DNA from: Rhizobium gallicum bv. gallicum R602sp
GTDB lineage: Bacteria; Pseudomonadota; Alphaproteobacteria; Rhizobiales; Rhizobiaceae
Reading direction: 5' to 3'
Length of the DNA: 64,000 nt
Assembly: GCF_000816845.1 (NCBI RefSeq)
Contig: NZ_CP006878.1
Span: 62,001-126,000 of the forward strand
Below, one piece after another: positions 1 through 64,000 of the stretch (position 1 is its first letter; the number at the start of each line of letters is the position of its first letter). The notes under the pieces were generated by a model. The model was not told where the DNA came from and ran no database searches. It worked only from the letters and a program-made list of their open reading frames with translations. Position numbers and translations under genes: made by a program.

Positions 1-655
1 GTTCCCGGTGCGCCTTGTGAATGTTTCGTGCCTTTTCGCGGTCGCCTTCGCGGATTGCTTGCACGAGTTCTGCATGTTCGCGGGTTGAGTTAACCGGCTT
101 GGGACGCATCTTCAGCGTCACCATCCTGACGCGATGTGCGCGGTCGATGAAATTGAGGACGACCGACTTGAGCATCTGGTTGCCGCCAAGTTCGAGCAGT
201 TGCTCATGAAATCTCGCGTCCGCCTGCGCCCAGCGCTCCAAGTCATCTTGCGAAAGCGCATGGTCCATGTCGGCCGTCGCCTTTTCGAGACCCCGGAGTT
301 GATCCTCGGAAAGCTGGCGGCTGGCGGCCAGCTCTGCTGCCGTACTTTCCAGCGACGTCAGGATTTCGTAAATTTCCTTCATGTCAGAAATAGAAATCGG
401 CAGGACCCGCATTCCATGCCTCGGGATCACCGAGACAAGTCCGTCCTGCTGGAGGCGCATGAGCGCCTCCCTCACGGGCGTCCGGCTCATTCCCAACTGG
501 GACGCGACTTCCTGTTCGGTTGCCTGGTAACCGGGTGCCCACTTGTTATCCAGGATGAGCTGCCGCAACCGAAGGTGCGCTGTCGCGGTCATTGTTTTCG
601 CGAAGGCGTCCTCTTTGATCTCGGAGACCGGTGCTGTCTGTTTCCTGGTCGGCAT
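1..655 (-). CDS. GntR family (FadR subfamily) transcriptional regulator, truncated by window edge
   Basis: At least 218 codons are visible and the C-terminus runs off the left edge. The N-terminal third is a winged helix-turn-helix with the GntR signature SRTPVREALMRL near residues 56-67, followed by an alpha-helical FCD ligand-binding domain with the expected metal-site pattern (DARFHEQL, then a late H-A-E-L). FadR-type GntR proteins are usually repressors released by a small acid or sugar-derived ligand. The gene lies 28 bp downstream of the SDR gene, as the last visible member of the minus-strand operon that begins with the binding protein at 5313. It is therefore a good candidate for control of that operon through the palindrome at 5352-5375 (inference). 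Confidence 0.9.
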   Translation of the reverse strand, partial: MPTRKQTAPVSEIKEDAFAKTMTATAHLRLRQLILDNKWAPGYQATEQEVASQLGMSRTPVREALMRLQQDGLVSVIPRHGMRVLPISISDMKEIYEILTSLESTAAELAASRQLSEDQLRGLEKATADMDHALSQDDLERWAQADARFHEQLLELGGNQMLKSVVLNFIDRAHRVRMVTLKMRPKPVNSTREHAELVQAIREGDREKARNIHKAHRE

Positions 656-683
656 TTTCTTTCCCTTCAAGCAGGCTGATTTC

Positions 684-1544
684 TCAGGAGCCTACATATT
701 TTCGCCAGCTATGTTCAGGCTGGTATCCGAGAACGCTCTTTGCTTTGTCGATGGACAGCAAGGTTTCGTTCTTCCCGATCTGCTTCTTGAACGAGACCCC
801 CGGATACCACGTCCTGACGAGTTCCTCGTTGGAGGTGGTCATGACCCCATCGTCGTTTGCGATGATGAAGACCTCGGCACCTTTGCCGCTCCACTCGAGC
901 GAGCGTCGGATCGCCTGTGCCCCGTCGCGGGCGTCGATATAGGTCCAAAGGTTGAAGCGTCTGCTGCCAGGGTTCTGCTCGAAGGCCGGGAAGTCGGCAT
1001 ACTCGCTCTCATCCATAACGTTGGAGAAGCGTAGGCAAACGATCTTGAGCTGGCTGTCCCATCGGCAATACTGCTTTGCCATCTCCTCGCCGAGATGCTT
1101 CGAGAGGGAATAGGACGTTTCCGGGCGCGACTGGTAATTCTCGTCCGCCGGCAGATAGTCAGGCTTGATCTCGTAAGGAATGCCGAGCAGGGTCTCGCTC
1201 GACGCCCACACGATGTTCTTGATGCCGAGCAATCGGCATGACTCGAAAACATTGAAGGTCGAGATGGTGTTGACCCGGAAAACGTCAGCAGGTGCAACTC
1301 GTCCCGGCATCGGCACAGCGGCCAGATGCACGACGGCTTCAGTGTTGCGATTGTGGTCCCAATCAAAGCCACTGATCGCCTCGATCGTGGCGCGCATGTC
1401 CTCGAAATCGACCTTGACGAAGGGGCAGAGGTTTTCTGGCGGCGCGATCGTATCCGCGTTGATGACGTCGTGGCCGCTCTCAACCAGATGCTTGATCGTG
1501 GCTCTACCCAGTTTGCCGCTGCCGCCTGTTACTAAAACTCTCAT
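684..1544 (-). CDS. NAD-dependent epimerase/dehydratase family protein (extended SDR)
   Basis: The product has 286 residues. It has a Rossmann nucleotide-binding motif TGGSGKLG at residues 6-13, a conserved HLAAVP around 73-78, an ASS segment near 114-116 and the catalytic YSLSK (Tyr145, Lys149). This is the extended SDR architecture of UDP-sugar epimerases and of uronate or aldose dehydrogenases. The short length without a large substrate domain suits a sugar or lactone dehydrogenase better than a nucleotide-sugar enzyme (inference). The start is the ATG opening MRVLVTGG. An open frame extends far upstream but is only the antisense-like shadow of the permease gene. It sits between an ABC permease and a GntR regulator, so it probably acts on the transported compound. 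Confidence 0.85.
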   Translation of the reverse strand: MRVLVTGGSGKLGRATIKHLVESGHDVINADTIAPPENLCPFVKVDFEDMRATIEAISGFDWDHNRNTEAVVHLAAVPMPGRVAPADVFRVNTISTFNVFESCRLLGIKNIVWASSETLLGIPYEIKPDYLPADENYQSRPETSYSLSKHLGEEMAKQYCRWDSQLKIVCLRFSNVMDESEYADFPAFEQNPGSRRFNLWTYIDARDGAQAIRRSLEWSGKGAEVFIIANDDGVMTTSNEELVRTWYPGVSFKKQIGKNETLLSIDKAKSVLGYQPEHSWRKYVGS

Positions 1545-1573
1545 ATCGTAATACCTCCGTAGAACCTTCCAGG

Positions 1574-2554
1574 TTAGCGGCTTCGGCCGACCGCCACAGC
1601 CAGGATGATGAGCATTCCGCGCGCGATGAGCTGCTGGCTGTAGTCGAGGCCGCCAAGAATAAGACCGTTGTTGATGACACCGATGAGCAGGGCGCCGACG
1701 ATGGAACCGATTACGGTGCCGCGTCCGCCGAATAGGCTGGTGCCGCCGAGAACCACGGCTGCGATGACAGATAGCTCGTCGCCTTCGCCAAGCTGGAAGC
1801 GTCCAGACTGCAGGCGTCCAGCATAGAGCATGCCCGCGATCGCAGCGGCCATCCCCGTCAGTAGCAGCACCTGGAACTTGATTTTCCGGACATCGACGCC
1901 GCTGTAGCGAGCTGCGATCGAGTTTCCGCCTGCCGACATGACCTTGCGGCCGAACGGTGTCTTGCGGAGCGCGATATGGGCGATGATACCCAGAATGGCG
2001 ACCCAGACAACGAGGACGGGAACAGGGCCGATGTTGCCGGAACCAAAGATGAAAATGAACGTGTCGTTGATGATCGGAACAGGCGAGGTGCCACTCACCC
2101 ACATTCCGACCCCTCGCGCGATCCCCATCATGCCGAGCGTCACCAAGAACGACGGGATGTTGAGATAGGCAGTCAGGCCGCCGTTTATGGCGCCTACCAG
2201 CAGCCCGAGGCCTAAGCCCGCGAGAATGCCGGGGAATAGACCATACTGGCTCAGCACCAGGCCAGCGACCACCGACGACAGTCCCGCAATGGCTCCGACG
2301 GAGAGGTCGATCTCGCCCGCCGAGAGAACGAACGACATTGCCATGGAAACGATGGCGACGATCGCAGTCTGCCGCAGGATGTTGAGCAAGTTGTTCGAAG
2401 ATAGGAATCCGCGATCCTGCAGCAGGACGGCGAAGACGATGAAGATGACGACGAAGCCGATGTAGACGACGTAGTCGCGCCAGTTGCTGTGCCACGGCCG
2501 CATGTGGGTTGCTGCATCCGCCTCTGTATTCAATGTCTTGGCTTCAGTGGACAT
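1574..2554 (-). CDS. CUT2 sugar ABC transporter permease (RbsC type)
   Basis: The 326-residue product is very hydrophobic, with about eight to ten membrane spans in the inner membrane. It carries the family segments GEIDLSVGAIAG (near residue 80) and VVLGGTSLFGGRGT (near residue 270), typical of the BPD_transp_2 family that moves monosaccharides and polyols. Its start overlaps the upstream ATPase gene by 11 bp, so the two are translationally coupled. With the ATPase and binding protein it makes one complete importer. The substrate cannot be read from the sequence. Confidence 0.95.
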   Translation of the reverse strand: MSTEAKTLNTEADAATHMRPWHSNWRDYVVYIGFVVIFIVFAVLLQDRGFLSSNNLLNILRQTAIVAIVSMAMSFVLSAGEIDLSVGAIAGLSSVVAGLVLSQYGLFPGILAGLGLGLLVGAINGGLTAYLNIPSFLVTLGMMGIARGVGMWVSGTSPVPIINDTFIFIFGSGNIGPVPVLVVWVAILGIIAHIALRKTPFGRKVMSAGGNSIAARYSGVDVRKIKFQVLLLTGMAAAIAGMLYAGRLQSGRFQLGEGDELSVIAAVVLGGTSLFGGRGTVIGSIVGALLIGVINNGLILGGLDYSQQLIARGMLIILAVAVGRSR

Positions 2555-4127
2555 TTTGAGTTGCCTTCTGAATTGCGACCTGCAGACCGAGTTCGGTGCG
2601 GATCAGCGGAGATTGGGTTTCGTCGCCGGCAGTCGTGGCCCAGCTCTCGATTTCGTCGCGCTCGATTTCGCGCGCGAGTCTTCCGTTGTTCATGACAAGG
2701 ATGCGGTCGCTCGTTGCCAGAAGCTCGGCAGGTTCCGACGAGATGACGATGACGGACTTCCCGGAGGAGGCGACGGTCCGAATGAGTTCTACGATCTCGG
2801 CCTTTGAACCGATGTCGACGCCTGCTGTCGGTTCGTCGAGAATGACAACCGAGGGATCAACCGCCAGCCATTTGGCGATAACGATCTTCTGCTGGTTGCC
2901 GCCTGAAAGGTTCCTGACCTTGTTGTCAGCGGACGGCGTCTTGATCCTCAGTTGCTTGATGAGATCGGAGGTCAGCGTCCCCTCGCGTCGACGGTCGATG
3001 AAGGGACCGCGGACGAGCTGACCGATCTGCGGCAGTCCAAGATTGTCGCCGACGCTGTGCTCGACAACCAGACCTTCCTCGTGGCGGCTCTCCGGAACAA
3101 GCACGATGCCAGCCTTGATGGCATCCGAAGGCGACTTGAACTCAACGGCAGTGCCGCCGAGTTCTACGGTTCCCCCAGTTTTCTTATCGACGCCGAAAAG
3201 GAGGCGGGCAAGCTCGCTCCGGCCCGCGCCCATGAGGCCTGCTATTCCCACAATCTCGCCCTTGTGGACGTCGAAGCTGACATCGTTGGGTTTTCCCGAG
3301 GGGCCCGAAAGGCCACGTACGCTCAGCGCGGGTTTGCCGTTGCGATCAATGGGGCGCGCCTGGTATTGGAAGCCGGTGACACGCTTGCCGACCATGTGCT
3401 GCACGATCGAGTCGAGCGTGAATTCGGATGTCTTCCCGGAGGTCACGTTCTGACCGTCGCGCAGTATCGTGATCTCGTCGGCGATGGTCATGATCTCGGT
3501 CATGCGGTGCGAAACGTAGATCACGGCTGTTCCCGCCGCAGTGAGCTTCTTCAACATGCCGAACAGAGTGTCGGCTTCCTGTGCGCTCAGCGACGAGGTC
3601 GGTTCGTCAAGGATAAGGATCCTGGCGTCCTGGTGGATGGCCTTGGCGATTTCGGTCAGCTGGGCCTGACCGGGGCTGAGTTCAAAAACAGGTGTCCTCG
3701 GATCAACCCTGAGGTTGAGCTGGCCGATGATTTCGGCTGCCTGTGCGATTTCCCTGCGCTCGTCGACCAAGATCGACAAGCGTCGGGGCTCTCGGTTGAG
3801 GAAGATGTTCTGGGCGACCGAAAGGGTGGGGATAAGGCTGAGGTCCTGGAAGATCATCTCGATGCCGAGCCTGCGGGAATTCTCCGGAGAGCTTGACGAC
3901 ATGTGCTCGCCAAAAACCTCGATGGATCCCTCCGTGGGTGTGACCACACCCTGCAGGATCTTCAACAGGGTGGACTTGCCGGCACCATTTTCGCCGACCA
4001 GCGCATGGATTGTTCCGGTTTGGATCGCCAGGCTGACGCCGCGCAATGCGTGCACGCCGCCAAACGATTTCCTCACGTCGCTCATCCTGACGGCGACGAC
4101 GGTTTCGGTGACTGCTTGAGTGTTCAT
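2544..4127 (-). CDS. CUT2 sugar ABC transporter ATP-binding protein (RbsA type)
   Basis: The 527-residue product is a tandem-domain ATPase, the form used by CUT2 importers. The first domain has a full Walker A (GENGAGKST, residues 45-53), a degenerate signature LSPGQAQ and Walker B LILDEPTSSL. The second domain has a relaxed Walker A (GLMGAGRSE) and a canonical LSGGNQQKI signature followed by VILDEPTAGVD. This asymmetry is normal for RbsA-like proteins. The gene follows the binding-protein gene after about 55 bp containing a strong hairpin and overlaps the permease gene. Confidence 0.95.
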   Translation of the reverse strand: MNTQAVTETVVAVRMSDVRKSFGGVHALRGVSLAIQTGTIHALVGENGAGKSTLLKILQGVVTPTEGSIEVFGEHMSSSSPENSRRLGIEMIFQDLSLIPTLSVAQNIFLNREPRRLSILVDERREIAQAAEIIGQLNLRVDPRTPVFELSPGQAQLTEIAKAIHQDARILILDEPTSSLSAQEADTLFGMLKKLTAAGTAVIYVSHRMTEIMTIADEITILRDGQNVTSGKTSEFTLDSIVQHMVGKRVTGFQYQARPIDRNGKPALSVRGLSGPSGKPNDVSFDVHKGEIVGIAGLMGAGRSELARLLFGVDKKTGGTVELGGTAVEFKSPSDAIKAGIVLVPESRHEEGLVVEHSVGDNLGLPQIGQLVRGPFIDRRREGTLTSDLIKQLRIKTPSADNKVRNLSGGNQQKIVIAKWLAVDPSVVILDEPTAGVDIGSKAEIVELIRTVASSGKSVIVISSEPAELLATSDRILVMNNGRLAREIERDEIESWATTAGDETQSPLIRTELGLQVAIQKATQNVH

Positions 4128-4152
4128 GGTCGTTGTCCGCCGCTTTGGGACG

Positions 4153-4174
4153 GGGAGCGGCCGGAGCCGCTCCC
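4153..4174 (-). terminator. Hairpin between binding-protein and ATPase genes (mRNA processing/attenuation)
   Basis: A perfect 9-bp stem (GGGAGCGGC / GCCGCTCCC) with a four-base loop lies just after the binding-protein stop codon in the minus-strand operon. There is no U-tract, so complete termination is unlikely. Hairpins at this place commonly protect the upstream binding-protein message and give it a higher dose than the membrane components. Confidence 0.6.
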
Positions 4175-4182
4175 GCGCACCG

Positions 4183-5313
4183 TTAGTTCATTGCGTCGGT
4201 GAGAATCGTCGGTGCCTGGTCGCCGTTAGACTGCGGCCACGCTTCGATCAGGTTATCGCGGGTCACGGCAAGGGCCGGGAGCACGACGTAGGGAGGTGCG
4301 TCCTTTCCGAGAAGGGCGTATCCCGCAAGGATGCCCTCGGCATAGCCGGCGCCGTACGGACGCTGCGAGCCCGTTCCCTTGACGTAACCCTTCTTTGCCA
4401 TGTCGATCGAGATGTTGACGCCAAGGTCGCAAGTGGTGATGACGAGGTTCTTGGACGCGCCCGCTGCGCGCGCCGCTGACAGAACGCCTTCCGTTGGAAC
4501 GTCCCACACCGCCCAGATGCCATTGAGGTTCGGGTGCGCCGTCAGCATTGCGGAGGCGACGCGCTCGGATTCGCTTGAGAAATCGGGGCCTCCGACTCCG
4601 GTCTCCTGCACGACCTTGATATCGGGATAATCCTTGATCGCTTCCTTGAAGCCGACAACGCGTTCTTTGGTGGCAAAAAGGTCGGACGCATGCGGGATGA
4701 GACCGATTTCGCCCTTGCCGTCGAGCGCCTTGGCCATGAGCAGTGCGGCGACCTTTCCCATGCCACGGTTGTCGGAAGAGACGAGGCTCACATAGTCTTT
4801 GCCAGCCTTCATCCCGGCGCCGGTCTGGTCAAGGAATATGATCTTGATGCCAGCGGCAGCAGCTTTCTTGTATGCTGCGGCCGTGGCTGACTGTTCGGCG
4901 GGAACGGTGATCATGACGTCAGGTTTGAGCGCCATGACGCTTTCGATGTCTGAAACCTGCTGCTCCGCGCGATATCCAGCATCAGTCGTCGCAACGATCT
5001 CGACGCCGAGCTCTTCCAGAGCCTTCTTTTGCCCGGCCATCTGGGCCTTGGCCCAGTCAGACGCCGTGTAGTGCATCACAATCGCCGCTTTGGCATGCTT
5101 CGCCTTGATCTTTTCGATCTCTTCGGCAGATAGCTTCAGGTCGCTCGCGAGGGTCGCTTTCTCGCCATTGGGCCCGTTTGCCGGGTGACTTTCAATATCC
5201 TTGATCTGTTTATCGATATCGACCGCGAAAGCGCTCGGCGCATAGGCTGCGCTACCGCCGAGGGCAGTGGCAAGGGCGATCATCTGTAGGGACTTGCGCA
5301 TGGTCAAAGGCAT
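4183..5313 (-). CDS. Sugar ABC transporter substrate-binding protein (CUT2, periplasmic)
   Basis: The 376-residue product has a Sec-type signal peptide (basic start, hydrophobic core, AFA cleavage site near residue 30) and a type I periplasmic-binding fold of the Peripla_BP_4 family. Recognisable segments are DIESVMALKPDVMITVPAEQ, the hinge region GKGEIGLIPHASD and a late ITTCDLG. The ATG at 5313 is preferred over the ATG 15 bases upstream because GGGAGG lies 6-7 bases before it and overlaps the upstream candidate. It is the first gene of the minus-strand operon. A mature domain of about 345 residues, with an acidic N-terminal extension before the binding fold, is longer than ribose-binding proteins. 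Confidence 0.93.
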   Translation of the reverse strand: MPLTMRKSLQMIALATALGGSAAYAPSAFAVDIDKQIKDIESHPANGPNGEKATLASDLKLSAEEIEKIKAKHAKAAIVMHYTASDWAKAQMAGQKKALEELGVEIVATTDAGYRAEQQVSDIESVMALKPDVMITVPAEQSATAAAYKKAAAAGIKIIFLDQTGAGMKAGKDYVSLVSSDNRGMGKVAALLMAKALDGKGEIGLIPHASDLFATKERVVGFKEAIKDYPDIKVVQETGVGGPDFSSESERVASAMLTAHPNLNGIWAVWDVPTEGVLSAARAAGASKNLVITTCDLGVNISIDMAKKGYVKGTGSQRPYGAGYAEGILAGYALLGKDAPPYVVLPALAVTRDNLIEAWPQSNGDQAPTILTDAMN

Positions 5314-5351
5314 CTTGGTTCCTCCCATTAAGGCCTATTGAGCTCCTCGAA

Positions 5352-5375
5352 TGCAATAACGTATACGTTAACGCA
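5352..5375. promoter_or_regulatory. Imperfect 24-bp palindrome, probable operator of the leftward ABC operon
   Basis: A perfect 14-bp palindrome TAACGTATACGTTA is framed by TGC on the left and GCA on the right at symmetrical distance. It lies about 40 bp upstream of the binding-protein start codon, where a repressor would overlap the promoter. It differs from the GGTAT-type elements further right, so it probably serves another regulator. The best candidate is the GntR at the left edge of the window, or a LacI-type protein outside it. Confidence 0.6.
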
Positions 5376-5600
5376 TTTATAAAAGGTGTCAACTGAAGAA
5401 ATGTCCAGAAGCATAGCGAACCGGCTCGGGCATCCCGGATTTGGGGTTTCAATCATCATCGAATGCCCAAGGCGGTTGCTGTTACGTGATCATGTCGTCC
5501 GTTCGCCACCAAATGAATCAAAGCAGCTCGCCCTGTGAAAGCGACTTGGGCTGATCCCTCCGGCTCCCGACAGCCAACAAATGATATTGCGCAGATCCGG

Positions 5601-5626
5601 AGGTATAAGGTATGAGGTATGATGCC
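5601..5626 (+). promoter_or_regulatory. GGTAT-type repeat element upstream of transketolase
   Basis: Direct copies of a GGTAT unit (AGGTATAAGGTATGAGGTAT) lie in the leader of the transketolase gene. The same unit recurs at 11944, 12832, 15261 and 23413, always next to a gene start. It is a likely binding site for a shared regulator, most simply the FadR-type protein encoded at 11213-11914. The approximately 290-bp divergent region 5314-5600 otherwise shows no gene. Confidence 0.6.
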
Positions 5627-5684
5627 TAACGACATTTTGGCGACGCCGGAATGTGATTTTGTCGGGTTTCTGAGGGAGGAAGAA

Positions 5685-7675
5685 TTGACAGCAGCAGTTT
5701 CGATCCGCGATCTCGCGAGCGCTATCCGAGTCCTGTCAATCGACGCGGTTGAGGCCGCAAAGTCCGGGCACCCCGGAATGCCCATGGGTATGGCTGATGC
5801 GGCGGCGGTGCTGTTCGGCCGGCACCTCAAGTTCGATCCAATCGAACCTGGCTGGCCGGACCGCGATCGTTTCGTCCTGTCGAACGGCCATGGCTCGATG
5901 CTGCTCTACAGCCTTCTGCACCTCACCGGGTACGAAGACATGACGATTGAGGAGGTTCGCAACTTCCGCCAATGGGGCTCCAAAACGCCAGGTCATCCCG
6001 AATACGGCCACACCGCTGGTGTCGAGGCGACCACCGGGCCGCTCGGACAGGGGATCGCGTCGGCTGTCGGAATGGCGATCGCGGAGCGGCGCCTATCAAC
6101 GGAATTTGGCGCAGCACTTGTCGATCACCGGACCTACGTCTTCTGTGGAGATGGATGTCTCATGGAAGGCGTTGGTCAGGAAGCTGCTTCGCTGGCCGGC
6201 CACCTTCAGCTCGGCAAGTTGATCGTCCTTTACGACGATAACTCCATTACCATCGACGGCTCGACCGCAATCGCGTTTTCGGAAGATGTGCTCGCGAGGT
6301 TCGACGCATACGGATGGCACACACAGCGCGTTGACGGTCATGATCCGGACGCGATCGACGCGGCGATCTCGCAGGCGAAGGCGGAAGCATCCAGACCATC
6401 CCTCATCGCTCTGAAAACCATCATCGGATACGGCTCTCCGTCAAGGGCGGGAACAAGCTCCGTACATGGTGCACCGCTCGGCGCCAGCGAAGCCGTCGCG
6501 ACAAAGGCAGCCTATGGCTGGACGGCGGACGCTTTCGAGATTCCTGCTCCGATCCTCAAGACTTGGCGCGAAGTCGGCGCGAAGGGTGCCAAGGCGCGCA
6601 AGGACTGGCAAGCGCGGCTCGAAGCAGCGGGCGCAGATGTCAGAAGTGAGTTTCAACGCCGCACCGCCGGCTCATTGCCGGCGCGATACGAAGAAGCGGT
6701 GAACGCCGCCAAGGCAAAGCTACTCGACAAGCCGCAATCAGTGGCAACGCGTAAGGCAAGCCAGATCGCACTGGAAGCGCTGACGGAGCTGCTTCCCGAA
6801 ATGATCGGCGGTTCCGCTGACCTCACCCACTCTAATCTGACCCGGGTTCCGGCCGTGGACAGCGATTTCACCGCCGCTGCAGGCGGGCGGTATGTCAGCT
6901 ATGGCGTGAGGGAGTTCGCCATGGCCGCCGCGATGAACGGCATGGCGGCTCACGGCGGTGTCATACCCTATGGCGGCACGTTCCTTGTCTTCTCCGATTA
7001 TTGCCGCAACGCCATTCGTGTTGCGGCTCTGATGGGCGTCCGCTCTATCTTCGTGATGACGCATGACTCGATCGGTCTTGGCGAAGACGGTCCGACGCAC
7101 CAGCCCGTCGAGCATCTTGCCAGCCTCAGGGCAATGCCGAACTTGCATGTATTTCGGCCCGCCGACACCATCGAGACGCTGGAATGCTGGGATCTTGCAA
7201 TAACCAGCAAGAACACGCCGTCGGTTTTGGCGCTCTCGCGGCAGAATGTTCCGCAACTGCGCACCGAGCGTGACGGCATCGCTGCGCACGGGGAGCCTAT
7301 GTGCTGCGGGAAGCCAGCAGCGAACGTGCCGTCACAATCATCGCCACCGGAACGGAAGTCGCGCTTGCGATCCAGGCTGCCGAGGAGCTTGAGGCGAGAA
7401 ACATTCCCGCCGCTGTCGTCTCGATACCGAGCTGGGATCTCTTCGAACAGCAGCCCAAGGATTACCGCAGCTCGGTCCTCGGCAACGCGCCGCGCATTGC
7501 CGTGGAAGCGCTCTCGAAGTTCGGGTGGACCAGGTATGTCGACAGCGAAGAGGACGTGATCGGTATGTCCGGCTTCGGAGCGTCTGCGCCGGCCGAAACG
7601 CTGTACGAGCAATTCGGGATCACGCGTGACGCAATCGTCACGCGCGCCCTAGCAAGGATAAGGGGCAAGCAATGA
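5685..7675 (+). pseudogene. tkt: Transketolase, interrupted by a single-base frameshift
   Basis: Transketolase moves two-carbon ketol units between sugar phosphates with thiamine diphosphate. The reading frame breaks at the G-run 7290-7293: the first frame gives residues 1 to about 536 and the rest continues in another frame to 7675. One added G restores a protein of about 663 residues, the family length. Motifs include SGHPGMPMG (27-35), the ThDP/metal site GDG at 155-157 with Asn186, and the pyrimidine-domain [16 protein letters not shown]. The TTG at 5685 is chosen because GAGGGAGG lies just before it and family proteins start near this point. An upstream ATG at 5619 is in frame but overlaps the repeat element. 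The stop overlaps the next start (ATGA), so the locus reads as an operon gene. It may be active if the missing base is an assembly error. Confidence 0.88.
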
Positions 7676-8694
7676 GCGCGCCGGCGACACTCGGAAATGA
7701 TGAAGCGCGCGTCCAGTATGGTTCTGTCGATGCGTACCTCTCGGCCTGGGCTGGTGAGGATGTGGCCCGTCAGGGGGTGGCGGCTCTAATCAACGGTGTG
7801 TTGGATGCCGCCTGTCTTTTATCCGCGCGCATCGCAGCGGGTTCCCTGGAGGGCGATCCGGCCCGCCTTGTCGGATCAAATACCGACGGTGATGCGCAAA
7901 AGGCAATCGACATCGCGTCGCACGAGTTGTTCATCGAAATACTCGCACGCGCAGGCGCTGCCAGGGTCCTGTCCGAGGAGGCTGACGCGCCAGTCATGCT
8001 CAGTGGGCATCGTTTCGCGGTCGCGATCGATCCGATCGACGGTTCAGGCAATGTCGGGCTTGGCACGCCCGTCGGGACGATCTTCTCGATCATGCCTCTC
8101 AACGAAGCTGATGATCCCTTTTTAGCCCCTGGAAATCGACAGGCCGCGGCCGGTTATGTCTCATTCGGCAACACGGTCGATTTGGGCTTGTCGGTCGGAG
8201 AGGGTGTGCTGCTGGCGACGATGCATCCCCAAACCGGCGAGTTCCTGATCGTCAAAAGGCAGGTACAAATACCTCGCGAAACGTCCGAGCTTGCATATAA
8301 CGCTTCCAACCACCGTCACCTTCACCCTGCCATGAGCCTGTATCTTCAGGATTGTCTTGCTGGCAAGGAGGGAACGCGCGGCCGCGATTTCAACATGCGC
8401 TGGCTCGGATCGGCAGTCGGAGAGCTCCACCGGATCCTGATCAGGGGTGGTGTGTTCTTCTACGCCGGCGACAAGCGGCCGGGTTTTGAAAATGGGCGCC
8501 TTCGCCTGGTGTATGAAGCAAACCCGATCGCGTTCCTGATGGAGCAGGCCGGCGGACGGGCCACCGACGGCACGACCGCAATTCTGGACAAGATCCCAAC
8601 CTCTCACCATTGCCGCACGCCGCTCGTTTTCGGTTCGGCGACGGAGGTCGACCTGATCGCAAGCTATCTCGATTCCAATCCAACCAGCGAGTGA
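7672..8694 (+). CDS. fbp: Class I fructose-1,6-bisphosphatase (possible sedoheptulose bisphosphatase)
   Basis: The 340-residue product hydrolyses the C1 phosphate of fructose 1,6-bisphosphate and, in many bacteria, of sedoheptulose 1,7-bisphosphate. It has the metal-binding Glu pair in SEEADAP (residues 102-103) and the signature DPIDGSGNVGLGTPVGTIF from residue 120. The C-terminal segment YEANPIAFLMEQAGGRATDG is typical of class I enzymes. The start overlaps the transketolase stop. Together with the aldolase it could convert erythrose 4-phosphate plus DHAP into sedoheptulose 7-phosphate (inference from gene order). Confidence 0.93.
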   Translation: MSAPATLGNDEARVQYGSVDAYLSAWAGEDVARQGVAALINGVLDAACLLSARIAAGSLEGDPARLVGSNTDGDAQKAIDIASHELFIEILARAGAARVLSEEADAPVMLSGHRFAVAIDPIDGSGNVGLGTPVGTIFSIMPLNEADDPFLAPGNRQAAAGYVSFGNTVDLGLSVGEGVLLATMHPQTGEFLIVKRQVQIPRETSELAYNASNHRHLHPAMSLYLQDCLAGKEGTRGRDFNMRWLGSAVGELHRILIRGGVFFYAGDKRPGFENGRLRLVYEANPIAFLMEQAGGRATDGTTAILDKIPTSHHCRTPLVFGSATEVDLIASYLDSNPTSE

Positions 8695-8700
8695 CACGTC

Positions 8701-9750
8701 ATGGCCAGGATCACTCTCCGCCAGCTGCTGGATGATGCCGCCGATCACGGCTACGGCGTCCCGGCATTCAATATCAACAACATGGAGCAGGCGCTTGCCA
8801 TCATGGAAGCGGCCGACGAAACGGATTCGCCCGTCATCCTGCAGGCGAGCCGCGGGGCGCGGGCATATACTAACGACATCATGCTCAAGCACATGATGGA
8901 CGCTGTGACGGAGATCTATCCCAATATCCCCGTTTGCGTACATCTTGACCACGGAAACGAACCAAGCACCTGCGTCACTGCGATCCAGCATGGCTTTACG
9001 TCCGTGATGATGGATGGGTCGATCCGTGCCGACGGCAAAACCGCGGCGGATTGGGACTATAACGTCAAGGTCACAAAAAGCGTCAGTGAAACCGCTCATT
9101 GGGCGGGGGTTTCGGTGGAAGGAGAGCTCGGCGTCCTGGGCTCGCTTGAGACCGGCACGGGCGATGCAGAAGACGGTCATGGTGTAGAGGGCAAGCTCGA
9201 TCCGCATCAGCTTCTGACCGATCCGGAGGAAGCCGCGAAGTTCGTCGAAGAGACCAAGGTCGACGCGCTTGCCGTCGCAATGGGCACCAGCCATGGCGCC
9301 TACAAGTTCTCACGCCGACCGGACCGGGACGTGCTGGCAATGGATGTTATCGAGGCGATCCACCGGAAACTTCCAAATACCCATCTCGTCATGCACGGTT
9401 CGTCAAGCGTGCCGGAGGAGCTGCAGGAAATCTTCAATCGCTTCGGCGGGCGGATGAAGCCGACTTGGGGCGTGCCGCTCGAGGAAATACTGCGCGGCAT
9501 CCGTCATGGCGTGCGAAAGGTCAACATCGACACGGATTGCCGCATGGCAATGACCGGGCAGGTGCGCAGAGTGCTGGCCGAAGATCCGACAGAATTCGAC
9601 CCTCGCAAATATTTGAAGCCCGCAATGACGGCGCTTTCGAAGCTGTGCCGCGAAAGATTCGAAGCTTTCGGAACGGCAGGGCGCGCAAGCTCCATCAACG
9701 TTGTGCCGCTCGCGGAAATGGCGAAGCGGTATCGAGCCGGCTCGCTCTAG
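8701..9750 (+). CDS. Class II fructose-bisphosphate aldolase (Calvin-type, CbbA-like)
   Basis: The 349-residue product is a zinc-dependent aldolase. HLDHG at residues 81-85 holds the catalytic Asp and a zinc His. The glycine-rich [10 protein letters not shown] and the phosphate-binding NIDTD segment follow the class II pattern, and the length matches the Calvin-subtype enzymes that accept fructose and sedoheptulose bisphosphates. It follows the bisphosphatase by six bases and precedes the isomerases. There is no phosphoribulokinase, so the set is not a carbon-fixation operon. Confidence 0.95.
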
Positions 9751-9792
9751 TCGGCAAACAGCAATTTAAACGCAAATGTGGTGAAGCGGGAC

Positions 9793-10563
9793 ATGACCGA
9801 TAAGAAAACCCTTTGGATTGGCACTAGCTGGAAGATGAACAAGACGCTTGCCGATGCCGTGCAGTTCGCCCACGGTCTCAGGGCCGCAGACACCACGTCC
9901 CATCCGCGCATCCAGCGCTTTGTCATCCCTCCCTTCACTGTTGTCCGAGAAGTGAAGACCACGTTGGCGGGCACGTCGGTGAAGGTCGGCGCGCAGAACA
10001 TGCACTGGGACGACGAGGGCGCCTGGACGGGCGAGATTTCCCCCGTGATGCTCAAGGACTGCAGCCTCGATATCGTCGAACTTGGTCACTCCGAGAGGCG
10101 TGAACATTTTGGCGAGACGGACGTGACGGTAGGGCTGAAAGTCGAGGCGGCGGTTCGCCACGGCTTGATCCCGCTCATCTGCTTAGGGGAGACACTCGAC
10201 GAACGCGAGGCCGGGCGAGCGCGCGAGGTCCTTGAGCGCCAAGTTCGCGGCGCGTTAGGAAGCCTTTCCACCCTCCAGAAGGACAAACCCATATTGCTCG
10301 CCTATGAGCCTATTTGGGCCATTGGCGTCAATGGGATCCCCGCGACAGCGGACTACGCCGACGCCCGCCAAGCCGAGATCATTGCGTTTGCCGAAGCCGT
10401 GCTCGGCCGGCGCGTTCCCTGCCTCTACGGCGGTTCGGTCAACGCGGACAACTGCGAAGAGCTCATATCCTGCCCTCATGTCGATGGGCTGTTCATCGGC
10501 CGCTCGGCTTGGAAGATCGAGGGCTACCTCGACATCCTCGAAAAGTGCGCGGCCAAAATCTGA
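9793..10563 (+). CDS. eryH: EryH-type triose/tetrulose-phosphate isomerase
   Basis: The 256-residue product is a TIM-barrel isomerase. Lys14 (in TSWKMNKT), His99 (GHSERR) and Glu172 (YEPIWAIG) correspond to the triosephosphate isomerase active site. The usual GNWKMN is replaced by TSWKMN, with Ser for the conserved Asn, and WDDEGAWTGEISP matches the EryH branch I remember from Brucella. That branch interconverts L-erythrulose 1-phosphate and D-erythrulose 4-phosphate. The ATG at 9793 matches the short family N-terminus; a GTG lies 15 bases upstream. Its pairing with the next gene repeats the eryH-eryI pair of erythritol catabolism, but no erythritol kinase or dehydrogenase genes are here. Confidence 0.9.
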   Translation: MTDKKTLWIGTSWKMNKTLADAVQFAHGLRAADTTSHPRIQRFVIPPFTVVREVKTTLAGTSVKVGAQNMHWDDEGAWTGEISPVMLKDCSLDIVELGHSERREHFGETDVTVGLKVEAAVRHGLIPLICLGETLDEREAGRAREVLERQVRGALGSLSTLQKDKPILLAYEPIWAIGVNGIPATADYADARQAEIIAFAEAVLGRRVPCLYGGSVNADNCEELISCPHVDGLFIGRSAWKIEGYLDILEKCAAKI

Positions 10564-10575
10564 GGAGTGATGAAG

Positions 10576-11031
10576 ATGAAAGTTGCAGTAGCAGGCGACA
10601 GCGCGGGCGAAGGCCTCGCTAAAGTCCTCGCCGATTATCTCAAGCACCGTTTCGAGGTGTTCGAAGTCTCCAGGACCGATGCCGGTCTCGACGATTTCTA
10701 TGCGAACCTCTCCGACAGGGTCGCCAACGGAGTGCTCGACGGCACCTACGACAAGGCCATCCTGGTGTGCGGCACCGGGATCGGCGTTTGCATTTCGGCG
10801 AACAAAGTGCCGGGTATAAGGGCAGCCCTCACACACGATACCTACTCCGCCGAGCGGGCGGCGTTATCGAACAACGCCCAGATCATTACCATGGGCGCCC
10901 GCGTCATTGGATCGGAACTTGCGAAGACGATCGTCGACTCCTTCCTCGCCCAGACGTTCGACGAGAATGGTCGCTCGGCGAGCAATGTTGCCGCGATCGA
11001 CGAGGTCGATACGAAATACCACGCTCGCTAG
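10576..11031 (+). CDS. eryI: RpiB-family sugar-phosphate isomerase, EryI type
   Basis: The 151-residue product belongs to the RpiB/LacAB family. Cys65 with GTGIG (66-70) forms the active-site loop, and [23 protein letters not shown] is highly characteristic. In erythritol and apionate pathways this branch isomerises D-erythrulose 4-phosphate to D-erythrose 4-phosphate. The ATG at 10576 is preferred because GAGGAG lies about eight bases before it; earlier GTG and ATG codons are too close to that site. Only 12 bases separate it from the EryH gene. It is the last gene of the rightward operon begun by transketolase. Confidence 0.92.
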
Positions 11032-11212
11032 CGGAGAACATGTGCAAGCATCTGCTCGCGGTCGACGCGCCAGGCGCAATCAGCCTGGCGATTGAGCGTT
11101 TTCCGGCAGTTTCCAGAACCAGCAATCAGGCCGGGCGGCTTACGGTATCCGGGGCTTGGCGTCCGCCTTCAGATGCAGCGCCAGTGATGATCGCAGTGCG
11201 ACCTGCGCGCTG

Positions 11213-11914
11213 TCATTTCAACAGGGACGTGCGGAAGTGTTCCATGTTTTCCTCGACGCTCTCGCGGCTGAGGTCACCGGTCTTTCTGTCCCGGATCATC
11301 TCAAACATGTGTTCGTGGAGATCGACTGCGCGCCATTTGCCACTGACCTCCAGCGATTTTTGCACCCAAGGCGCGACCATCGTCAGCACGAAGTCGGCGA
11401 TCACGACGATCAACGGGTTTCCGGCAGCTTTGTATATTGCTCGGTGGAAATCGAGGTCGGCCTTGAGGAGATCTTCGATCGCGGAGTTCGCATCCTCCGA
11501 CAGCCTTTTTAGTCGGTCGATGCACTCTCTCATTGCGGCGAGGTCTTCGTCCGTACGCCGCAGGGACGCGAGTTCTGAACAGTTGCGGTCGAAAACATAT
11601 CGCAGCTCCATCAGCATCTCAGGCGTCGAGCTCTGAAGATAGAGCTGAAACATCGCGAGCGGCATCGCCGGAAGGCCTTCGTCCTTACGGATGTAATTTC
11701 CAAAGCCATGCCGCGTCTCGACAAGACCCGACACCGCGAGCGTCTTGATCGCCTCTCGGATTGGAGTGCGGCTGATGCCGAGAAGCTGGGCCAGCTCCTT
11801 TTCATTGGGAAGCTTGTCACCAGGCCCAAGGTTGCCTTTGGCAATTTCGCCCGTAATGTAGTCGAGCGCTATGTCCAGCCGGCTTGGGATTTTCTTTGGC
11901 TCAACAGACAGCAT
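11213..11914 (-). CDS. GntR family (FadR subfamily) transcriptional regulator
   Basis: The 233-residue product has the winged helix-turn-helix signature KLPNEKELAQLLGISRTPIREAIKTL at residues 34-59 and an FCD domain with LKADLDFHRAIYKAAGNP (near 145-162) and a later DLHEHMFEMI that supplies metal-binding histidines. The gene is convergent with eryI and lies 100 bp before the SDR gene, which reads the same way. The copy of the repeat element at 11944-11961 lies about 30 bp upstream of its start, which suggests autoregulation. It is the most likely regulator of the whole GGTAT regulon, spanning transketolase to the third aldo/keto reductase (inference). Confidence 0.93.
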   Translation of the reverse strand: MLSVEPKKIPSRLDIALDYITGEIAKGNLGPGDKLPNEKELAQLLGISRTPIREAIKTLAVSGLVETRHGFGNYIRKDEGLPAMPLAMFQLYLQSSTPEMLMELRYVFDRNCSELASLRRTDEDLAAMRECIDRLKRLSEDANSAIEDLLKADLDFHRAIYKAAGNPLIVVIADFVLTMVAPWVQKSLEVSGKWRAVDLHEHMFEMIRDRKTGDLSRESVEENMEHFRTSLLK

Positions 11915-11943
11915 TCCTGGTCACGCTCCAATCAGAAATCGAG

Positions 11944-11961
11944 AAGGTACGAGGTCATACC
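11944..11961. promoter_or_regulatory. GGTAT-type inverted repeat in front of the GntR gene
   Basis: AAGGTACGAGGTCATACC is an inverted repeat (GGTA-N8-TACC) and matches the copy at 23413 (read on the other strand) at 16 of 18 positions. Its place, 30 to 47 bp upstream of the regulator start codon, fits an autoregulatory operator. Confidence 0.65.
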
Positions 11962-12014
11962 GCGTTTTGCCGCTTGCGACAAATGCCGAACGTCGAACTG
12001 GCCACTTCTCCAGG

Positions 12015-12809
12015 TTATTCGCTGATTTGTCCCAGCCGCTTCGAGGCTTTCGGATCGAATGGGAACATGAGGCCAGCGGCCAGGAAGCCGCCGTCGACGT
12101 TCAGGGTGTGCCCCGTGATATAGGCTGCATCGTCGCTCGCCAGGAACACTGCGGCGTCAGCGATTTCCGATGGTTCGCCATAACGGCGTTGCGGAACGAG
12201 CCGATGATAGGCGTCACGCGTTTCGACCGTGTGCATGACTTTTGAGACCTCGGTCAATATCGGACCCGGTGCGATGTTATTCACGTTGATTCCCGATTCG
12301 GCGAGTTCCACGGCCATCACCTTCGTGAGAAGTTCGACGCCGGCCTTCGAGGCACCATAGGCCGAACGCCCGACACCGCCCTTTTGACCGGACAAGGAAG
12401 CGATATTGATGATTCTCCCGTAACCCTTGGCGGCCATGATCCGAGCGAAGGCTTGCGCCACGAGGAATGTTCCGGTCAGATTGATCCGGACGACGCGTTC
12501 GAATTCCTCTCTTGAGCTTTCGAGAAACAGAGTGGTTGCGCCCACGCCAGCGTTGTTGACGAGTATGTCGACCGTGCCGAACCGGCCAATCGTTTCCCTA
12601 ACGATCGTCTCAACGTCTTCGTTGACGGAAATATCAGCGCGGACGGCGAAAGCCCGCTCGCCAAGCCGCTCGGCGGCATCGTTCGCCACTTCCAGATCGC
12701 GGTCGACGATAACGACATTTGCGCCTTCGCGAACATAGGCTTCAGCGATCGCCAGTCCGATCCCCCGGCCAGCGCCTGTCACCACGGCAGTGCGTCCAGA
12801 AAGTCTCAT
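12015..12809 (-). CDS. Short-chain dehydrogenase/reductase
   Basis: The 264-residue product is a classical SDR with TGAGRGIG at 11-18, NNAG at 85-88, a catalytic Ser near 138 and YGASK (Tyr151, Lys155). The C-terminus (GHTLNVDGGFLAAG) is typical of the family. GGAGG seven bases before the ATG at 12809 fixes the start; an upstream in-frame ATG at 12899 would cross the repeat element and is rejected. It is divergent from the DUF1537 kinase gene and shares its promoter region. It probably oxidises or reduces an acid sugar or ketose of the pathway, but the substrate is not readable. Confidence 0.93.
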   Translation of the reverse strand: MRLSGRTAVVTGAGRGIGLAIAEAYVREGANVVIVDRDLEVANDAAERLGERAFAVRADISVNEDVETIVRETIGRFGTVDILVNNAGVGATTLFLESSREEFERVVRINLTGTFLVAQAFARIMAAKGYGRIINIASLSGQKGGVGRSAYGASKAGVELLTKVMAVELAESGINVNNIAPGPILTEVSKVMHTVETRDAYHRLVPQRRYGEPSEIADAAVFLASDDAAYITGHTLNVDGGFLAAGLMFPFDPKASKRLGQISE

Positions 12810-12831
12810 CTCGTCGTCCTCCAATTTTCTC

Positions 12832-12866
12832 GATATGAGGTATAAGGTATAAGGTATGACCTTGAC
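12832..12866. promoter_or_regulatory. GGTAT-type repeat element between SDR and kinase genes
   Basis: Three consecutive GGTAT units (GAGGTATAAGGTATAAGGTAT) run into GACCTTGAC. This is the longest array of the element. It lies between divergent genes, about 23 bp from the SDR start and 95 bp from the kinase start, so a bound regulator could control both. Confidence 0.65.
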
Positions 12867-12960
12867 AGCGTTATGAGCTGCTTCTATGAGTATTGTCAAG
12901 AGTGAGGCCCGGCTGATGTATGGAGGAAGATATCATCGGCCGGGATATTGGGAGGATCCG

Positions 12961-14313
12961 ATGACATCAGCTGGCAAGCTTAAGACCGTGTTTTACGGTG
13001 ACGACTTCACGGGTTCTTCCGAAAACCTGGCGCAGTTCCATCGCAGTGGCGTGAAGGGCAAGCTGTATCTGGCGCGCCCCTCAGCACAGACGGCGGTGAC
13101 GGACTCTCGGTCTTATGATGTGCTTGGTTTTGCCGGCACCGCACGGGCGTTGTCCGGCGTCGAGCTCGACGAGGAGCTTGACAGTGCGTTTTCGATCATG
13201 CGCACCCTCGACAGTCCGCTTATCCAATACAAGATCTGCTCGACGTTCGACTCATCGCCCACCGTTGGAAGCTATGGTGCTGTCCTGGCGCGTGCTGCGG
13301 CTCACTTCGGCAAGAGGGACGTTCCAGTGCTCGCCGCGACCCCGGACTTCGGTCGCTACACCTGTTTCGGAAACCATTTCGCGCGCTTTGCCGACAGGAT
13401 AGAGCGGCTGGACCGGCACCCGAGCATGTCGCGCCACCCCAGGACGCCGATGCAAGAGGCGGATCTGCGCATGCATCTGGCTGGGCAAACGGATAAGGAA
13501 TTCGTCAACGTCACGCTTCCCGCGATCCGGAACCGCTCGGCAATGGACGAGAGTGTGTTCAAGGCCTTCCAAGAGGGGGCAGGGGTCATTTTCGATGGGC
13601 TCGAAAACGCGGATCTTGCGGCTGTCGCCGATCTGCTCTGGGCGCGATATCCCACACGTCCCATGTTCGCGCTTGCGGCTCAAGGCCTGGCGCAACAACT
13701 CGGAGCTCTTTGGGCCCGCTCGGGGCTGCTATCGTCGGCCGAGCCTGTAAAGACGGAGATCGTCGGAGTCGAAAATCTCCTGGTGTTATCAGGCAGCTGT
13801 GCTCTGCAAACCGGGCGCCAGATCGCTGTGGCCGAAGCTTCCGGGTGGAAGCTTGTCCACTTGGATGTCTCCAGGATCGCGTCCGACGAACAAGCTACGG
13901 CGATTGCCCGGGAGGCTGCTCTTAAGGCGATCGAAGGCCTTGATCGTGGCCGCCCCACAATCATCTACACGGCTCGCGGGGAGACCGGCCGCGTGGCCGG
14001 CGGCGATGTTCCCGCGGAACGCTTGGGAGCCATCTACTGCGACGTCGCACGTGCCGTGCGCCGCGCGGTTTCCTTGCCGCGGATCGTCTTTTCAGGCGGC
14101 GACAGTTCGAGCTATGCGGTGCGGACAATTGGCGCCGAAGCGCTCGAGATTGCCGTTTTTGACGAGGTTCAAAATTGCCATGTCTGCCGCCTGGATGCGC
14201 CGGGCGACGCCGAAGTCGATGGCCTCGAAGTCATGCTGAAGGGCGGGCAGATTGGTGCCGATGACTTCTTCCTCCGGGCAAAGGCGGGCACCTCGGGTTA
14301 TCTGGCGGCGTAA
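12961..14313 (+). CDS. DUF1537 four-carbon acid-sugar kinase family protein
   Basis: The 450-residue product has the DUF1537 N-terminal motif FYGDDFTGSSENL (residues 11-23), with the paired Asp of the substrate site, and a C-terminal ATP-binding domain with ETGRVAGG and SGGDSSSYAVRTIG. The family phosphorylates threonate, erythronate and 3-oxo acid sugars; a member paired with RuBisCO-like proteins phosphorylates 3-oxo-isoapionate. The ATG at 12961 has GGGAGG eight bases upstream; an in-frame ATG at 12886 lacks a site. It is the first gene of a unit with the DUF849 gene, 10 bases apart. Neighbouring EryH, EryI and RuBisCO-like genes favour a 3-oxo acid-sugar substrate (inference). Confidence 0.92.
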   Translation: MTSAGKLKTVFYGDDFTGSSENLAQFHRSGVKGKLYLARPSAQTAVTDSRSYDVLGFAGTARALSGVELDEELDSAFSIMRTLDSPLIQYKICSTFDSSPTVGSYGAVLARAAAHFGKRDVPVLAATPDFGRYTCFGNHFARFADRIERLDRHPSMSRHPRTPMQEADLRMHLAGQTDKEFVNVTLPAIRNRSAMDESVFKAFQEGAGVIFDGLENADLAAVADLLWARYPTRPMFALAAQGLAQQLGALWARSGLLSSAEPVKTEIVGVENLLVLSGSCALQTGRQIAVAEASGWKLVHLDVSRIASDEQATAIAREAALKAIEGLDRGRPTIIYTARGETGRVAGGDVPAERLGAIYCDVARAVRRAVSLPRIVFSGGDSSSYAVRTIGAEALEIAVFDEVQNCHVCRLDAPGDAEVDGLEVMLKGGQIGADDFFLRAKAGTSGYLAA

Positions 14314-14323
14314 GGAGCGAAAG

Positions 14324-15211
14324 ATGCAAAAGAAAATCATCCTCGAAGCCAGGGTCAACGAATACGCGCCGCGCACATCCAACCCTAATATCCCATACAC
14401 CGCCGACGAGATCGTTGAGGCCGCCGTTGCAGCCCGCAAGGCGGGAGCGGCGATCCTGCACTATCACGCCAGGACAGCCGACGGCGGTGCGACAAACACC
14501 GTTGAGGCAAACGCCGAAATCATCCGCGAAGTCAGGCGGGCGACCGATCTACTCATCCTTCCCACGCTCGGCTTTATCTCGAATGATGCCGACGCCATGA
14601 AGCGCATCGACACGGTCGCAACCCTGGCATTGGACCCTGCTACGAAGCCCGACATTGCGCCCATCGATACCGGTTCGGCCAATCTCGAGCTTTGGGATGC
14701 CGAGACGCGCAGGTTCGAAAATCCAGAACGTTTGTATCTCAACACGACCGAAAGTCTCGCGCACTACGCGCGTACCTTGGCCGAAAAGGGCGTAAAGCCG
14801 AAGCTGGTTTCCTGGTCTGTTGGGTTCACGCGCCGCGCGATCGCTCTGATGGACGCGGGCCTTGTGAGAGGGCCTGCCTACTTTCTCCTGCACCTAACGG
14901 GAGGGCGATACATCACCGGGCATCCGCCGACCGAGGCGGGGCTCATGGCGCATCTTGCATTTCTGCCTGACGACCGGCCGATCGAATGGACGGTCAATTG
15001 CCTTGGGGGCAATCTGTTGAACATCGCTCCTGCGATCTGCCGCCTGGGCGGCCACATGGCTATAGGAATAGGCGACTATCCCTATCGCGAGTTCGGTATG
15101 CCCACGAACGCGGATGTCATATCGCGCGCTGTCGAGATCGCCCAAAAAGTCGGACGTGAGCCCGCTACACCCCAAGAGGCACGCGCGATCCTCGAACTGG
15201 ACGGCGCGTAG
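14324..15211 (+). CDS. DUF849 (BKACE, beta-keto acid cleavage) family protein, divergent active site
   Basis: The 295-residue product is a TIM-barrel protein of the family that cleaves beta-keto acids with acetyl-CoA to give acetoacetate and a new CoA ester. N-terminal NPNIPYTADEIVEAA and HYHAR (His46, His48, two zinc ligands) are clear. In the C-terminal part GGHMAIGIGDYPY replaces the usual GGHxRVGxED, so the expected zinc-ligand Glu is Gly and the catalytic Arg is Ala, while the Asp is kept (residue roles recalled from the Kce structure). It may therefore act on a different substrate or by another mechanism. The ATG follows the kinase stop by 10 bases with AGGAG between. Confidence 0.9.
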   Translation: MQKKIILEARVNEYAPRTSNPNIPYTADEIVEAAVAARKAGAAILHYHARTADGGATNTVEANAEIIREVRRATDLLILPTLGFISNDADAMKRIDTVATLALDPATKPDIAPIDTGSANLELWDAETRRFENPERLYLNTTESLAHYARTLAEKGVKPKLVSWSVGFTRRAIALMDAGLVRGPAYFLLHLTGGRYITGHPPTEAGLMAHLAFLPDDRPIEWTVNCLGGNLLNIAPAICRLGGHMAIGIGDYPYREFGMPTNADVISRAVEIAQKVGREPATPQEARAILELDGA

Positions 15212-15260
15212 AACCAATACGGCATGCGGCCCGCACAGACGCGGCATAGATTTGGATTTT

Positions 15261-15280
15261 ATGAGGTATGACGTCATATC
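15261..15280. promoter_or_regulatory. GGTAT-type element abutting the ATPase start codon
   Basis: ATGAGGTATGACGTCATATC ends one base before the ATG of the second ABC ATPase gene. It contains the palindrome TGACGTCA within GGTA/TATC arms. The position leaves no room for an ordinary ribosome-binding site, so the operator, start point and translation start are crowded together. Confidence 0.55.
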
Positions 15281-16813
15281 ATGGTCGACGCAGCTGATAA
15301 GATAACAGTTCAGGCAACCGCGCAGTCGTCGTCGGCACGCGTGCTTCTGCGGGCCGAGGGCGTGGAAAAGTCATTCAACGGCGTCCCAGCGCTCGTTGAT
15401 GGCCGACTGACGCTAAAGGCCGGGACCGTCCATGCTTTGTGCGGCGGTAATGGCGCCGGCAAGTCGACATTCCTCAACATCACGATGGGACTGCTCCGCC
15501 GCGATGGCGGGATAGTGGAGGTCGATGGCGAGCAGGTCGACTTCAAAAGCGCCGCTGACGCTCTGCGTCACGGCATCGCGATCATCACTCAAGAGCTTTC
15601 CCCCGTCCCCGAGATGACCGTCGCCGAGAACCTATACCTTGGCCGCGAACCGAAGCGGTTTGGTGTGCTCGTCAATTTCAGCCAGATGCGCAGGGACGCC
15701 CAGGCATTCCTCGATGATCTCGGTTTCGACGTCGATGCGACCAGAAAGATGGGCGAACTAAGCCTCGCCCAGATTCAGCTCGTCGAAATTGCAAAGGCTC
15801 TCAGCTATCGGGCGCATATCGTCATCATGGACGAACCGACATCGGCTATCGGCGAACACGAAGTCCATGTCTTGTTCAACGCGCTCCGCAAGATCACTGC
15901 CCGCGGTTCCGCCATCGTCTACGTCTCTCACAAACTCACTGAGATCTTTGAGATCGCGGACGAATATACCGTGTTCCGCGACGGCCGCTTCATCGAGACC
16001 GGAAACATCAAGGATATCGACCGCCGTCATCTTGTGACGCAGATCGTGGGCCGTGAAGTCAAACTGGTCGAGAAGGGAAAACCTCTCGAAGATGCACCGA
16101 TCCTGCTTTCCGTCTCGAACTTGGCGCGCGGCTCTCATTTCCGGGACATTTCGTTGGACGTGGCGTCAGGCGAAGTAGTCGGCATCTATGGATTGCTTGG
16201 ATCCGGGCGAACAGAATTTCTGGAAACAATATTCGGGCTTCATTCGCCGACGAGAGGCGAAATTGTCTTCGACGGCGGCAAGGTCAGGCCAGGCAGTCCG
16301 AAGGACGCAATCCAGCGTGGCATGGCGATGGTGACCGAGGATCGCAAGGACAGTGGCCTCGTGCTGTCGGCATCGATTGCCCACAACATCACGCTTTCTT
16401 CGCTCGCCTTGATGGCCATCAGCGGTTTCATCCGCGGGGACAAAGAGCGCAGCGCAGTCCAAGACATGATCGTCTCACAGAGGATCAAGTCGGCGTCGCC
16501 GGATGTTGCTGTCGAAACTCTGTCAGGCGGAAACCAGCAAAAAGTGGTGCTGGCTCGATGCCTTCTGACGAATCCAAAGCTGCTCATTTGCGACGAACCG
16601 ACGCGCGGCATCGACGAAGGTTCCAAGCAGGAGATCTACGCGTTCCTGCGGGACTTCGCGGCAAAGGGTAACGGCGTTCTGGTGGTTTCGTCGGAGGCAC
16701 CGGAGATCATGCAGCTCAGCGACAGGATCGCGATTTTCAAACAGGGACAGCTCCTCAACATCATCGACGGAGCCCAAGCAACGCAACAGACGCTCATGGA
16801 CATGGCGAGCTGA
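15281..16813 (+). CDS. CUT2 sugar ABC transporter ATP-binding protein (second system)
   Basis: The 510-residue product is a tandem ATPase. The N-terminal domain has Walker A GGNGAGKST (55-63; the usual GEN is GGN), a degenerate signature LSLAQIQ and Walker B IVIMDEPTSAI. The C-terminal domain has a relaxed Walker A (GLLGSGRTE), a canonical LSGGNQQKV and LLICDEPTRGID. No Shine-Dalgarno sequence precedes the ATG at 15281, and the repeat element ends right before it, so initiation may be leaderless or at another codon. It opens a unit of ATPase, permease, binding protein, aldo/keto reductase, RuBisCO-like protein and aldo/keto reductase. Confidence 0.93.
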   Translation: MVDAADKITVQATAQSSSARVLLRAEGVEKSFNGVPALVDGRLTLKAGTVHALCGGNGAGKSTFLNITMGLLRRDGGIVEVDGEQVDFKSAADALRHGIAIITQELSPVPEMTVAENLYLGREPKRFGVLVNFSQMRRDAQAFLDDLGFDVDATRKMGELSLAQIQLVEIAKALSYRAHIVIMDEPTSAIGEHEVHVLFNALRKITARGSAIVYVSHKLTEIFEIADEYTVFRDGRFIETGNIKDIDRRHLVTQIVGREVKLVEKGKPLEDAPILLSVSNLARGSHFRDISLDVASGEVVGIYGLLGSGRTEFLETIFGLHSPTRGEIVFDGGKVRPGSPKDAIQRGMAMVTEDRKDSGLVLSASIAHNITLSSLALMAISGFIRGDKERSAVQDMIVSQRIKSASPDVAVETLSGGNQQKVVLARCLLTNPKLLICDEPTRGIDEGSKQEIYAFLRDFAAKGNGVLVVSSEAPEIMQLSDRIAIFKQGQLLNIIDGAQATQQTLMDMAS

Positions 16814-16851
16814 TGAGCGGTCACAGCCCCATCCACGGGAGGATTTGAGTA

Positions 16852-17814
16852 ATGAATACCATCGCTGCGGCGAAACCCGGAAACTTCCGCGCCGGGGAAA
16901 TGATCAGGCAGTTCAGCATCGTTCTCGTGTTTTTCCTGATCGTCGCGTTCTTCTCGTTCGCAAACCAGTACTTCATGACATGGTTGAACTGGCTGAATCT
17001 CGTTCGCCAATCGTCGATCAACGGCATTCTGGCGATCGGAGTGACCTTCGTCATCCTCACCAAGGGCATCGACCTCTCGGTCGGCTCTGTGATGGCGATC
17101 GCGGGCATGATCGCCGCCAGCCTCGTGACGGAGACCAACGAGCATTTCGTGCTTTTCGGTATCTTTGCGGGCCTGGCGGCGGGAGCCGGCCTTGGCCTGG
17201 TGAACGGCGTGCTTGTTGCCGCGGTCAAGGTCCCTCCGTTCGTCGTAACGCTCGGCATGTTGAGCGTTGCCCGCGGGCTCACCTTGATCTTCTCGGAAGG
17301 ACGTCCCATCCCGAATCTGTCGGATCCCTTCAAGTGGATCGGCTCCGGGCAGATCATGTACATACCGGTACCGATCGTCATCCTGTTCGTTGTCTTCCTG
17401 ATTGGCTGGACCGTTCTGAACTATACGACTTTCGGCCGCTATGTGTACGCGGTCGGCGGCAACGAGAAGGCGGCTCGCACGAGCGGCATTTCCACCAAAG
17501 TGATCGTCGGCGCGACCTATGTGATCTCGGGTCTGTTGGCTGGTCTTGCGGGACTTGTCCTGACGGCTCGCACCACCGCTGCGCTGCCGCAAGCGGGCAT
17601 CGGTTATGAGCTTGACGCGATCGCCGCCGTCGTGATCGGCGGGACGAGCCTTGCGGGCGGCCGCGGATCGCTGCTCGGCACACTGATCGGCGCGCTCATC
17701 ATCGGCACGATCAACAACGGCATGGACCTCATGGGCGTGTCTTCATACTACCAGCAGGTCCTCAAGGGCACGATCATCGTGGTCGCGGTCATCGCCGACC
17801 AAATCCGCAAATAA
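16852..17814 (+). CDS. CUT2 sugar ABC transporter permease (second system)
   Basis: The 320-residue inner-membrane protein has the RbsC-type segments KGIDLSVGSVMAIAGM (near 63-78) and AAVVIGGTSLAGGRGS (near 258-273), with about eight membrane spans. GGGAGGA nine bases before the ATG supports the start. It lies 38 bp after the ATPase gene and 91 bp before the binding-protein gene. Confidence 0.95.
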   Translation: MNTIAAAKPGNFRAGEMIRQFSIVLVFFLIVAFFSFANQYFMTWLNWLNLVRQSSINGILAIGVTFVILTKGIDLSVGSVMAIAGMIAASLVTETNEHFVLFGIFAGLAAGAGLGLVNGVLVAAVKVPPFVVTLGMLSVARGLTLIFSEGRPIPNLSDPFKWIGSGQIMYIPVPIVILFVVFLIGWTVLNYTTFGRYVYAVGGNEKAARTSGISTKVIVGATYVISGLLAGLAGLVLTARTTAALPQAGIGYELDAIAAVVIGGTSLAGGRGSLLGTLIGALIIGTINNGMDLMGVSSYYQQVLKGTIIVVAVIADQIRK

Positions 17815-17905
17815 GAAATTTCGGAATTGCCGCCGACGTGGTCGGCGACAATGCCCGGCCATGCAAGGCGTGTTCGGGCGCTTTTAAACCAGAGGAGAGC
17901 AAGAA

Positions 17906-18904
17906 ATGCAGATGTTTAGGAGGAGCCTGCTCAGGGCAGGTGCGGGACTGGCACTCGCTGCGGTGACACTGACAGGACCGAAACTGGCGTTCGCGGAAGA
18001 CAAGATCCGCATCGCGGCGTTGTCGTTCGGCGAGTCCGGCGAATACATGAAGGCTTGGTCGACGGAAATCCAGAACCATCCCGCCGTCAAGTCGGGCGAG
18101 GTCGAGATCACCGTTTTCGACGGCAAGTACGACCCGCTGACACAGTCGAACCAGATCGACACTGCGATCACCCAACAGTTCAACGCGATCATCATGTCAC
18201 CGTTCGACCTTGAGGCCTCGGCGCCGCCGATCGAAAAGGCCGCCGAAGCGAATATCCCGCTGATCGTATCGGCGCTCAAGACGAAGTCGACGAAATACAC
18301 CGCGTCCATCATCGTTAACGACACCGAAGGCGGCCGGATCATCGCTGAGGAACTCGCCAAGCGCCTTCCGAACGGCGGCAACGTCGTCCTCATGGAGGGT
18401 CCGATCGGCCAGTCGGCCCAGATCGAGCGCCGCGCAGGCATCGACGCTGGTCTCGCCAAGTTCCCGAACCTCAAGCTCATCGAAGACAAGACAGGCAACT
18501 GGAGCCGCGCCGAGGGTCAGGCGCTCATGGAGAACTGGTTGCTCGCGCACCCGGGTGAGATCAACGGCGTCCTTGCGGAAAACGACGAGATGGCGCTGGG
18601 CGCGATCGAAGCCATGAAGAGCGCCGGCATCGATCTCAAGACCGTTCCCGTTCTTGCGATCGACGGCATCCCGGACGCAAAGCGCGCCGTGAAGAAGGGC
18701 GAGATGGCGGTCAGCCTCTACAAGTACGCCCGCGCCGAAGGCCAGGGCGCGGTCGACCTCGCACTGCGGGCGATCAAGGGCGAGAGCTACAAGCCGCAGT
18801 CCGAAATCTGGGGCTCGCTGATGGAATGGAAGGGCGGCACCGAGAAGGACTACGTCGTGCCGTGGCTCGTGCTCGATTCCACCAATGTCGAGAAGTACAT
18901 GTAA
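17906..18904 (+). CDS. Sugar ABC transporter substrate-binding protein (second system)
   Basis: The 332-residue product has a signal peptide starting MQMFRRSLLR with a cleavage site after AFA (near residue 31) and a Peripla_BP_4 ribose-binding-like fold. Typical segments are QFNAIIMSPFDLEAS, NGGNVVLMEGPIGQSAQIERRAG and VLAENDEMALGAIEAMK. It delivers the substrate to the periplasmic face of the permease. It is placed third in the transporter unit, upstream of the sugar-oxidising aldo/keto reductase and the RuBisCO-like protein, which makes their substrate the likely imported sugar (inference). Confidence 0.94.
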   Translation: MQMFRRSLLRAGAGLALAAVTLTGPKLAFAEDKIRIAALSFGESGEYMKAWSTEIQNHPAVKSGEVEITVFDGKYDPLTQSNQIDTAITQQFNAIIMSPFDLEASAPPIEKAAEANIPLIVSALKTKSTKYTASIIVNDTEGGRIIAEELAKRLPNGGNVVLMEGPIGQSAQIERRAGIDAGLAKFPNLKLIEDKTGNWSRAEGQALMENWLLAHPGEINGVLAENDEMALGAIEAMKSAGIDLKTVPVLAIDGIPDAKRAVKKGEMAVSLYKYARAEGQGAVDLALRAIKGESYKPQSEIWGSLMEWKGGTEKDYVVPWLVLDSTNVEKYM

Positions 18905-18913
18905 TCGGACAAC

Positions 18914-18940
18914 GGCGGACGGCCCATACAGCCGTCCGCC
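18914..18940 (+). terminator. Hairpin after the second binding-protein gene
   Basis: A perfect 10-bp stem (GGCGGACGGC / GCCGTCCGCC) with a seven-base loop follows the stop codon. No U-run follows, so it probably limits or protects the transcript rather than ending the operon. The downstream genes keep short spacings. Confidence 0.55.
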
Positions 18941-18968
18941 TTACACCAGGGAAATAGGATCGACCATC

Positions 18969-20003
18969 ATGTTGAAGAGAAAAGTTGGAAAGACCGATGT
19001 GACGCTGACCTCGCTAGGGCTGGGTACCTCGCCGCTCGGCGGATGCAATGTCGATGTGAGCTTCCAGACTTTCGAGGCGGTCGTCCTCAAGGCATACGAC
19101 TTGGGTGTCCGCTATTTCGACACCGCGCCCCTTTACGGCCTTGGAAAGTCCGAGCATTCCCTCGGCCATGTCCTTCGCAACAACGATCTCATCGGCAAGG
19201 TCGTGGTCAGCACCAAGGCGGGGCGGATACTCAAGCCGGAAAGCCGCGCAAAGCGCGCCGAGAGCCTTTACGGCATCGACTGGGTGAAGGCGCTGCCATT
19301 CGTCGACGACTACGATTATTCCTATGACGGCATCATGCGCGCTTTCGAAGATAGCCAGCAGCGCCTGGGTATGGACCACATTGACATCCTCTATCTCCAC
19401 GACGTCAGTGGCGAATGGCATCGCGAGGCTTATGACACCCACCTGTCGGCGCTGAGATCGAGCGGCTACAAGGCGTGTGACGAGCTGCGCAGCACGGGCT
19501 CCGTGAAGGCCATCGGCCTCGGCGTCAACGAGACGGCGTCGGTCCTGCAGGTGGCGGAGGAATTTGACCTCGACTGCTCCATGGTCGCCGGGCGCTACAC
19601 CCTGCTCAACCACGGTGCTCTCGACCATTTCTATCCAGAAATGCAGCGTCGCGGCATCGGTATCATTGCGGCTGGCATCTACAACTCCGGCATCCTCGCC
19701 GAGGGCAGCAAGTCGATGACAACCACCCGCACCTACGATTGCCAGCCCGCGCCTGAAGCGATCGTTCGCAAGGTCGAGGCGCTCGAAGCCGTCTGCGAGC
19801 GCCATGGCGTCTCGCTTGCGACTGCAGCGACACAATTTGTCTACGCACATCCTGCAGTGACCGCGGTGGTGCAGGGAGCGCTGGCGCCCGAACACGTCGC
19901 CGCAAACGTCGCCGCGATCTCGACGCCGGTTCCGGCTGCGTTCTGGGCCGACCTGAAGTCGTCCGGTCTCATCCCTGAAGCCGCGCCAGTTCCGGAGGCA
20001 TGA
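18969..20003 (+). CDS. Aldo/keto reductase (D-threo-aldose/L-fucose 1-dehydrogenase-like)
   Basis: The 344-residue product is an aldo/keto reductase with Asp51 and Tyr56 (YFDTAPLYGLG), Lys83 (STKAG) and His in ILYLHD as the catalytic tetrad. FEDSQQRLGMDHIDILYLHD matches the branch holding D-threo-aldose 1-dehydrogenase, L-fucose dehydrogenase and pyridoxal 4-dehydrogenase, which oxidise a sugar hemiacetal to a lactone with NAD(P)+. The ATG at 18969 follows a weak purine-rich site. Its stop overlaps the region of the RuBisCO-like gene start. It is a clear paralogue of the enzyme at 23604. It probably makes the aldonolactone that starts the pathway (inference). Confidence 0.92.
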   Translation: MLKRKVGKTDVTLTSLGLGTSPLGGCNVDVSFQTFEAVVLKAYDLGVRYFDTAPLYGLGKSEHSLGHVLRNNDLIGKVVVSTKAGRILKPESRAKRAESLYGIDWVKALPFVDDYDYSYDGIMRAFEDSQQRLGMDHIDILYLHDVSGEWHREAYDTHLSALRSSGYKACDELRSTGSVKAIGLGVNETASVLQVAEEFDLDCSMVAGRYTLLNHGALDHFYPEMQRRGIGIIAAGIYNSGILAEGSKSMTTTRTYDCQPAPEAIVRKVEALEAVCERHGVSLATAATQFVYAHPAVTAVVQGALAPEHVAANVAAISTPVPAAFWADLKSSGLIPEAAPVPEA

Positions 20004-20008
20004 TAGCG

Positions 20009-21292
20009 ATGGATCTGGCTGAGCGCAGGCCCTCGGACATTCTGGTCACCTATCGGATTGAGACCGCCGGGAGCGCTGAGGCCTTGGCGGTCAAGATCGG
20101 AAGCGACCAGTCGACGGGTACATTTGTTGACTTGCCCGGAGAGACGCCGCAACTGAAGGCGCGCGCGGCCGCGCGCGTGGTCGCTTTCGAGAAACTGGAC
20201 TCTGTCGAGGTTCCCTCGCTCCCTGCAGCGGGCGAAGTCTTTAACCGGGCGGAGACAACAATCGCCTATCCCCTGGAGGCCGTCGGAACTGACCTTGCGG
20301 CAGTCACCACGGTTGCATTGGGCGGGGTCTGGTCGATCAAGGAATTCACCGGGCTGAGGGTCGTCGGCCTGCAGCTGCCTCCAGAGTTTGAAGGCGTCTA
20401 CCCGGGGCCTCAATTTGGGATCGAAGGCTCCCGGCGTCTGACCGGCGTCTACAATAGGCCAATCATCGGCACGATCATCAAGCCCGCGCTCGGCCTCACC
20501 CCGGACGAAACGGCGCAGGTGGTTGCTGAACTCGTCGCGTCCGGTGTCGACTTCATCAAGGACGACGAGAAACTGATGTCGCCACCATACTCCTCGTTGG
20601 AGGCGCGCGTGAAAGCGATCATGCCGATCATCCGGGATCAGGAGCAGCGCACCGGCAAGAAGGTGATGTATGCCTTCGGCATTTCCGACGTCGATCCCGA
20701 CGAGATGGTTCGCAAGCACGACCTGGTCGTGCGCGAGGGTGGAAACGCCGCCGTCATCAACATCAATTCGATCGGCATGGGCGCTTTTCTGTTCCTGCGT
20801 CGGCGGTCGTCCCTTGTCTTGCACGCCCATCGCAACGGCTGGGATCTTCTCACCCGACATCCTGGTCTTGGGTTCGATTTCTCGGTCTACCAACAGCTTT
20901 GGCGACTTCTCGGCGTCGACCAATTCCAGATCAACGGCATTGCCGCCAAATACTGGGAGCCGGACGCCTCTTTCGTTCAGTCGTTCCATGATCTCCAGAA
21001 ACCGATCTTCAGTGCTGCCGACCGCCCGCTACCGGTCGTTTGTTCGGGTCAATGGGGTGGACAGGCGCCTGAGACCTATCGAAGGACGGAGCAGACGCTT
21101 GACCACCTTTACCTTTGTGGTGGTGGCGTCGTCAGCCATCCCGGCGGGCCGTCGGCTGGTGTAAGAGCGGTCCGTGCGGCCTGGGATGCCGCGGTCGCCG
21201 GAATCGATCTCCATGAATATGCCAAATCTCATCCAGAGCTGGCGCAGTCGCTCGCCAAGTTCGGCTCTAAAACCGTATCAGAAGGAAGATGA
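20009..21292 (+). CDS. RuBisCO-like protein (form IV), candidate 3-oxo acid-sugar phosphate decarboxylase or transcarboxylase
   Basis: The 427-residue product aligns with the RuBisCO large-subunit fold. Lys158 in TIIKPALGL matches Lys175 of spinach; DFIKDDEK carries Lys184, Asp186 and Glu187, matching the carbamylated Lys201 and the Mg ligands; LHAHR supplies His274 and Arg275; CGGGVVSHPGG keeps a phosphate site. The loop-6 region (QINGIAAKYWE) and the Asn123 region (GGVWSIKEFTG) differ, so it is not a carbon-fixing enzyme. Known relatives beside DUF1537 kinases decarboxylate or hydrolyse 3-oxo-isoapionate 4-phosphate. EryH and EryI nearby favour decarboxylation to L-erythrulose 1-phosphate (inference). 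GGAGG is ten bases before the ATG at 20009; an ATG at 20000 overlaps the previous stop. Confidence 0.93.
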   Translation: MDLAERRPSDILVTYRIETAGSAEALAVKIGSDQSTGTFVDLPGETPQLKARAAARVVAFEKLDSVEVPSLPAAGEVFNRAETTIAYPLEAVGTDLAAVTTVALGGVWSIKEFTGLRVVGLQLPPEFEGVYPGPQFGIEGSRRLTGVYNRPIIGTIIKPALGLTPDETAQVVAELVASGVDFIKDDEKLMSPPYSSLEARVKAIMPIIRDQEQRTGKKVMYAFGISDVDPDEMVRKHDLVVREGGNAAVININSIGMGAFLFLRRRSSLVLHAHRNGWDLLTRHPGLGFDFSVYQQLWRLLGVDQFQINGIAAKYWEPDASFVQSFHDLQKPIFSAADRPLPVVCSGQWGGQAPETYRRTEQTLDHLYLCGGGVVSHPGGPSAGVRAVRAAWDAAVAGIDLHEYAKSHPELAQSLAKFGSKTVSEGR

Positions 21293-21295
21293 CAG

Positions 21296-22276
21296 ATGGA
21301 ATATCGTCAGCTTGGCCGGTCAGGTCTGAAAATTTCGCAACTGGTTCTTGGTTGCATGAGTTTCGGCGTCGCCGATCGCGGCAACCATGCTTGGACCTTG
21401 TCCGAAGACGACAGTAGGCCCTTTATCAAAGAGGCACTCGAACAGGGCATAAACTGCTTCGACACGGCCAATGCCTACTCGGACGGCACCAGCGAGGAGA
21501 TCGTCGGCAAGCTGCTCAGGGAGATGGTGCAGCGTGATGAGGTTGTCATTGCCACCAAGGTCTACGGCAAGATGCGCAATGGAGCGAATGCGGTCGGACT
21601 TTCCCGCAAGGCAATCATCGCGGAGGCTGAGGCCAGCCTCAAGCGGCTGGCGACCGACTACATCGACCTCTACCAAATTCATTTCTGGGACAATTCGACC
21701 CCGATCGAAGAGACGCTGGAAGCGCTGACCGATCTCGTTCGAAGCGGCAAGGTTCGCTACATCGGAGCCAGCAATTGTTACGCATGGCAATTTGCGCGCG
21801 CGCTCTACAAGTCGGACGCTGCCGGATGGTCGCGTTTCGTTTCGATGCAAGCTCAGATGAACCTCCTTTATCGCGAGGAAGAGCGGGAGATGTTGCCGCT
21901 CTGTAAAGCTGAAGGGGTGGGGATCATCGCGTTCAGTCCGCTGGCTCGCGGGCGCCTCAGCCGGCCTTGGGAGGAAAGCAGTTTGAGGTCCGAGACCGAC
22001 AATGTCACCGCTCGGTTCTACGGTCACGCGGACGAGGCGGATCGCCGCGTCGTAGACGTCGTCGCAAAGATTGCAGACGACAAGAATGTTCCACGATCCC
22101 TCGTTGCGATGGCGTGGCTTAACACAAAGGCGGGCGTGACGGCTCCTATAATCGGCGCCACGAAGCTACAGCATCTGAAGGATGCCGTCGCTTCCTTGGC
22201 CGTCAAGCTAAGCGACGACGAGGTCCGCGAACTCGAGGAGCCATACGTGCCGCACAGCGTAGTCGGCTTGAACTGA
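21296..22276 (+). CDS. Aldo/keto reductase (YajO/Tas-like)
   Basis: The 326-residue product is an NADPH-type aldo/keto reductase with the tetrad Asp and Tyr in CFDTANAYSDG (near 47-57), Lys in ATKVYGK and His in LYQIHFWD. Later PIIGATKLQHLKDA is the coenzyme phosphate site. It belongs to a different branch from the two threo-aldose-type enzymes here and is closer to general aldehyde or ketose reductases. It starts four bases after the RuBisCO-like stop with AAGGAAG upstream, and so is cotranscribed. It may interconvert a ketose or aldehyde intermediate; the substrate is unknown. Confidence 0.92.
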   Translation: MEYRQLGRSGLKISQLVLGCMSFGVADRGNHAWTLSEDDSRPFIKEALEQGINCFDTANAYSDGTSEEIVGKLLREMVQRDEVVIATKVYGKMRNGANAVGLSRKAIIAEAEASLKRLATDYIDLYQIHFWDNSTPIEETLEALTDLVRSGKVRYIGASNCYAWQFARALYKSDAAGWSRFVSMQAQMNLLYREEEREMLPLCKAEGVGIIAFSPLARGRLSRPWEESSLRSETDNVTARFYGHADEADRRVVDVVAKIADDKNVPRSLVAMAWLNTKAGVTAPIIGATKLQHLKDAVASLAVKLSDDEVRELEEPYVPHSVVGLN

Positions 22277-22395
22277 TTTGGCTCGGCGGGACGACGTTGA
22301 TACTGTCAGCAGGCACGCGGAGCCGGGCCTCCTGAACCAATGGCATTGGCCGTATCGATCTCTGCTCCGTTCCGGAACCAGCGCGAGGAAAAAAG

Positions 22396-23352
22396 ATGAC
22401 CGCCACCCGTCGTTTTGACGTCAGCGACAGCGCGATTGAAGCTGCCGCCCGGCTCATGCGAAATGGCGAAGTTGTCGCGTTTCCGACGGAGACGGTGTAC
22501 GGGCTCGGCGCGGACGCCAGCAGCCCCGCCGGGATAGAGCGCATTTATGAAGCCAAGGGACGCCCGCGGCATAACCCGCTCATTATCCACGTTTCGGACG
22601 TGGAAATGGCGCGCAGGATGGCACATTTCAATCCGGAGGCAGAGTTGGCTGCTGCCAGCTTTTGGCCGGGACCTCTGACATTGCTCCTGCCAAAGCGGGA
22701 AGACGCGGGGCTCGCAACCGCAGTTACCGCGGGCATGAAAAATGTCGCAATCCGATTTCCGTCGTCAAGCGTCGCCCAGCGGCTGATCCGAGCCGTCGGA
22801 TTTCCGGTGGCAGCGCCTTCGGCCAATCGCTCCGGGAAGGTCACGTCGACGCGCTTTGCGGAGGTTGCCCGCCAGTTGGACGGACGAATTTCGGGGATCG
22901 TAGAAGAAGACACATGCTATCATGGCCTTGAATCGACCATTCTATCTTTGGTCGGTTCTCCGACCATTCTACGCCACGGGTCGGTTACACGGGAGGCGCT
23001 CGAAGCATTGCTCGGTCCGATTGACGAGGACAGCGCTCCCCAGAAAGTCTCGGCTCCAGGCCAGCTAAAGAGCCATTATGCTCCGGAAGCCGCAGTTCAG
23101 ATGAATGTCGATCGTCCTTCCGGCAACATGGTCTGGGTCGGTTTCGGTCCAGAAAGCGAGGGCTGTCAGTTCACGCTGTCTTTTTCTGGTGACCTTCATG
23201 AAGCTGCCCGCAACCTCTACACCGTCATGAGTGAGGCCGACGCTTCGGCTGGGCCAAATGATGTAATTGCGTTCGCTCCAATCCCGCTGACTGGCCTTGG
23301 ATGGGCGATCAATGATCGTCTGCGAAGGGCCGCGGCACCGCGCCCAGCTTAG
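22396..23352 (+). CDS. Sua5/YciO/YrdC family L-threonylcarbamoyladenylate synthase
   Basis: The 318-residue product has the YrdC domain (VAFPTETVYGLGADA near 34-48, KGRPRHNPLIIHV, APSANRSGKVTST) and a C-terminal Sua5 domain beginning after GQLKSHYAPEAAV. The family makes threonylcarbamoyl-AMP from threonine, bicarbonate and ATP for the t6A37 base of tRNA. GAGG lies before the ATG. Its place between catabolic genes is odd for a housekeeping function, and it may be a second copy or a passenger. It is 120 bp after the aldo/keto reductase and in the same direction. Confidence 0.9.
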   Translation: MTATRRFDVSDSAIEAAARLMRNGEVVAFPTETVYGLGADASSPAGIERIYEAKGRPRHNPLIIHVSDVEMARRMAHFNPEAELAAASFWPGPLTLLLPKREDAGLATAVTAGMKNVAIRFPSSSVAQRLIRAVGFPVAAPSANRSGKVTSTRFAEVARQLDGRISGIVEEDTCYHGLESTILSLVGSPTILRHGSVTREALEALLGPIDEDSAPQKVSAPGQLKSHYAPEAAVQMNVDRPSGNMVWVGFGPESEGCQFTLSFSGDLHEAARNLYTVMSEADASAGPNDVIAFAPIPLTGLGWAINDRLRRAAAPRPA

Positions 23353-23412
23353 GCTAACAATTTTCAAATAGTTCGAAAATCTGGATGCCGTTGCATAAAA
23401 AAACTTGCTCGA

Positions 23413-23440
23413 ATAGGTATGACCTTATACCTTACACCTT
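23413..23440. promoter_or_regulatory. GGTAT-type inverted repeat upstream of the third aldo/keto reductase
   Basis: GGTATGACCTTATACC is an inverted repeat with arms GGTA and TACC, followed by a further TTACACCTT half-site. It lies about 165 bp before the reductase ATG in a 251-bp region without another gene. It ties this downstream unit to the transketolase and kinase promoters. Confidence 0.65.
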
Positions 23441-23603
23441 GCCGATTGAGGAGTCGCTGCGGGGGTTCATCAAGAGTTTTGGTGGCGCTAGGGGCAAACG
23501 CCTCAACGTTGCATGCAAGTGGACCGGGCCTTACCCGAACAATGACGGCATCGCTGGGGTCAGATCCTCGCGACGCCTCCCATCGACATCTAAGGATTAC
23601 CAC

Positions 23604-24647
23604 ATGACCGAACTCGAAATTAGACCGCTCGGAAAAAGCAAAGTGCAGGTGACTTCGCTGGGGCTTGGCACTGTGCCGCTCTCTGGCTTCAACGCGGATG
23701 TCTCCTATGACGAATTCGAAGCAACGATCCTCGCCGGGTACGCGGCCGGAATCCGCTACTTCGATTGCGCGCCGATGTACGGCTTTGGCAAGTCGGAGCA
23801 TTATCTTGGCCATGCCCTCCGGGCGAACAAGCTGCGCGAAAACGTGGTGGTGAGCACAAAGGTCGGTCGCGTATTGAAGCCCGCCAGCAGGACGAAGAAG
23901 CTTGAGACCGTCTACGGCATAGAGTGGATCGACCCGCTTCCGTTTCTCGACACCTACGACTACACATATGACGGCGTGATGCGCGCATTCGAAGATAGCC
24001 AACAGCGCCTCGGCCTAGACTATATTGACGTTCTTCTCGTGCATGACGTTGGTCGGGCATGGCACGGCGACCAAAGCGAGTTCTACTGGAATCAGCTGCG
24101 GGCCTCAGGTTACAAGGCACTGGACGAACTTCGCTCCAGCGGAGCCGTTTCGGCCATTGGTTTGGGTGTCAACGAGACCGAGTCCGTCGTGGGTGTCGCC
24201 CGTGAATTTCCGATCGACTGCTCGTTGATCGCGGGCCGCTACACCCTTTTGAACCATGCCCCGCTTGAGGCCGCGTTCGACGAGTTGCTCCAGCGGAACG
24301 TCTCCGTGATCGCCGGCGGGATCTTCAATTCCGGGATCCTGGCGACCGGCATAAGCGGTCCTGCGGCCACTTACGATTACGGCAAGGTTCCTGCGGCCGT
24401 CGTGGAAAAGGTCAACGCCATCGAGAGCATTTGTTCGAGATATGCGGTGAGCTTGCCTGCAGCGGCGATGCAATTCGTCTATGCGCATCCGGCAGTGGCG
24501 ACGCTGGTCATGGGGGCAAAAAGCGCATCCGAAGTCGATCAGAACGTCAAGGCGATCAACGAGACAATACCCGCTGCATTTTGGGACGCTTTGATTGAAG
24601 CGAACCTTCTTCCGTCGAATGCTCCGCTGCCGATGGCTGCACGATGA
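23604..24647 (+). CDS. Aldo/keto reductase (D-threo-aldose/L-fucose 1-dehydrogenase-like), paralogue
   Basis: The 347-residue product shares the architecture of the enzyme at 18969: YFDCAPMYGFGKSEH, STKVGRVLKP, FEDSQQRLGLDYIDVLLVHD and GRYTLLNHAPLE all have close equivalents there. It is probably an NAD(P)-dependent sugar 1-dehydrogenase giving a lactone. The ATG at 23604 is chosen over upstream codons because the open frame before it crosses the regulatory element and lacks family similarity. The stop overlaps the start of the next small gene (ATGATG), a sign of coupling. Two such enzymes may handle two epimers or both anomers. Confidence 0.92.
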   Translation: MTELEIRPLGKSKVQVTSLGLGTVPLSGFNADVSYDEFEATILAGYAAGIRYFDCAPMYGFGKSEHYLGHALRANKLRENVVVSTKVGRVLKPASRTKKLETVYGIEWIDPLPFLDTYDYTYDGVMRAFEDSQQRLGLDYIDVLLVHDVGRAWHGDQSEFYWNQLRASGYKALDELRSSGAVSAIGLGVNETESVVGVAREFPIDCSLIAGRYTLLNHAPLEAAFDELLQRNVSVIAGGIFNSGILATGISGPAATYDYGKVPAAVVEKVNAIESICSRYAVSLPAAAMQFVYAHPAVATLVMGAKSASEVDQNVKAINETIPAAFWDALIEANLLPSNAPLPMAAR

Positions 24648-25147
24648 TGGCGAGCGGAGGCACCGTTTTCGGCGGCTTCCGCTGTGAAGCGCTCGTGGGC
24701 TCGGTTCCATCGCCGGATGCACGCGCATGCCTCGAGGCGCTCGTCAGGACATATGGCGAGCTCCTCGCGATCTATTCCTTCATGCATATGGCATTGAAGG
24801 AGAAGAGCATGCGCCTCTTGATGGGCGAACTCGCCGATCGCGCCTCAGAGATAAAGCGATCCGTCCGTCACTCGCTCGCGGGCTCACCCGTTCTCGCGGG
24901 GCAGGGCCACGCACTCTCCCATCTTGGACGGGCAGATCGCCTGCTTGTCGAGGCGGAGGAGCACCTGCAGCGCGGTGTCTTGGTTTCGAATGCGGCCCTG
25001 CTGGGGTTGCTTTCAAACGCGGCGATCGAGCTGAAACGATCGGCCGCCATCTTAGGCACGTCGACCTTCGACACGACAGCATGCTGTGGAGGGTCCCTTG
25101 GACATGGGGAGGAAGACCATGGGAACGCATTCGATCTGGGTGCTTGA
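24644..25147 (+). CDS. Hypothetical protein coupled to aldo/keto reductase
   Basis: The 167-residue product is not recognised. It is mainly helical, with conserved-looking acidic and basic helices (EIKRSVRHSL, RLLVEAEEHLQRGVL, AAIELKRSAAIL) and a late double Cys (ACCGG). There is no signal peptide or membrane span. Its ATG overlaps the reductase stop, and its 3' end overlaps the start of the metallo-hydrolase gene by about 29 bp, so the three genes form one tight unit. A structural or accessory role for the reductase or hydrolase is possible, but nothing in the sequence proves it. Confidence 0.6.
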   Translation: MMASGGTVFGGFRCEALVGSVPSPDARACLEALVRTYGELLAIYSFMHMALKEKSMRLLMGELADRASEIKRSVRHSLAGSPVLAGQGHALSHLGRADRLLVEAEEHLQRGVLVSNAALLGLLSNAAIELKRSAAILGTSTFDTTACCGGSLGHGEEDHGNAFDLGA

Positions 25148-25978
25148 ATACTCTCGAAGCCCAGTGCACCCAGTCAGCGGGGTTTTTTACGGCGCCCATA
25201 ATCAGGGCACGATGAACCTGCCGTTCGCATACATTCTCATCAAGACAGGAGATGCAGTCGTTCTGGTTGATGCCGGTCACGACGCCGCCGATTTCGGAGG
25301 CCAGATCGCCAATTCGATTGGCGTTACCGGTTGGACGCCTCCGGAAATCGTTCTCGGGGAATGCGGGATCAGGCCCCAGGACGTCACGCATGTCATCCTC
25401 ACGCACGCGCACTTCGATCACATTGGCGGCCTAAAGTTCTTCCCAAATGCTAAGATTTTCATTCAGAAGAAAGAATTGGAATCCTGGATGTGGATTCTGG
25501 CAAAGGGTCGGCGCTTCCGTTCATTGCAGGCCGGACTGAATCCGGCGGATATCTGACCCGGGCAAACATCGAAGGCCGCCTGGAACTGGTGGAGGGAGAG
25601 CGGGAAAACCTGGTGCCAGGCGTTCATGTCTATCCGGCATTCGACACCCATACCGCAGGATCGCAATATGTGGTGGTGGAGACCGGCGGTGGAGACGGCA
25701 AGTTTATCCTGTCCGGCGACGTCATCTACACCTACAGCAACCTCACGGGTGAGGACGCCACCGATCCCTGCTTTGTGCCGCCGGGCCTTGCCAATGGCAG
25801 CCAGTCACGTCTGATCGAGTCCGCCGAGGAGATGCTCAAAATCGTTGGTATGAACGAACGACGAATTGTTCCCATGCACGAGGAGCAGCTGTCAAAAATC
25901 TATCCGTCGCGCCTGACGGCTCGCCAGCTCATGCTCGTGGAGATTTGTGTGGCCGACGGAGACGTATCAAGAGTTTGA
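25119..25978 (+). pseudogene. Metallo-beta-lactamase-fold hydrolase (AHL-lactonase-like), frameshifted
   Basis: Family members are zinc hydrolases, including N-acyl-homoserine and other lactonases. HAHFDH (His96, His98, Asp100, His101) is the dinuclear zinc motif, and the second half has LSGDVIYTYSN with the bridging Asp. The frame breaks at the G-run 25505-25507, and one added base yields about 286 residues, a normal length. GGGGAGGA just before the ATG at 25119 supports the start. The gene follows a lactone-forming aldo/keto reductase, so it may open the sugar lactone (inference). If the frameshift is real, the protein would be cut after about 146 residues and inactive. Confidence 0.82.
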
Positions 25979-26469
25979 TCGATTTGAAGCAGCGCGAACG
26001 CTAAGCTCCATCGTTCACAATCGTCCTCCCAAGGCGATAAGCAGAGAAAAGGCCGGGTGTCAGCGACTCCGGCCTTTTCCAAACACCTTGCCCGCAGCGG
26101 TGATCTGCGCGGTGAAGAAGCCCTATATTCCCGCTTTGATGACGGCCCGGTAGTCCGCGATGTTTGCCATGGAGGACAAGGCCTCCATCTTCCGTGCGCG
26201 GCTGACGCGCGGGACCATTCTCCATGGCGATGACATTTGCGCTTGAACCTCCAACCCATCCTGTTTCGTTAGAAAATGAGCGCCTTCGGCCATGCATGGA
26301 GCGGTGCAATCGCGCCATCATGCGTCTTCACGTGTCCCATCATGCCAGCAGCGTCAGGGGCGTTGTCGAATAGAGCAACACAAACTAACGAAAAATGATG
26401 TTTGCATGTGATTTGTAGCGTCGGATCTTGATGTTAAAGGATCGGATTAGTGCGCCGGAGGACTAGAAT
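25979..26469. other. Intergenic region with terminator, no gene found
   Basis: About 490 bp between the metallo-hydrolase and DeoR genes. It holds the terminator at 26047-26078. After it, minus-strand reading gives only short stop-broken pieces such as MANIADYRAVIKAG, which could be the remnant of a lost gene but cannot be assigned. The last 130 bp before 26470 are more AT-rich and probably carry the DeoR promoter. Confidence 0.6.
26047..26078 (+). terminator. Rho-independent terminator
   Basis: AAAAGGCCGG pairs perfectly with CCGGCCTTTT across a 12-base loop. The A/T ends make it usable in both directions. It lies 70 bp after the metallo-hydrolase stop and closes the acid-sugar block. Confidence 0.75.
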
Positions 26470-27243
26470 ATGAAGAGAGATGATCGGAGGCAGGCCATTA
26501 TGGACCTGTTGGTCGCGCAGAGGGTGGTGGATCTGGACGACCTATCCGATCGGTTCGCTGTATCCAAGATGACCATCCACCGGGATCTGGATGATCTTGA
26601 GCAGGCAGGGATGCTTCGCAAGGTCCGTGGCGGGGCAACGATCGAGGCAGGAGGCCATTTCGAAAGCGATTTCCGGTTTCGCCAGCAGCAGGAGGGCGAG
26701 GCCAAGCGCCGGATGGCCGAGGCCGCCCTTGAACTCGTCGAGCCCGGCATGACGGTGATGGTCAACGACGGATCTATGGCGTCGGTGCTCGGGGAATTGC
26801 TGCCACAGAGGAGGCCGCTGACGGTGATCACCAACAATGCGGCGGTCATCGATCGGCTCAAGACGGAATCAGGGATCAACCTGATTGCAGTCGGTGGACG
26901 CTATTCGATGAAGTTCAATGGTTTTTTCGGCGTCGTCGCCGAACAGGCACTGTCGCGTCTCAGCGCCGACATCGCCTTTATCTCAACGCCGGCAGTTTCT
27001 GGATTGCGCGTCTACCATATGGATGATGACGTTGTCCGCTCGAAGCGAGCGATGATTGCAAGCGCCGCGCGCCGCTGCCTGCTCTTAAACCATAAGCGCT
27101 TCAATCATACTGCTCTTCATGTCCTGGCCACCATTGACGAGTTCGAAGTTATCATCACCGACCAGGAGCCGTCAGTCGACATCCGCGCGGCTTTGGAAGG
27201 ATCCAATGTGCAGCTTAGAGTGGCATCGCAGGAGAGGAAGTGA
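26470..27243 (+). CDS. DeoR family transcriptional regulator
   Basis: The 257-residue product has a DeoR helix-turn-helix (VVDLDDLSDRFAVSKMTIHRDLDDLEQAG, residues 19-47) and a DeoRC sensor domain with ITNNAAVIDRL and VGGRYSMKFNGFFG. DeoR proteins usually sense phosphorylated sugars and repress catabolic operons. GGAGG before the ATG supports the start. It stands alone, after a terminator and convergent with a reductase gene, so its target is not evident. The usual C-terminal sensor ends in a shortened form (HVLATIDEFEVIITD). Confidence 0.9.
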   Translation: MKRDDRRQAIMDLLVAQRVVDLDDLSDRFAVSKMTIHRDLDDLEQAGMLRKVRGGATIEAGGHFESDFRFRQQQEGEAKRRMAEAALELVEPGMTVMVNDGSMASVLGELLPQRRPLTVITNNAAVIDRLKTESGINLIAVGGRYSMKFNGFFGVVAEQALSRLSADIAFISTPAVSGLRVYHMDDDVVRSKRAMIASAARRCLLLNHKRFNHTALHVLATIDEFEVIITDQEPSVDIRAALEGSNVQLRVASQERK

Positions 27244-27356
27244 ATATGGCCAACGATCCTTCGGGTAGTTGCCGCGCAAGGCGGCACCTGTCCCCGAATC
27301 TCAAGTTGGGCCCTTGATGGGGGAGCCCTTCCACAATCTTCTCCTGTGGGCGTCTC

Positions 27357-28058
27357 CTATGGACGTTCAACGCGATATCTCAGATGGACGGAGCCGAGGC
27401 CAGCGGCTTCGGCGCTGATAAACGTGAGCCTCGCCCCGCCGGCAAGCCCATCCTCGCCGCCCTCAAATATGGCCGGTGTATTCGACTTGCCTCCGATCGC
27501 AGGGAAGATGACTAGGCTGACCTCGTCAACAAGACCCGCATTCAAGAAATGGCCATTGGTTCGCGCCCCGCCTTCCAGCATCAAGCGCTTCACACCGAAT
27601 TCGGTGCCGAGAACATCGAGCGAGTTTTTCAGATCGACGCCATCTTTCTCCGAGACGATATAGGAAACGCCAGCTTGGGTGAGGCCCGCCAGGTAAGCAT
27701 CATCCACGTCAGATCCTGTCAGGACGACAAGGTGAGCTCCCTCAATGTCGCTCTTGTCCCAGCGTAGCCGACCGTCCTTATCCACGATGACAGCGAACTC
27801 CCCGGCGTCCGGGTTGGCGATAGAGATCGGTCGCGCGGCCGTGCCGGTTGCTTGATAGGGGCGGTCGACGGCGTCCGCGAACTCTTCTCCCGTCGCTCTT
27901 CCCGAAAGCCAGGCGTCGGCGCCGATCTTCTCATGCAGGCCGTCATAGATCTTCACGAGCTCATCGACCGAATGGCCGGTTGCCTCGGCCCAATCATTGA
28001 CGATCAATCGGCCATCCAGCGGCGACATCATGTGACAGATTACATAGGGTCTGGGCAT
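27357..28058 (-). CDS. RibD C-terminal/dihydrofolate reductase-like protein
   Basis: The 233-residue product has the RibD_C fold: CHMMSPLDGRL near the N-terminus, LSGRATGEEF, IVSEKDGVDLKNSLDVLGTEFGVKRLMLEGGART and a late VIFPAIGGKSNTP. Such proteins use NADPH to reduce pyrimidine or pterin-like substrates, or remain uncharacterised. It lacks the deaminase domain of riboflavin RibD. The ATG at 28058 has GGAGAG eight bases upstream; an earlier in-frame ATG at 28082 does not. It is convergent with the DeoR gene and 31 bp downstream of an SDR gene in the same direction. Confidence 0.85.
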   Translation of the reverse strand: MPRPYVICHMMSPLDGRLIVNDWAEATGHSVDELVKIYDGLHEKIGADAWLSGRATGEEFADAVDRPYQATGTAARPISIANPDAGEFAVIVDKDGRLRWDKSDIEGAHLVVLTGSDVDDAYLAGLTQAGVSYIVSEKDGVDLKNSLDVLGTEFGVKRLMLEGGARTNGHFLNAGLVDEVSLVIFPAIGGKSNTPAIFEGGEDGLAGGARLTFISAEAAGLGSVHLRYRVERP

Positions 28059-28089
28059 TGGATTACTCTCCTCTACAAACATTTCACCG

Positions 28090-28941
28090 TCAGTGGCCTG
28101 CCTTCAACCAGGCTGCGAATTTATCCATCCAGTCGGGGTGCCAGCGTGAAAGCGCCGGCCGGTTCAGGATCATGTCGTCGGCCGCCCAGCGGATCCGTCT
28201 GGCGTCTATCTCCGGCGTAACCGCGTTATCAGGACAAATGATGTAAAAATCTTCGTCGAGCAGACGGGCCAGGAAGTATTCCACCAGCTGTTCGGCGGTC
28301 CATGCCTCATCGGGCTTGATAGCGCCCTGCGGCTTGAGTGCGATGTTCATGGGCGTCCACGTGTAGCCCGGGACGAGGAGATGAGCCGATACACGACCTC
28401 CCGTCTCCTTCAAAAGCTCGTGCGACAGCTGTTCGGTCAGCACCTTGACAGCTGCCTTAGCCACCGAATAGACGGCATTGCCTGGAGGAGTTGTAATTCC
28501 TTCCTTGGAGCCGAGGTTGACGACCGCCGAGGGTCGGGCTGCCTTGATCATGTAGGGCACGAAGACGTGTTGTGCGGCTAAAACACCTCCGAAGTTTACA
28601 TCGATCTGGCGTCGCCACTTTGCAGGATCATCCCAGGGGCCGGCTCCTTGCGTAATGCCCGCGTTGTTTACAAGGATGGCCACGTCGCCAAACCGAGAGG
28701 CTGTTTCGTCCTGCAACCTCTTCAGTGCCGATATGTCCGAGACGTCGCCGCTCACAACCAGAGTGTCCGTATCGAGTGACGAGGTAACATCCTCAAGTGC
28801 GTCGGCGTCGAGATCCAGCAATGCGAGCTTCATGCCGCGGTCCGCGAGAGCCCTCGCGATTGCCAAGCCGATGCCCTTCGCTGCTCCCGTGATGACCGCA
28901 ACGCGGCCAGGAGCAACGATGCTGTTCATTCTCTCGCTCAT
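28090..28941 (-). CDS. Short-chain dehydrogenase/reductase
   Basis: The 283-residue product has TGAAKGIG near residue 18, NNAG near 87, a Ser/Gly catalytic stretch VVNLGSKEGI and YSVAK as the catalytic Tyr and Lys. The last 70 residues (DEAWTAEQLVEYFLARLLDEDFYIICPD, then RPALSRWHPDWMDKF) extend beyond a minimal SDR and occur in a group of uncharacterised SDRs. The start is uncertain among codons at 28959, 28941 and 28929; none has a strong ribosome site. It precedes the RibD-like gene in a two-gene unit. Confidence 0.88.
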   Translation of the reverse strand: MSERMNSIVAPGRVAVITGAAKGIGLAIARALADRGMKLALLDLDADALEDVTSSLDTDTLVVSGDVSDISALKRLQDETASRFGDVAILVNNAGITQGAGPWDDPAKWRRQIDVNFGGVLAAQHVFVPYMIKAARPSAVVNLGSKEGITTPPGNAVYSVAKAAVKVLTEQLSHELLKETGGRVSAHLLVPGYTWTPMNIALKPQGAIKPDEAWTAEQLVEYFLARLLDEDFYIICPDNAVTPEIDARRIRWAADDMILNRPALSRWHPDWMDKFAAWLKAGH

Positions 28942-29389
28942 CTTTGTCTTTCCCGTCATTGGACGTCACCGCTGGAAGGTGGGCCGGACACGCCGTCGCG
29001 TGGATTTTCTCGGCCGACGGCACCATCGCAAGAAGTGCATCAGCGATACACGGGTGCTTGTGTGCTCGGACCATATCTGCTGGCTGCGAACGACAGCTCA
29101 ACCTCCTAACAACATAGGGCACTCCGCCGACCACTTGAAGTGAGCTGGATCGCACGCACCGATGAGCCGTGCTCACTCTTGGGTGCCTTCGTGACGTCGG
29201 GAGTGCCTCGTCAATTTGGCTACGGACGCGACCAAAAGGTCCCTTACTTCTGGTGTCTGCCAGATCGGTGGTTGATTTTTATTCACCGCCCCGATCGATT
29301 TTGCTCATGTAACCAACCGGCTCCACGGGCATTAGGTCACCAGCGCCTCGAGGCGATCGTGGTGCTGATAAAACCAAAGGAGTGAAATC
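28942..29389. other. Divergent intergenic region, no gene found
   Basis: About 430 bp between divergent SDR genes. Only short open frames without ribosome sites or family resemblance were seen. It must hold promoters in both directions, but no repeat or clear operator was found. Confidence 0.5.
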
Positions 29390-30172
29390 ATGACTGGTAA
29401 TAAACCACTCGCAATGGTCACGGGCGGCTCATCTGGAATAGGCTTCGAGCTTGCCAAACAATTCGCCAAGAATGGATTTGACGTCGCTATTTCAGGCTCA
29501 AGCGACAAGGTAAACAAGGCCGCCGATGCGCTACGGAGCCTTGATGCCGAAGCATATCCGTTCAAAGCGGATGCCTCGACATACGATGGCGTCGAGGGGT
29601 TCTGGACCTTCACGCAGGGGCTGGGGCGCCCACTGGAAGCCGCGGCTCTGAACGTTGGTATCGGTATCGGCGGCGCCTTCGTCGATAACGATCTCGAGGA
29701 TGAGTTTCGCCTGCTTGCGATCAATGTGACCGGGACCGTCCATATGGCCAAACGCGTCGTCCAACATATGGTCAAGAACGGCCGCGGCAGGATCCTCATC
29801 ACCTCCTCGGTTTCGGCGACCCTGCCCACGCCATACGAAACCGTCTACGGCCCGTCGAAGGCATTCGGTTACATGTTCGCGGAATCTCTGCGCGAGGAGT
29901 TGCGCTCGACCGGGGTCACGGTGACGGCACTCCTTCCGGGCGCCACCAACAGCGACTTCCACGCGAACGCTGGGATGGACGATACTAAGCTCGGTGGCCA
30001 GCAGAAAAACGACAAGACGCTCGTCGCCAAGCAGGGCTTCGAGGCCCTCATGAACGACATCGACCATGTCGTCGGCGGAGACCAGAAAACCAAGCGGCAG
30101 GTGTTGGAAAACCGGACAACCCCGGAGCCTGTTAAAGCCGCCCGGCAAGCCGAACTGACCCAACCGCAGTGA
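29390..30172 (+). CDS. Short-chain dehydrogenase/reductase
   Basis: The 260-residue product has TGGSSGIG near residues 11-18 and the catalytic YGPSK in the middle. It shows a serine-rich ITSSVSATLP just before this, and a C-terminal tail of about 40 residues rich in Lys and Gln. AAAGGAG before the ATG fixes the start. It lies 11 bp before another SDR gene and is probably cotranscribed with it. Family members are often annotated as general oxidoreductases; no substrate is evident. Confidence 0.9.
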   Translation: MTGNKPLAMVTGGSSGIGFELAKQFAKNGFDVAISGSSDKVNKAADALRSLDAEAYPFKADASTYDGVEGFWTFTQGLGRPLEAAALNVGIGIGGAFVDNDLEDEFRLLAINVTGTVHMAKRVVQHMVKNGRGRILITSSVSATLPTPYETVYGPSKAFGYMFAESLREELRSTGVTVTALLPGATNSDFHANAGMDDTKLGGQQKNDKTLVAKQGFEALMNDIDHVVGGDQKTKRQVLENRTTPEPVKAARQAELTQPQ

Positions 30173-30183
30173 AGGAGCACATC

Positions 30184-30927
30184 ATGGCACATCTGAAAGA
30201 CAAGGTCGCAATCGTCACGGGAGCTTCCTCGGGCATTGGAGCAGCGACCGCCAGAGGATTGGCGGAAAAAGGTGCGCGCGTCGTCCTTGCCGGCCGCAAT
30301 GAGGAACGCCTCAGTCAGATTGTCGAAGACATCGCCGGTTCCGGAGGTATTGCCAGCTACAAGGTTGCCGATGCCACGGATTTTGAGAGTACCAAGGCCC
30401 TCGTCCCGTTCGCCACGACGACGTACGGCCCGGTCGATATATTGGTCAACAATGCGGGCCTCATGCTCTTTTCCTATTGGAAGGATGCCGCGGTCGGCGA
30501 TTGGAACAAGATGATCGATACCAACCTGCGTGGCTATCTGCATGCGATCGCCGCCGTGCTGCCGTCGATGTTGGAGCGCCGGTCCGGCCGCATCCTGAAT
30601 ATGAGCTCTATCGCCGGCGTTCATGTCGGCGAGGCGGCAGGCGTTTATGGAGCCACGAAGTTCTTCATACGCGGTATCACCGAAAGCCTCAGAAAGGAGG
30701 TGGGCGTGGGAAGTGGGATCCAGGTGTCTATGATCAGCCCTGGCGTGATCGATACCGGCTGGGCCGACAAGGTTCATGACGAGACGGGCAGAAAGATCGC
30801 CGGAGAGCTCAACAAGCAGGGTATTCCGCCGTCGTCGGTGGCTGAAGCCGTGGTCTATGCACTAGATCAGCCCCCGGAGATCACGATCAACGACATTGTC
30901 GTCCATCCAACCCGGCAGGACTGGTAG
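30184..30927 (+). CDS. Short-chain dehydrogenase/reductase
   Basis: The 247-residue product is a classical SDR with TGASSGIG near residues 13-20, NNAG near 88, MSSIAGVH and YGATK as the active site. The Rossmann core and ISPGVIDTGWADKV resemble the large group of SDRs annotated as serine or malonic semialdehyde dehydrogenases. The ATG at 30184 has AAGGAG eight bases upstream and is preferred over a start at 30169. It is paired with the preceding SDR; both may be under the LysR gene downstream. Confidence 0.9.
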   Translation: MAHLKDKVAIVTGASSGIGAATARGLAEKGARVVLAGRNEERLSQIVEDIAGSGGIASYKVADATDFESTKALVPFATTTYGPVDILVNNAGLMLFSYWKDAAVGDWNKMIDTNLRGYLHAIAAVLPSMLERRSGRILNMSSIAGVHVGEAAGVYGATKFFIRGITESLRKEVGVGSGIQVSMISPGVIDTGWADKVHDETGRKIAGELNKQGIPPSSVAEAVVYALDQPPEITINDIVVHPTRQDW

Positions 30928-31278
30928 CCGGCGTTTTCGAAAGCTCAGAACTTGAACCTCCGGGACTGTCAGGCCGCCCGCGCGGAGGTGGTATCCGTTC
31001 CAACCGGTGCCGTCTCTCGTGGCTGTGGACAAGATGATCTTCATTGCATGACCATCTAATCCCGGAGGTCTCATTATTCAGCGACCCGGCCCATCTCCCG
31101 TCGTCGCTCCCAGGATCCAACATGGATCATTTGAGGTCAAATTTTTGACTGCTTCCTTGGTCATCACATACCAAAGACAGGGCCAGTTGAATAAGGATCG
31201 AAGACGCCAGCCGCCTGAAGCAAGGTCGGCGTCGGCGAGAACGATCTTATTCAGTACAAGTGCGAGTATCCATCACTC
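30928..31278. other. Intergenic region, no gene found
   Basis: About 350 bp between the SDR and LysR genes in the same direction. No coding frame with a ribosome site is seen. A LysR-like imperfect dyad (TTTGAGGTCAAATTT) near 31127-31141 is possible, but one copy is too weak to call. Confidence 0.45.
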
Positions 31279-32184
31279 ATGGTATCGACGCGGGCCGATC
31301 TGGCCGACCTTGAAACTTTCGTCGCGATCGCGCGGGCGGGGGGGTTCCGAAAGGCCGCCGCGCTTCGCGGCGTTTCCGGGTCTGCCCTCAGCCACTCGAT
31401 CAGGGGTTTGGAGGCCCGTCTGGGCGTCCGTCTGTTTCATCGGACAAGCAGGAGTATCAGTCTCACCGCCGCCGGCGAAGTACTGCTTGCCGAACTGGAG
31501 CCCCGTTTCCTCGGCATTCAAGCTGCGATGGATCTCCTGGACAGTTTCAGGAGCGGGCCCACGGGCAGAGTGAGAGTGACCACGCTGCGTGACGCCGCCG
31601 AGCTGTTGATCGCTCCTCGACTGCACAGTTTTCGCAAGAACTACCCAGATGTCGAGGTCGAGGTCAGCGTCGAGGACCGCTTTATCGATATGGTCGCCGA
31701 AGGTTTTGACGCGGGCATCCGTTATGGGGGAACAGTTCCCGAGGGGATGATCGCGTCGCGTCTGACATCCGAACTCGAATGGATCGTGGTCGGTTCTCCG
31801 GCCTATCTCAACGAACGAGGGCGGCCCGCGCGGCCGGAAGATCTCTTGACGCACGAGTGCATTCGGATCCGAACCGGTACAGACCACGTCTGCAAATGGG
31901 AACTTGGCGACGGAGACCGCATGGTTACCCTAGACGTCCCTGGACTGCTCACGCTCGGAGATTCGGAACTATCCATCCGCATGGCGCAGGAGGGAGGCGG
32001 TCTCTTTTATTGCCTGCGGGCCCGGGTCGAGGACAAACTTGCGGCCGGTTTGCTCGAAGTCGTGCTGCCGGACTGGTCCTCTACTGGGCCGGGTTTTCAT
32101 GCATACTACGTTTCGCACCGACAGGTGCCGTCCGCCCTCCGGACGTTTCTCGACCACCTTAAGGCGCCGCTTCCGGACGATTGA
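31279..32184 (+). CDS. LysR family transcriptional regulator
   Basis: The 301-residue product has the N-terminal LysR helix-turn-helix (FVAIARAGGFRKAAALRGVSGSALSHSIRGLEARLGVRLFHRTSRS, residues about 14-58) and a periplasmic-binding-like effector domain with DAGIRYGGTVPEGM. This is the AaeR/DmlR-like branch that often controls neighbouring SDR or reductase genes. No strong ribosome site precedes the ATG. It follows the two SDR genes in the same direction rather than divergently, which is less usual. Confidence 0.92.
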   Translation: MVSTRADLADLETFVAIARAGGFRKAAALRGVSGSALSHSIRGLEARLGVRLFHRTSRSISLTAAGEVLLAELEPRFLGIQAAMDLLDSFRSGPTGRVRVTTLRDAAELLIAPRLHSFRKNYPDVEVEVSVEDRFIDMVAEGFDAGIRYGGTVPEGMIASRLTSELEWIVVGSPAYLNERGRPARPEDLLTHECIRIRTGTDHVCKWELGDGDRMVTLDVPGLLTLGDSELSIRMAQEGGGLFYCLRARVEDKLAAGLLEVVLPDWSSTGPGFHAYYVSHRQVPSALRTFLDHLKAPLPDD

Positions 32185-32643
32185 AATGACGGCTCGACGG
32201 GAAAATCTCAGCGGGCGGAAGTTCGAGTTCCGATAGAAAGTGGCTGCTTGCACCCAGCCTCAGAACGCCTCGAAGCTCTCGATCGCTATGACGGGAACAA
32301 GTTTGCTAAGCCAGACGCTACTTGAGTTGTTGTACCGGCGGTGCGAGACCCGCTCTAAATTTACAGCAGACGCCTACAGGGTAGTGGAAACTCGCCGAGG
32401 TCCATTCTTGCCTCCGCCTGCGCTTCAAACATAACGAATTCAGATGAAAAAAGCTCATCTATTTTATGAAATATTGCGTTTGAATTAGGAGCTGAAAGCG
32501 GAGATGGTTCATTGCGTGGAGGGCATCTGAACCTAGATCGCCTTAGCGCGTAAGATGAGACGCAATACGGTTTACGAGGTCGCCGGACTATGTTCGGCGA
32601 GGGAAGAAGTATTGCTCAGATGCTGTATTGGGAGGAGGGCCGA
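32185..32643. other. Intergenic region with AT-rich promoter segment
   Basis: About 460 bp with no credible gene. The stretch 32430-32500 is clearly AT-rich compared with its surroundings and probably carries the promoter of the peptidase-cupin-transporter unit. No repeat shared with the other promoters was found. Confidence 0.5.
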
Positions 32644-34146
32644 ATGAGTTTCCCCGCTGGAAAAACTGTAGATAAACGCGACAATTCTATTCTTGCTGGT
32701 CTCGAGCCGGCGATCTTCTTCGGTTTTTTCGAAGAGCTAAGCGCCATCCCGCGCGGTTCTTACAGCGAGAAGCAGGTTAGCGATCACATCGCCGATTTTG
32801 CCCGGGCGCGCGGCTTCGAGGTTTACCAGGACGAGATCTACAATCTCCTCATTAAGAAGCCGGGCACGCCCGGCTACGAAAACTCTCCGACCGTCATTCT
32901 TCACGGGCATACCGACATCGTCTGCGAGAGCGATGAGGGTGTTGACCACGACTTTAAAAACGAAGGCATCAAACTTCAGGTTATCGGCGATTTCATCCAT
33001 GGTACGGGGACAACCCTTGGGGCGGACAACACCGTTGGTGTGGCCTTCGCAATGTCGTTGCTGGCATCCGACGATGTCCCACATCCGCCGCTTGAAGTCG
33101 TCCTGACGGTTCAAGAAGAAGTCGGCAAGGGCGGCGCGCAACACTTCGACGGCACAAAGCTTAGCGGTAAGCGCCTTCTCGACATGAACTGGCACGATCC
33201 CAAGTCGCTGTTCGCCGGCTGCGCGGGCGATATTTCAGTGCGATTTAAGATTCCGGTTCAGTGGGAACCGCGCGTTTCGGAGCAGACCGCCCTTTCGCTG
33301 CGGATCTCCGGCCTGAGCAGCGGTCATTCCGAATTTGACATCCATCTTGAACGCGCTAACGCGATCGTCCAGCTCGGACGGCTGCTTCGGATTGTCATCC
33401 GGGACACTGGTGCCAGGGTAGCCGAAGTCAAGGGTGGCGTGAACCGTTACGTTATCCCGGGTGAGGCGGAGGCGATCATTTCGATCGATGCCTCGCGGAT
33501 CGTCGATCTCAGACAGAGAATTGAAGCGGAAGCGGCTTCGATTGCGCTTGAGTACAATGCAAGCGATCCCAACCTCAAGGTCACAGTCAGCGAGTCGGGG
33601 AGACAGTTTACTCAAGTCTTCTCGGCTCAGTCCGCCCGGGCGCTGGTCGATGCCCTGAACCTTCTTCCCAACGGCGTCCAGAGCAAGAGCCTTCAGGTCG
33701 AGGGCCTCGTTGAGAGCTCCAACACCGTGGCGCTGCTTTCAAGCGATGAAGAGGCCATCGAAATCGTCAATACGGTTCCAAGCGCCGTTAGCTCCCGTCG
33801 CTACAACATTGTCGACAAAATTAGGCAGCTGTCGGAACTCATCGGCAACGGCGCGAGCGTGGAGACATTCGCGGATTGCCCGGAATGGCCATACAATCCT
33901 CATTCGCGAATGCTTAACGCCGCCAAAGCCGCTTACGAGCGTGAGTTCGGCGAGCAGCCACATGTAGAAGTCTCTCACTCCAGTCTCGAGCTCGGCCTTT
34001 TCCGAAAGAAGGTTCTTGACATTGACATGCTGTCGATCGGACCGGAAGCGTTCGACGTCCACACCACGCGCGAGCGCCTCAACCACACGACAGTCGATTT
34101 GACCTGGCGGCTTCTCAAGTCGCTGCTCCGCGAACTCCGGACCTAA
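32644..34146 (+). CDS. M20-family metallopeptidase, PepD-like (aminoacyl-histidine dipeptidase)
   Basis: The 500-residue product has the M20C metal and catalytic set: HGHTDIV (His89, Asp91), LGADNTVG (Asp128), QEEVGKGG (Glu158, Glu159) and a late Asp/His region. PepD-type enzymes are dizinc cytosolic dipeptidases of about 480-500 residues that split Xaa-His dipeptides. GGAGGAGG before the ATG at 32644 decides the start over one 54 bases upstream. It begins a run of genes all reading right with two cupins and a sugar transporter, so its natural substrate may be an amide or glycoconjugate rather than a dipeptide (inference). Confidence 0.88.
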   Translation: MSFPAGKTVDKRDNSILAGLEPAIFFGFFEELSAIPRGSYSEKQVSDHIADFARARGFEVYQDEIYNLLIKKPGTPGYENSPTVILHGHTDIVCESDEGVDHDFKNEGIKLQVIGDFIHGTGTTLGADNTVGVAFAMSLLASDDVPHPPLEVVLTVQEEVGKGGAQHFDGTKLSGKRLLDMNWHDPKSLFAGCAGDISVRFKIPVQWEPRVSEQTALSLRISGLSSGHSEFDIHLERANAIVQLGRLLRIVIRDTGARVAEVKGGVNRYVIPGEAEAIISIDASRIVDLRQRIEAEAASIALEYNASDPNLKVTVSESGRQFTQVFSAQSARALVDALNLLPNGVQSKSLQVEGLVESSNTVALLSSDEEAIEIVNTVPSAVSSRRYNIVDKIRQLSELIGNGASVETFADCPEWPYNPHSRMLNAAKAAYEREFGEQPHVEVSHSSLELGLFRKKVLDIDMLSIGPEAFDVHTTRERLNHTTVDLTWRLLKSLLRELRT

Positions 34147-34155
34147 GGTATTGAA

Positions 34156-34623
34156 ATGCCAAAACTGCCAAGCTACTTCGGCAATTTTCCACATCCGCCC
34201 AGCGAAAAGAAGCCTGTCCATCTGACGCGCGATAGCTACAAGATGTTCATCTATACGGGGACGAAGCCGTATTCTAGCGACCTCAACTACCTGCTCGCCA
34301 GCACGGACCAGCAGACGACCGGCATCTATCAGCTCGCGCCGGGAAGCAACTTCGACCCGGCGGACATTCACGCGGGTGACGAGGTGTACTATGTCCTCGA
34401 AGGTGTCGTGCATCTCCTAAACCCCGAAACCGGGCAGACCGAGGAACTCGGACCCGGTGACGCGGTGCTTATCCCCAAGGGCGCTCCGCATCGCGGCTAT
34501 AACTTCAGCGACAAGGCTGCAGTTATCCTGTTTTGCATCGCACCCCGTATCTGGGACGAGAATGGCCCTCCGACCGGTTATGACGGGCCGACGCGTCTCT
34601 ATAAGCACGAAGGGAGAGCGTGA
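34156..34623 (+). CDS. Cupin-domain protein
   Basis: The 155-residue product has one cupin_2 domain: the metal-binding motif DIHAGDEVYYVLEGVVHLL (near residues 73-91) and the second motif GDAVLIPKGAPHRGYNFS. The His-Glu set for a divalent metal is present. Small cupins include sugar isomerases, epimerases and dioxygenases. It starts ten bases after the peptidase gene and overlaps the following cupin gene by one base. The sugar context makes an isomerase or mutarotase role possible, but this is inference only. Confidence 0.85.
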   Translation: MPKLPSYFGNFPHPPSEKKPVHLTRDSYKMFIYTGTKPYSSDLNYLLASTDQQTTGIYQLAPGSNFDPADIHAGDEVYYVLEGVVHLLNPETGQTEELGPGDAVLIPKGAPHRGYNFSDKAAVILFCIAPRIWDENGPPTGYDGPTRLYKHEGRA

Positions 34624-35027
34624 TGAGCCTTGAGAAACTCGGAACTTATCCGGTAGACGGCGCACAGGCGCGCAAGAGGGGCGACCTGGTGAAGGTCGCA
34701 AAAAGCGATCGTCTGCACATCGTCTCCGGCCGCGATCATCCCGTTCTTGTCCAGTTCTGCGTCAGCAACGATTACATGCACGTCGGAGAGCTAACTATCC
34801 CCGTGGGTGGCGTTGGACCGCGCGCGAGCGAACCCGACAGCCATGAAGGGGACGCAGTCTTCTACATCCTGCAAGGCCCCGCGACCTTCTATTTGGCGGA
34901 TACCGACGAAACCTTTCACATCCGTGACGGCGAGTCTTTCTTCCTGCCGGGCGGCATCAGCTACCAGTGCCTAAACTACGGCTCTAACCCGATCCGGGTG
35001 GTCTTCACGATCGCACCGGGACTTTAA
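34623..35027 (+). CDS. Cupin-domain protein
   Basis: The 134-residue product is a second single-domain cupin. Motif one is SEPDSHEGDAVFYILQGPATFYL (near residues 70-92) and motif two is GESFFLPGGISYQCLNYGSNPI. One metal-ligand His is replaced by Ser or Asp relative to the standard pattern, though a nearby His (DSHEGD) may serve. The ATG overlaps the preceding stop (TGATG), so the two cupins are translated together and may form a hetero-oligomer. Its function is not recognisable. Confidence 0.83.
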   Translation: MSLEKLGTYPVDGAQARKRGDLVKVAKSDRLHIVSGRDHPVLVQFCVSNDYMHVGELTIPVGGVGPRASEPDSHEGDAVFYILQGPATFYLADTDETFHIRDGESFFLPGGISYQCLNYGSNPIRVVFTIAPGL

Positions 35028-35119
35028 GCCGAAAATTTGAATCTCAGTTTGCCAAGTTTCGCCGCGGACCCGTTCCGCGGATGGGAAAGCTTTGTCTTGT
35101 CACCACCAGGGAGGATCAT

Positions 35120-36190
35120 GTGACAATTTTTAGACGGACGTTAATCTTCGGTGCTGCTCTCGGGCTCACCGCTTCGCTTTCCTTCAGCCCAGCGCTTGCA
35201 CAGCAGGCGGACTATTCGAAGGTGTTTCCTGGCATCTTGATGGACAAGGACATTAAGCCCACAGGCCAGGAAGTGAAACCTGTTAAAAAGGATAACCGCC
35301 CGCTCAAGGTCGGTTTCCTGCCGACGGCGATGGACACCTACTATCAGCGTGTTCTAGCCGGCGTGAAAGAAGAAATCGACAAGCGCGGTGGCGACGGCGC
35401 TATCCAGCTTCTCGTGCAGGCTCCGAGCAGCCAGTCTGCCACGGACGACCAGATCAGAACAATGGAAGCCTGGATCAACGACGGTGTCGATGCGATCGCG
35501 GTTGCCCTATACAACGAAGGCGCATTGCTCCCCTCGATCCGGCGCGCGACCGAGGCGGGCATTCCGATCTTCCTCTTCAACTCACCCGTCGCCGATAATC
35601 CATATTATGTCAGCGATATTGGCTACGACCAGAGTGACGGCGGTCGTGCGCAGGCGCAGTGGCTGGTTGACACCTATGGCGACAAGGAAGTCAAGCTCGG
35701 GATACTGGAGGGCCTGCCCGGTCCGCATACGAGCCAGCGCATGAAGGGCTTCAACGAGATCATCTCGAAGCATCCCAACTTCAAAATCGTCGCTCAGCAG
35801 CCGGCTGGCTGGGTTCGTGCCCAGGGCCTGTCGGTGACCGAAAACATGTTTACCGCCAACCCCGACATCGAAGTCCTCGTCGCGCTCTACGACGAGATGG
35901 CCCTTGGCGGTCTGCAGGCCCTCAAGGCTAAGGGGCTGAACGGCAAGGTGGCGATCGTCGGCTACGAAAATATGAAGGAAGCCAACGACGCGATCCTCAC
36001 CGGCGACTTTGCAGCAACGGTCGACACCGGGGCCAAGGAAGAAGGTCGCAACATCATTCGAGCGGTGGATGAGTTCGCGATGAAGGGCAACGCCCTGCCG
36101 AAGAAGATCTTCGTGGCGCCCAAAACCTACGATGCGAAGAACATCAAGACCTTCGATCAGAACGACTACGTCTACGTTCAGCAGAAGTAG
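35120..36190 (+). CDS. Sugar ABC transporter substrate-binding protein (third system)
   Basis: The 356-residue product has a Sec signal peptide ending ALA near residue 27 and a Peripla_BP_4 fold: FLPTAMDTYYQRVLAGVKEEI, DGVDAIAVALYNEGALLPSI and LVALYDEMALGGLQALKAKG. The GTG at 35120 is chosen because GGGAGG lies six bases upstream, whereas the ATG at 35081 has no site. The N-terminal mature region contains about 35 residues before the binding fold. It precedes ATPase and permease genes and probably imports a pentose or pentose derivative used by AraB and AraD (inference). Confidence 0.93.
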   Translation: MTIFRRTLIFGAALGLTASLSFSPALAQQADYSKVFPGILMDKDIKPTGQEVKPVKKDNRPLKVGFLPTAMDTYYQRVLAGVKEEIDKRGGDGAIQLLVQAPSSQSATDDQIRTMEAWINDGVDAIAVALYNEGALLPSIRRATEAGIPIFLFNSPVADNPYYVSDIGYDQSDGGRAQAQWLVDTYGDKEVKLGILEGLPGPHTSQRMKGFNEIISKHPNFKIVAQQPAGWVRAQGLSVTENMFTANPDIEVLVALYDEMALGGLQALKAKGLNGKVAIVGYENMKEANDAILTGDFAATVDTGAKEEGRNIIRAVDEFAMKGNALPKKIFVAPKTYDAKNIKTFDQNDYVYVQQK

Positions 36191-36202
36191 ACGTGACAAT
36201 AC

Positions 36203-36225
36203 GCGGCCCTGCCTTGCGCGGGGCC
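36203..36225 (+). terminator. Hairpin after the third binding-protein gene
   Basis: A six-base stem (CGGCCC / GGGCCG) with an 11-base loop lies in the short gap before the ATPase gene. It is shorter than the equivalents near 4153 and 56045 but sits in the same place, so a role in protecting the binding-protein message is likely. Six A residues follow but no U-tract. Confidence 0.4.
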
Positions 36226-36249
36226 GTCCACTAAAAAAGGGCGACCTGA

Positions 36250-37785
36250 ATGACAAACGCTCCGCTGCTCGAGATGAAAGGCATCGCCAAACGCTTCGGC
36301 AACACGAAGGCGCTTGATGGCATCGACCTCGTACTCAAACCCGGCGAGGTTCTCGGCCTGGTTGGCGAGAACGGCGCAGGCAAGTCGACGCTGATGAAAA
36401 TCCTCTCCGGTGCATATGCACGCGACGAAGGCACCATTGCTGTCAGAGGTAAGGTGGTCGATCTGAACAATCCCAAAGACGGGTCCAGGGCAGGCATCGC
36501 GATCATCTACCAGGAACTGAGCCTGTTTCCGGACTTTGATGCCGCCGAAAACATATTCGCTGGCAGGGAGCTGCGCCGCGGGCGCTCAAGTGCATCGCCG
36601 CTTGACCATTCGGCCATGCGGGCAGCCGCCTCGCGTATCCTGAAGGGCGAGTTAGGCGTGGACGTGCCTCTCGACAGGCCAGTTCGAGAGCTCAGCCTCT
36701 CGCATCGGCAGATGATCGAGATCGCCAAAGCCATCAGCAGCAATGCCGATATCATCATCATGGACGAGCCGACCGAAGCGCTCGAGGAGGTCGAACGCAA
36801 ACAGCTGTTCGCCATCATCAAGAAGCTTCAGCAGGCAGGCAAAGCTCTCATATATGTGTCTCACCGAATCCAGGAACTCCTCGGCATCGTCAGCCGCGTG
36901 ATGGTCCTGCGCGATGGCAGCACGGTCGCGGACCTGCCCGTATCGGACCTCGACGTAGACAAGGTCGTCGGTGCGATGATCGGCGGGTCTCTCGCAAAAC
37001 AATTTCCTCCCCGCGTCCCGGCAAGGTCCGAACCCTCGTTGGACGTTCGCGGTTTGACGAAAAGGGGTGTCTTCGAAGACATCACCTTCTCCGTAGCCAA
37101 GGGTGAAATCCTCGGCGTCACGGGCCTGGAAGGATCAGGCAAGAGCGCGCTTCTGCGGGCGATCTTCGGGCAGATTCCTCATGATACCGGCTCGATTCTG
37201 ATCGAGGGAAAGCAAGCGGCAATTACGGACCCGACTGACGCTATTCGTCAACACGTCGCCTTCTTGCCCGCTGAACGTAAAACCGAGGGGATTTTCCCAC
37301 AACATAATGTCGGCTGGAACCTCTCGATCGCCAACCTTCGAACGCTCGGCAAAATCACGTTGATGCCGAAAAAGGAGCGCGAGATTGCCTCCGGCTACAT
37401 CTCGAAGCTCGGCGTGAAATGCGATGGCGCCGCTGCCGACATCACATCGCTGAGCGGCGGTAACCAGCAAAAAGTCATGCTTGCTCGCTGGCTGCTCACC
37501 CAGCCAAAGGTGCTAATGCTTGAGGAGCCAACGCGTGGCGTCGACGTGCGTGCCAAAGCCGAGGTCTACACCCTCATTCAGGCTGCTGCGAAAGACGGCT
37601 GTGCTGTCATCGTGGTGTCCGCCGACAACGCGGAACTGCTTGGACTGTGTCACCGGGTCGCGGTCATGTTCGAAGGACGGATCTCGGCGGTCGTCGATGC
37701 GGCGACCTCCAAGGAAGAAACACTTGCTCTTCATTCGGTAAGGCCGCCGCAAGGCCATCATCTTCAGGGAGGTACCCATGGCTGA
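36250..37785 (+). CDS. CUT2 sugar ABC transporter ATP-binding protein (third system)
   Basis: The 511-residue product is a tandem ATPase with Walker A GENGAGKST (near 41-49), a degenerate signature LSLSHRQ and Walker B IIIMDEPTEAL in the first half. The second half has GLEGSGKSA (a nearly complete Walker A), LSGGNQQKV and VLMLEEPTRGVDV, where the usual Asp-Glu is Glu-Glu. It overlaps the permease gene by eight bases. Confidence 0.95.
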   Translation: MTNAPLLEMKGIAKRFGNTKALDGIDLVLKPGEVLGLVGENGAGKSTLMKILSGAYARDEGTIAVRGKVVDLNNPKDGSRAGIAIIYQELSLFPDFDAAENIFAGRELRRGRSSASPLDHSAMRAAASRILKGELGVDVPLDRPVRELSLSHRQMIEIAKAISSNADIIIMDEPTEALEEVERKQLFAIIKKLQQAGKALIYVSHRIQELLGIVSRVMVLRDGSTVADLPVSDLDVDKVVGAMIGGSLAKQFPPRVPARSEPSLDVRGLTKRGVFEDITFSVAKGEILGVTGLEGSGKSALLRAIFGQIPHDTGSILIEGKQAAITDPTDAIRQHVAFLPAERKTEGIFPQHNVGWNLSIANLRTLGKITLMPKKEREIASGYISKLGVKCDGAAADITSLSGGNQQKVMLARWLLTQPKVLMLEEPTRGVDVRAKAEVYTLIQAAAKDGCAVIVVSADNAELLGLCHRVAVMFEGRISAVVDAATSKEETLALHSVRPPQGHHLQGGTHG

Positions 37786-38752
37786 TATTGCTGCTACACG
37801 CCCGCGCTCGCCCCTTACGCTCGCTCGCAGCGGCGGCAATGCCGGCGTTTACCTGGCCTTCGTCGTTCTTCTGGTGGCGCTCGGCTTTGCCGCTCCGCGG
37901 TTTTTCACCTTCGGCAACCTGACTGACGTTCTTCGTCAGGCTGTACCCATTGCCGTGATCGCATTTGGAGCAACCTTTGTGATCGGGATGCGGGGCATTG
38001 ACCTCTCCGTCGGTTCGACACTCGCTCTCAGCGGTCTTGTGACCGCAAACCTGATTGTGCTTGGCTATCCCGTTCCCCTGGCATGCGCAGGGGGGATTGC
38101 GGTCGGTGCGGTGATCGGACTGGTGAATGGCATCCTGATCACCAAGGTCGGTATCACCGACTTTATCGCCACGATGGCCATCATGGTCATCAGCCGCGGT
38201 ATCGTGATGGTCTACACTCAGGGTATTCCAATCGTGGGCGCCTCCGACCCCGCCTTCCGAATGATCGGCCAGAGCTATGTCGGCGGTGTTCCCGTTCCGG
38301 TCATTCTGACCGCCATCGTCTTCGCGATCGCCTTCTACCTTCTCTATTACACGCGTTTCGGCCGTTTCGTTCTCTCGATCGGCAGCAATCCGGACGCTGC
38401 CCGGCTGGTCGGCATCCCCACGGACAAGATCAAGATCGCCGTTTACGTACTGGTCGGGGTATTGTCGGCCTTCGCGGGCGTTCTGCTCACCTCGCGCCTT
38501 GAAGCCGCCATGCCTGAAGCCGGCCAGGGGTACGAGCTAGATGTCATCGCCGCCGTCGTTATCGGCGGAACGGGTTTGTCCGGCGGACGCGCCACTCTCT
38601 TTGGAACTGCCGTGGGTGCCGTTTTGATGGCGGTCGTCCGCAACGGGCTCAACCTGCTCAACGTGAACACCTTCTGGCACCAGGTCGTCATCGGCACGAT
38701 CATCCTGATCGCCGTGGCAGCCGATCGTTTCAGTCGCCGCCAAAAGGCCTGA
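37778..38752 (+). CDS. CUT2 sugar ABC transporter permease (third system)
   Basis: The 324-residue inner-membrane protein carries GMRGIDLSVGSTLALSGL (near 68-85) and IAAVVIGGTGLSGGRAT (near 263-279), the RbsC-family marks, with about eight spans. GGGAGG lies before the ATG, inside the end of the ATPase gene. The following aldolase gene starts after seven bases. Confidence 0.95.
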   Translation: MADIAATRPRSPLTLARSGGNAGVYLAFVVLLVALGFAAPRFFTFGNLTDVLRQAVPIAVIAFGATFVIGMRGIDLSVGSTLALSGLVTANLIVLGYPVPLACAGGIAVGAVIGLVNGILITKVGITDFIATMAIMVISRGIVMVYTQGIPIVGASDPAFRMIGQSYVGGVPVPVILTAIVFAIAFYLLYYTRFGRFVLSIGSNPDAARLVGIPTDKIKIAVYVLVGVLSAFAGVLLTSRLEAAMPEAGQGYELDVIAAVVIGGTGLSGGRATLFGTAVGAVLMAVVRNGLNLLNVNTFWHQVVIGTIILIAVAADRFSRRQKA

Positions 38753-38759
38753 GGAGACG

Positions 38760-39467
38760 ATGATGAAATATTCCGAGTTCCGCAAGTCCGTCCTTGATGC
38801 AAACGCCGCACTCTACGATAGCGGCCTTGTCATCTCGACGTTCGGAAACGTCAGCGCTATCGACCGCGAGAAGGGCGTTGTCGCCATCAAGCCGAGTGGC
38901 GTTTCCTACAGTGCAATGCAGGTCGCAGACATCGTTGTAACCGACCTCGACGGCAATATCCTAGAGGGCACGCTGCGGCCATCGTCTGATCTCGATACGC
39001 ACCTGGAACTCTACAAGAGCTTCAAGTCCATCGGTGCCGTGGTCCACACGCACTCGTTCTTCGCGACGGTGTGGGCCCAATCCGGCCGAGGAATTCCTGC
39101 CATGGGAACGACCCATGCGGACTATTTCAACGGTACGATCCCCGTCACTCGCAAGCTGCGCGACGACGAAATCAAAGACGGTTACGTTCGCAACACGGGC
39201 AAGGTCATCATCGAGGCACTCGGAAACAATGACCCGCTCTCCGTCCCCGCAGCCCTGGTTAACGATCACGGTCCCTTCTGCTGGGGCACGGACGCAGCCG
39301 ACGCCGTTCATAACGCGGAGATGCTCGAGGCTGTCGCCAAGATTGCCTTCCACTCCCGGCAGCTGAACCAGGACGATCCAGAAATTTCCGGCGCGTTGCT
39401 GGACCGCCACTATCAACGCAAGCACGGCCAGTCGTCGACCTACGGCCAGCCAGACGGTTCCAAGTAG
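38760..39467 (+). CDS. araD: Class II aldolase/epimerase, L-ribulose-5-phosphate 4-epimerase type
   Basis: The 235-residue product matches AraD length and sequence: TFGNVSAID and IKPSGVSY near the N-terminus, the phosphate site PSSDLDTHLELY (near 74-85), zinc ligands His96 and His98 (VVHTHSFFAT) and a third His in NDHGPFCWG. AraD epimerises L-ribulose 5-phosphate to D-xylulose 5-phosphate by retro-aldol chemistry. GAGGAG precedes the tandem ATG at 38760/38763. The kinase follows after eight bases. No araA isomerase is present, so the source of ribulose may be another sugar. Confidence 0.9.
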   Translation: MMKYSEFRKSVLDANAALYDSGLVISTFGNVSAIDREKGVVAIKPSGVSYSAMQVADIVVTDLDGNILEGTLRPSSDLDTHLELYKSFKSIGAVVHTHSFFATVWAQSGRGIPAMGTTHADYFNGTIPVTRKLRDDEIKDGYVRNTGKVIIEALGNNDPLSVPAALVNDHGPFCWGTDAADAVHNAEMLEAVAKIAFHSRQLNQDDPEISGALLDRHYQRKHGQSSTYGQPDGSK

Positions 39468-39475
39468 GGTTTATC

Positions 39476-41092
39476 ATGTCGATTGTAGCAGGTGTTGATT
39501 TCGGAACTTTGAGCGTGCGGGTAACGCTGGCTGATTCTGAGAAGGGCTCCCTTGGAACCTGCGTCGCGGAATATCCTCTCGAGCGGCGGCGTTCCGATCC
39601 CGACCTGGCAACCCAGTCCCACTTCGATCATATGGAAGCGCTTGTGCTCGCCATGAATCGAGTAACCGTTAAATGTGGCGTAGATTCCAAGGCAGTCCGT
39701 GCGATTGCGGTCGACACGACGGGGTCCTCGGTGTTGCCTGTCGACGAAAATATGCAGCCTCTTGGGGACTACTACCTCTGGTGTGATCACCGCGCCAAAG
39801 CCGAAGCCGAAGAAATAACGGCCATGGCGCACGATATGCATATCGAGGCAATTGAATGGTGCGGGGGGACCTATTCCCACGAATGGGGCTTTGCCAAGCT
39901 TCTCCACTGGATGCGCCACAACCCCGACCAGCGCGAACGCTTCGGGACCGCCGTGGAACATTGCGACATGGCTGCCGCGGTCCTCACTGGGGTGACCGAC
40001 ACGGCTCGCATGGTGCGCAGCGTCTGCGCCATGGGACACAAGTGGATGTGGAACCCGAAATGGGGTGGCTTGCCCTCGCAGGCTTTCTTGTCCCGCGTCG
40101 ATCCGCTTTTCGACGGCGTGCGCGAGAAGATTGGCGGAACATATCAGACTTCTGCTTCGATCGCAGGTGGGCTCAGCACATACTGGGGCGAACGACTCGG
40201 CCTAACCCCCGGGATCCCAGTTCCCACGGGTGCGTTTGATGCCCATTGGGATGCAATTGGCGCTGGCTGCCGTCTGGGGGACGTCGTCAATGTCATCGGT
40301 ACGTCGACCTGTATCATTGCCGTGAGTGAACGTGTGAGACTCATCCCTGGTGTTTGCGGCGTCGTCCCAGGGAGTGCCCATCCAGACCTTGTAGGAGTTG
40401 AGGCGGGCCTGTCTGCGACCGGCGACCTGTTCGATGCAATTGCACGACGTGCGGGCACAACGGTATCCAAACTCGCTGAAGGCCTCGAAAGCATCGAAGG
40501 CGGAAAGACCGGTCTGATGCGTCTCCCCTGGGACAATGGGGACCGGACGGTTCTCGTCCGCTCTGATCTTGGTGGAATGACGCTTGGCTGGCATCTCGGC
40601 CATACCGCACAGGACGAACTGTACGCCGCGATTGAAGGAACGGCTTTCCACACACGGGTTATCCTGGAGCGGATGGAGCAACACGGCGTTCCGGTCAACC
40701 GCGTCATCAATGGGGGAGGTATCCCGCAAAGGAACGACATCCTCAATCAGATCTATGCCAATGTCATAGGCAAGCCGATATTGGTCCCTGACGGTATCCC
40801 GACGGGTCTCGGTTCGGGAATATTCGCCGCTCTTGCGTCCAAAGATCATGGATCGATCGAGAGCGCTCAGGCAGCTATGTGCGTGGGCTACAGAAAGTTT
40901 GAGCCCGATCCGAGCACGCGCGGACGTTATGAGACCCTCTACCAGCTGTTCAAGCAGGTCTATATGGGCTTTGGCACCTCAAGCCTCGGAGACTTCTCGC
41001 AAGTTCTCGGAGACATCAAGCGGATTGCTGCAGGTGAGAGTATTCGATCCGAGTTTGGCCACCGTTCCGCGCGGAAGATGGCATTGCTATGA
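39476..41092 (+). CDS. araB: FGGY carbohydrate kinase, ribulokinase type
   Basis: The 538-residue product has the ribulokinase architecture: VDFGTLSVRV at the N-terminus, VDTTGSSVLPVD, the long insert CGGTYSHEWGFAKLLHW and PTGAFDAHWDAIGAG, and the C-terminal FGGY site GGGIPQRNDILNQIYANV. AraB phosphorylates L- or D-ribulose and ribitol at C5. It is somewhat shorter than the 566-residue E. coli enzyme, as usual in rhizobia. It is the last structural gene of the third transporter unit and is followed by a LysR gene. Confidence 0.92.
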   Translation: MSIVAGVDFGTLSVRVTLADSEKGSLGTCVAEYPLERRRSDPDLATQSHFDHMEALVLAMNRVTVKCGVDSKAVRAIAVDTTGSSVLPVDENMQPLGDYYLWCDHRAKAEAEEITAMAHDMHIEAIEWCGGTYSHEWGFAKLLHWMRHNPDQRERFGTAVEHCDMAAAVLTGVTDTARMVRSVCAMGHKWMWNPKWGGLPSQAFLSRVDPLFDGVREKIGGTYQTSASIAGGLSTYWGERLGLTPGIPVPTGAFDAHWDAIGAGCRLGDVVNVIGTSTCIIAVSERVRLIPGVCGVVPGSAHPDLVGVEAGLSATGDLFDAIARRAGTTVSKLAEGLESIEGGKTGLMRLPWDNGDRTVLVRSDLGGMTLGWHLGHTAQDELYAAIEGTAFHTRVILERMEQHGVPVNRVINGGGIPQRNDILNQIYANVIGKPILVPDGIPTGLGSGIFAALASKDHGSIESAQAAMCVGYRKFEPDPSTRGRYETLYQLFKQVYMGFGTSSLGDFSQVLGDIKRIAAGESIRSEFGHRSARKMALL

Positions 41093-41135
41093 CCCGTTGC
41101 GCTCTTAGATCAGATTGCTATGGATCGAGGACGTT

Positions 41136-42053
41136 ATGACGTCACTTCCATCCATTCGTGCAATACAGTCGTTTGTCGCAGCCGGCAGAAAGGCGTCATT
41201 TCTGGAGGCGGCTGCCCAATTACAGCTTACGCCGTCGGCGATCAGCCACCAGATCAGACTGATGGAAGAAGACCTTGGGGAAAAGCTCTTTCACCGCATT
41301 GGAAGAAACGTGTCTCTCACCGAGATTGGCGAGCGATACCACCGGGATCTTTCAGAAGCGCTTTCGATGATTGAGCAGGCGACCGATGAGGTTTGCCGGC
41401 GCAACAGCGTCGACGTCCTGAGCGTTGGCTGCGCTTCAAGCCTGGCTTCGCTATGGCTTATGCCAAGATTGCCTCGGTTCGAGGAGTTGTATCCCTCGAT
41501 CGAAATCAGGCTTCTTTCGACATCGGACCCTGCAAAATTGTCCGATGGCTCGGTCGATGTCGATATCTGCTACGGTAGCGTTCCTCGACTGGGCTCTATC
41601 GCGGCGGAGGAGTTCCCCCTTGAGACAATCGTCGTAGCCTGCTCTCCCGAGGTCGCTAATGGCGAGCGGCCCATACGCAAGCCATCCGACCTGGTGGGCC
41701 ATACCCTCATCAAATCGGAGCAGACGCTTTACAGCTGGCAGCAATGGGCGAAGGACCACGGCTTGGCGATTGACGTCAATCGCGGCTCTCGATTTCGCGA
41801 CGCATTCATGGCGATCGCAACCGCTGTCGAAGGACGCGGCGTGTGCCTCGAGAGCTACCGGCTTCTTCAACGGGATGTGGAAAGAGGTAACCTCGTCCTT
41901 CCATTCGGAATGACGGGCCCCAACCTCCGTTGCCACACGCTCACATATGTCCGCTCGCGGCTCAGGTCGGAAAAGGTCAACGCGTTCAAGCAATGGCTGG
42001 AAAATGTATGGCTTGAAGACACTGCCTCGGCTGAAATGCGGGCGCGAGGCTGA
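41136..42053 (+). CDS. LysR family transcriptional regulator (GcvA-like)
   Basis: The 305-residue product has the LysR helix-turn-helix FVAAGRKASFLEAAAQLQLTPSAISHQIRLMEEDLGEKLFHR (near 11-51) followed by RNVSLTEIG, as in GcvA-type proteins, and a type II periplasmic-like effector domain (VDVDICYGSVP). The start at 41136 gives the normal N-terminal length; an ATG at 41115 adds seven residues. It follows the ribulokinase gene and may control that unit, though LysR targets are more often divergent. Confidence 0.92.
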   Translation: MTSLPSIRAIQSFVAAGRKASFLEAAAQLQLTPSAISHQIRLMEEDLGEKLFHRIGRNVSLTEIGERYHRDLSEALSMIEQATDEVCRRNSVDVLSVGCASSLASLWLMPRLPRFEELYPSIEIRLLSTSDPAKLSDGSVDVDICYGSVPRLGSIAAEEFPLETIVVACSPEVANGERPIRKPSDLVGHTLIKSEQTLYSWQQWAKDHGLAIDVNRGSRFRDAFMAIATAVEGRGVCLESYRLLQRDVERGNLVLPFGMTGPNLRCHTLTYVRSRLRSEKVNAFKQWLENVWLEDTASAEMRARG

Positions 42054-42530
42054 TCGAACCTCTGACGGGCAGCAAGATCGCCCGGCTCCTTTGAAACGCC
42101 GGGACAGCAATATGCGTGATGCCCAACCTTCGATCTTAGCCATGCCTCGCAATTTTTTCGAAGTTTTTCTGATTGCGAGGCAAGCGGCCACCGAGCGCGA
42201 TATGCGCCATCTTCAGCCTTCATCACCGGTGTCTGCGCTGACGATTTCAAGGCCGCAGCTTTAGGAGCGCGTCGGATCCCTCTCCGGGCCACGCAATCGG
42301 CGACCTTAAAACTCCGCAAGTCTACGGCTGTCTAACGCGATGAGCCGATCCTCTGCACCCGCTTTTCGTCTCTTCTAATTGACTATACACACGAGCAGGC
42401 AAAGCTGTCGCGAAGGGATCAACTGAGACTGGCAGCTCTCAGACAATCTGGATTGATATTAAGAGCGAATGCCTCCATATGTAGAGAATGATTTAGCGCG
42501 GCGTGAGCCGATTACAGGTGTTGGCGGGCG
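42054..42530. other. Intergenic region, no gene found
   Basis: About 480 bp between the LysR and GntR genes. Small open frames overlap on both strands without ribosome sites. The part 42360-42500 is AT-richer and likely holds the GntR promoter. No copy of the TTGACAGATTGTCTG element was found here, so the regulator may not repress itself. Confidence 0.5.
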
Positions 42531-43214
42531 ATGCAGACGGACCTACAGATATCCAGACAGAGTGCGACTTTACGCGTAAAAGTTGAGGAGACTCTACGTC
42601 AGGCGATAGCCAGTGGGCGATTTAAGCCCGGCCAGCGACTGGTAGAGCGCGAACTTTGCGAAATGCTGGGCGTCGGCAGGACCTCGGTTCGCGAGGCCAT
42701 GCGACAGCTCGAGGCTGAAGGCATCATCACAAGCTATCCCCATAAGGGACCGGTCGTCAGTACGATCACCTACGAGGAAGCGCAGCAACTCTATACTGTT
42801 CGGGCTCTTCTTGAAGGATTCGCGGGCCAGCAGTTCGCTGAGCATGGCACTGCCGCCGACATAGCAACACTTCAAGCCGCGGTGGTCGAATTCGAAGCCG
42901 CTGCCGAAAGTGGCGTCGGTGCGCGGCTCATAGATGCGAAAAACGCGTTTTACAACTGTTTGATGGACGGCAGCAAAAACGTGTTCGTAAGGCAAATGCT
43001 GACAGCTCTGCACAATCGGATCAATCTCCTTCGAATGACAACCATGACGCAACCGGGACGCCTTGCGCACAGCATTGCCGAAATCAAGGATATTGCGAAC
43101 GCAATCCAGAATCGCAACGGGCCGTTGGCGGCGGCGGCTTGCAAATTCCATATTGACCAGGCTGCGAAGGTCGCACTTGAATACCTGCGGAAGAACGCAG
43201 CGCCAGAAACTTAA
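42531..43214 (+). CDS. GntR family (FadR subfamily) transcriptional regulator
   Basis: The 227-residue product has the GntR helix-turn-helix KPGQRLVERELCEMLGVGRTSVREAMRQLEAEG (residues 32-64) and a helical FCD domain ending ACKFHIDQAAKVALEYL. Several FCD metal histidines are absent: the usual DxxFH segment reads DAKNAFYNCL, so ligand binding may not need a metal. The gene heads region 4, and a TTGACAGATTGTCTG site begins eight bases after its stop. It is the most likely regulator of all five such sites (inference from position and symmetry). Confidence 0.92.
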   Translation: MQTDLQISRQSATLRVKVEETLRQAIASGRFKPGQRLVERELCEMLGVGRTSVREAMRQLEAEGIITSYPHKGPVVSTITYEEAQQLYTVRALLEGFAGQQFAEHGTAADIATLQAAVVEFEAAAESGVGARLIDAKNAFYNCLMDGSKNVFVRQMLTALHNRINLLRMTTMTQPGRLAHSIAEIKDIANAIQNRNGPLAAAACKFHIDQAAKVALEYLRKNAAPET

Positions 43215-43221
43215 AATTTCG

Positions 43222-43243
43222 ATTGACAGATTGTCTGATAATC
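43222..43243. promoter_or_regulatory. TTGACAGATTGTCTG element upstream of beta-hydroxyacid dehydrogenase
   Basis: TTGACAGATTGTCTGATAAT contains the inverted repeat CAGA-TTG-TCTG overlapping a TTGACA-like -35 box, about 60 bp before the dehydrogenase ATG. The same 15-base core recurs at 44218 and 54815, with one or two changes at 54337 (minus strand) and 54511. It is a probable operator of the GntR encoded just upstream. Confidence 0.7.
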
Positions 43244-43302
43244 TTTTTAATCCTCTCTAAAGGAACGCGGGCTTCATCGCTCGCACGCGTCCGGAGGAAA
43301 AA

Positions 43303-44190
43303 ATGTCATCGACACTCAACGCAACGCGCGTGGCCTTTATAGGGCTGGGCGCGATGGGCCAACCTATGGCTCAGCATCTCATTTCGGCAGGCTTCGATGT
43401 CGTCGGTTTCGACCTCTCGAAAGAGGCCAGGATAAAGCTCGATGATGCGGGCGGGCAAGCCGCCCAAACGATTTCTGACGCCATGGTCGGGGCCAGTTTC
43501 GTGATCACCATGCTTCCGAACGGCAAGATCGTGCGCGAGGCGCTGCTGGGCGAAAACGCCTGTGGCGGCCTCAAGCAGAATGCCGTCGTCATAGACATGA
43601 GTTCGTCTGCTCCAAATGACACAAGGGAACTCGGTCTCGAACTTGCTTCTCGTGGCCTTCGGCTGGTTGACGCCCCGGTCTCCGGAGGCGTCAAGCGCGC
43701 CGTTTCTGGCACCTTGACAATCATGGCCGGTGGGGAGGATGCTGATATCGAGGAGGCCGAGCCGCTGCTGAAGGCAGTGGGACAACAGGTGTTCCGGACG
43801 GGGCCAGTTGGCTCGGGTCACGCGATGAAAGCGATTAACAATTTCGTATCCGGTGCAGGTGTGCTCGCGGCGATCGAGGGTGTCCTTCTGGGACGTGCCT
43901 TCGGCCTGGAGCCGGCGACGATCGTCGATATTCTCAACTCGTCGTCTGGAAAGAACAATGCCACCGAAGTGAAGATGAAGCAGTTCATCCTCTCTGAGAC
44001 GTTCGGGTCGGGATTTGCCATTGGCCTGATGGCCAAGGATATCCGCATCGCCGCCGATCTCGCCAAGACGCTTGGTCTTCGCCTAGATGCTCTCGCCAGC
44101 ACCGCAGACGCCTGGGATGCTGCACAGAAGGCGCTGGGCCCTTCCGAGGACCACACCCGCATCATCCGATACGTCGAAGATCACAACTAG
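43303..44190 (+). CDS. Beta-hydroxyacid dehydrogenase (HIBADH/tartronate-semialdehyde reductase family)
   Basis: The 295-residue product has the NAD-binding GLGAMGQPMA (14-23), the substrate loop DAPVSGGVKRAVSGTLTIMAGG (123-144) and the catalytic Lys176 in GHAMKAINNF. The family oxidises or reduces 3-hydroxyisobutyrate, tartronate semialdehyde, threonate and similar beta-hydroxyacids. GGAGG precedes the ATG. It is the first gene behind the GntR and has its own operator; a second operator follows it, so it may be transcribed alone. Confidence 0.92.
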   Translation: MSSTLNATRVAFIGLGAMGQPMAQHLISAGFDVVGFDLSKEARIKLDDAGGQAAQTISDAMVGASFVITMLPNGKIVREALLGENACGGLKQNAVVIDMSSSAPNDTRELGLELASRGLRLVDAPVSGGVKRAVSGTLTIMAGGEDADIEEAEPLLKAVGQQVFRTGPVGSGHAMKAINNFVSGAGVLAAIEGVLLGRAFGLEPATIVDILNSSSGKNNATEVKMKQFILSETFGSGFAIGLMAKDIRIAADLAKTLGLRLDALASTADAWDAAQKALGPSEDHTRIIRYVEDHN

Positions 44191-44217
44191 CCTCGGAAAC
44201 TCGCGAATATAGCGATA

Positions 44218-44240
44218 TAGACAGATTGTCTGATAATCAG
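44218..44240. promoter_or_regulatory. TTGACAGATTGTCTG-type element upstream of the CMD-family gene
   Basis: TAGACAGATTGTCTGATAAT differs from the copy at 43222 only in the second base here (TAGACA for TTGACA). It starts 28 bases after the dehydrogenase stop and ends about 40 bp before the next ATG. It probably drives the long unit from 44281 to the aldehyde dehydrogenase at 52412. Confidence 0.7.
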
Positions 44241-44280
44241 TTTATCTCGCCGCAAACAGTAAAGCTAGGAGCGTTGTCGA

Positions 44281-44709
44281 ATGACCGCAAGGAAAGAAGC
44301 GAAAGTGAAAACACACGGCAAGGAGCGGCCTGTCCCTTCGGAACAGTTCGCTCAAGGGCTGGCGACGCGTCGTGAAGTCATGGGCGATGCCTATGTCGAC
44401 GCAGCACTCGGTAAGGCGACCGACTTCACTTGGCCTATGCAGCAGCTCGTCACCGAGTATTGCTGGAACGAGATCTGGAACCGACCAGGCCTCGACAGGC
44501 GCGCGCGGTCCATTCTGAACCTTGGAATGATCTCTGTTCTTAATCGTCCGCATGAGCTCAAGGGCCACGTGCGCGGCGCGATCAACAACGGCCTCACCAA
44601 GGAGGAAATCCAGGAGATTTTCCTGCAGGTCGCGATCTACGCCGGCGTACCGGCGGGCATTGACAGCTTCCGAAACGCCCAGGAGGTCTTCAACGAAATG
44701 GGCATCTGA
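44281..44709 (+). CDS. Carboxymuconolactone decarboxylase (CMD) family protein
   Basis: The 142-residue product resembles gamma-carboxymuconolactone decarboxylase PcaC: EYCWNEIWNRPGLDRRARSILNLGMI, then HELKGHVRGAINNGLTKEEIQEIFLQVAIYAGVPAG. The AhpD-type CxxC pair is absent, as in the PcaC branch. PcaC acts in protocatechuate breakdown, but no other pca genes are here, so it may act on another lactone or beta-keto acid. AGGAG precedes the ATG. It is the first gene of the large unit leading to the fourth transporter. Confidence 0.88.
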   Translation: MTARKEAKVKTHGKERPVPSEQFAQGLATRREVMGDAYVDAALGKATDFTWPMQQLVTEYCWNEIWNRPGLDRRARSILNLGMISVLNRPHELKGHVRGAINNGLTKEEIQEIFLQVAIYAGVPAGIDSFRNAQEVFNEMGI

Positions 44710-44785
44710 AGCCGCCGCTGGGCATATTGGCAACGTTTGAAAGGCGTGGATCGGCCGCGCCGTTATAACTAGGGAGGAGCCGAAC

Positions 44786-45169
44786 ATGGCCATCGACCTC
44801 GAGAAGTTCAAAAAACTGGCGCTGGAGGACTTCGAGTTCAAGCGCGAAACCCGTTATCTCAACGGCATTATCAAATGCGATTTTCCGACCCGAAGCGTCG
44901 CACTTCACTTTGAAGACGGCAAGATGGTGAAGGTCGAAGAAGCCGCCTACGACGACGAGAAGTGCAAGATCGTCATCCGCGGCACGGGTGAACAGTGGGA
45001 CGCGCTTCTCCAGAAGAAGCCGCAGCCGTTTTACCAATGCCTGCAGTCGTCGAATATCAAACACGGTCTGTACCTTAGCAACAATCACGAAACCTTCGCG
45101 TATCTCCCTGCGCTCAATCGCATGACGAACCTGATGCGCGAAGCCCGTCCGGAAGGAGTAGCAGCATGA
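44786..45169 (+). CDS. Small protein resembling an SCP2-like domain
   Basis: The 127-residue product is not firmly recognised. The alternating strands and the segment CKIVIRGTGEQWDALLQKKPQPFYQCLQSSNIKHGLYLSNN resemble the SCP2 sterol-carrier fold, in which a Trp-containing helix is followed by a hydrophobic pocket. No signal peptide is present. GGGAGGAG before the ATG is strong, and the stop overlaps the hydrolase start (ATGA). The coupling suggests that it binds or presents a hydrophobic substrate to the hydrolase (inference). Confidence 0.7.
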   Translation: MAIDLEKFKKLALEDFEFKRETRYLNGIIKCDFPTRSVALHFEDGKMVKVEEAAYDDEKCKIVIRGTGEQWDALLQKKPQPFYQCLQSSNIKHGLYLSNNHETFAYLPALNRMTNLMREARPEGVAA

Positions 45170-46062
45170 CAAGGCATGATCCGATCACCGGCCGTTACGT
45201 CTACCTGACGATCGAAGGCATCGAATATCGCGTCTATTACGAGGAAGCCGGACAGGGCATTCCCTTGCTTGTCGGTCACACGGCGGGCTCGGACGGCCGC
45301 CAGTACCGCCACACGCTCTGCGACGAAGAGGTGACCAAGAACTTCCGCGTCATCGCGTTCGACCTGCCCTATCACGGGAAGTCTCTTCCCCCGCATGGCG
45401 TTCGCTGGTGGGAGAAGGAATACAACATGACCAAGAAGTTCATGATGGACTTCCAGCTGGAACTCTCGAAAGCCCTTGGTCTGGACCGCCCCGTTTACAT
45501 GGGTAGCTCGATGGGCGGACATCTGGCCATCGATCTGGCGTCCAATTACCCTGACAACTTCCGTGCGACCATCTCCGTCGAAGGGGCACTGCGCTCGGCT
45601 GCCGAATATGTCGATGTCGGCATGGCAGGCATCAGGAAGGAATTCGACAACCCGAACGTCAATCGTACCTCCATCGGCGCGGCCATGATGCTCAATATCT
45701 CGCCCTACTCACCAGAAGCCAATGTCCGCGAAATCCAGTGGGAATATAGCTGCGGCGGTCCGGGCGTCTTCGCAGGTGACCTCTATTACTACTACTACGA
45801 CCACAATGTCTCGCCCGAAGAGGCGAGCAAGATCGATACGTCGAAGTGCATGCTGTACTTTCTGACGGGCGAATACGATCCGAATACCTCCCCGGCCGAC
45901 ACCAAGATCGCCGCCGATCTCGTCAAGGGCAGCAAGTTCTGGACGATGGAGAAGCTCGGACATTTCCCGGTCACTGAAGACTACACCGAGTTCAGAAAAT
46001 ACCTGCTGCCGATCCTCGAGGAAATCCAGCAGGCATCCGCAACCAGGGCGAAAGTCGCCTGA
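45166..46062 (+). CDS. Alpha/beta hydrolase
   Basis: The 298-residue product has the nucleophile elbow GSSMGG with Ser115, the acid Asp238 (TGEYDPNTSP) and the base His266 (KLGHFPVTED), a complete triad. An oxyanion region HTAGSDGRQYR precedes it. A Tyr-rich strip (DLYYYYYDHN, near 205-214) in the lid region is unusual. It could hydrolyse an ester or lactone taken up by the neighbouring transporters. It is coupled to the SCP2-like gene and followed after 25 bp by a binding-protein gene. Confidence 0.9.
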   Translation: MTRHDPITGRYVYLTIEGIEYRVYYEEAGQGIPLLVGHTAGSDGRQYRHTLCDEEVTKNFRVIAFDLPYHGKSLPPHGVRWWEKEYNMTKKFMMDFQLELSKALGLDRPVYMGSSMGGHLAIDLASNYPDNFRATISVEGALRSAAEYVDVGMAGIRKEFDNPNVNRTSIGAAMMLNISPYSPEANVREIQWEYSCGGPGVFAGDLYYYYYDHNVSPEEASKIDTSKCMLYFLTGEYDPNTSPADTKIAADLVKGSKFWTMEKLGHFPVTEDYTEFRKYLLPILEEIQQASATRAKVA

Positions 46063-46087
46063 AACAATCTCTTGGGAGGAGCATCCA

Positions 46088-47254
46088 ATGAGACGCCGTT
46101 TAACCGCAACCATGGGGGCGCTGATCGCGGTCGGCGCCCTGACGACCACGACGTGGGCTGACGGCGTCGACCAGCTCCCCGCCAACGAGAGGAAAATCTA
46201 CGAGGTTGTCGACCCGCAGGTCCCGCTCGGAGCGAGTGCCTATAAGGACTTCAAACCAAAGAAGGGACCGCCCTGGAAGATCGGCTACGCCAGTAGCTAT
46301 GCCGGCAACACGTGGCGCGCAGCGGCCCTCGATGCCGTCATGAATGACCTCTTGCCGCGCTCCAAGGAAGCAGGGCTCGTATCCGAAGTCGTGGTCACCC
46401 AGTCCGACCTCAAGGACGCCGTCCAGATTCAGCAGATGCGCCAGATGGTTGATGATGGGGTCGATGCCATCATCATCTGCTGCTCGAACGTCACCGCCCT
46501 CAACCAGACGATCGAGTACGCCTATAAGGCAGGCGTTCCTGTCTTCTCGTTTTCGGGATACGTGACGTCGCCTTACGCGATCAACGGCGCTGCCAATCAC
46601 GCGCAGGGCGGCGGCGAGATGGCGACCTGGCTCGCAGACAAGATCGGCAAGAAAGGCAACGTGCTTCTCGTGTCGGGCATCCCTGGCTTCGCCTCATCCG
46701 ATAGCTTCGATAAGGCCGCCAAAGATGCGCTGGCAAAGTATCCCGACATCAAGATCGTCGGCGAAGTGGCTGGCAAGTGGACCGACCAGGTAGCACAGGT
46801 CGAGGTGCAGAAATTTCTGGCGACGAACCCCACCCAGATTGACGGTATTCTGACACAGGGCGCGCAGGAGAACGGCGTGTTGAACGCCATGCTCCAGTCG
46901 GGCCGTGACATGGTGCCGATTACGCTGGGCGGCGAGGCTTCGGCGGCATGTTACTGGCGCCAGAATCCAGAATGGATCGATGCCGGCTTCCATATCTGGC
47001 CGCCGCGCCGCGAGATGCAGCAGATGTGGGAGATTATGCTTCGTACGCTCCAAGGGCAGGGGCCAAAGGTGCAGTCCGTCCTGCGCCCAGTCCTGCCGTT
47101 CGCAATCGATGACGTTCGCGCGGCGATCCCCGAGGATTGCGATTTGAACTCGACTGATTTCGTCGAACCGAAGGCGGACGGATGGTTCCCAAGTGCGATT
47201 GCCGACCAGTACTTCGAGCGTCCTGCCGATCCCTGGAAGCCGGTAGCCCAGTAA
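46088..47254 (+). CDS. ABC transporter substrate-binding protein (fourth CUT2 system)
   Basis: The 388-residue product has a signal peptide with cleavage near TWA (residues 23-25) and a Peripla_BP_4-type fold with IGYASSYAGNTWRAAALDAVMNDLL, DGVDAIIICCSNVTALNQTIEYAYKAGVPVFSFSGY and LTQGAQENGVLNAML. It is longer than ribose-binding proteins, with an N-terminal stretch KFKPKKGPPW-like (near 55-65) and a C-terminal PRREMQQMW segment. GGGAGGAG precedes the ATG. It imports an unidentified compound. A second related protein is at 54950. Confidence 0.92.
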   Translation: MRRRLTATMGALIAVGALTTTTWADGVDQLPANERKIYEVVDPQVPLGASAYKDFKPKKGPPWKIGYASSYAGNTWRAAALDAVMNDLLPRSKEAGLVSEVVVTQSDLKDAVQIQQMRQMVDDGVDAIIICCSNVTALNQTIEYAYKAGVPVFSFSGYVTSPYAINGAANHAQGGGEMATWLADKIGKKGNVLLVSGIPGFASSDSFDKAAKDALAKYPDIKIVGEVAGKWTDQVAQVEVQKFLATNPTQIDGILTQGAQENGVLNAMLQSGRDMVPITLGGEASAACYWRQNPEWIDAGFHIWPPRREMQQMWEIMLRTLQGQGPKVQSVLRPVLPFAIDDVRAAIPEDCDLNSTDFVEPKADGWFPSAIADQYFERPADPWKPVAQ

Positions 47255-47260
47255 GCCGGA

Positions 47261-47289
47261 TCCGCCCGGTGGCTTAACCGCCGGGTGGG
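47261..47289 (+). terminator. Hairpin after the fourth binding-protein gene
   Basis: A stem of about 12 pairs including three G-U pairs (arms 47261-47272 and 47278-47289) with a five-base loop CTTAA follows the stop codon by seven bases. There is no U-tract. It repeats the pattern seen behind the other binding-protein genes. Confidence 0.55.
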
Positions 47290-47345
47290 ACCGTTGGATG
47301 ATCGTAAAAGCCGCCTTGGCGGACGTTGCGGGTGGGAGGTCTGCG

Positions 47346-48899
47346 ATGGGCAGCGAGATAACAGTCAAAATGGTAGATGTCGCCAAGGCGTTCGGGGAGA
47401 CGAGGGCACTCAAGAAGTGCGACTTCGAGGCCCGCGCCGGAGAGGTACACGCCATCGTCGGCGAGAACGGCAGCGGCAAGAGCACGATGGCCAAGATCAT
47501 GTCGGGCGTTTTGCACCCGGACGCAGGGAAGGTCACGATCCTGGGTGAAAAGGTTGCCTCGCCCGTCGACGCCAAACGGGTCGGCCTGACCACCATTTTC
47601 CAGGAAGTCCTGGTTGCCGACGAGGCCAGCGTGTTCGAGAACCTCTATGTCGGTCGTGACGGTGTCTTTCGTTCGCAGTTGACCGGCGATCGGCGGACCG
47701 AAGCGGCTGAAATCCTGGCGCGGCTCGTTGGAAAATCCGTAGACCTCGATCAACTGGCAGGCAGCCTGCCGCTCAGCATCAAACAGTGGATCGTCATCGC
47801 ACGGGCTATTCTTCGCAGGCCGCAGGTGCTGATCCTCGACGAATCTTCGGCCGCGCTCGACCTCGACTCGACCCTCCGGCTCCACGCGGAAATCGACCGC
47901 CTTCGTGCCGAGGGCGCGACGATCCTCATCGTAACCCACCGGATCGCGGAACTCGTGCGTATCGCCGACCGTGCGACGATCCTGCGTGATGGGATAACTG
48001 TCGGTACGCTCGGAAAGGACGAGATTACCGAGGAAAACCTGCTGTCCATGATGACGCCGGCAGATCGGCGCGCCAGCGATGCGACAGAATACGCCTCCCG
48101 AAAGAAGGCGCTATTGGCCCCTCTCATACTAACCGCGACGGGTCTCGCCGCGCACAGGTCGGCGCGCCTATTCGATTTCGACCTTCCCAAGGGGAGCATC
48201 GTCGGCGTAGCCGGGCTTGATGGGCAGGGGCAGGACGCTTTTATCCGCGTCTTGGCCGGCATCATCCAGCCGTTCGGTGGCGAGGTGAAGGTCCGCTCGG
48301 TTGATACGGACAAGATGATCGCGCTGCAATCGCTCGACGATGCTGCCAAGCTCGGCGTTTCCTACGTCTCCGGGGATCGCAAGCGCGAGGGTATCTTCCC
48401 GCAACAAAGCATCTTCGAAAACCTCGCCATCGGTGTCTACAGGAAGACGCTCGGACCCCTGGGCGTGATCCGCAAGCCCACGCTGAAACCCATGTTTAAG
48501 CGCGAAGTGGATCGTCTGCGCATCAAGATCGGCAGCCCGTCGAACAGGATCACCTCACTGTCGGGCGGCAACCAGCAGAAGGTGCTTATCGGGCGCGCCT
48601 TCGCAAACGATCCCCAAGTCATCCTCCTGAATGACCCCGCCCGCGGTGTCGATCTCGGCACTAAGCGCGACCTCTACCGGGAGCTACGTCTGTTCGCTGA
48701 AAAAGGCGGCAGTGTCATCTACGTCTCGAGTGAGATCGAGGAGTTCATCGGGTTTGCCGATCGCGTCGACGTGTTCTTCGGGGGAACGTTGTTTCGATCC
48801 CTGACCGGCGAGGAAATCGCCGAGGCACCAATCCTCGCCGCTATGTTCGGGAAAGCCCGGGACGCTTCCGTTGATTTCGATCTGGAAAGGACCGCATGA
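47346..48899 (+). CDS. CUT2 ABC transporter ATP-binding protein (fourth system)
   Basis: The 517-residue product is a tandem ATPase. The first half has Walker A GENGSGKST, a very degenerate signature (LPLSIKQ) and Walker B LILDESSAALD. The second half has LSGGNQQKVLIGR, but Walker B reads VILLNDPARGVD, so the usual Asp-Glu is Asn-Asp and the catalytic Glu is missing there. Hydrolysis probably relies on the first half. The ATG at 47346 has GGTGGGAGG upstream and gives a normal N-terminus; an upstream ATG at 47298 overlaps the region just after the hairpin. It overlaps the next permease gene by four bases. Confidence 0.94.
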   Translation: MGSEITVKMVDVAKAFGETRALKKCDFEARAGEVHAIVGENGSGKSTMAKIMSGVLHPDAGKVTILGEKVASPVDAKRVGLTTIFQEVLVADEASVFENLYVGRDGVFRSQLTGDRRTEAAEILARLVGKSVDLDQLAGSLPLSIKQWIVIARAILRRPQVLILDESSAALDLDSTLRLHAEIDRLRAEGATILIVTHRIAELVRIADRATILRDGITVGTLGKDEITEENLLSMMTPADRRASDATEYASRKKALLAPLILTATGLAAHRSARLFDFDLPKGSIVGVAGLDGQGQDAFIRVLAGIIQPFGGEVKVRSVDTDKMIALQSLDDAAKLGVSYVSGDRKREGIFPQQSIFENLAIGVYRKTLGPLGVIRKPTLKPMFKREVDRLRIKIGSPSNRITSLSGGNQQKVLIGRAFANDPQVILLNDPARGVDLGTKRDLYRELRLFAEKGGSVIYVSSEIEEFIGFADRVDVFFGGTLFRSLTGEEIAEAPILAAMFGKARDASVDFDLERTA

Positions 48900-49870
48900 T
48901 GTCCGTAACCGCTTTCCGTCAAGTCACGCAGGACCGCTCGTTGTTCGTTCCGGCCGGGCTTTTCCTCGTCCTCCTTTGCGCTGTCGCCTTCCGGGGCCAG
49001 GGTCTGTTCACGAACAATGGTCTGGCCGGAGCCATTCTGGTTGCAACGCCGCTGATCCTGACCACGCTCGCGATAACACCGATCGTCATGGCGGGCCGCG
49101 GAGCGGTGGACCTTTCCGTGGGCCCGCTCATGGGCTTCGTCAACGTCACGCTCATTACGTGGCTGGTCGGCAACGGCATCACGCACCCTGTGGCCATCAT
49201 TGCCTGGGCGGTGGGATTGGGAGCAGCGTTCCAGCTGGTGCAAGCACTTGTGATCATCTATGTGCGCGTCGCGCCCATCATCGTCACGCTCTCCGGTTTC
49301 CTCGTTCTGTCGGGCGTCAACCTGATGGTCATGTCGCGTCCCGGCGGTGTCGCTCCAGACTGGATGCTAAGCTGGGGCGCGGGAACGAGCGTATTTTCGC
49401 CTGTCCTGTTGCTTCTGCTCGGCGCTTTCGCAATCTGGGGCGTCCTGAGGGGCACGATGTTTTACCGCAACCTGCGGATGACAGGCGCTGACGAGCGGAT
49501 GGCCTATACCAGCGGTGTGCAGGTCGACGTCGTGCGCATCATCGCCCATATGGTCGGCGGCGTTTTTGCCGGGCTGGCCGCATTGAGCTACACCGCGCTG
49601 ATCTCATCCGGCGACCCGACCCAGGGCAGCACCTACACGCTGCAAGCGGTGACGGCGCTGGTCCTTGGCGGCGCCAGTCTCTCCGGGGGCCGCGGCGGTG
49701 CGCTCGGCTCGACGCTCGGCGCGATCAACATGTTCCTCATCTCGTATCTTCTGTCCACTTTCAACTTCGGGACGGTTTCCGGCTTCGTCACGCAAATGGC
49801 CTTTGGCCTGATCCTCGTTGGGTCACTTCTCGTGAACGTCTTCGTCATCAGCCGCCGCACTGTCGCGTGA
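48896..49870 (+). CDS. CUT2 ABC transporter permease 1 (fourth system)
   Basis: The 324-residue inner-membrane protein has MAGRGAVDLSVGPLMGFVNV (near 62-81) and VTALVLGGASLSGGRGGALG (near 252-271). The usual Ile-Asp-Leu-Ser core is Val-Asp-Leu-Ser. About eight membrane spans are visible. Its start overlaps the ATPase stop (ATGATG), and it is followed by a second, different permease, so this importer is probably a heterodimer in the membrane. Confidence 0.94.
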   Translation: MMSVTAFRQVTQDRSLFVPAGLFLVLLCAVAFRGQGLFTNNGLAGAILVATPLILTTLAITPIVMAGRGAVDLSVGPLMGFVNVTLITWLVGNGITHPVAIIAWAVGLGAAFQLVQALVIIYVRVAPIIVTLSGFLVLSGVNLMVMSRPGGVAPDWMLSWGAGTSVFSPVLLLLLGAFAIWGVLRGTMFYRNLRMTGADERMAYTSGVQVDVVRIIAHMVGGVFAGLAALSYTALISSGDPTQGSTYTLQAVTALVLGGASLSGGRGGALGSTLGAINMFLISYLLSTFNFGTVSGFVTQMAFGLILVGSLLVNVFVISRRTVA

Positions 49871-49881
49871 GGAGTAAGGAA

Positions 49882-50901
49882 ATGATCTCCACTGTCTTGA
49901 ACACAGAAATCGGCGCGACCCGTGGCGCCAGCCCTTTGCGCAAGCACAAGAGTATTTCGATCGGCTTCTGTCTCCTTGCGTGTCTGCTCATTCTTGGAGC
50001 CCTGCTCGTGCCGGGCTTCGTGTCGCCGCAGAACGCGCGATCGATCCTCCTTCTCGCCGCCTTCCTTGGGCTGGCGTCTGTCGGGCAGACGCTCTGCGCG
50101 CTCGTTGGAGCGCTGGATCTTTCCATCCCATACATCATCGGTGGCGCCAATATCCTGCTTCCAAGCCTCATGGTGGCGGGTCTTCCCGCCCCCGTCGCCA
50201 TGATCGTCGTGCTTCTCCTTGGCATTTTGGTCGGGGCTTGCAACGGCGCCCTCAGCTTCCGGCTGCAGGGTCAGGCGCTGATCATGTCGCTCGGTCTTGG
50301 TTTTGCCGCCGTCGGGGCGGTCCAGATCTACACCTCGCTCGGATCGCAGTTCGGCGGTACCGTCTTTGCGCCCGTCCCCGGATGGCTTCGCAACCTTTCG
50401 GCGTTCAACGGCAAGTTCTTCGGTCTGCCGTTTCCACCGGTTATCGTCATATGGGCTTTCATCGCCGTCGCTCTGGGCTGGATAATGCACAACACCTGGT
50501 TTGGCCGGAGCCTCTATGCTGTTGGCGGGAGCCGCACGGCCGCCGGCCGCCTCGGAATCTCGGAATTCAAGATCTGGACAGTGATCCACAGCGTCAGCGG
50601 GGCGATGTCGGCACTCACCGGAATGCTGCTCCTCGGTTTCTCCGGCGGCGGTTTTGTCGGGGTCGGTGATCCCTATCTGTTCACCACCGTGGCGGCGGTC
50701 GTTATCGGCGGAACGTCTCTTCTAGGCGGTGCCGGCGGGTATGGAGCGACGGTCCTTGGCGTCCTCGTCCTTACTGTCCTGACCTCGCTTCTCGTCGGCC
50801 TGGGGCTCAGTTTCCCGGCACAACAGGCCGTTGTAGGGCTGCTGATCGTCCCCATGGTCGCGATCTACGCCCGCTCACCACACATCCGTAATCAGATTTG
50901 A
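49882..50901 (+). CDS. CUT2 ABC transporter permease 2 (fourth system)
   Basis: The 339-residue inner-membrane protein belongs to the same family as its neighbour but is clearly divergent: CALVGALDLSIPYIIGGANIL replaces the GxDLSVG core, and AAVVIGGTSLLGGAGG replaces GGTSLxGGRG. AAGGA before the ATG at 49882 is preferred over a GTG at 49867. It lies 11 bases after permease 1. The aldehyde dehydrogenase gene follows after 23 bases. Confidence 0.93.
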   Translation: MISTVLNTEIGATRGASPLRKHKSISIGFCLLACLLILGALLVPGFVSPQNARSILLLAAFLGLASVGQTLCALVGALDLSIPYIIGGANILLPSLMVAGLPAPVAMIVVLLLGILVGACNGALSFRLQGQALIMSLGLGFAAVGAVQIYTSLGSQFGGTVFAPVPGWLRNLSAFNGKFFGLPFPPVIVIWAFIAVALGWIMHNTWFGRSLYAVGGSRTAAGRLGISEFKIWTVIHSVSGAMSALTGMLLLGFSGGGFVGVGDPYLFTTVAAVVIGGTSLLGGAGGYGATVLGVLVLTVLTSLLVGLGLSFPAQQAVVGLLIVPMVAIYARSPHIRNQI

Positions 50902-50924
50902 ACGTTGCATCGAAAGGAATACCA

Positions 50925-52412
50925 ATGGCTATCTCCACCGCTCTACTGGATCGCCTGAAAGACCCCTCCCTGGTACGCGAGGAAATGCTGGTAGGAGGCG
51001 ACTGGCGAAAAGAGGGCGCGAGCGGCAAGACGATCCAGGTCCACAATCCCTCGACCGGGGACGTGATTGCGAGCCTCCCGAGCGCAGGACTCCAGGACGT
51101 CCGCGAAGCCATCGACGTCGCCAAACTCGCCCAGAAAAAGTGGGCCGCACGATCGGGCAAGGAACGTGCCGGCGTCATGCGGAAGTTCTTCGACCTCGTC
51201 ACGGCCAACACCGAGGACCTCGCGATCATCCTGACGTCCGAGATGGGCAAGCCTCTGGCCGAGGCACGCGGCGAGGTCGCCTACGGCGCTTCCTACATTG
51301 AATGGTTCGGGGAAGAAGCCAAGCGCGTTTACGGCGACACCATTCCGGGGCATCAGGCCGACAAGCGCCTGATAGTCATCAAACAGCCCGTCGGCGTGGT
51401 GGCGGCCATCGCGCCCTGGAACTTTCCTTCCGCCATGGTCTGCCGCAAGATCGCCCCGGCGCTGGCATCCGGCTGCGCCATCATCTTCAAGCCGGCCGCC
51501 GAAACCCCATTGTCGGCCCTTGCTCTTGCCATACTCGCTGAGCGCGCGGGAATACCCGGCGGCCTGTTCAGCGTCCTGCCGACAGACAACGCCCGGATGT
51601 TCGGTGAAGAAGTCTGCTCGAACCCCGTCGTCAAGAAGCTGACCTTCACAGGGTCTACCGAGGTCGGCCGCATCCTGATGGCGCAGGGCGCACAAAAGAT
51701 CATGAAGCTCAGCCTCGAACTCGGCGGCAACGCTCCCTTCATCGTCTTCGACGATGCCGACCTCGACGAGGCCGTGGAAGGAGCGATGCTGTCCAAGTTC
51801 CGCAATGCCGGCCAGACCTGCGTTTGCGCCAACCGTCTCTACGTCCAGAGCGGGGTCTACGACCGCTTCATAGAGAAACTCGCGGCGCGGGTTTCCGCGC
51901 TCAAGGTCCTTGACGGGTTCGAGGATGGAGCCACCATCGGTCCGCTGATCAACGAGGATGCGGTGGCGAAGCTCTATAGTCACATCGATGACGCGGTCGG
52001 TAAGGGTGCGAAGATCGTTGTGGGCGGCGCAAGGGACGAGCGTGGTGGCACCTTCGTCCAGCCGACGCTTCTCTCGGAAGCCACGAAGGAAATGAAGGTC
52101 GCACGAGAGGAGACCTTTGCGCCGCTCGCCCCTGTCTTCAGGTTCAAAACGACGGAAGAGGTCATTGAACTGGCCAACGACACAGAGTTCGGTCTCGCCG
52201 CCTACTTCTACGCCAACGACCTTCGAAACGTCTGGAAGGTTACGGAGGCCCTGGAGTACGGGATGGTCGGCGTCAACACGGGCCTGATCTCCACGGAGGT
52301 CGCACCGTTCGGCGGCGTCAAGCAGTCGGGGTTCGGCCGCGAGGGCTCGAAATACGGCATGGATGACTTCCTTTCCATGAAATACGTCTGCATGGGCGGC
52401 ATACAGTCATAG
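50925..52412 (+). CDS. NAD(P)-dependent aldehyde dehydrogenase (succinate-semialdehyde dehydrogenase-like)
   Basis: The 495-residue product has PWNFP (164-168), the catalytic base Glu265 in LELGGNAP and the nucleophile Cys299 in NAGQTCVCANR. The overall sequence resembles GabD-type succinate or glutarate semialdehyde dehydrogenases, but the substrate range of this group is wide. AAAGGA precedes the ATG at 50925; an upstream frame start at 50898 overlaps the permease end. It closes the unit begun at 44281 and would oxidise the aldehyde produced by the alcohol dehydrogenases (inference). Confidence 0.93.
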   Translation: MAISTALLDRLKDPSLVREEMLVGGDWRKEGASGKTIQVHNPSTGDVIASLPSAGLQDVREAIDVAKLAQKKWAARSGKERAGVMRKFFDLVTANTEDLAIILTSEMGKPLAEARGEVAYGASYIEWFGEEAKRVYGDTIPGHQADKRLIVIKQPVGVVAAIAPWNFPSAMVCRKIAPALASGCAIIFKPAAETPLSALALAILAERAGIPGGLFSVLPTDNARMFGEEVCSNPVVKKLTFTGSTEVGRILMAQGAQKIMKLSLELGGNAPFIVFDDADLDEAVEGAMLSKFRNAGQTCVCANRLYVQSGVYDRFIEKLAARVSALKVLDGFEDGATIGPLINEDAVAKLYSHIDDAVGKGAKIVVGGARDERGGTFVQPTLLSEATKEMKVAREETFAPLAPVFRFKTTEEVIELANDTEFGLAAYFYANDLRNVWKVTEALEYGMVGVNTGLISTEVAPFGGVKQSGFGREGSKYGMDDFLSMKYVCMGGIQS

Positions 52413-52419
52413 TCCAACG

Positions 52420-52451
52420 GCTGGTGGCGGGTCTTAAGGCTCGCCACCAGC
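52420..52451 (+). terminator. Terminator-like hairpin after aldehyde dehydrogenase
   Basis: A perfect 10-bp stem (GCTGGTGGCG / CGCCACCAGC) with a 12-base loop begins eight bases after the stop codon. Only a weak T-containing tail follows. It probably ends the 44281-52412 transcript. Confidence 0.6.
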
Positions 52452-53177
52452 AAGGTTTGAGCTCGTCACGGAGGCCCGATGACACATTCTGCAGAAGGCG
52501 GGGAAACTCTCGGTCAAGACCGCGCCGACAGCCTCCAAAACGAGGCGGCCGACCGCGAGCAGGACCCGGCCGATCACGCTGCTCAGGCGAACGTCGAGGG
52601 CAGAACGGCAATGGAACGCCGGAACGTGCGGAGAGAGGCAGGGGCTAGACTCGCCTTTGTCGTGGGTCTGTCTGCTTAAGGCTTCCGTTGGCCCAACGCC
52701 TGATGACCCATCTCGACAGTTTCGTTGGTATTTTTCGACGGGACGGAGAAAGCGCGCCACCGGCCACTCGCTGGCAAGATCATCGCCGATTGTCTGGCAT
52801 TTTGCTGGTGGCACGTCGACGCAAGGCGCACGTGTCGGGACGCTCGGCCTGCCGGCCCGAGTGCTCTTATGGCCCAAGGGCAGCATCAGTTGAACCTCAC
52901 TTCACATTTGCAGATTCTGCAATGACGTGCGGTCGTCAACTGCCGCAAGGCCTTGATGAGGGGGTCACGGATCGCCGAGAAATTGCGCCGTCGCAGACTA
53001 ATATTTTGACCTGGAAGAGCCCACTATCGTTACCGCGACCTGGTCGCGTTGCAATGATGAAACGGGGTTGCGCCTCACACCTGCGTTCCAGAGTGTCCGG
53101 GCGAGACCGTGACGACCACGGCCCCGCCGGACGTTGCCTTGGGAGGCTGACTTCTGGACAATGTTCGTGACGAGAGC
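52452..53177. other. Region without assignable gene
   Basis: About 725 bp between the terminator and the convergent alcohol dehydrogenase gene. Several overlapping open frames exist on both strands, but none resembles a known family. The only one with a good ribosome site is the small frame at 52479. The lack of a clear gene in a dense region suggests decayed or inserted DNA. Confidence 0.5.
52479..52679 (+). CDS. Possible small protein, unknown function
   Basis: A 66-codon frame starts with ATG five bases after GGAGG. The product is hydrophilic and rich in Asp, Glu, Gln and Arg, with no known motif or membrane segment. It lies directly after the terminator-like hairpin. The strong ribosome site is the only support; a chance frame is equally possible. 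Confidence 0.3.
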   Translation: MTHSAEGGETLGQDRADSLQNEAADREQDPADHAAQANVEGRTAMERRNVRREAGARLAFVVGLSA

Positions 53178-54284
53178 TTAGTGCTTCATGCGCAGGATTG
53201 GCTTGATGACCTTGCCGCTCTCGGAATCGGCCATTGCCTCGTTGATCTGGTTGAGATCGTAGAACTGGACGAGCTTGTCGAACGGGAACCGTCCCTGCTG
53301 CCAGTATTCGATGAGCTCGGGTATGAATTTGGAGGGAATGCTCTGGCCTTCGACCACACCGACGAGCGTACGGCCGAACAGAAAGTTGCCGATATCGACG
53401 ATCCCTTCCGTTCCGAGCGCGGACGATCCGACCAGTCCACAGGTTCCTGGGGTGCCGAGGCAATCGACCGCCTGGCGAAACACCTTCGGCGAGCTCGTGC
53501 ATTCGAGACTGAAGTCTGCGCCTTCGGGAATGATTTCCCTGATCGCCTTGACGCTATCCCTATTGCGGGCGTTTATGATGTGGGTTGCACCCAGTTCAAT
53601 CGCCAGTTCGAGACGTTCATCGTTAAGGTCGATCACGATAATGGTCGAGCATCCGGCGATCTTCGCCGCCATGACGGCTGCCATGCCGACCGCACCCGCG
53701 CCGAACACTGCAATGGAAGATCCCGGTTGGGGCTTGAGGCAGTTGAGAACCGCTCCGGCGCCAGTTTGCAGCCCGCAGCCCAGCGGTCCCATGAGTTCGA
53801 GGGGAACATCTTTGGAAACCTTGACCGCATTGCGCTCGCTGGCGATGGCATAGGTGGCGAAAGAAGACTGCTCGAAGAAGCACCCGCTGATCTGGGTACC
53901 GTGTGAATCATGTAGCGGGCAACTGCCATCCGGCCGGGTGCCACGGAAATTTCTGCCGAAAAAGTCTTCACAATAATAAGGCATGCCTCCCCGGCACTTC
54001 TCGCATTTCCCGCAATATGCGTAGCTTAGAGCCACGTGGTCGCCGGGCGAAAGCCCTTTTACATCGGCCCCGACCACTTCCACGACGCCGGAGCCTTCAT
54101 GGCCGAGAACCACGGGCTGCGGTACGTCATATCCTTGGTCGCGAACAACCATGTCGGTGTGGCAGACACCGCTCGCCACGATCCGGACGAGGATTTCGTC
54201 GGGGCGAGGTTGATCGATACCGATGCACTCCAGAACAAGAGGCTTTGCCTTTTCGCGCGAAATTGCAGCGTATGCTTCTTTCAT
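53178..54284 (-). CDS. Zinc-dependent alcohol dehydrogenase (aryl-alcohol dehydrogenase-like)
   Basis: The 368-residue product is a medium-chain dehydrogenase. Cys41 (SGVCHTD) and His62-Glu63 bind catalytic zinc; Cys91, Cys94, Cys97 and Cys105 bind structural zinc; FGAGAVGMAAVMAAK is the NAD site. It is closest in style to benzyl-alcohol and class III-like enzymes. AAGGAG lies ten bases before the ATG. It reads leftward from a shared control region that also serves the fifth transporter, and has a close paralogue at 59639. Confidence 0.94.
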   Translation of the reverse strand: MKEAYAAISREKAKPLVLECIGIDQPRPDEILVRIVASGVCHTDMVVRDQGYDVPQPVVLGHEGSGVVEVVGADVKGLSPGDHVALSYAYCGKCEKCRGGMPYYCEDFFGRNFRGTRPDGSCPLHDSHGTQISGCFFEQSSFATYAIASERNAVKVSKDVPLELMGPLGCGLQTGAGAVLNCLKPQPGSSIAVFGAGAVGMAAVMAAKIAGCSTIIVIDLNDERLELAIELGATHIINARNRDSVKAIREIIPEGADFSLECTSSPKVFRQAVDCLGTPGTCGLVGSSALGTEGIVDIGNFLFGRTLVGVVEGQSIPSKFIPELIEYWQQGRFPFDKLVQFYDLNQINEAMADSESGKVIKPILRMKH

Positions 54285-54336
54285 AAAATGACTCCTTCAG
54301 TGCGCGCTCGGCCGGTAGGTGACACTTGTAGGCGTT

Positions 54337-54358
54337 CGCAGACAATCAGTCAATTATC
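54337..54358 (-). promoter_or_regulatory. TTGACAGATTGTCTG-type element upstream of alcohol dehydrogenase
   Basis: Read on the minus strand this is TTGACTGATTGTCTG, one base different from the 43222 core and preceded by ATAA. It ends about 53 bp upstream of the alcohol dehydrogenase ATG, in the same orientation relative to the gene as the other copies. Confidence 0.65.
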
Positions 54359-54510
54359 TTCAGTGAACCAAAATGCTCGCTGAGGCCATGCCAGAGCGCT
54401 ACACGGACATGTAAAGAACCAAATCAATGTAATATCAATTGCTTCCTCAGGGCATGCGGCCGATCTAGATCTTGGTCCGAATTGTTGGCTGTCTTAAAAC
54501 TGGAATTCGC

Positions 54511-54533
54511 TTGACAGATTGACTGAGTCTGAC
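54511..54533 (+). promoter_or_regulatory. Variant TTGACAGATTGACTG element in the divergent region
   Basis: TTGACAGATTGACTGAGTCT keeps the first 11 bases of the core and changes one base in the right arm. It lies between the two stronger copies, far from either gene start, and may help a regulator loop DNA or may be a weaker site. Confidence 0.5.
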
Positions 54534-54814
54534 GTGGCGTTCATCGAACGCTCCGGCTGACGGTGGTGCCCGCATTTCCTGCCTCGCGGCCTCGTTTTCC
54601 GGGCGATGGTAGCGATTATGGCTCCAAACTTCCTTTTATGAACCTCGCCGGCGAGGCGCGGTCTCCTCTGTTTCCTGTTGGCGCGCTCGTGGGGTGAGGT
54701 AACGGGCGGCTGCTTTGTCTTATTGCTATATCGAACCAAGCAGCAATAAAAGAACAAATAAATCAGTATGATAACACAGAAGACACGTCGAAAAGCTGAA
54801 ATTCAATATAGTTT

Positions 54815-54837
54815 ATTGACAGATTGTCTGCTTATTC
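54815..54837 (+). promoter_or_regulatory. TTGACAGATTGTCTG element upstream of the fifth transporter
   Basis: ATTGACAGATTGTCTGCTTA carries the full 15-base core identical to 43222. It lies about 110 bp before the binding-protein ATG in an AT-rich stretch and probably controls the whole rightward unit to 62402. Confidence 0.7.
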
Positions 54838-54949
54838 ATAATGATGCGATCTGCCGTTTGGGGGAGAATTCGGCGATGTCTGGAGGATAGCGGCGCTCCA
54901 GGTCGCAGACAAAATGGCCACGTTGGGTGGCAAGAGGAGGAGAATTTCG

Positions 54950-56038
54950 ATGAAAAGACGTACATTCCTACAGACGGGCAGTGCCTTGATTGCAGCTGGC
55001 GCGTTCGGAATACCGGGCATCCTGCGGGCAGAGGATACGATCACCCTGCTACCCGACACTTGGCCGTCCGAAGGGGAAAACCCCGTCGTCGACGCTGGTA
55101 AGTTTGCCAAGTCAGGTCCCTGGAAGATTGGTCACAGCCACTATGGCCTGGCCGGTTCGACGCACACCTATCAAACCGCATTCGAGGCCGAATACGAGAT
55201 CAGCAGGAACAAGGCCCGTGTCGGCGACTATCAATTCCGAAGCGCCGACCTCAACGCCTCAAAACAGGTCGCCGACATCGAGGATCTGATCGCACAAAAG
55301 GTAGATGCAATCATCATTGCGCCGCTTACGACAGGCTCGGCCGTGGAAGGCATCAGGAAGGCGAAGGCTGCCGGCATTCCGACGGTCGTCTATCTCGGTC
55401 GCGTCGACACCGACGAATTCACGGTGCAGGTCCAAGGCGACGACTTCTACTTCGGCCGGGTGATGGCGCAGTTCCTGGTCGATAAGCTCGGCAACAAGGG
55501 AAAAGTGTGGGTGCTGCGCGGCGTCGCCGGACATCCGATCGATGCTGATCGTTACGCCGGGGCGATGGAAGTCTTCAGCAAGTCCGGTCTCCAAATCACC
55601 TCAACCCAGCACGGCAGCTGGTCCTACGAGGACTCAAAGAAGATAGCCGAAAGCCTCTATCTGTCTGATCCGGATGTCGCCGGGGTCTGGACTGACGGCG
55701 CGAACATGTCGCTCGGGGTCTTGGACGCGCTGCAGGAAGCCGGGGCTTCCACCATTCCACCGATCACGGGAGAAGCGCTCAACGGTTGGATGCGTCGTTG
55801 GAATGACGAAAAGCTCTCTTCGATTGGGCCCATTTGCCCTCCGGCTCTTTCGACGGCAGCCCTGCGTGCGGCCTTCGCGCTTCTCGAAGGCAAGCCGATC
55901 CAGCGCAACTGGACCAACCGGCCCAAGCCGATCGTCGACGACAATCTTGCACAGTTTTACCGCTCCGATCTCACGGACGCTTACTGGGCTCCGACAGAAA
56001 TGCCGAATGAGAAGCTCCTCGAGTACTTCAAGGCCTGA
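54950..56038 (+). CDS. ABC transporter substrate-binding protein (fifth CUT2 system), Tat-type signal
   Basis: The 362-residue product starts MKRRTFLQTG, a twin-arginine signal (RRxFL) followed by a hydrophobic stretch and a cleavage site near LRAED, so it is probably exported folded by the Tat pathway. The rest is a Peripla_BP_4 fold with IGHSHYGLAGSTHTYQTAFEAEYE, VDAIIIAPLTTGSAVEGI and VWTDGANMSLGVLDALQ. GAGGAGGAG precedes the ATG at 54950. A Tat signal is unusual among the five binding proteins here; the others have Sec-type signals. Confidence 0.92.
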   Translation: MKRRTFLQTGSALIAAGAFGIPGILRAEDTITLLPDTWPSEGENPVVDAGKFAKSGPWKIGHSHYGLAGSTHTYQTAFEAEYEISRNKARVGDYQFRSADLNASKQVADIEDLIAQKVDAIIIAPLTTGSAVEGIRKAKAAGIPTVVYLGRVDTDEFTVQVQGDDFYFGRVMAQFLVDKLGNKGKVWVLRGVAGHPIDADRYAGAMEVFSKSGLQITSTQHGSWSYEDSKKIAESLYLSDPDVAGVWTDGANMSLGVLDALQEAGASTIPPITGEALNGWMRRWNDEKLSSIGPICPPALSTAALRAAFALLEGKPIQRNWTNRPKPIVDDNLAQFYRSDLTDAYWAPTEMPNEKLLEYFKA

Positions 56039-56044
56039 CGCATG

Positions 56045-56069
56045 GAGGGCGCGGACAAAGCGCGCCCTC
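56045..56069 (+). terminator. Hairpin after the fifth binding-protein gene
   Basis: A perfect 9-bp stem (GAGGGCGCG / CGCGCCCTC) with a seven-base loop lies seven bases after the stop codon and before the ATPase gene. No U-tract follows. It matches the position of the hairpins at 4153 and 47261. Confidence 0.6.
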
Positions 56070-56094
56070 TTCACCCTCGCAGATGGAAGTGTTC

Positions 56095-57621
56095 ATGAGT
56101 ATGCTTGTCGAGATGGTCGGCATCAACAAGTCCTTTGGTGCGGCCAAAGTCCTGTCGAATGTTCAATTTTCGCTTGAACGCGGCTCCGTCCACGCATTGA
56201 TGGGCGAGAACGGGGCGGGAAAATCCACGCTGATGCGAATTCTGGCCGGCGTCTATCAACAGACCGCTGGACGCATCCGTCTGCGAGGAGAAGAGGTGAC
56301 CTTCCGTTCCCCCAAGGAAGCGCGTCTCGCCGGGGTGTCGACAGTGTTTCAGGAGTTCACCCTGATCCCCAATCTCACGGTCGCCGAAAACATGTTTCTC
56401 GGACACGAACCGCGGCGTGCCGATGGGTCGATAGACACCGCCGAGGTCGTCGAGCGATCCCGCAAGCTGCTTGCCGACGTTTTCCCTCAACTGGACGCCG
56501 CGGCGATTGTGGAAACGCTGACGGTTGCCCAGCAGCAGGCAGTGGAAATCGCCAAAGGTCTGACATCCAATGCCGATGTCTTCATTTTCGATGAACCGAC
56601 CGCGGCACTAAACTCGACGGACGTCGCTCATCTCTTCAAGGTCATCCGCGATCTGAAGGCGCAAGGGAAGGCTGTCGTCTACATCTCGCATCGGATGAAC
56701 GAGGTGTTCGAACTGTGCGACACCATCACCGTCATGAAGGACGGGGCTTGGGTAAAGACAGCCAGGGCAGAAGACTTCAATCTCCAAACGCTTGTGGCAA
56801 CCATGGTTGGACGCGAGCTTCAGAATTTCTTTCCGCCGAGGGCGCAGACCATTGGGTCGCCGATGCTCGACGTCGCAGGGCTTCGTCTCAATGACCATGG
56901 CCCGCCAGTCGGTTTTTCCGTACGCACGGGCGAGATCATCGGACTGGCCGGGCTGGAAGGCCAGGGGCAGCGCGAAATCATGCGTGCGGTCGTCGGGGTC
57001 GAAACCGCCGCAGCTGTGACCGTCCGGCGTCGCCGCGACGATCGCATGATCGGTGTGAACGTATCCAACGGCTTTTCGAGTGCGATCTCAGCCGGCATTG
57101 GTTTCATTCCTGAAGACCGCAAGCAGGAAGGCCTATTTCTTCGGCTTCCGATCTACGACAACATCGCACTTGGCAAGCAGTTGAACCGGAACATGGCGAG
57201 CGTTGCATGGCGTTCGGTCTTAAGGGTTCACAATGTCATAAAGTCGCTCCGTGTTGCGGCCGCCGACCCAGCCTCGCCCGTCGGCAAACTTTCGGGCGGA
57301 AACCAGCAAAAGGTCCTTCTTGGCCGCTGGCTGCTTTCGGGGGTCGATATCCTTGTCATCGAGGAGCCGACACGTGGCGTCGATGTCGGCGCGAAAGCGG
57401 AAATCTACAAGCTGCTTCGCGATTTTGCCGATCGTGGCGGTGCAGTGATCGTCTCGTCACGCGAGCACGCCGAACTAATCGGGCTCTGTGACAACATCCT
57501 GGTCGTTCACGACAAAAAGATCGTCGGACAGATGCCCGCGCTTGATGCCACAGAGGAAACCATTTTGGGAACCGCACTCGGTTCGAACTCCGCGCACGAT
57601 CCGCGCGCCGCTGTTCATTGA
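56095..57621 (+). CDS. CUT2 ABC transporter ATP-binding protein (fifth system)
   Basis: The 508-residue product is a tandem ATPase: first half Walker A GENGAGKST, signature VAQQQAVEIAKGL and Walker B FIFDEPTAAL; second half GLEGQGQRE, LSGGNQQKVLLGR and LVIEEPTRGVD, where the Asp of Walker B is Glu. An Arg-rich run VRRRRDDR replaces part of the usual second-half helical loop. GGAAG precedes the ATG at 56095; another ATG lies 12 bases upstream. The permease genes follow after nine bases. Confidence 0.94.
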   Translation: MSMLVEMVGINKSFGAAKVLSNVQFSLERGSVHALMGENGAGKSTLMRILAGVYQQTAGRIRLRGEEVTFRSPKEARLAGVSTVFQEFTLIPNLTVAENMFLGHEPRRADGSIDTAEVVERSRKLLADVFPQLDAAAIVETLTVAQQQAVEIAKGLTSNADVFIFDEPTAALNSTDVAHLFKVIRDLKAQGKAVVYISHRMNEVFELCDTITVMKDGAWVKTARAEDFNLQTLVATMVGRELQNFFPPRAQTIGSPMLDVAGLRLNDHGPPVGFSVRTGEIIGLAGLEGQGQREIMRAVVGVETAAAVTVRRRRDDRMIGVNVSNGFSSAISAGIGFIPEDRKQEGLFLRLPIYDNIALGKQLNRNMASVAWRSVLRVHNVIKSLRVAAADPASPVGKLSGGNQQKVLLGRWLLSGVDILVIEEPTRGVDVGAKAEIYKLLRDFADRGGAVIVSSREHAELIGLCDNILVVHDKKIVGQMPALDATEETILGTALGSNSAHDPRAAVH

Positions 57622-57630
57622 GGAGGATAC

Positions 57631-58572
57631 ATGAATACCGTCGCAAACTTCCTGAAGACACCTTACAGGGCGGGCGCGATCGGGCTGTCCATCGGCACGC
57701 TACTCGTCCTGGTGGTCGCTTCGGTCATACTGCTTCCAGAATTTCTGGCGCCGGAGAATCTGTCGAACTTACTGGCCCAATCTACTGTTCTCGTCATTTC
57801 TGCGCTGGGCCAGACCTTTGTGATCCTGACGGGCGGCCTGGACGTTTCCGTTGGTTCGATCATCAGCGTGACGACCACGATCATGACACTCGACATGCCC
57901 GAGGTTGTCCGTGTCATGCTTTGCATTGCGGTTGCGATCGCATTCGGATTGTCGAATGGCTACGGCGTAGCCAGGCTCAACGTCCACCCGATCATCATGA
58001 CCCTGGCAACCATGGGTATCGGCCAGGGATTGGCGCTTATCATTCTTCCTATCCCCGGCGGGAAGGTGCCCGAATGGCTTTCGGCGTCAGTCGCGGGTTC
58101 CGTTGGGCCCGTGCCAAACTCGCTGCTCTGGCTGATCGCCGCCACGTTTGTTGCAGCCTGGTTGCTTTATCGCAGGCCGTTTGGCCTTTACCTGTTCGCT
58201 TCGGGTGGTAACGACTTCAATGCCCGCATGAATGGCGTCCCGGTCGAGCGCACAGTCATCAAGGCCTACATCCTGTCGGCGCTATTTGCTTGCGCTGCCG
58301 GGATGTTCCTCGCAGGTCGCCTTGCCTCGGGCGATCCCAAGGGGGGCGCCACATTCGGAATTGAATCCGTTACCGCAGCAGCGCTCGGGGGTGTTCACCT
58401 GGCTGGCGGTATCGGCAGCATCCTCGGCACTGTGGCCGGCGCGGCTATCCTCGGCATCGTCAACAACGTGATGAACCTCGCCAACGTCTCGGCATTCCTC
58501 CAGTCGGTCGTGAAGGGCCTTCTGCTGCTAGCACTCGTCGTCTCACAGCGTCGCAAAACGATCGGACTTTGA
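57631..58572 (+). CDS. CUT2 ABC transporter permease 1 (fifth system)
   Basis: The 313-residue inner-membrane protein carries LTGGLDVSVGSIISVTTTI (near 67-85) and TAAALGGVHLAGGIGSILG (near 249-267), a variant of the family GGTSLxGGRG. GAGGAGG precedes the ATG. Its stop overlaps the region of the next permease start. As in the fourth system, two different permeases follow one ATPase. Confidence 0.94.
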   Translation: MNTVANFLKTPYRAGAIGLSIGTLLVLVVASVILLPEFLAPENLSNLLAQSTVLVISALGQTFVILTGGLDVSVGSIISVTTTIMTLDMPEVVRVMLCIAVAIAFGLSNGYGVARLNVHPIIMTLATMGIGQGLALIILPIPGGKVPEWLSASVAGSVGPVPNSLLWLIAATFVAAWLLYRRPFGLYLFASGGNDFNARMNGVPVERTVIKAYILSALFACAAGMFLAGRLASGDPKGGATFGIESVTAAALGGVHLAGGIGSILGTVAGAAILGIVNNVMNLANVSAFLQSVVKGLLLLALVVSQRRKTIGL

Positions 58573-58577
58573 AAGAG

Positions 58578-59576
58578 ATGGACCTCTCGATGACCACAAC
58601 GGATGCGAAAATTGAGACGCCATCGCGCACTCTCACCGCCAGGCGCATACTTTCCTGGGTGCTCGGTTTGCCCCCGGCATATTACGTGCTCGCAATCCTG
58701 ATCGCTGTGGCCCCCGCTGTAAGCGCGACGCTGATCAATCCGAACTATTGGTTCGTGATCCTGAAACAGTCAGCGCCGCTTGGGATCGCGGTGCTGGCGC
58801 AATCTCTTGTCATGCGGGTACGTTCTATTGATCTCTCGGTCAGTGGCGTGTTTGCTTTTTCGATCTATCTCGCCAGCTCCGGGCTCCTCAACAGTTACCC
58901 GCCCTTCGTCACGGTCCTGATGCCGATCGTCATCGGCCTTGCCGTCGGTCTGATCAACGGCGCCCTCGTGGCCTATGTCCGCGCCTCCGCGGTCATCGCG
59001 ACGCTGAGCGTATCGGCGATCCTCATTGGGATCGTCCAATTCATGAGTTCGGGCCGTGCACCGGGTTCGACACCAAGCTGGCTTCGCGTCCTGACGAGCG
59101 GGAACATCTACGGCCTGTCGTACTCCGTGATCGTCTGGATCGGGATTTCCGTTCTCGTCGCATTAGCGTTCCGCTTCTTGATCCTCGGGCGCTACTTCCG
59201 CGCTGTCGGCGACAATCCGAGGGCGGCGGAGATAACAGGCATACCTCTGGCCCGCACGATTTTTGTCTCCCATACGCTTGCGGGCACGCTGACAGGCATC
59301 GCCGCCCTGGTTCAGGTGTCGGCTCTGGCCGTTGGCACGATCAAGCCCGGCTTCGACACCTTCATGAACGCTCTCGCCGCGACGATTCTCGGTGGGGTGA
59401 CGTTCGGCGTCGACCGCGGTGGCGTCGCGGGGCCTTTCGTGGCGGTCGTCGCCTTCAGTTTCCTCTTCGCGATGTTGACGGTGTTCGGCATCCAGGAGCC
59501 CGGCAAGCTGATCGTCCAGGGCGGGATCATCGCGCTTGCTGCGATCATTTACGGAGCACGCGTCGGTCGCGTCTAG
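58578..59576 (+). CDS. CUT2 ABC transporter permease 2 (fifth system)
   Basis: The 332-residue inner-membrane protein has VMRVRSIDLSVSGVFAFSIYL and ATILGGVTFGVDRGGVAGP, a divergent version of the family signatures that lacks the GGTSLxGG core. The start is uncertain among 58569 (TTG), 58578 and 58590; the ATG at 58578 is taken. About eight membrane spans are visible. It pairs with the preceding permease, and the alcohol dehydrogenase gene follows after about 60 bp. Confidence 0.92.
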   Translation: MDLSMTTTDAKIETPSRTLTARRILSWVLGLPPAYYVLAILIAVAPAVSATLINPNYWFVILKQSAPLGIAVLAQSLVMRVRSIDLSVSGVFAFSIYLASSGLLNSYPPFVTVLMPIVIGLAVGLINGALVAYVRASAVIATLSVSAILIGIVQFMSSGRAPGSTPSWLRVLTSGNIYGLSYSVIVWIGISVLVALAFRFLILGRYFRAVGDNPRAAEITGIPLARTIFVSHTLAGTLTGIAALVQVSALAVGTIKPGFDTFMNALAATILGGVTFGVDRGGVAGPFVAVVAFSFLFAMLTVFGIQEPGKLIVQGGIIALAAIIYGARVGRV

Positions 59577-59638
59577 CCGCAAGGATCTGCCAAACATGTC
59601 ATTCCCGGTGTCAACGCGGGAGAATGCAGGAGATAAGC

Positions 59639-60739
59639 ATGGTGAAGATAACGGCGGCAGTGGCCGTAAAACCGAAAGCTCCGCTTGAGTTTCGTGAACT
59701 TGAGCTGGCGGATCCAGAAGGCAATGAAATTCTCGTGCGGACGGTCGCCACGGGCATCTGCCATACCGACCTGTTGCTCCGTGATGGGATATTTGGGCCT
59801 CCCGCCCCGGTCATACCGGGACATGAAGGTGTTGGTATCGTCGAGGCCATCGGGGCGGACGTCCAAGGTTTAAGGGTGGGCGACCACGTTGCGCTCAGCC
59901 AGAGTTCATGTGGCTTCTGCGGCGATTGCCGGCGCTCTCACCCGATGAACTGCCAGAACTACACCCAGTACAATCTGACGGGGCTTCGTCCGAACGGCAA
60001 GAAGGCCTTGCTGTGTGATGAAGTCGGCATCGGCAGCAACTTTGTCGGCCAGTCATCCTTCGCGACCCACATCCTGGCGACTGAAAACAACGCCGCGCAG
60101 CTTCCCAAGGATTTCGACCTGACGAATGCGGCCCCGCTCGGTTGCGGCATGGCAACGGGAGCAGGTACCGTCATCAACGCCATGAAGCCGGAGATCGGTC
60201 AAACCATTGCCGTGTTCGGCGCGGGAGCGGTCGGCATGGCTGCGGTGATGGCCGCCAAGGTCCGGCGGTGCAGCAAGATCATCATCATCGACCTGAACGA
60301 GCAGCGTTTGGCCATGGCTAAGACGTTGGGCGCGACCCACGCTATCAACGGCAGGGACCCAGACGTCGTGGAGCAGATCCACGCCTTGACGGGCGGCGGT
60401 GCCGATTTTGGGATCGACGCCGTGGGTATCATTCCCGTCATCCTGAACACGATCAAATGCACGCGGGCAGGGGGTCATGTCGTCCTCCTCGGGCTCGACG
60501 CGCTCGGCAAGGATATTCCAATCCCGCTGGACCTCATGGTCTTCAACCGGAAAATTCAGGGTGCCATCCTCGGGGATCAGATCCCGCAGCTCTTCATCCC
60601 CCAACTGGTCGAACTAAACCAGGCCGGCCTGTTCCCGTTCCAGAAGCTGATCACAAAGTATCCGTTCGAGAAAATCAACGAGGCCATCGCCGATGCCGAA
60701 GCTGGCCGCGTGATCAAGCCCGTCATCGTCTTCAATTAG
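59639..60739 (+). CDS. Zinc-dependent alcohol dehydrogenase (aryl-alcohol dehydrogenase-like), paralogue
   Basis: The 366-residue product has the same layout as the enzyme at 53178: Cys41, His62-Glu63, structural Cys91, Cys94, Cys97 and Cys105, and FGAGAVGMAAVMAAK at the NAD site. Side by side the two share long identical runs, so they arose by duplication. AGGAGA precedes the ATG at 59639. Having one copy on each side of the fifth transporter suggests that they handle related alcohols or opposite steps of the same conversion. Confidence 0.94.
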   Translation: MVKITAAVAVKPKAPLEFRELELADPEGNEILVRTVATGICHTDLLLRDGIFGPPAPVIPGHEGVGIVEAIGADVQGLRVGDHVALSQSSCGFCGDCRRSHPMNCQNYTQYNLTGLRPNGKKALLCDEVGIGSNFVGQSSFATHILATENNAAQLPKDFDLTNAAPLGCGMATGAGTVINAMKPEIGQTIAVFGAGAVGMAAVMAAKVRRCSKIIIIDLNEQRLAMAKTLGATHAINGRDPDVVEQIHALTGGGADFGIDAVGIIPVILNTIKCTRAGGHVVLLGLDALGKDIPIPLDLMVFNRKIQGAILGDQIPQLFIPQLVELNQAGLFPFQKLITKYPFEKINEAIADAEAGRVIKPVIVFN

Positions 60740-60750
60740 GAGCCTCCCAC

Positions 60751-61062
60751 ATGCCATCGAGCAAGTCCGACGAACAGCATCTCATCGTTGAGTTTAAAAC
60801 ATCGACGCGTAACCGGGACCGTGTCAACACACTGCTCCAGGAGTTTGTCGGCCCTGCCCGCGAGGAAGAGGGCTGCCTTTACTACAATCTCTACCAGCGC
60901 TCCGACGAGCCGAATACGTTCTTCATTCTCGATGGTTGGGCAAACGAGGAGGCAGCCGCGCGTCACGGAGAATCTGCGAACGTCAAGCGTGTTCTCGAAC
61001 CGTTGCTTCCGTTGCTGGTAAGCCCCCCTTCCATCATTGTGAGCAGTCGCATCAGCGACTGA
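60751..61062 (+). CDS. Antibiotic biosynthesis monooxygenase (ABM/YgiN-like) domain protein
   Basis: The 103-residue product has the ABM ferredoxin-like fold: EFKTSTRNRDRVNTLLQEFVGPAREEEGCLYYNLYQRSDEPNTFFILDGWANEEAAARH. Members include quinol monooxygenases and proteins that bind small aromatic or aldehyde compounds. The ATG at 60751 gives the standard length; the frame continues upstream into the alcohol dehydrogenase gene without meaning. AGGAG lies about ten bases before it. It may protect against or sense reactive quinones or aldehydes. Confidence 0.88.
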   Translation: MPSSKSDEQHLIVEFKTSTRNRDRVNTLLQEFVGPAREEEGCLYYNLYQRSDEPNTFFILDGWANEEAAARHGESANVKRVLEPLLPLLVSPPSIIVSSRISD

Positions 61063-61139
61063 GCTTGCGATCGTGCAACACCGAAGGACGCGCTTCGATC
61101 CGAGGCGGGTTTTTTTCCAAAGGCTCGCGGGAGGACGAA

Positions 61140-62402
61140 ATGGAGCATCGAGTTGTCATCGTGGGAGGCGGTTTCGCCGGCATCCAATTGGCCAAGGATC
61201 TCAAATGTCCAAACCTTTCGATCACGATCGTCGACAGACGCAATCATCACCTGTTCCAGCCGCTGCTCTATCAGGTCGCAACGACCGTCCTGGCGACCTC
61301 CGAGATTGCCTGGCCCATTCGCGCAGTCTTCCGTGGAAGGAAAGATGTCACAACGCTTCTTGGCGAGGTCGTGGGCGTCGATGTCGAGAAGCGGCTCGTC
61401 TCGCTCAAGGGCGGTCATGCCATTCCCTACGACACCCTTGTTCTCGCAACAGGGGCCCGTCACGCGTATTTCGGCCGGGATGAATGGGAGCCTTTCGCGC
61501 CCGGACTGAAGGCGTTGGAAGACGCCACCACCATCCGCCGTCGCCTTCTCCTGGCGTTCGAAAAGGCGGAGCTGGAAACCGATCCCCATGCACGGGCGGC
61601 AATGCTGACCTTCTCGATAATCGGTGCGGGGCCGACAGGCGTCGAAATGGCCGGGATCATCGCCGAACTGGCTCAAAGGACGCTTGTCGAGGAATTCAGA
61701 AACATCGATACGACTTCGGCGCGCATTCTTCTTGTAGAGGCAGGGCCGCGTGTTCTGCCTGTTTTCCACGAGGCGTTATCGCAATACGCCGAGCGATCCC
61801 TTGCGTCGATGGGCGTCGAGGTTCGCATGGGACGGCCGGTAACCGACTGCACCGAGGAAGGTATATCGATCGGGGACGAGTTCGTCCCGAGCCGTACGGT
61901 CATATGGGCGGCGGGCGTGCAGGCATCCAAGGCCGCCGTGTGGGTCGGGGCGGAGACAGATCGAGCAGGGCGGGCTATCGTGCAGCCCGACCTCACGGTC
62001 TCAGAACACCCGGAGATCTTCGTTGTCGGCGATACCGCGAGCGTTAAGACCGGCGAGGGAATGCCGGTTCCTGGTATCGCTCCTGCCGCAAAGCAGCAGG
62101 GAAAATACGTCGCCCAGGTGATCAAGGCCCGCCTTAAGCAGCGCTCAGCGCCGCCTCCCTTCAAGTACAGGCATCTTGGTAATCTTGCCACCATAGGGCC
62201 AAGCTCCGCGGTGATCGATTTCGGCAGGCTTCGGCTCAAGGGCTCCATCGCCTGGTGGATCTGGGGCCTTGCCCACATCTACTTTTTGATCGGAACACGG
62301 AGCCGCATGGCGGTCGCGCTGAGCTGGCTTTGGGCATTTACCTCCGGACACCACTCTGCCCGCCTTATTACCCAGAAGGAGACGCTGAAGGACGAGGTCT
62401 AG
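61140..62402 (+). CDS. ndh: Type II NADH:quinone dehydrogenase (NDH-2)
   Basis: The 420-residue product has an FAD-binding GGGFAGIQLAKDL (8-20), NHHLFQPLLYQVATTVLATSEIAWPIR, an NAD-binding IGAGPTGVEMAG near 164-175 and VGDTASVK near 300. The hydrophobic C-terminal segment WWIWGLAHIYFLIGTRSRMAVALSWLWAF anchors it to the inner membrane. It oxidises NADH and reduces quinone without pumping protons. GGGAGG before the ATG at 61140 decides the start. At the end of a unit with NAD-dependent alcohol and aldehyde dehydrogenases it would re-oxidise their NADH. Confidence 0.93.
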   Translation: MEHRVVIVGGGFAGIQLAKDLKCPNLSITIVDRRNHHLFQPLLYQVATTVLATSEIAWPIRAVFRGRKDVTTLLGEVVGVDVEKRLVSLKGGHAIPYDTLVLATGARHAYFGRDEWEPFAPGLKALEDATTIRRRLLLAFEKAELETDPHARAAMLTFSIIGAGPTGVEMAGIIAELAQRTLVEEFRNIDTTSARILLVEAGPRVLPVFHEALSQYAERSLASMGVEVRMGRPVTDCTEEGISIGDEFVPSRTVIWAAGVQASKAAVWVGAETDRAGRAIVQPDLTVSEHPEIFVVGDTASVKTGEGMPVPGIAPAAKQQGKYVAQVIKARLKQRSAPPPFKYRHLGNLATIGPSSAVIDFGRLRLKGSIAWWIWGLAHIYFLIGTRSRMAVALSWLWAFTSGHHSARLITQKETLKDEV

Positions 62403-63012
62403 CAGGGATTTATCAGTGACGTGGCGGAAGCACGCCACGCATTCGTGGGCATTGCGCGGAAAGACCTTGTCACCTGCAGCTATTGAAGGAACGAAACATG
62501 AGCGAGTTTTTGAAAGACAGTATTATCGTTCCACGGACCTCGACCGTGGAACGCGAGAATGGCGAGTGCGCTCGACGATGCTGCGCGTGCAAGCGTTGAG
62601 GGCCAAACGAATGCCATACGCGTCAGAGAGCCGCGTGTGAAAGCGTAGGACTTTCCGGAAAGATGCCGTTCCCCAGAGACATCCATGGGTTGTTCCATGG
62701 AAGGTCCAACTGTGGCACAGCCAGACTAAACCGACGCGCGCGCCAAAGACCTCGTGAAGCCCGACGTCGAAAAAGCCGATGGATTGTCCGTCGATCATCT
62801 TTCCATGTCCTCGTGGCTGCTTGGGGTCGGAGAGGCGGGAGACAACGTGATTTGGAGATAAGTGTGTGGTGGTTTCCCTGTTGAGATACGAACGAGTTGC
62901 TGGATCTCACGGTTTCACACATGGACCGTTTTCCGCGTGAAACGAGGATCTAAGACTCACAACGCTTGCCGGACGCCGCCGACGGAAGGGTTTATCGAAG
63001 GAGGACAGACCG
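62403..63012. other. Intergenic region, no gene found
   Basis: About 610 bp between the NDH-2 and SDR-like genes. A six-pair hairpin (GTGGCG / CGCCAC, 62421-62438) follows the NDH-2 stop and may be a terminator. Overlapping short frames on both strands have no ribosome site or family likeness. Confidence 0.5.
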
Positions 63013-63698
63013 ATGCCGGCTCTCATGCAGGCAAAGTATGCGTGTTGGTGGGCGCGTCAAACCCGGTCGGTTTCTGTCTTGCGCAGTCTTTCCTCGAAAC
63101 TGGCTACCGTGTCGCCGTAGGTGACCTCGACCCTTCAGACTTCAGTTCATTAACCGCAGTCTCGGGTACGAATTTGTTTCCGGTTAAGGTCAATTTGAAT
63201 AGGGACGTGTATGTCAATTCAATGGTCGATCAGGTCTACCTACGCTGGAGCCGGGTCGATATTCTGGTGAACATAGCCTTCCGTCGCCGTGAATGCGCCG
63301 AACCGCTTTCCGCTACGGATCTTGGGCTTGATGCCGTCTCCAACCTGATAAGGGTGACAAGTGCTTTCGGCTCCCGCCTCCAGGGAGAGGAACTCGCTGT
63401 TGTGAATATCGCCTGGTTTGACGAGAAGTCGCTGCTAGAGGCCGACCGCGAAGCTGTGCTCCACGCGGCCTTACGAACTACGACGAGTGCGATGGCGAAG
63501 AAGTATTTCGACTCGGGGCTTCGGATAAACGCTGTTCATACCAGAAATGCGCGTTCTACATCTTACGTTCAAAGTGAGACGCTTAGGACACTTGTTCAAG
63601 CTGTCCAATTCCTCGCAAATCCAGAACTGTCTGGAAAGCTCACGGGGAACGTCCTGCACATCGACCTGAAACCTCACGATAGTCTTTTCCGAGGATAA
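63013..63698 (+). pseudogene. Divergent short-chain dehydrogenase-like protein, possible N-terminal frameshift
   Basis: The main frame reads GKVCVLVGASNPVGFCLAQSF, an SDR-like nucleotide fold, and ends with SGKLTGNVLHIDLKPHDS, an SDR C-terminal pattern. The catalytic YxxxK is not present; the equivalent region is LHAALRTTTSAMAKKYF. A good ribosome site (GAAGGAGG) and ATG at 63013 are one base out of frame; adding one G at 63030-63031 would give MPALMQGKVCVLVGAS and about 228 residues. Otherwise the frame has no credible start. It may be a regulator or a decayed dehydrogenase. Confidence 0.6.
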
Positions 63699-63881
63699 TT
63701 CGCGAAGACATTAACTTGTCGTTAAGGTTGAAAGTTTGAGCGTCAATTCGACGTGGAAATCCTAACAAGATGTAAAGCACTTTGCATCTCCGCCTTCGAA
63801 CATTCTTCCTCTTCGTTTAGGTCGAATAACTAAAACTCCAGAAATGGGTGGCAGTGCCCGGTTTAGTCATTTGGAGGTCCT

Positions 63882-64000
63882 ATGTTCGTCGATCGCTTGC
63901 TATCCGCTTTCAGCATCCGAGCGAAAGTCTTATTAGTACTGGTGCCGCTGGTCATGATACTGGCGGCCGTCGGTGTCGTGAGCCTGCAGGCGACCGGATT
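63882..64000 (+). CDS. Methyl-accepting chemotaxis protein, N-terminal fragment
   Basis: Only 39 codons are visible before the right edge. The product starts MFVDRLLSAFSIRAKVLLVL and continues into a hydrophobic transmembrane helix, the usual N-terminus of a rhizobial chemoreceptor. GGAGGT lies about six bases before the ATG. The sensor and signalling domains are outside the window, so the call rests on the N-terminal pattern alone. Confidence 0.55.
   Translation, partial: MFVDRLLSAFSIRAKVLLVLVPLVMILAAVGVVSLQATG

Follow-up and report, generated by a model that had tools for sequence, protein, structure and literature searches.

A gene block of Rhizobium gallicum that probably degrades an apiose-like plant sugar or sugar acid through a decarboxylating RuBisCO relative

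Tetronate catabolism proceeds through a dehydrogenase, a DUF1537 kinase and a decarboxylase (LtnD, OtnK and OtnC). A D-apionate pathway with the kinase OiaK and the RuBisCO-like protein (RLP) OiaX is known from Carter et al. (2018, Nat Chem Biol 14:696), as cited in PMC6302742, and an RLP has been assigned to the D-hamamelose pathway of Ochrobactrum anthropi (Kim, Lim and Lee 2018), in which, according to the citation in PMC8914248, 3-phosphoglycerate and glycolate are involved. The window analysed here is a stretch of 64,000 nucleotides of R. gallicum bv. gallicum R602sp (positions 62,001 to 126,000 of contig NZ_CP006878.1, here C2) and it contains a conserved and genuine gene block (Table 1), located on a plasmid-like piece of the genome.

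The block follows the same dehydrogenase-kinase-decarboxylase logic as tetronate catabolism, with an SDR replacing the LtnD-type dehydrogenase and an RLP replacing OtnC; an otnK-otnC pair adjoins the block on the R. gallicum plasmid. With the D-apionate pathway it shares the OiaX-type RLP, the DUF1537 kinase, EryH and EryI (present in many of those loci) and sugar ABC transport, but ApnO, ApnL and the Gfo/Idh dehydrogenase of that pathway were not found in the block, which has instead an SDR, three aldo/keto reductases (AKRs), a protein of the MBL fold and a diverged kinase, as well as aldolase, bisphosphatase and transketolase genes that share its operator. The D-hamamelose pathway, as far as the cited account describes it, is similar in using an RLP on a branched sugar, whereas the OiaX family membership, EryH/EryI and regeneration genes of the block point to decarboxylation. 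The Calvin-Benson-Bassham operon of the same genome (L085) has homologues of the aldolase, bisphosphatase and transketolase, but neither phosphoribulokinase nor true RuBisCO was found among the called genes of the block. A RuBisCO large-chain gene and a phosphoribulokinase-family gene lie elsewhere in the genome, at C4:1.65 Mb. With no phosphoribulokinase in the block and the cbb-like operon elsewhere, carbon fixation was rejected, in agreement with the original prediction.

Table 1. Features of the gene block and its operator copies (window coordinates).
Feature	Position	Strand	Basis or remark
Two overlapping operator copies, perfect matches	5601..5621	+	upstream of transketolase operon
tkt, transketolase	5685..7559	+	frame change near 7278
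Class I fructose/sedoheptulose bisphosphatase (sedoheptulose activity putative)	7672..8694	+	
Class II aldolase (TIGR01521)	8701..9750	+	
TIM homologue, EryH type	9793..10563	+	
RpiB homologue, EryI type	10576..11031	+	NF051858 256 bits, cut-off 240
GntR/FCD regulator	11213..11914	-	family call; operator before own gene
Operator copy	11945..11958	+	upstream of gntR
SDR dehydrogenase, proposed isoapionate 3-dehydrogenase	12015..12809	-	divergent from kinase; locus comparison
Operator copies	12838..12858	+	between SDR and kinase genes
DUF1537 four-carbon acid sugar kinase, type B	12961..14313	+	OiaK model 282 bits, cut-off 700
DUF849 protein	14324..15211	+	closest PDB chains cis-epoxysuccinate hydrolase
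Operator copy	15264..15277	+	upstream of ABC transporter
CUT2-type sugar ABC transporter, ATP-binding protein	15281..16813	+	
ABC permease	16900..17814	+	
ABC substrate-binding protein	17906..18904	+	
AKR1, aldo/keto reductase	18969..20003	+	paralogue of AKR3, about 56%
RLP, predicted OiaX-type decarboxylase	20009..21292	+	family score, tree
AKR2, aldo/keto reductase, different subfamily	21296..22276	+	
Sua5/YrdC paralogue	22396..23352	+	
Operator copies	23415..23439	-	upstream of AKR3-small ORF-MBL
AKR3, aldo/keto reductase	23604..24647	+	
Small conserved ORF	24644..25147	+	without Pfam match
MBL-fold lactonase-like gene	25119..25978	+	frame broken near 25550

The kinase, RLP, EryH/EryI, aldolase, bisphosphatase, transketolase, MBL-fold protein, DUF849 protein and sugar ABC transporter of the original prediction are all present, as are its aldo/keto reductases, of which there are three rather than two. 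It had overlooked or misread the divergent SDR, the GntR regulator, the Sua5 paralogue, the small ORF or two broken frames. In this genome the tkt and lactonase genes look broken, the frame change in tkt leaving its last ~95 residues out of frame; both genes are annotated whole in R. gallicum IE4872.

The RLP scores 759 bits against the OiaX model NF042437 (curated cut-off 700) and nests inside the OiaX loci in a tree, and its sequence accordingly shows it to be an OiaX orthologue, with predicted decarboxylase activity. The RuBisCO-type lysines and metal-site residues (spinach numbering) are kept, and types A and B have the same two substitutions in common. The methionine-salvage enolase MtnW was rejected, its two models scoring 114 and 149 bits against cut-offs of 513.6 and 409, which bears out the assignment to the OiaX side made earlier.

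We propose, with a probability of about 0.55, that the block is a single GntR-controlled catabolic regulon in which a branched C5 sugar or acid is converted to 3-oxo-isoapionate without ApnO, followed by C4 regeneration. The substrate is probably a branched plant sugar resembling apiose, or a sugar acid of that kind. The ABC transporter would import the sugar and a TRAP transporter elsewhere on the contig the acid. AKR1 and AKR3 would oxidise the sugar to a lactone, whose ring would be opened by the MBL lactonase to give isoapionate, 2-C-(hydroxymethyl)tetronate, an order of steps that is presumed. The SDR would then oxidise C3 of isoapionate to give 3-oxo-isoapionate, the DUF1537 kinase would phosphorylate this at position 4, and the RLP would release CO2 to form L-erythrulose 1-phosphate. 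EryH and EryI would turn this into D-erythrose 4-phosphate, from which the aldolase (with DHAP) and bisphosphatase would make sedoheptulose 7-phosphate, and transketolase would yield pentose phosphates. This would be a likely second, ApnO-free entry into RuBisCO-like decarboxylation chemistry, occurring with two RLP lineages; it suggests that branched plant sugars feed bean rhizobia and could aid substrate assignment for many RLP genes (297 plasmid records), often named only RuBisCO-like.

The entry step is best interpreted as oxidation, by the SDR, of an acid that the AKRs and lactonase produce, with isoapionate as the presumed intermediate; we know of no documented occurrence of free isoapionate in plants or soil. 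No ApnO (PF16896) was found in the block, the sole match in the genome lying at C4:2018434 in its canonical OiaX-OiaK-ApnO locus (L084), and ApnL (NF049900) had no match among the block proteins. Among 63 canonical loci, ApnO occurs in 53, ApnL in 52 and an SDR (at least 40% identical) in none, while the 20 window-type loci have the SDR in 19, ApnO in one and ApnL in none. Sixteen other plasmid RLP loci comprise nine with the SDR (five of which were themselves sources of the SDR queries) and seven with ApnO, one having both and one neither. In other proteobacteria, related SDRs occur together with RLP and kinase, frequently alongside a TRAP transporter; the Caballeronia SDR is only 38% identical to that of the window. 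The TRAP large subunit encoded on the window's contig is 63-70% identical to those adjoining SDR-type RLP genes in Bradyrhizobium, Cupriavidus, Azospirillum and Caballeronia. The route by which the sugar enters seems different from that of the known apiose pathway. The original prediction had suspected an undescribed variant, entered through aldo/keto reductases, but had overlooked the SDR and the absence of ApnO.

All 20 window-type loci, many of which are near-copies of one another, share AKR1, AKR2, AKR3, the MBL protein, small ORF, Sua5 paralogue, DUF849 protein, kinase and binding protein, and the AKRs, MBL protein, small ORF and Sua5 paralogue are found in none of the 63 canonical loci. 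Gene order in Rhizobium is unlike that of the Agrobacterium, Ensifer/Sinorhizobium and Pararhizobium loci. The association of the block genes exceeds chance.

A repeated operator, AGGTATRAGGTMWK, was found in five intergenic regions of the block, including that upstream of transketolase, and is likely to be read by the putative GntR/FCD regulator. The genome (7.3 Mb) has six perfect copies, all of them on the window's contig and two upstream of the TRAP transporter, so that the uptake of sugar and of acid, the RLP and a dedicated set of Calvin-type regeneration genes are tied together by one operator. Allowing up to 2 mismatches, the window has 9 matches against 1.11 expected, a number reached by 0 of 100 shuffles. 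Each window-type locus (20/20) has 4 to 12 hits, and the 63 canonical loci (1.32 Mb) have 4 in total. Outside the window type the SDR-type loci lack the operator, with single weak matches in L124 and L128 and no match in the remaining 13 of L124-L138; the exception is Bradyrhizobium elkanii, which carries it. A motif considered at first, TATCAGATNNGACC, was discarded as its frequency was at chance.

The regeneration genes are very probably part of the RLP pathway, because their linkage is conserved in diverged loci and the operator is shared, also before transketolase. EryH/EryI, aldolase, bisphosphatase and mostly transketolase stay linked to the RLP in diverged, rearranged Agrobacterium and Sinorhizobium loci; this holds for A. 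salinitolerans, A. tumefaciens HAMBI 105 (where tkt is missing), S. fredii NXT3 and G202. The RpiB homologue passes the EryI model, and the block TIM shares 78% identity with one further TIM of the genome and 36% with another, presumably the housekeeping enzyme. Canonical loci encode a TIM homologue (43-79%) in 24 of 63 cases and an RpiB homologue (58-85%) in 27. The association of EryH/EryI and the aldolase-bisphosphatase-transketolase set with the RLP, as first proposed, is supported by these data; in the pathway as a whole, the RLP family, these two gene sets and the lack of phosphoribulokinase stand as predicted, and the DUF849 protein and entry step have changed. It is improbable that the regeneration operon only happens to adjoin the RLP cluster, as the remnant of a cbb-like operon moved there by plasmid shuffling. 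Its aldolase and transketolase are 72% and 56% identical to those of the genome's cbb-like operon, and the set was not found beside the cluster in B. elkanii, where the upstream genes are present and Sua5 is also missing, or within the stretches compared of L010, L011 and L019/G328 (L018 has a transketolase fragment at the stretch edge, 89% over 16%). Two things speak against such a remnant: the operator precedes tkt in this genome and, in Sinorhizobium and Agrobacterium loci, occurs in the AKR2 intergenic region, and the linkage survives rearrangement in diverged loci.

The block might instead be a second D-apiose route, in which AKR1 forms D-apionolactone, the MBL protein opens it, an ApnO encoded elsewhere makes 3-oxo-isoapionate and the SDR has a side role. 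We consider this rather unlikely, although three related genomes have ApnO close to the cluster and next to the operator: it follows immediately in L095 and L120, whereas in L117 the operator separates it from the SDR and is close to the SDR start. This counts against a clean split between locus types, and D-apionate may therefore be the acid, additionally or instead. The single ApnO of R602sp would also fit, but its canonical locus lacks the operator, ApnO is missing from the stretches compared in 19 of the 20 window-type loci, and SDR, kinase and RLP recur without it within the stretches of 8 plasmid loci. ApnO occurs somewhere in 17 of 21 carriers or records of window-type or hybrid loci (17/18 genomes, G328 and G395 among them apparently being a single genome, and 0/3 plasmid records); this co-occurrence was dropped as evidence because the genus rate is 122/148.

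2-Carboxy-D-arabinitol (hamamelonate) is a sugar acid of legume leaves and beans make 2-carboxyarabinitol 1-phosphate; several carriers come from beans. Hamamelonate, formed from D-hamamelose by AKR and lactonase, could be the acid if the SDR made 3-keto-2-carboxyarabinitol, the kinase added a 5-phosphate, the RLP decarboxylated what would be RuBisCO's six-carbon intermediate lacking one phosphate, and the TIM and RpiB homologues acted on pentuloses. AKR, lactonase, SDR, kinase and RLP suit this chemistry equally well, and the O. anthropi RLP, as cited above, offers a precedent. A C5 acid is favoured by the EryI score over the cut-off, the sharing of EryH/EryI with canonical C4-producing loci, the position of the RLP within OiaX, and the three relatives in which ApnO adjoins the operator; we hold hamamelonate to be quite unlikely. 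Slightly less probable still is that the leaf acid itself is converted by SDR and kinase to 3-keto-2-carboxyarabinitol 5-phosphate, from which the RLP removes CO2, a bean-symbiont replicon thereby running RuBisCO carboxylation backwards for nutrition.

The kinase counts against the isoapionate pathway preferred here in being only 32% identical to the canonical one, so its substrate could differ; on the OiaK model the kinase of the genome's canonical locus, at 457 bits, also falls below the cut-off of 700. The DUF849 protein has cis-epoxysuccinate hydrolases as its closest PDB chains, at 290 and 286 bits, followed by a keto-acid cleavage protein at 89 bits, and its assignment as a plain beta-keto-acid cleavage enzyme was dropped on that ground. 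The closest PDB chains of the ABC binding protein are 4rsm, 4rs3 and 5hko, whose ligands, presumably polyols, are not decisive for the substrate. AKR1 had no PDB relatives at E <=1e-30, and an order-wide search at E <=1e-120 found it in 2 of 397 genomes, this one included; within 40 kb the other (G816) has an AKR (56%) and only distant transporter matches. We considered that the Sua5 paralogue may activate the RLP lysine. The small ORF has His89, His93, Asp143, Cys147 and Cys148 as invariant residues.

Contig C2 of R602sp, which holds the window (203,748 bases in a genome of 7.3 Mb on four contigs; window at C2 bases 62001-126000), is treated here as plasmid-like because the catabolic gene cluster in the window (the block, from tkt to the MBL gene) matches plasmid records of Rhizobium and Sinorhizobium. 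Plasmid pRgalIE4872a of Rhizobium gallicum IE4872, a bean nodule strain, is conjugative by PLSDB typing and matches positions 5600-27300 at 99.8% identity. Eight further records match the whole block at 91-95%, their carriers including R. phaseoli, R. etli bv. mimosae, R. acidisoli and S. fredii GR64. Families assigned with NCBIfam and Pfam confirm the block and its central enzymes as the original prediction had named them. Two reading frames differ from those of IE4872, with four bases fewer in tkt near 7278 and seven fewer in the MBL gene near 25550, and these are either mutations or assembly errors; orthologues of the short-chain dehydrogenase (SDR), kinase and RuBisCO-like protein (RLP) genes are annotated as whole in IE4872. 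With a limit of E 1e-120, a family-wide search over 394 genomes found AKR1 in 4 and an order-wide search over 397 found it in 2, R602sp counted in each.

Gene content of the block in order of position, with coordinates of selected genes in the window
Genes	Place	Coordinates	Strand	Family source
Transketolase, class I bisphosphatase, class II aldolase, TIM, RpiB (in that order)	Block start		plus	NCBIfam/Pfam
GntR, SDR	Between RpiB and kinase genes	SDR 12015-12809	minus	NCBIfam/Pfam
DUF1537 kinase, DUF849, sugar ABC transporter (three genes), AKR1, RLP	Then	DUF849 14324-15211; RLP 20009-21292	plus	NCBIfam/Pfam
AKR2, Sua5 paralogue, AKR3, small ORF, MBL-fold protein	Block end	Sua5 paralogue 22396-23352; small ORF (no Pfam match) 24644-25147	plus	NCBIfam/Pfam

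Judged by gene content and sequence identity, the SDR-kinase-RLP unit, often accompanied by a TRAP transporter, is a second type of RLP locus to which the window cluster belongs; the cluster is this unit with upstream AKRs, MBL protein and ABC transporter and with downstream regeneration genes (aldolase, bisphosphatase and transketolase). This reading is drawn from the distribution of SDR and ApnO, the SDR identities and the company of TRAP genes. The 63 canonical loci comprise L084 of R602sp and what remains of the 80 top-ranking loci, out of 411 ordered by RLP similarity, once the window-type loci and L037 are set aside; the SDR was counted at ≥40% identity over 80% of its length. ApnO was present in 53 of the 63, ApnL in 52, a Gfo/Idh homologue in 61 and the SDR in none; the 20 window-type loci, relatives of the block, gave 19 with SDR, one with ApnO and none with ApnL. 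The SDR is absent from the stretch L019 and lies further out in L117, apparently of the same genome. Sixteen other plasmid RLP loci, chosen from 297 RLP-bearing plasmid records, had SDR in nine, ApnO in seven, both in one (Cupriavidus, L126) and neither in one (L134), although five of the nine had supplied SDR queries, leaving only L125, L129, L137 and L138 (65-85%) as independent of how the queries were chosen. Cupriavidus and B. elkanii have the SDRs closest to that of the window among those compared (54-55% identity); three other RLP-companion SDRs reach 38-44%, with Caballeronia at the low end, and three unrelated SDRs 32-35%. Six of the nine SDR plasmid loci also carry a related TRAP large subunit, and the one on C2 shares 63-70% identity with the four of SDR loci compared.

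A search of the intergenic regions of the block revealed a repeat with the consensus AGGTATRAGGTMWK, a candidate operator that stands in front of tkt, gntR, the ABC transporter and AKR3 and also in the SDR-kinase intergenic region. Nine copies with up to two mismatches occur in the window against 1.11 expected, a number reached by none of 100 dinucleotide shuffles; one of them (10812) sits within rpiB and is probably a chance match. Since the window itself supplied the motif, tests outside it count for more. At a matrix threshold of 12.5 bits there were four matches in total over the 63 canonical loci (1.32 Mb) and 4 to 12 in each of the 20 window-type loci, mostly in the corresponding intergenic regions, with four in L037 and five in B. 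elkanii. Sites also occupy the AKR2/tkt intergenic region of S. fredii NXT3 (L095), genome G202 (L120) and A. salinitolerans (L093), and the AKR2/bisphosphatase intergenic region of A. tumefaciens (L094). None was found in the R602sp canonical locus L084, and two of the 15 other plasmid RLP loci (L124-L138) have one weak match each, so the operator marks the window type and not SDR-type loci generally. All six perfect copies in the 7.3-Mb genome are on C2, four within the block and two at C2:29818-29838 (L156:9819-9839), upstream of a DctQM-DctP TRAP transporter. Allowing one mismatch gave 17 matches genome-wide versus 9 for the reversed pattern, and such matches elsewhere are thus near chance. 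The operator brings the regeneration set and the distant TRAP transporter into one putative regulon, and this, together with the apparent use of the SDR in place of ApnO, is the strongest addition to the original prediction. Adjoining the TRAP transporter are genes for a xanthine-dehydrogenase-type molybdoenzyme and an MBL-fold protein, and A. salinitolerans and B. elkanii have the same neighbours next to their clusters.

The division between SDR and ApnO is not entirely clean. ApnO has an operator directly upstream in L095 and L120, and in L117 SDR and ApnO are divergent with the operator between them, closer to SDR; because of these arrangements D-apionate may be a substrate of the regulon, either an additional or the principal one. 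Of 21 carriers or records, 17 have ApnO: all but G407 among 18 genomes (G328 and G395 look like one genome) and none of three plasmid records. This carries no weight either way, because the rate in the genus is 122 of 148. The kinase is a further point against: its identity is 50-54% to kinases from the diverged window-type loci that were compared, and 32-36% to kinases linked to other RLPs. In B. elkanii the upstream genes are accompanied by a pyruvate kinase, a kinase resembling OiaK (448 bits) and an RLP under the OiaX cut-off (481 bits), which suggests that the upstream genes hand the same intermediate to another RLP lineage.

The OiaX model gave the window RLP 759 bits, above its cut-off of 700; two enolase models gave 114 and 149 bits. 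In a tree of 80 rows, made by a quick method with SH-aLRT support only and omitting a duplicate as well as seven sequences nearly identical to the window protein, most window-type RLPs nest within OiaX. They fall in a group of 17 rows, with support of 96, which includes three canonical RLPs of Aurantimonadaceae; L037 and L088, labelled window-type beforehand, were placed elsewhere. At the positions we take, by spinach numbering, to correspond to RuBisCO K175, K201, D203, E204, H294, R295, K334 and S379 and the glycine pair, the residues are kept; canonical and window-type proteins alike have Gln in place of H327 and Gly in place of N123. A second OiaX above the cut-off is encoded at C4:2015134, together with ApnO and a kinase resembling OiaK. 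At C4:1.65 Mb the R602sp genome carries genes for a RuBisCO large chain and a member of the phosphoribulokinase family. Its cbb-like operon (L085) comprises a LysR gene, bisphosphatase, phosphoribulokinase-family gene, transketolase, aldolase and RuBisCO large chain.

The RpiB homologue scored 256 bits with the curated model for EryI, whose cut-off is 240, and the block TIM is 78% identical to the TIM at C4:606872 and 36% to that at C1:1960520. Both genes occur in 15 of the 20 window-type loci, where aldolase, bisphosphatase and transketolase were judged only if the stretch extended far enough (L018 and L020 end in transketolase and bisphosphatase fragments, respectively). Among the 63 canonical loci a TIM homologue (43-79%) was found in 24, an RpiB homologue (58-85%) in 27, the aldolase (72-73%) in four, all Mesorhizobium, and the bisphosphatase in none. 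EryI-EryH-DeoR-aldolase-bisphosphatase-transketolase adjoins the RLP cluster in A. salinitolerans, S. fredii NXT3 and G202, as does the same series without transketolase in A. tumefaciens HAMBI 105, in a gene order unlike that of the block and at 55-95% identity. These genes were not found adjoining the cluster in the stretches examined from B. elkanii, L010, L011 and L019/G328.

EryH acts on L-erythrulose 1-phosphate, which points to 3-oxo-isoapionate 4-phosphate as RLP substrate, as the acid decarboxylated would bear its carboxylate on C3 of that product. ApnO converts D-apionate to 3-oxo-isoapionate by oxidation with a carbon shift. The SDR would be expected only to dehydrogenate, and plain C3 oxidation to 3-oxo-isoapionate would imply isoapionate as the acid, which AKR and lactonase steps could produce from the corresponding aldose or from apiitol, a polyol. 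Products of the transcarboxylase/hydrolase type of RLP enter at 3-phosphoglycerate, and eno or pyk beside an RLP of the other lineage in L088, L126, L133 and L138 would fit such an entry.

PMC6302742 describes the transcarboxylase/hydrolase type, and PMC8914248 reports growth phenotypes for rlp mutants of R. etli CFN42 and R. phaseoli CIAT652; in the latter paper the printed carbon-fixation values of CIAT652 and of its mutant are the reverse of what the text says. No description of an SDR-type entry or such a regulon was found in the open literature searched, Carter 2018 and Kim 2018 themselves lying outside it.

Several genes have no assigned role. All 20 window-type loci carry the Sua5/YrdC (threonylcarbamoyl-AMP synthase) paralogue, which none of the 63 canonical loci has and which is absent from the B. 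elkanii stretch; R602sp has another Sua5-like match on C1, and L126 also carries a Sua5/YciO-family gene. The small ORF has no Pfam match and looks like a metal-binding protein, with His89, His93, Asp143, Cys147 and Cys148 invariant at 24-96% identity to the first of 19 sequences. The DUF849 protein retains an Asp that differs between two solved cis-epoxysuccinate hydrolase sequences, and L117 has a second DUF849 gene behind ApnO, of which L095 shows a fragment at the corresponding place. The frame of a DeoR regulator (26470-27243) is open in the window; IE4872 has no annotated gene at this place and shows a one-base frame difference. In R. gallicum a tetronate-type module on the minus strand (L086:2770-13714; window 1-5328) directly adjoins the block and contains otnC, otnK and genes for an aldehyde dehydrogenase, an epimerase-family protein and a sugar ABC transporter.
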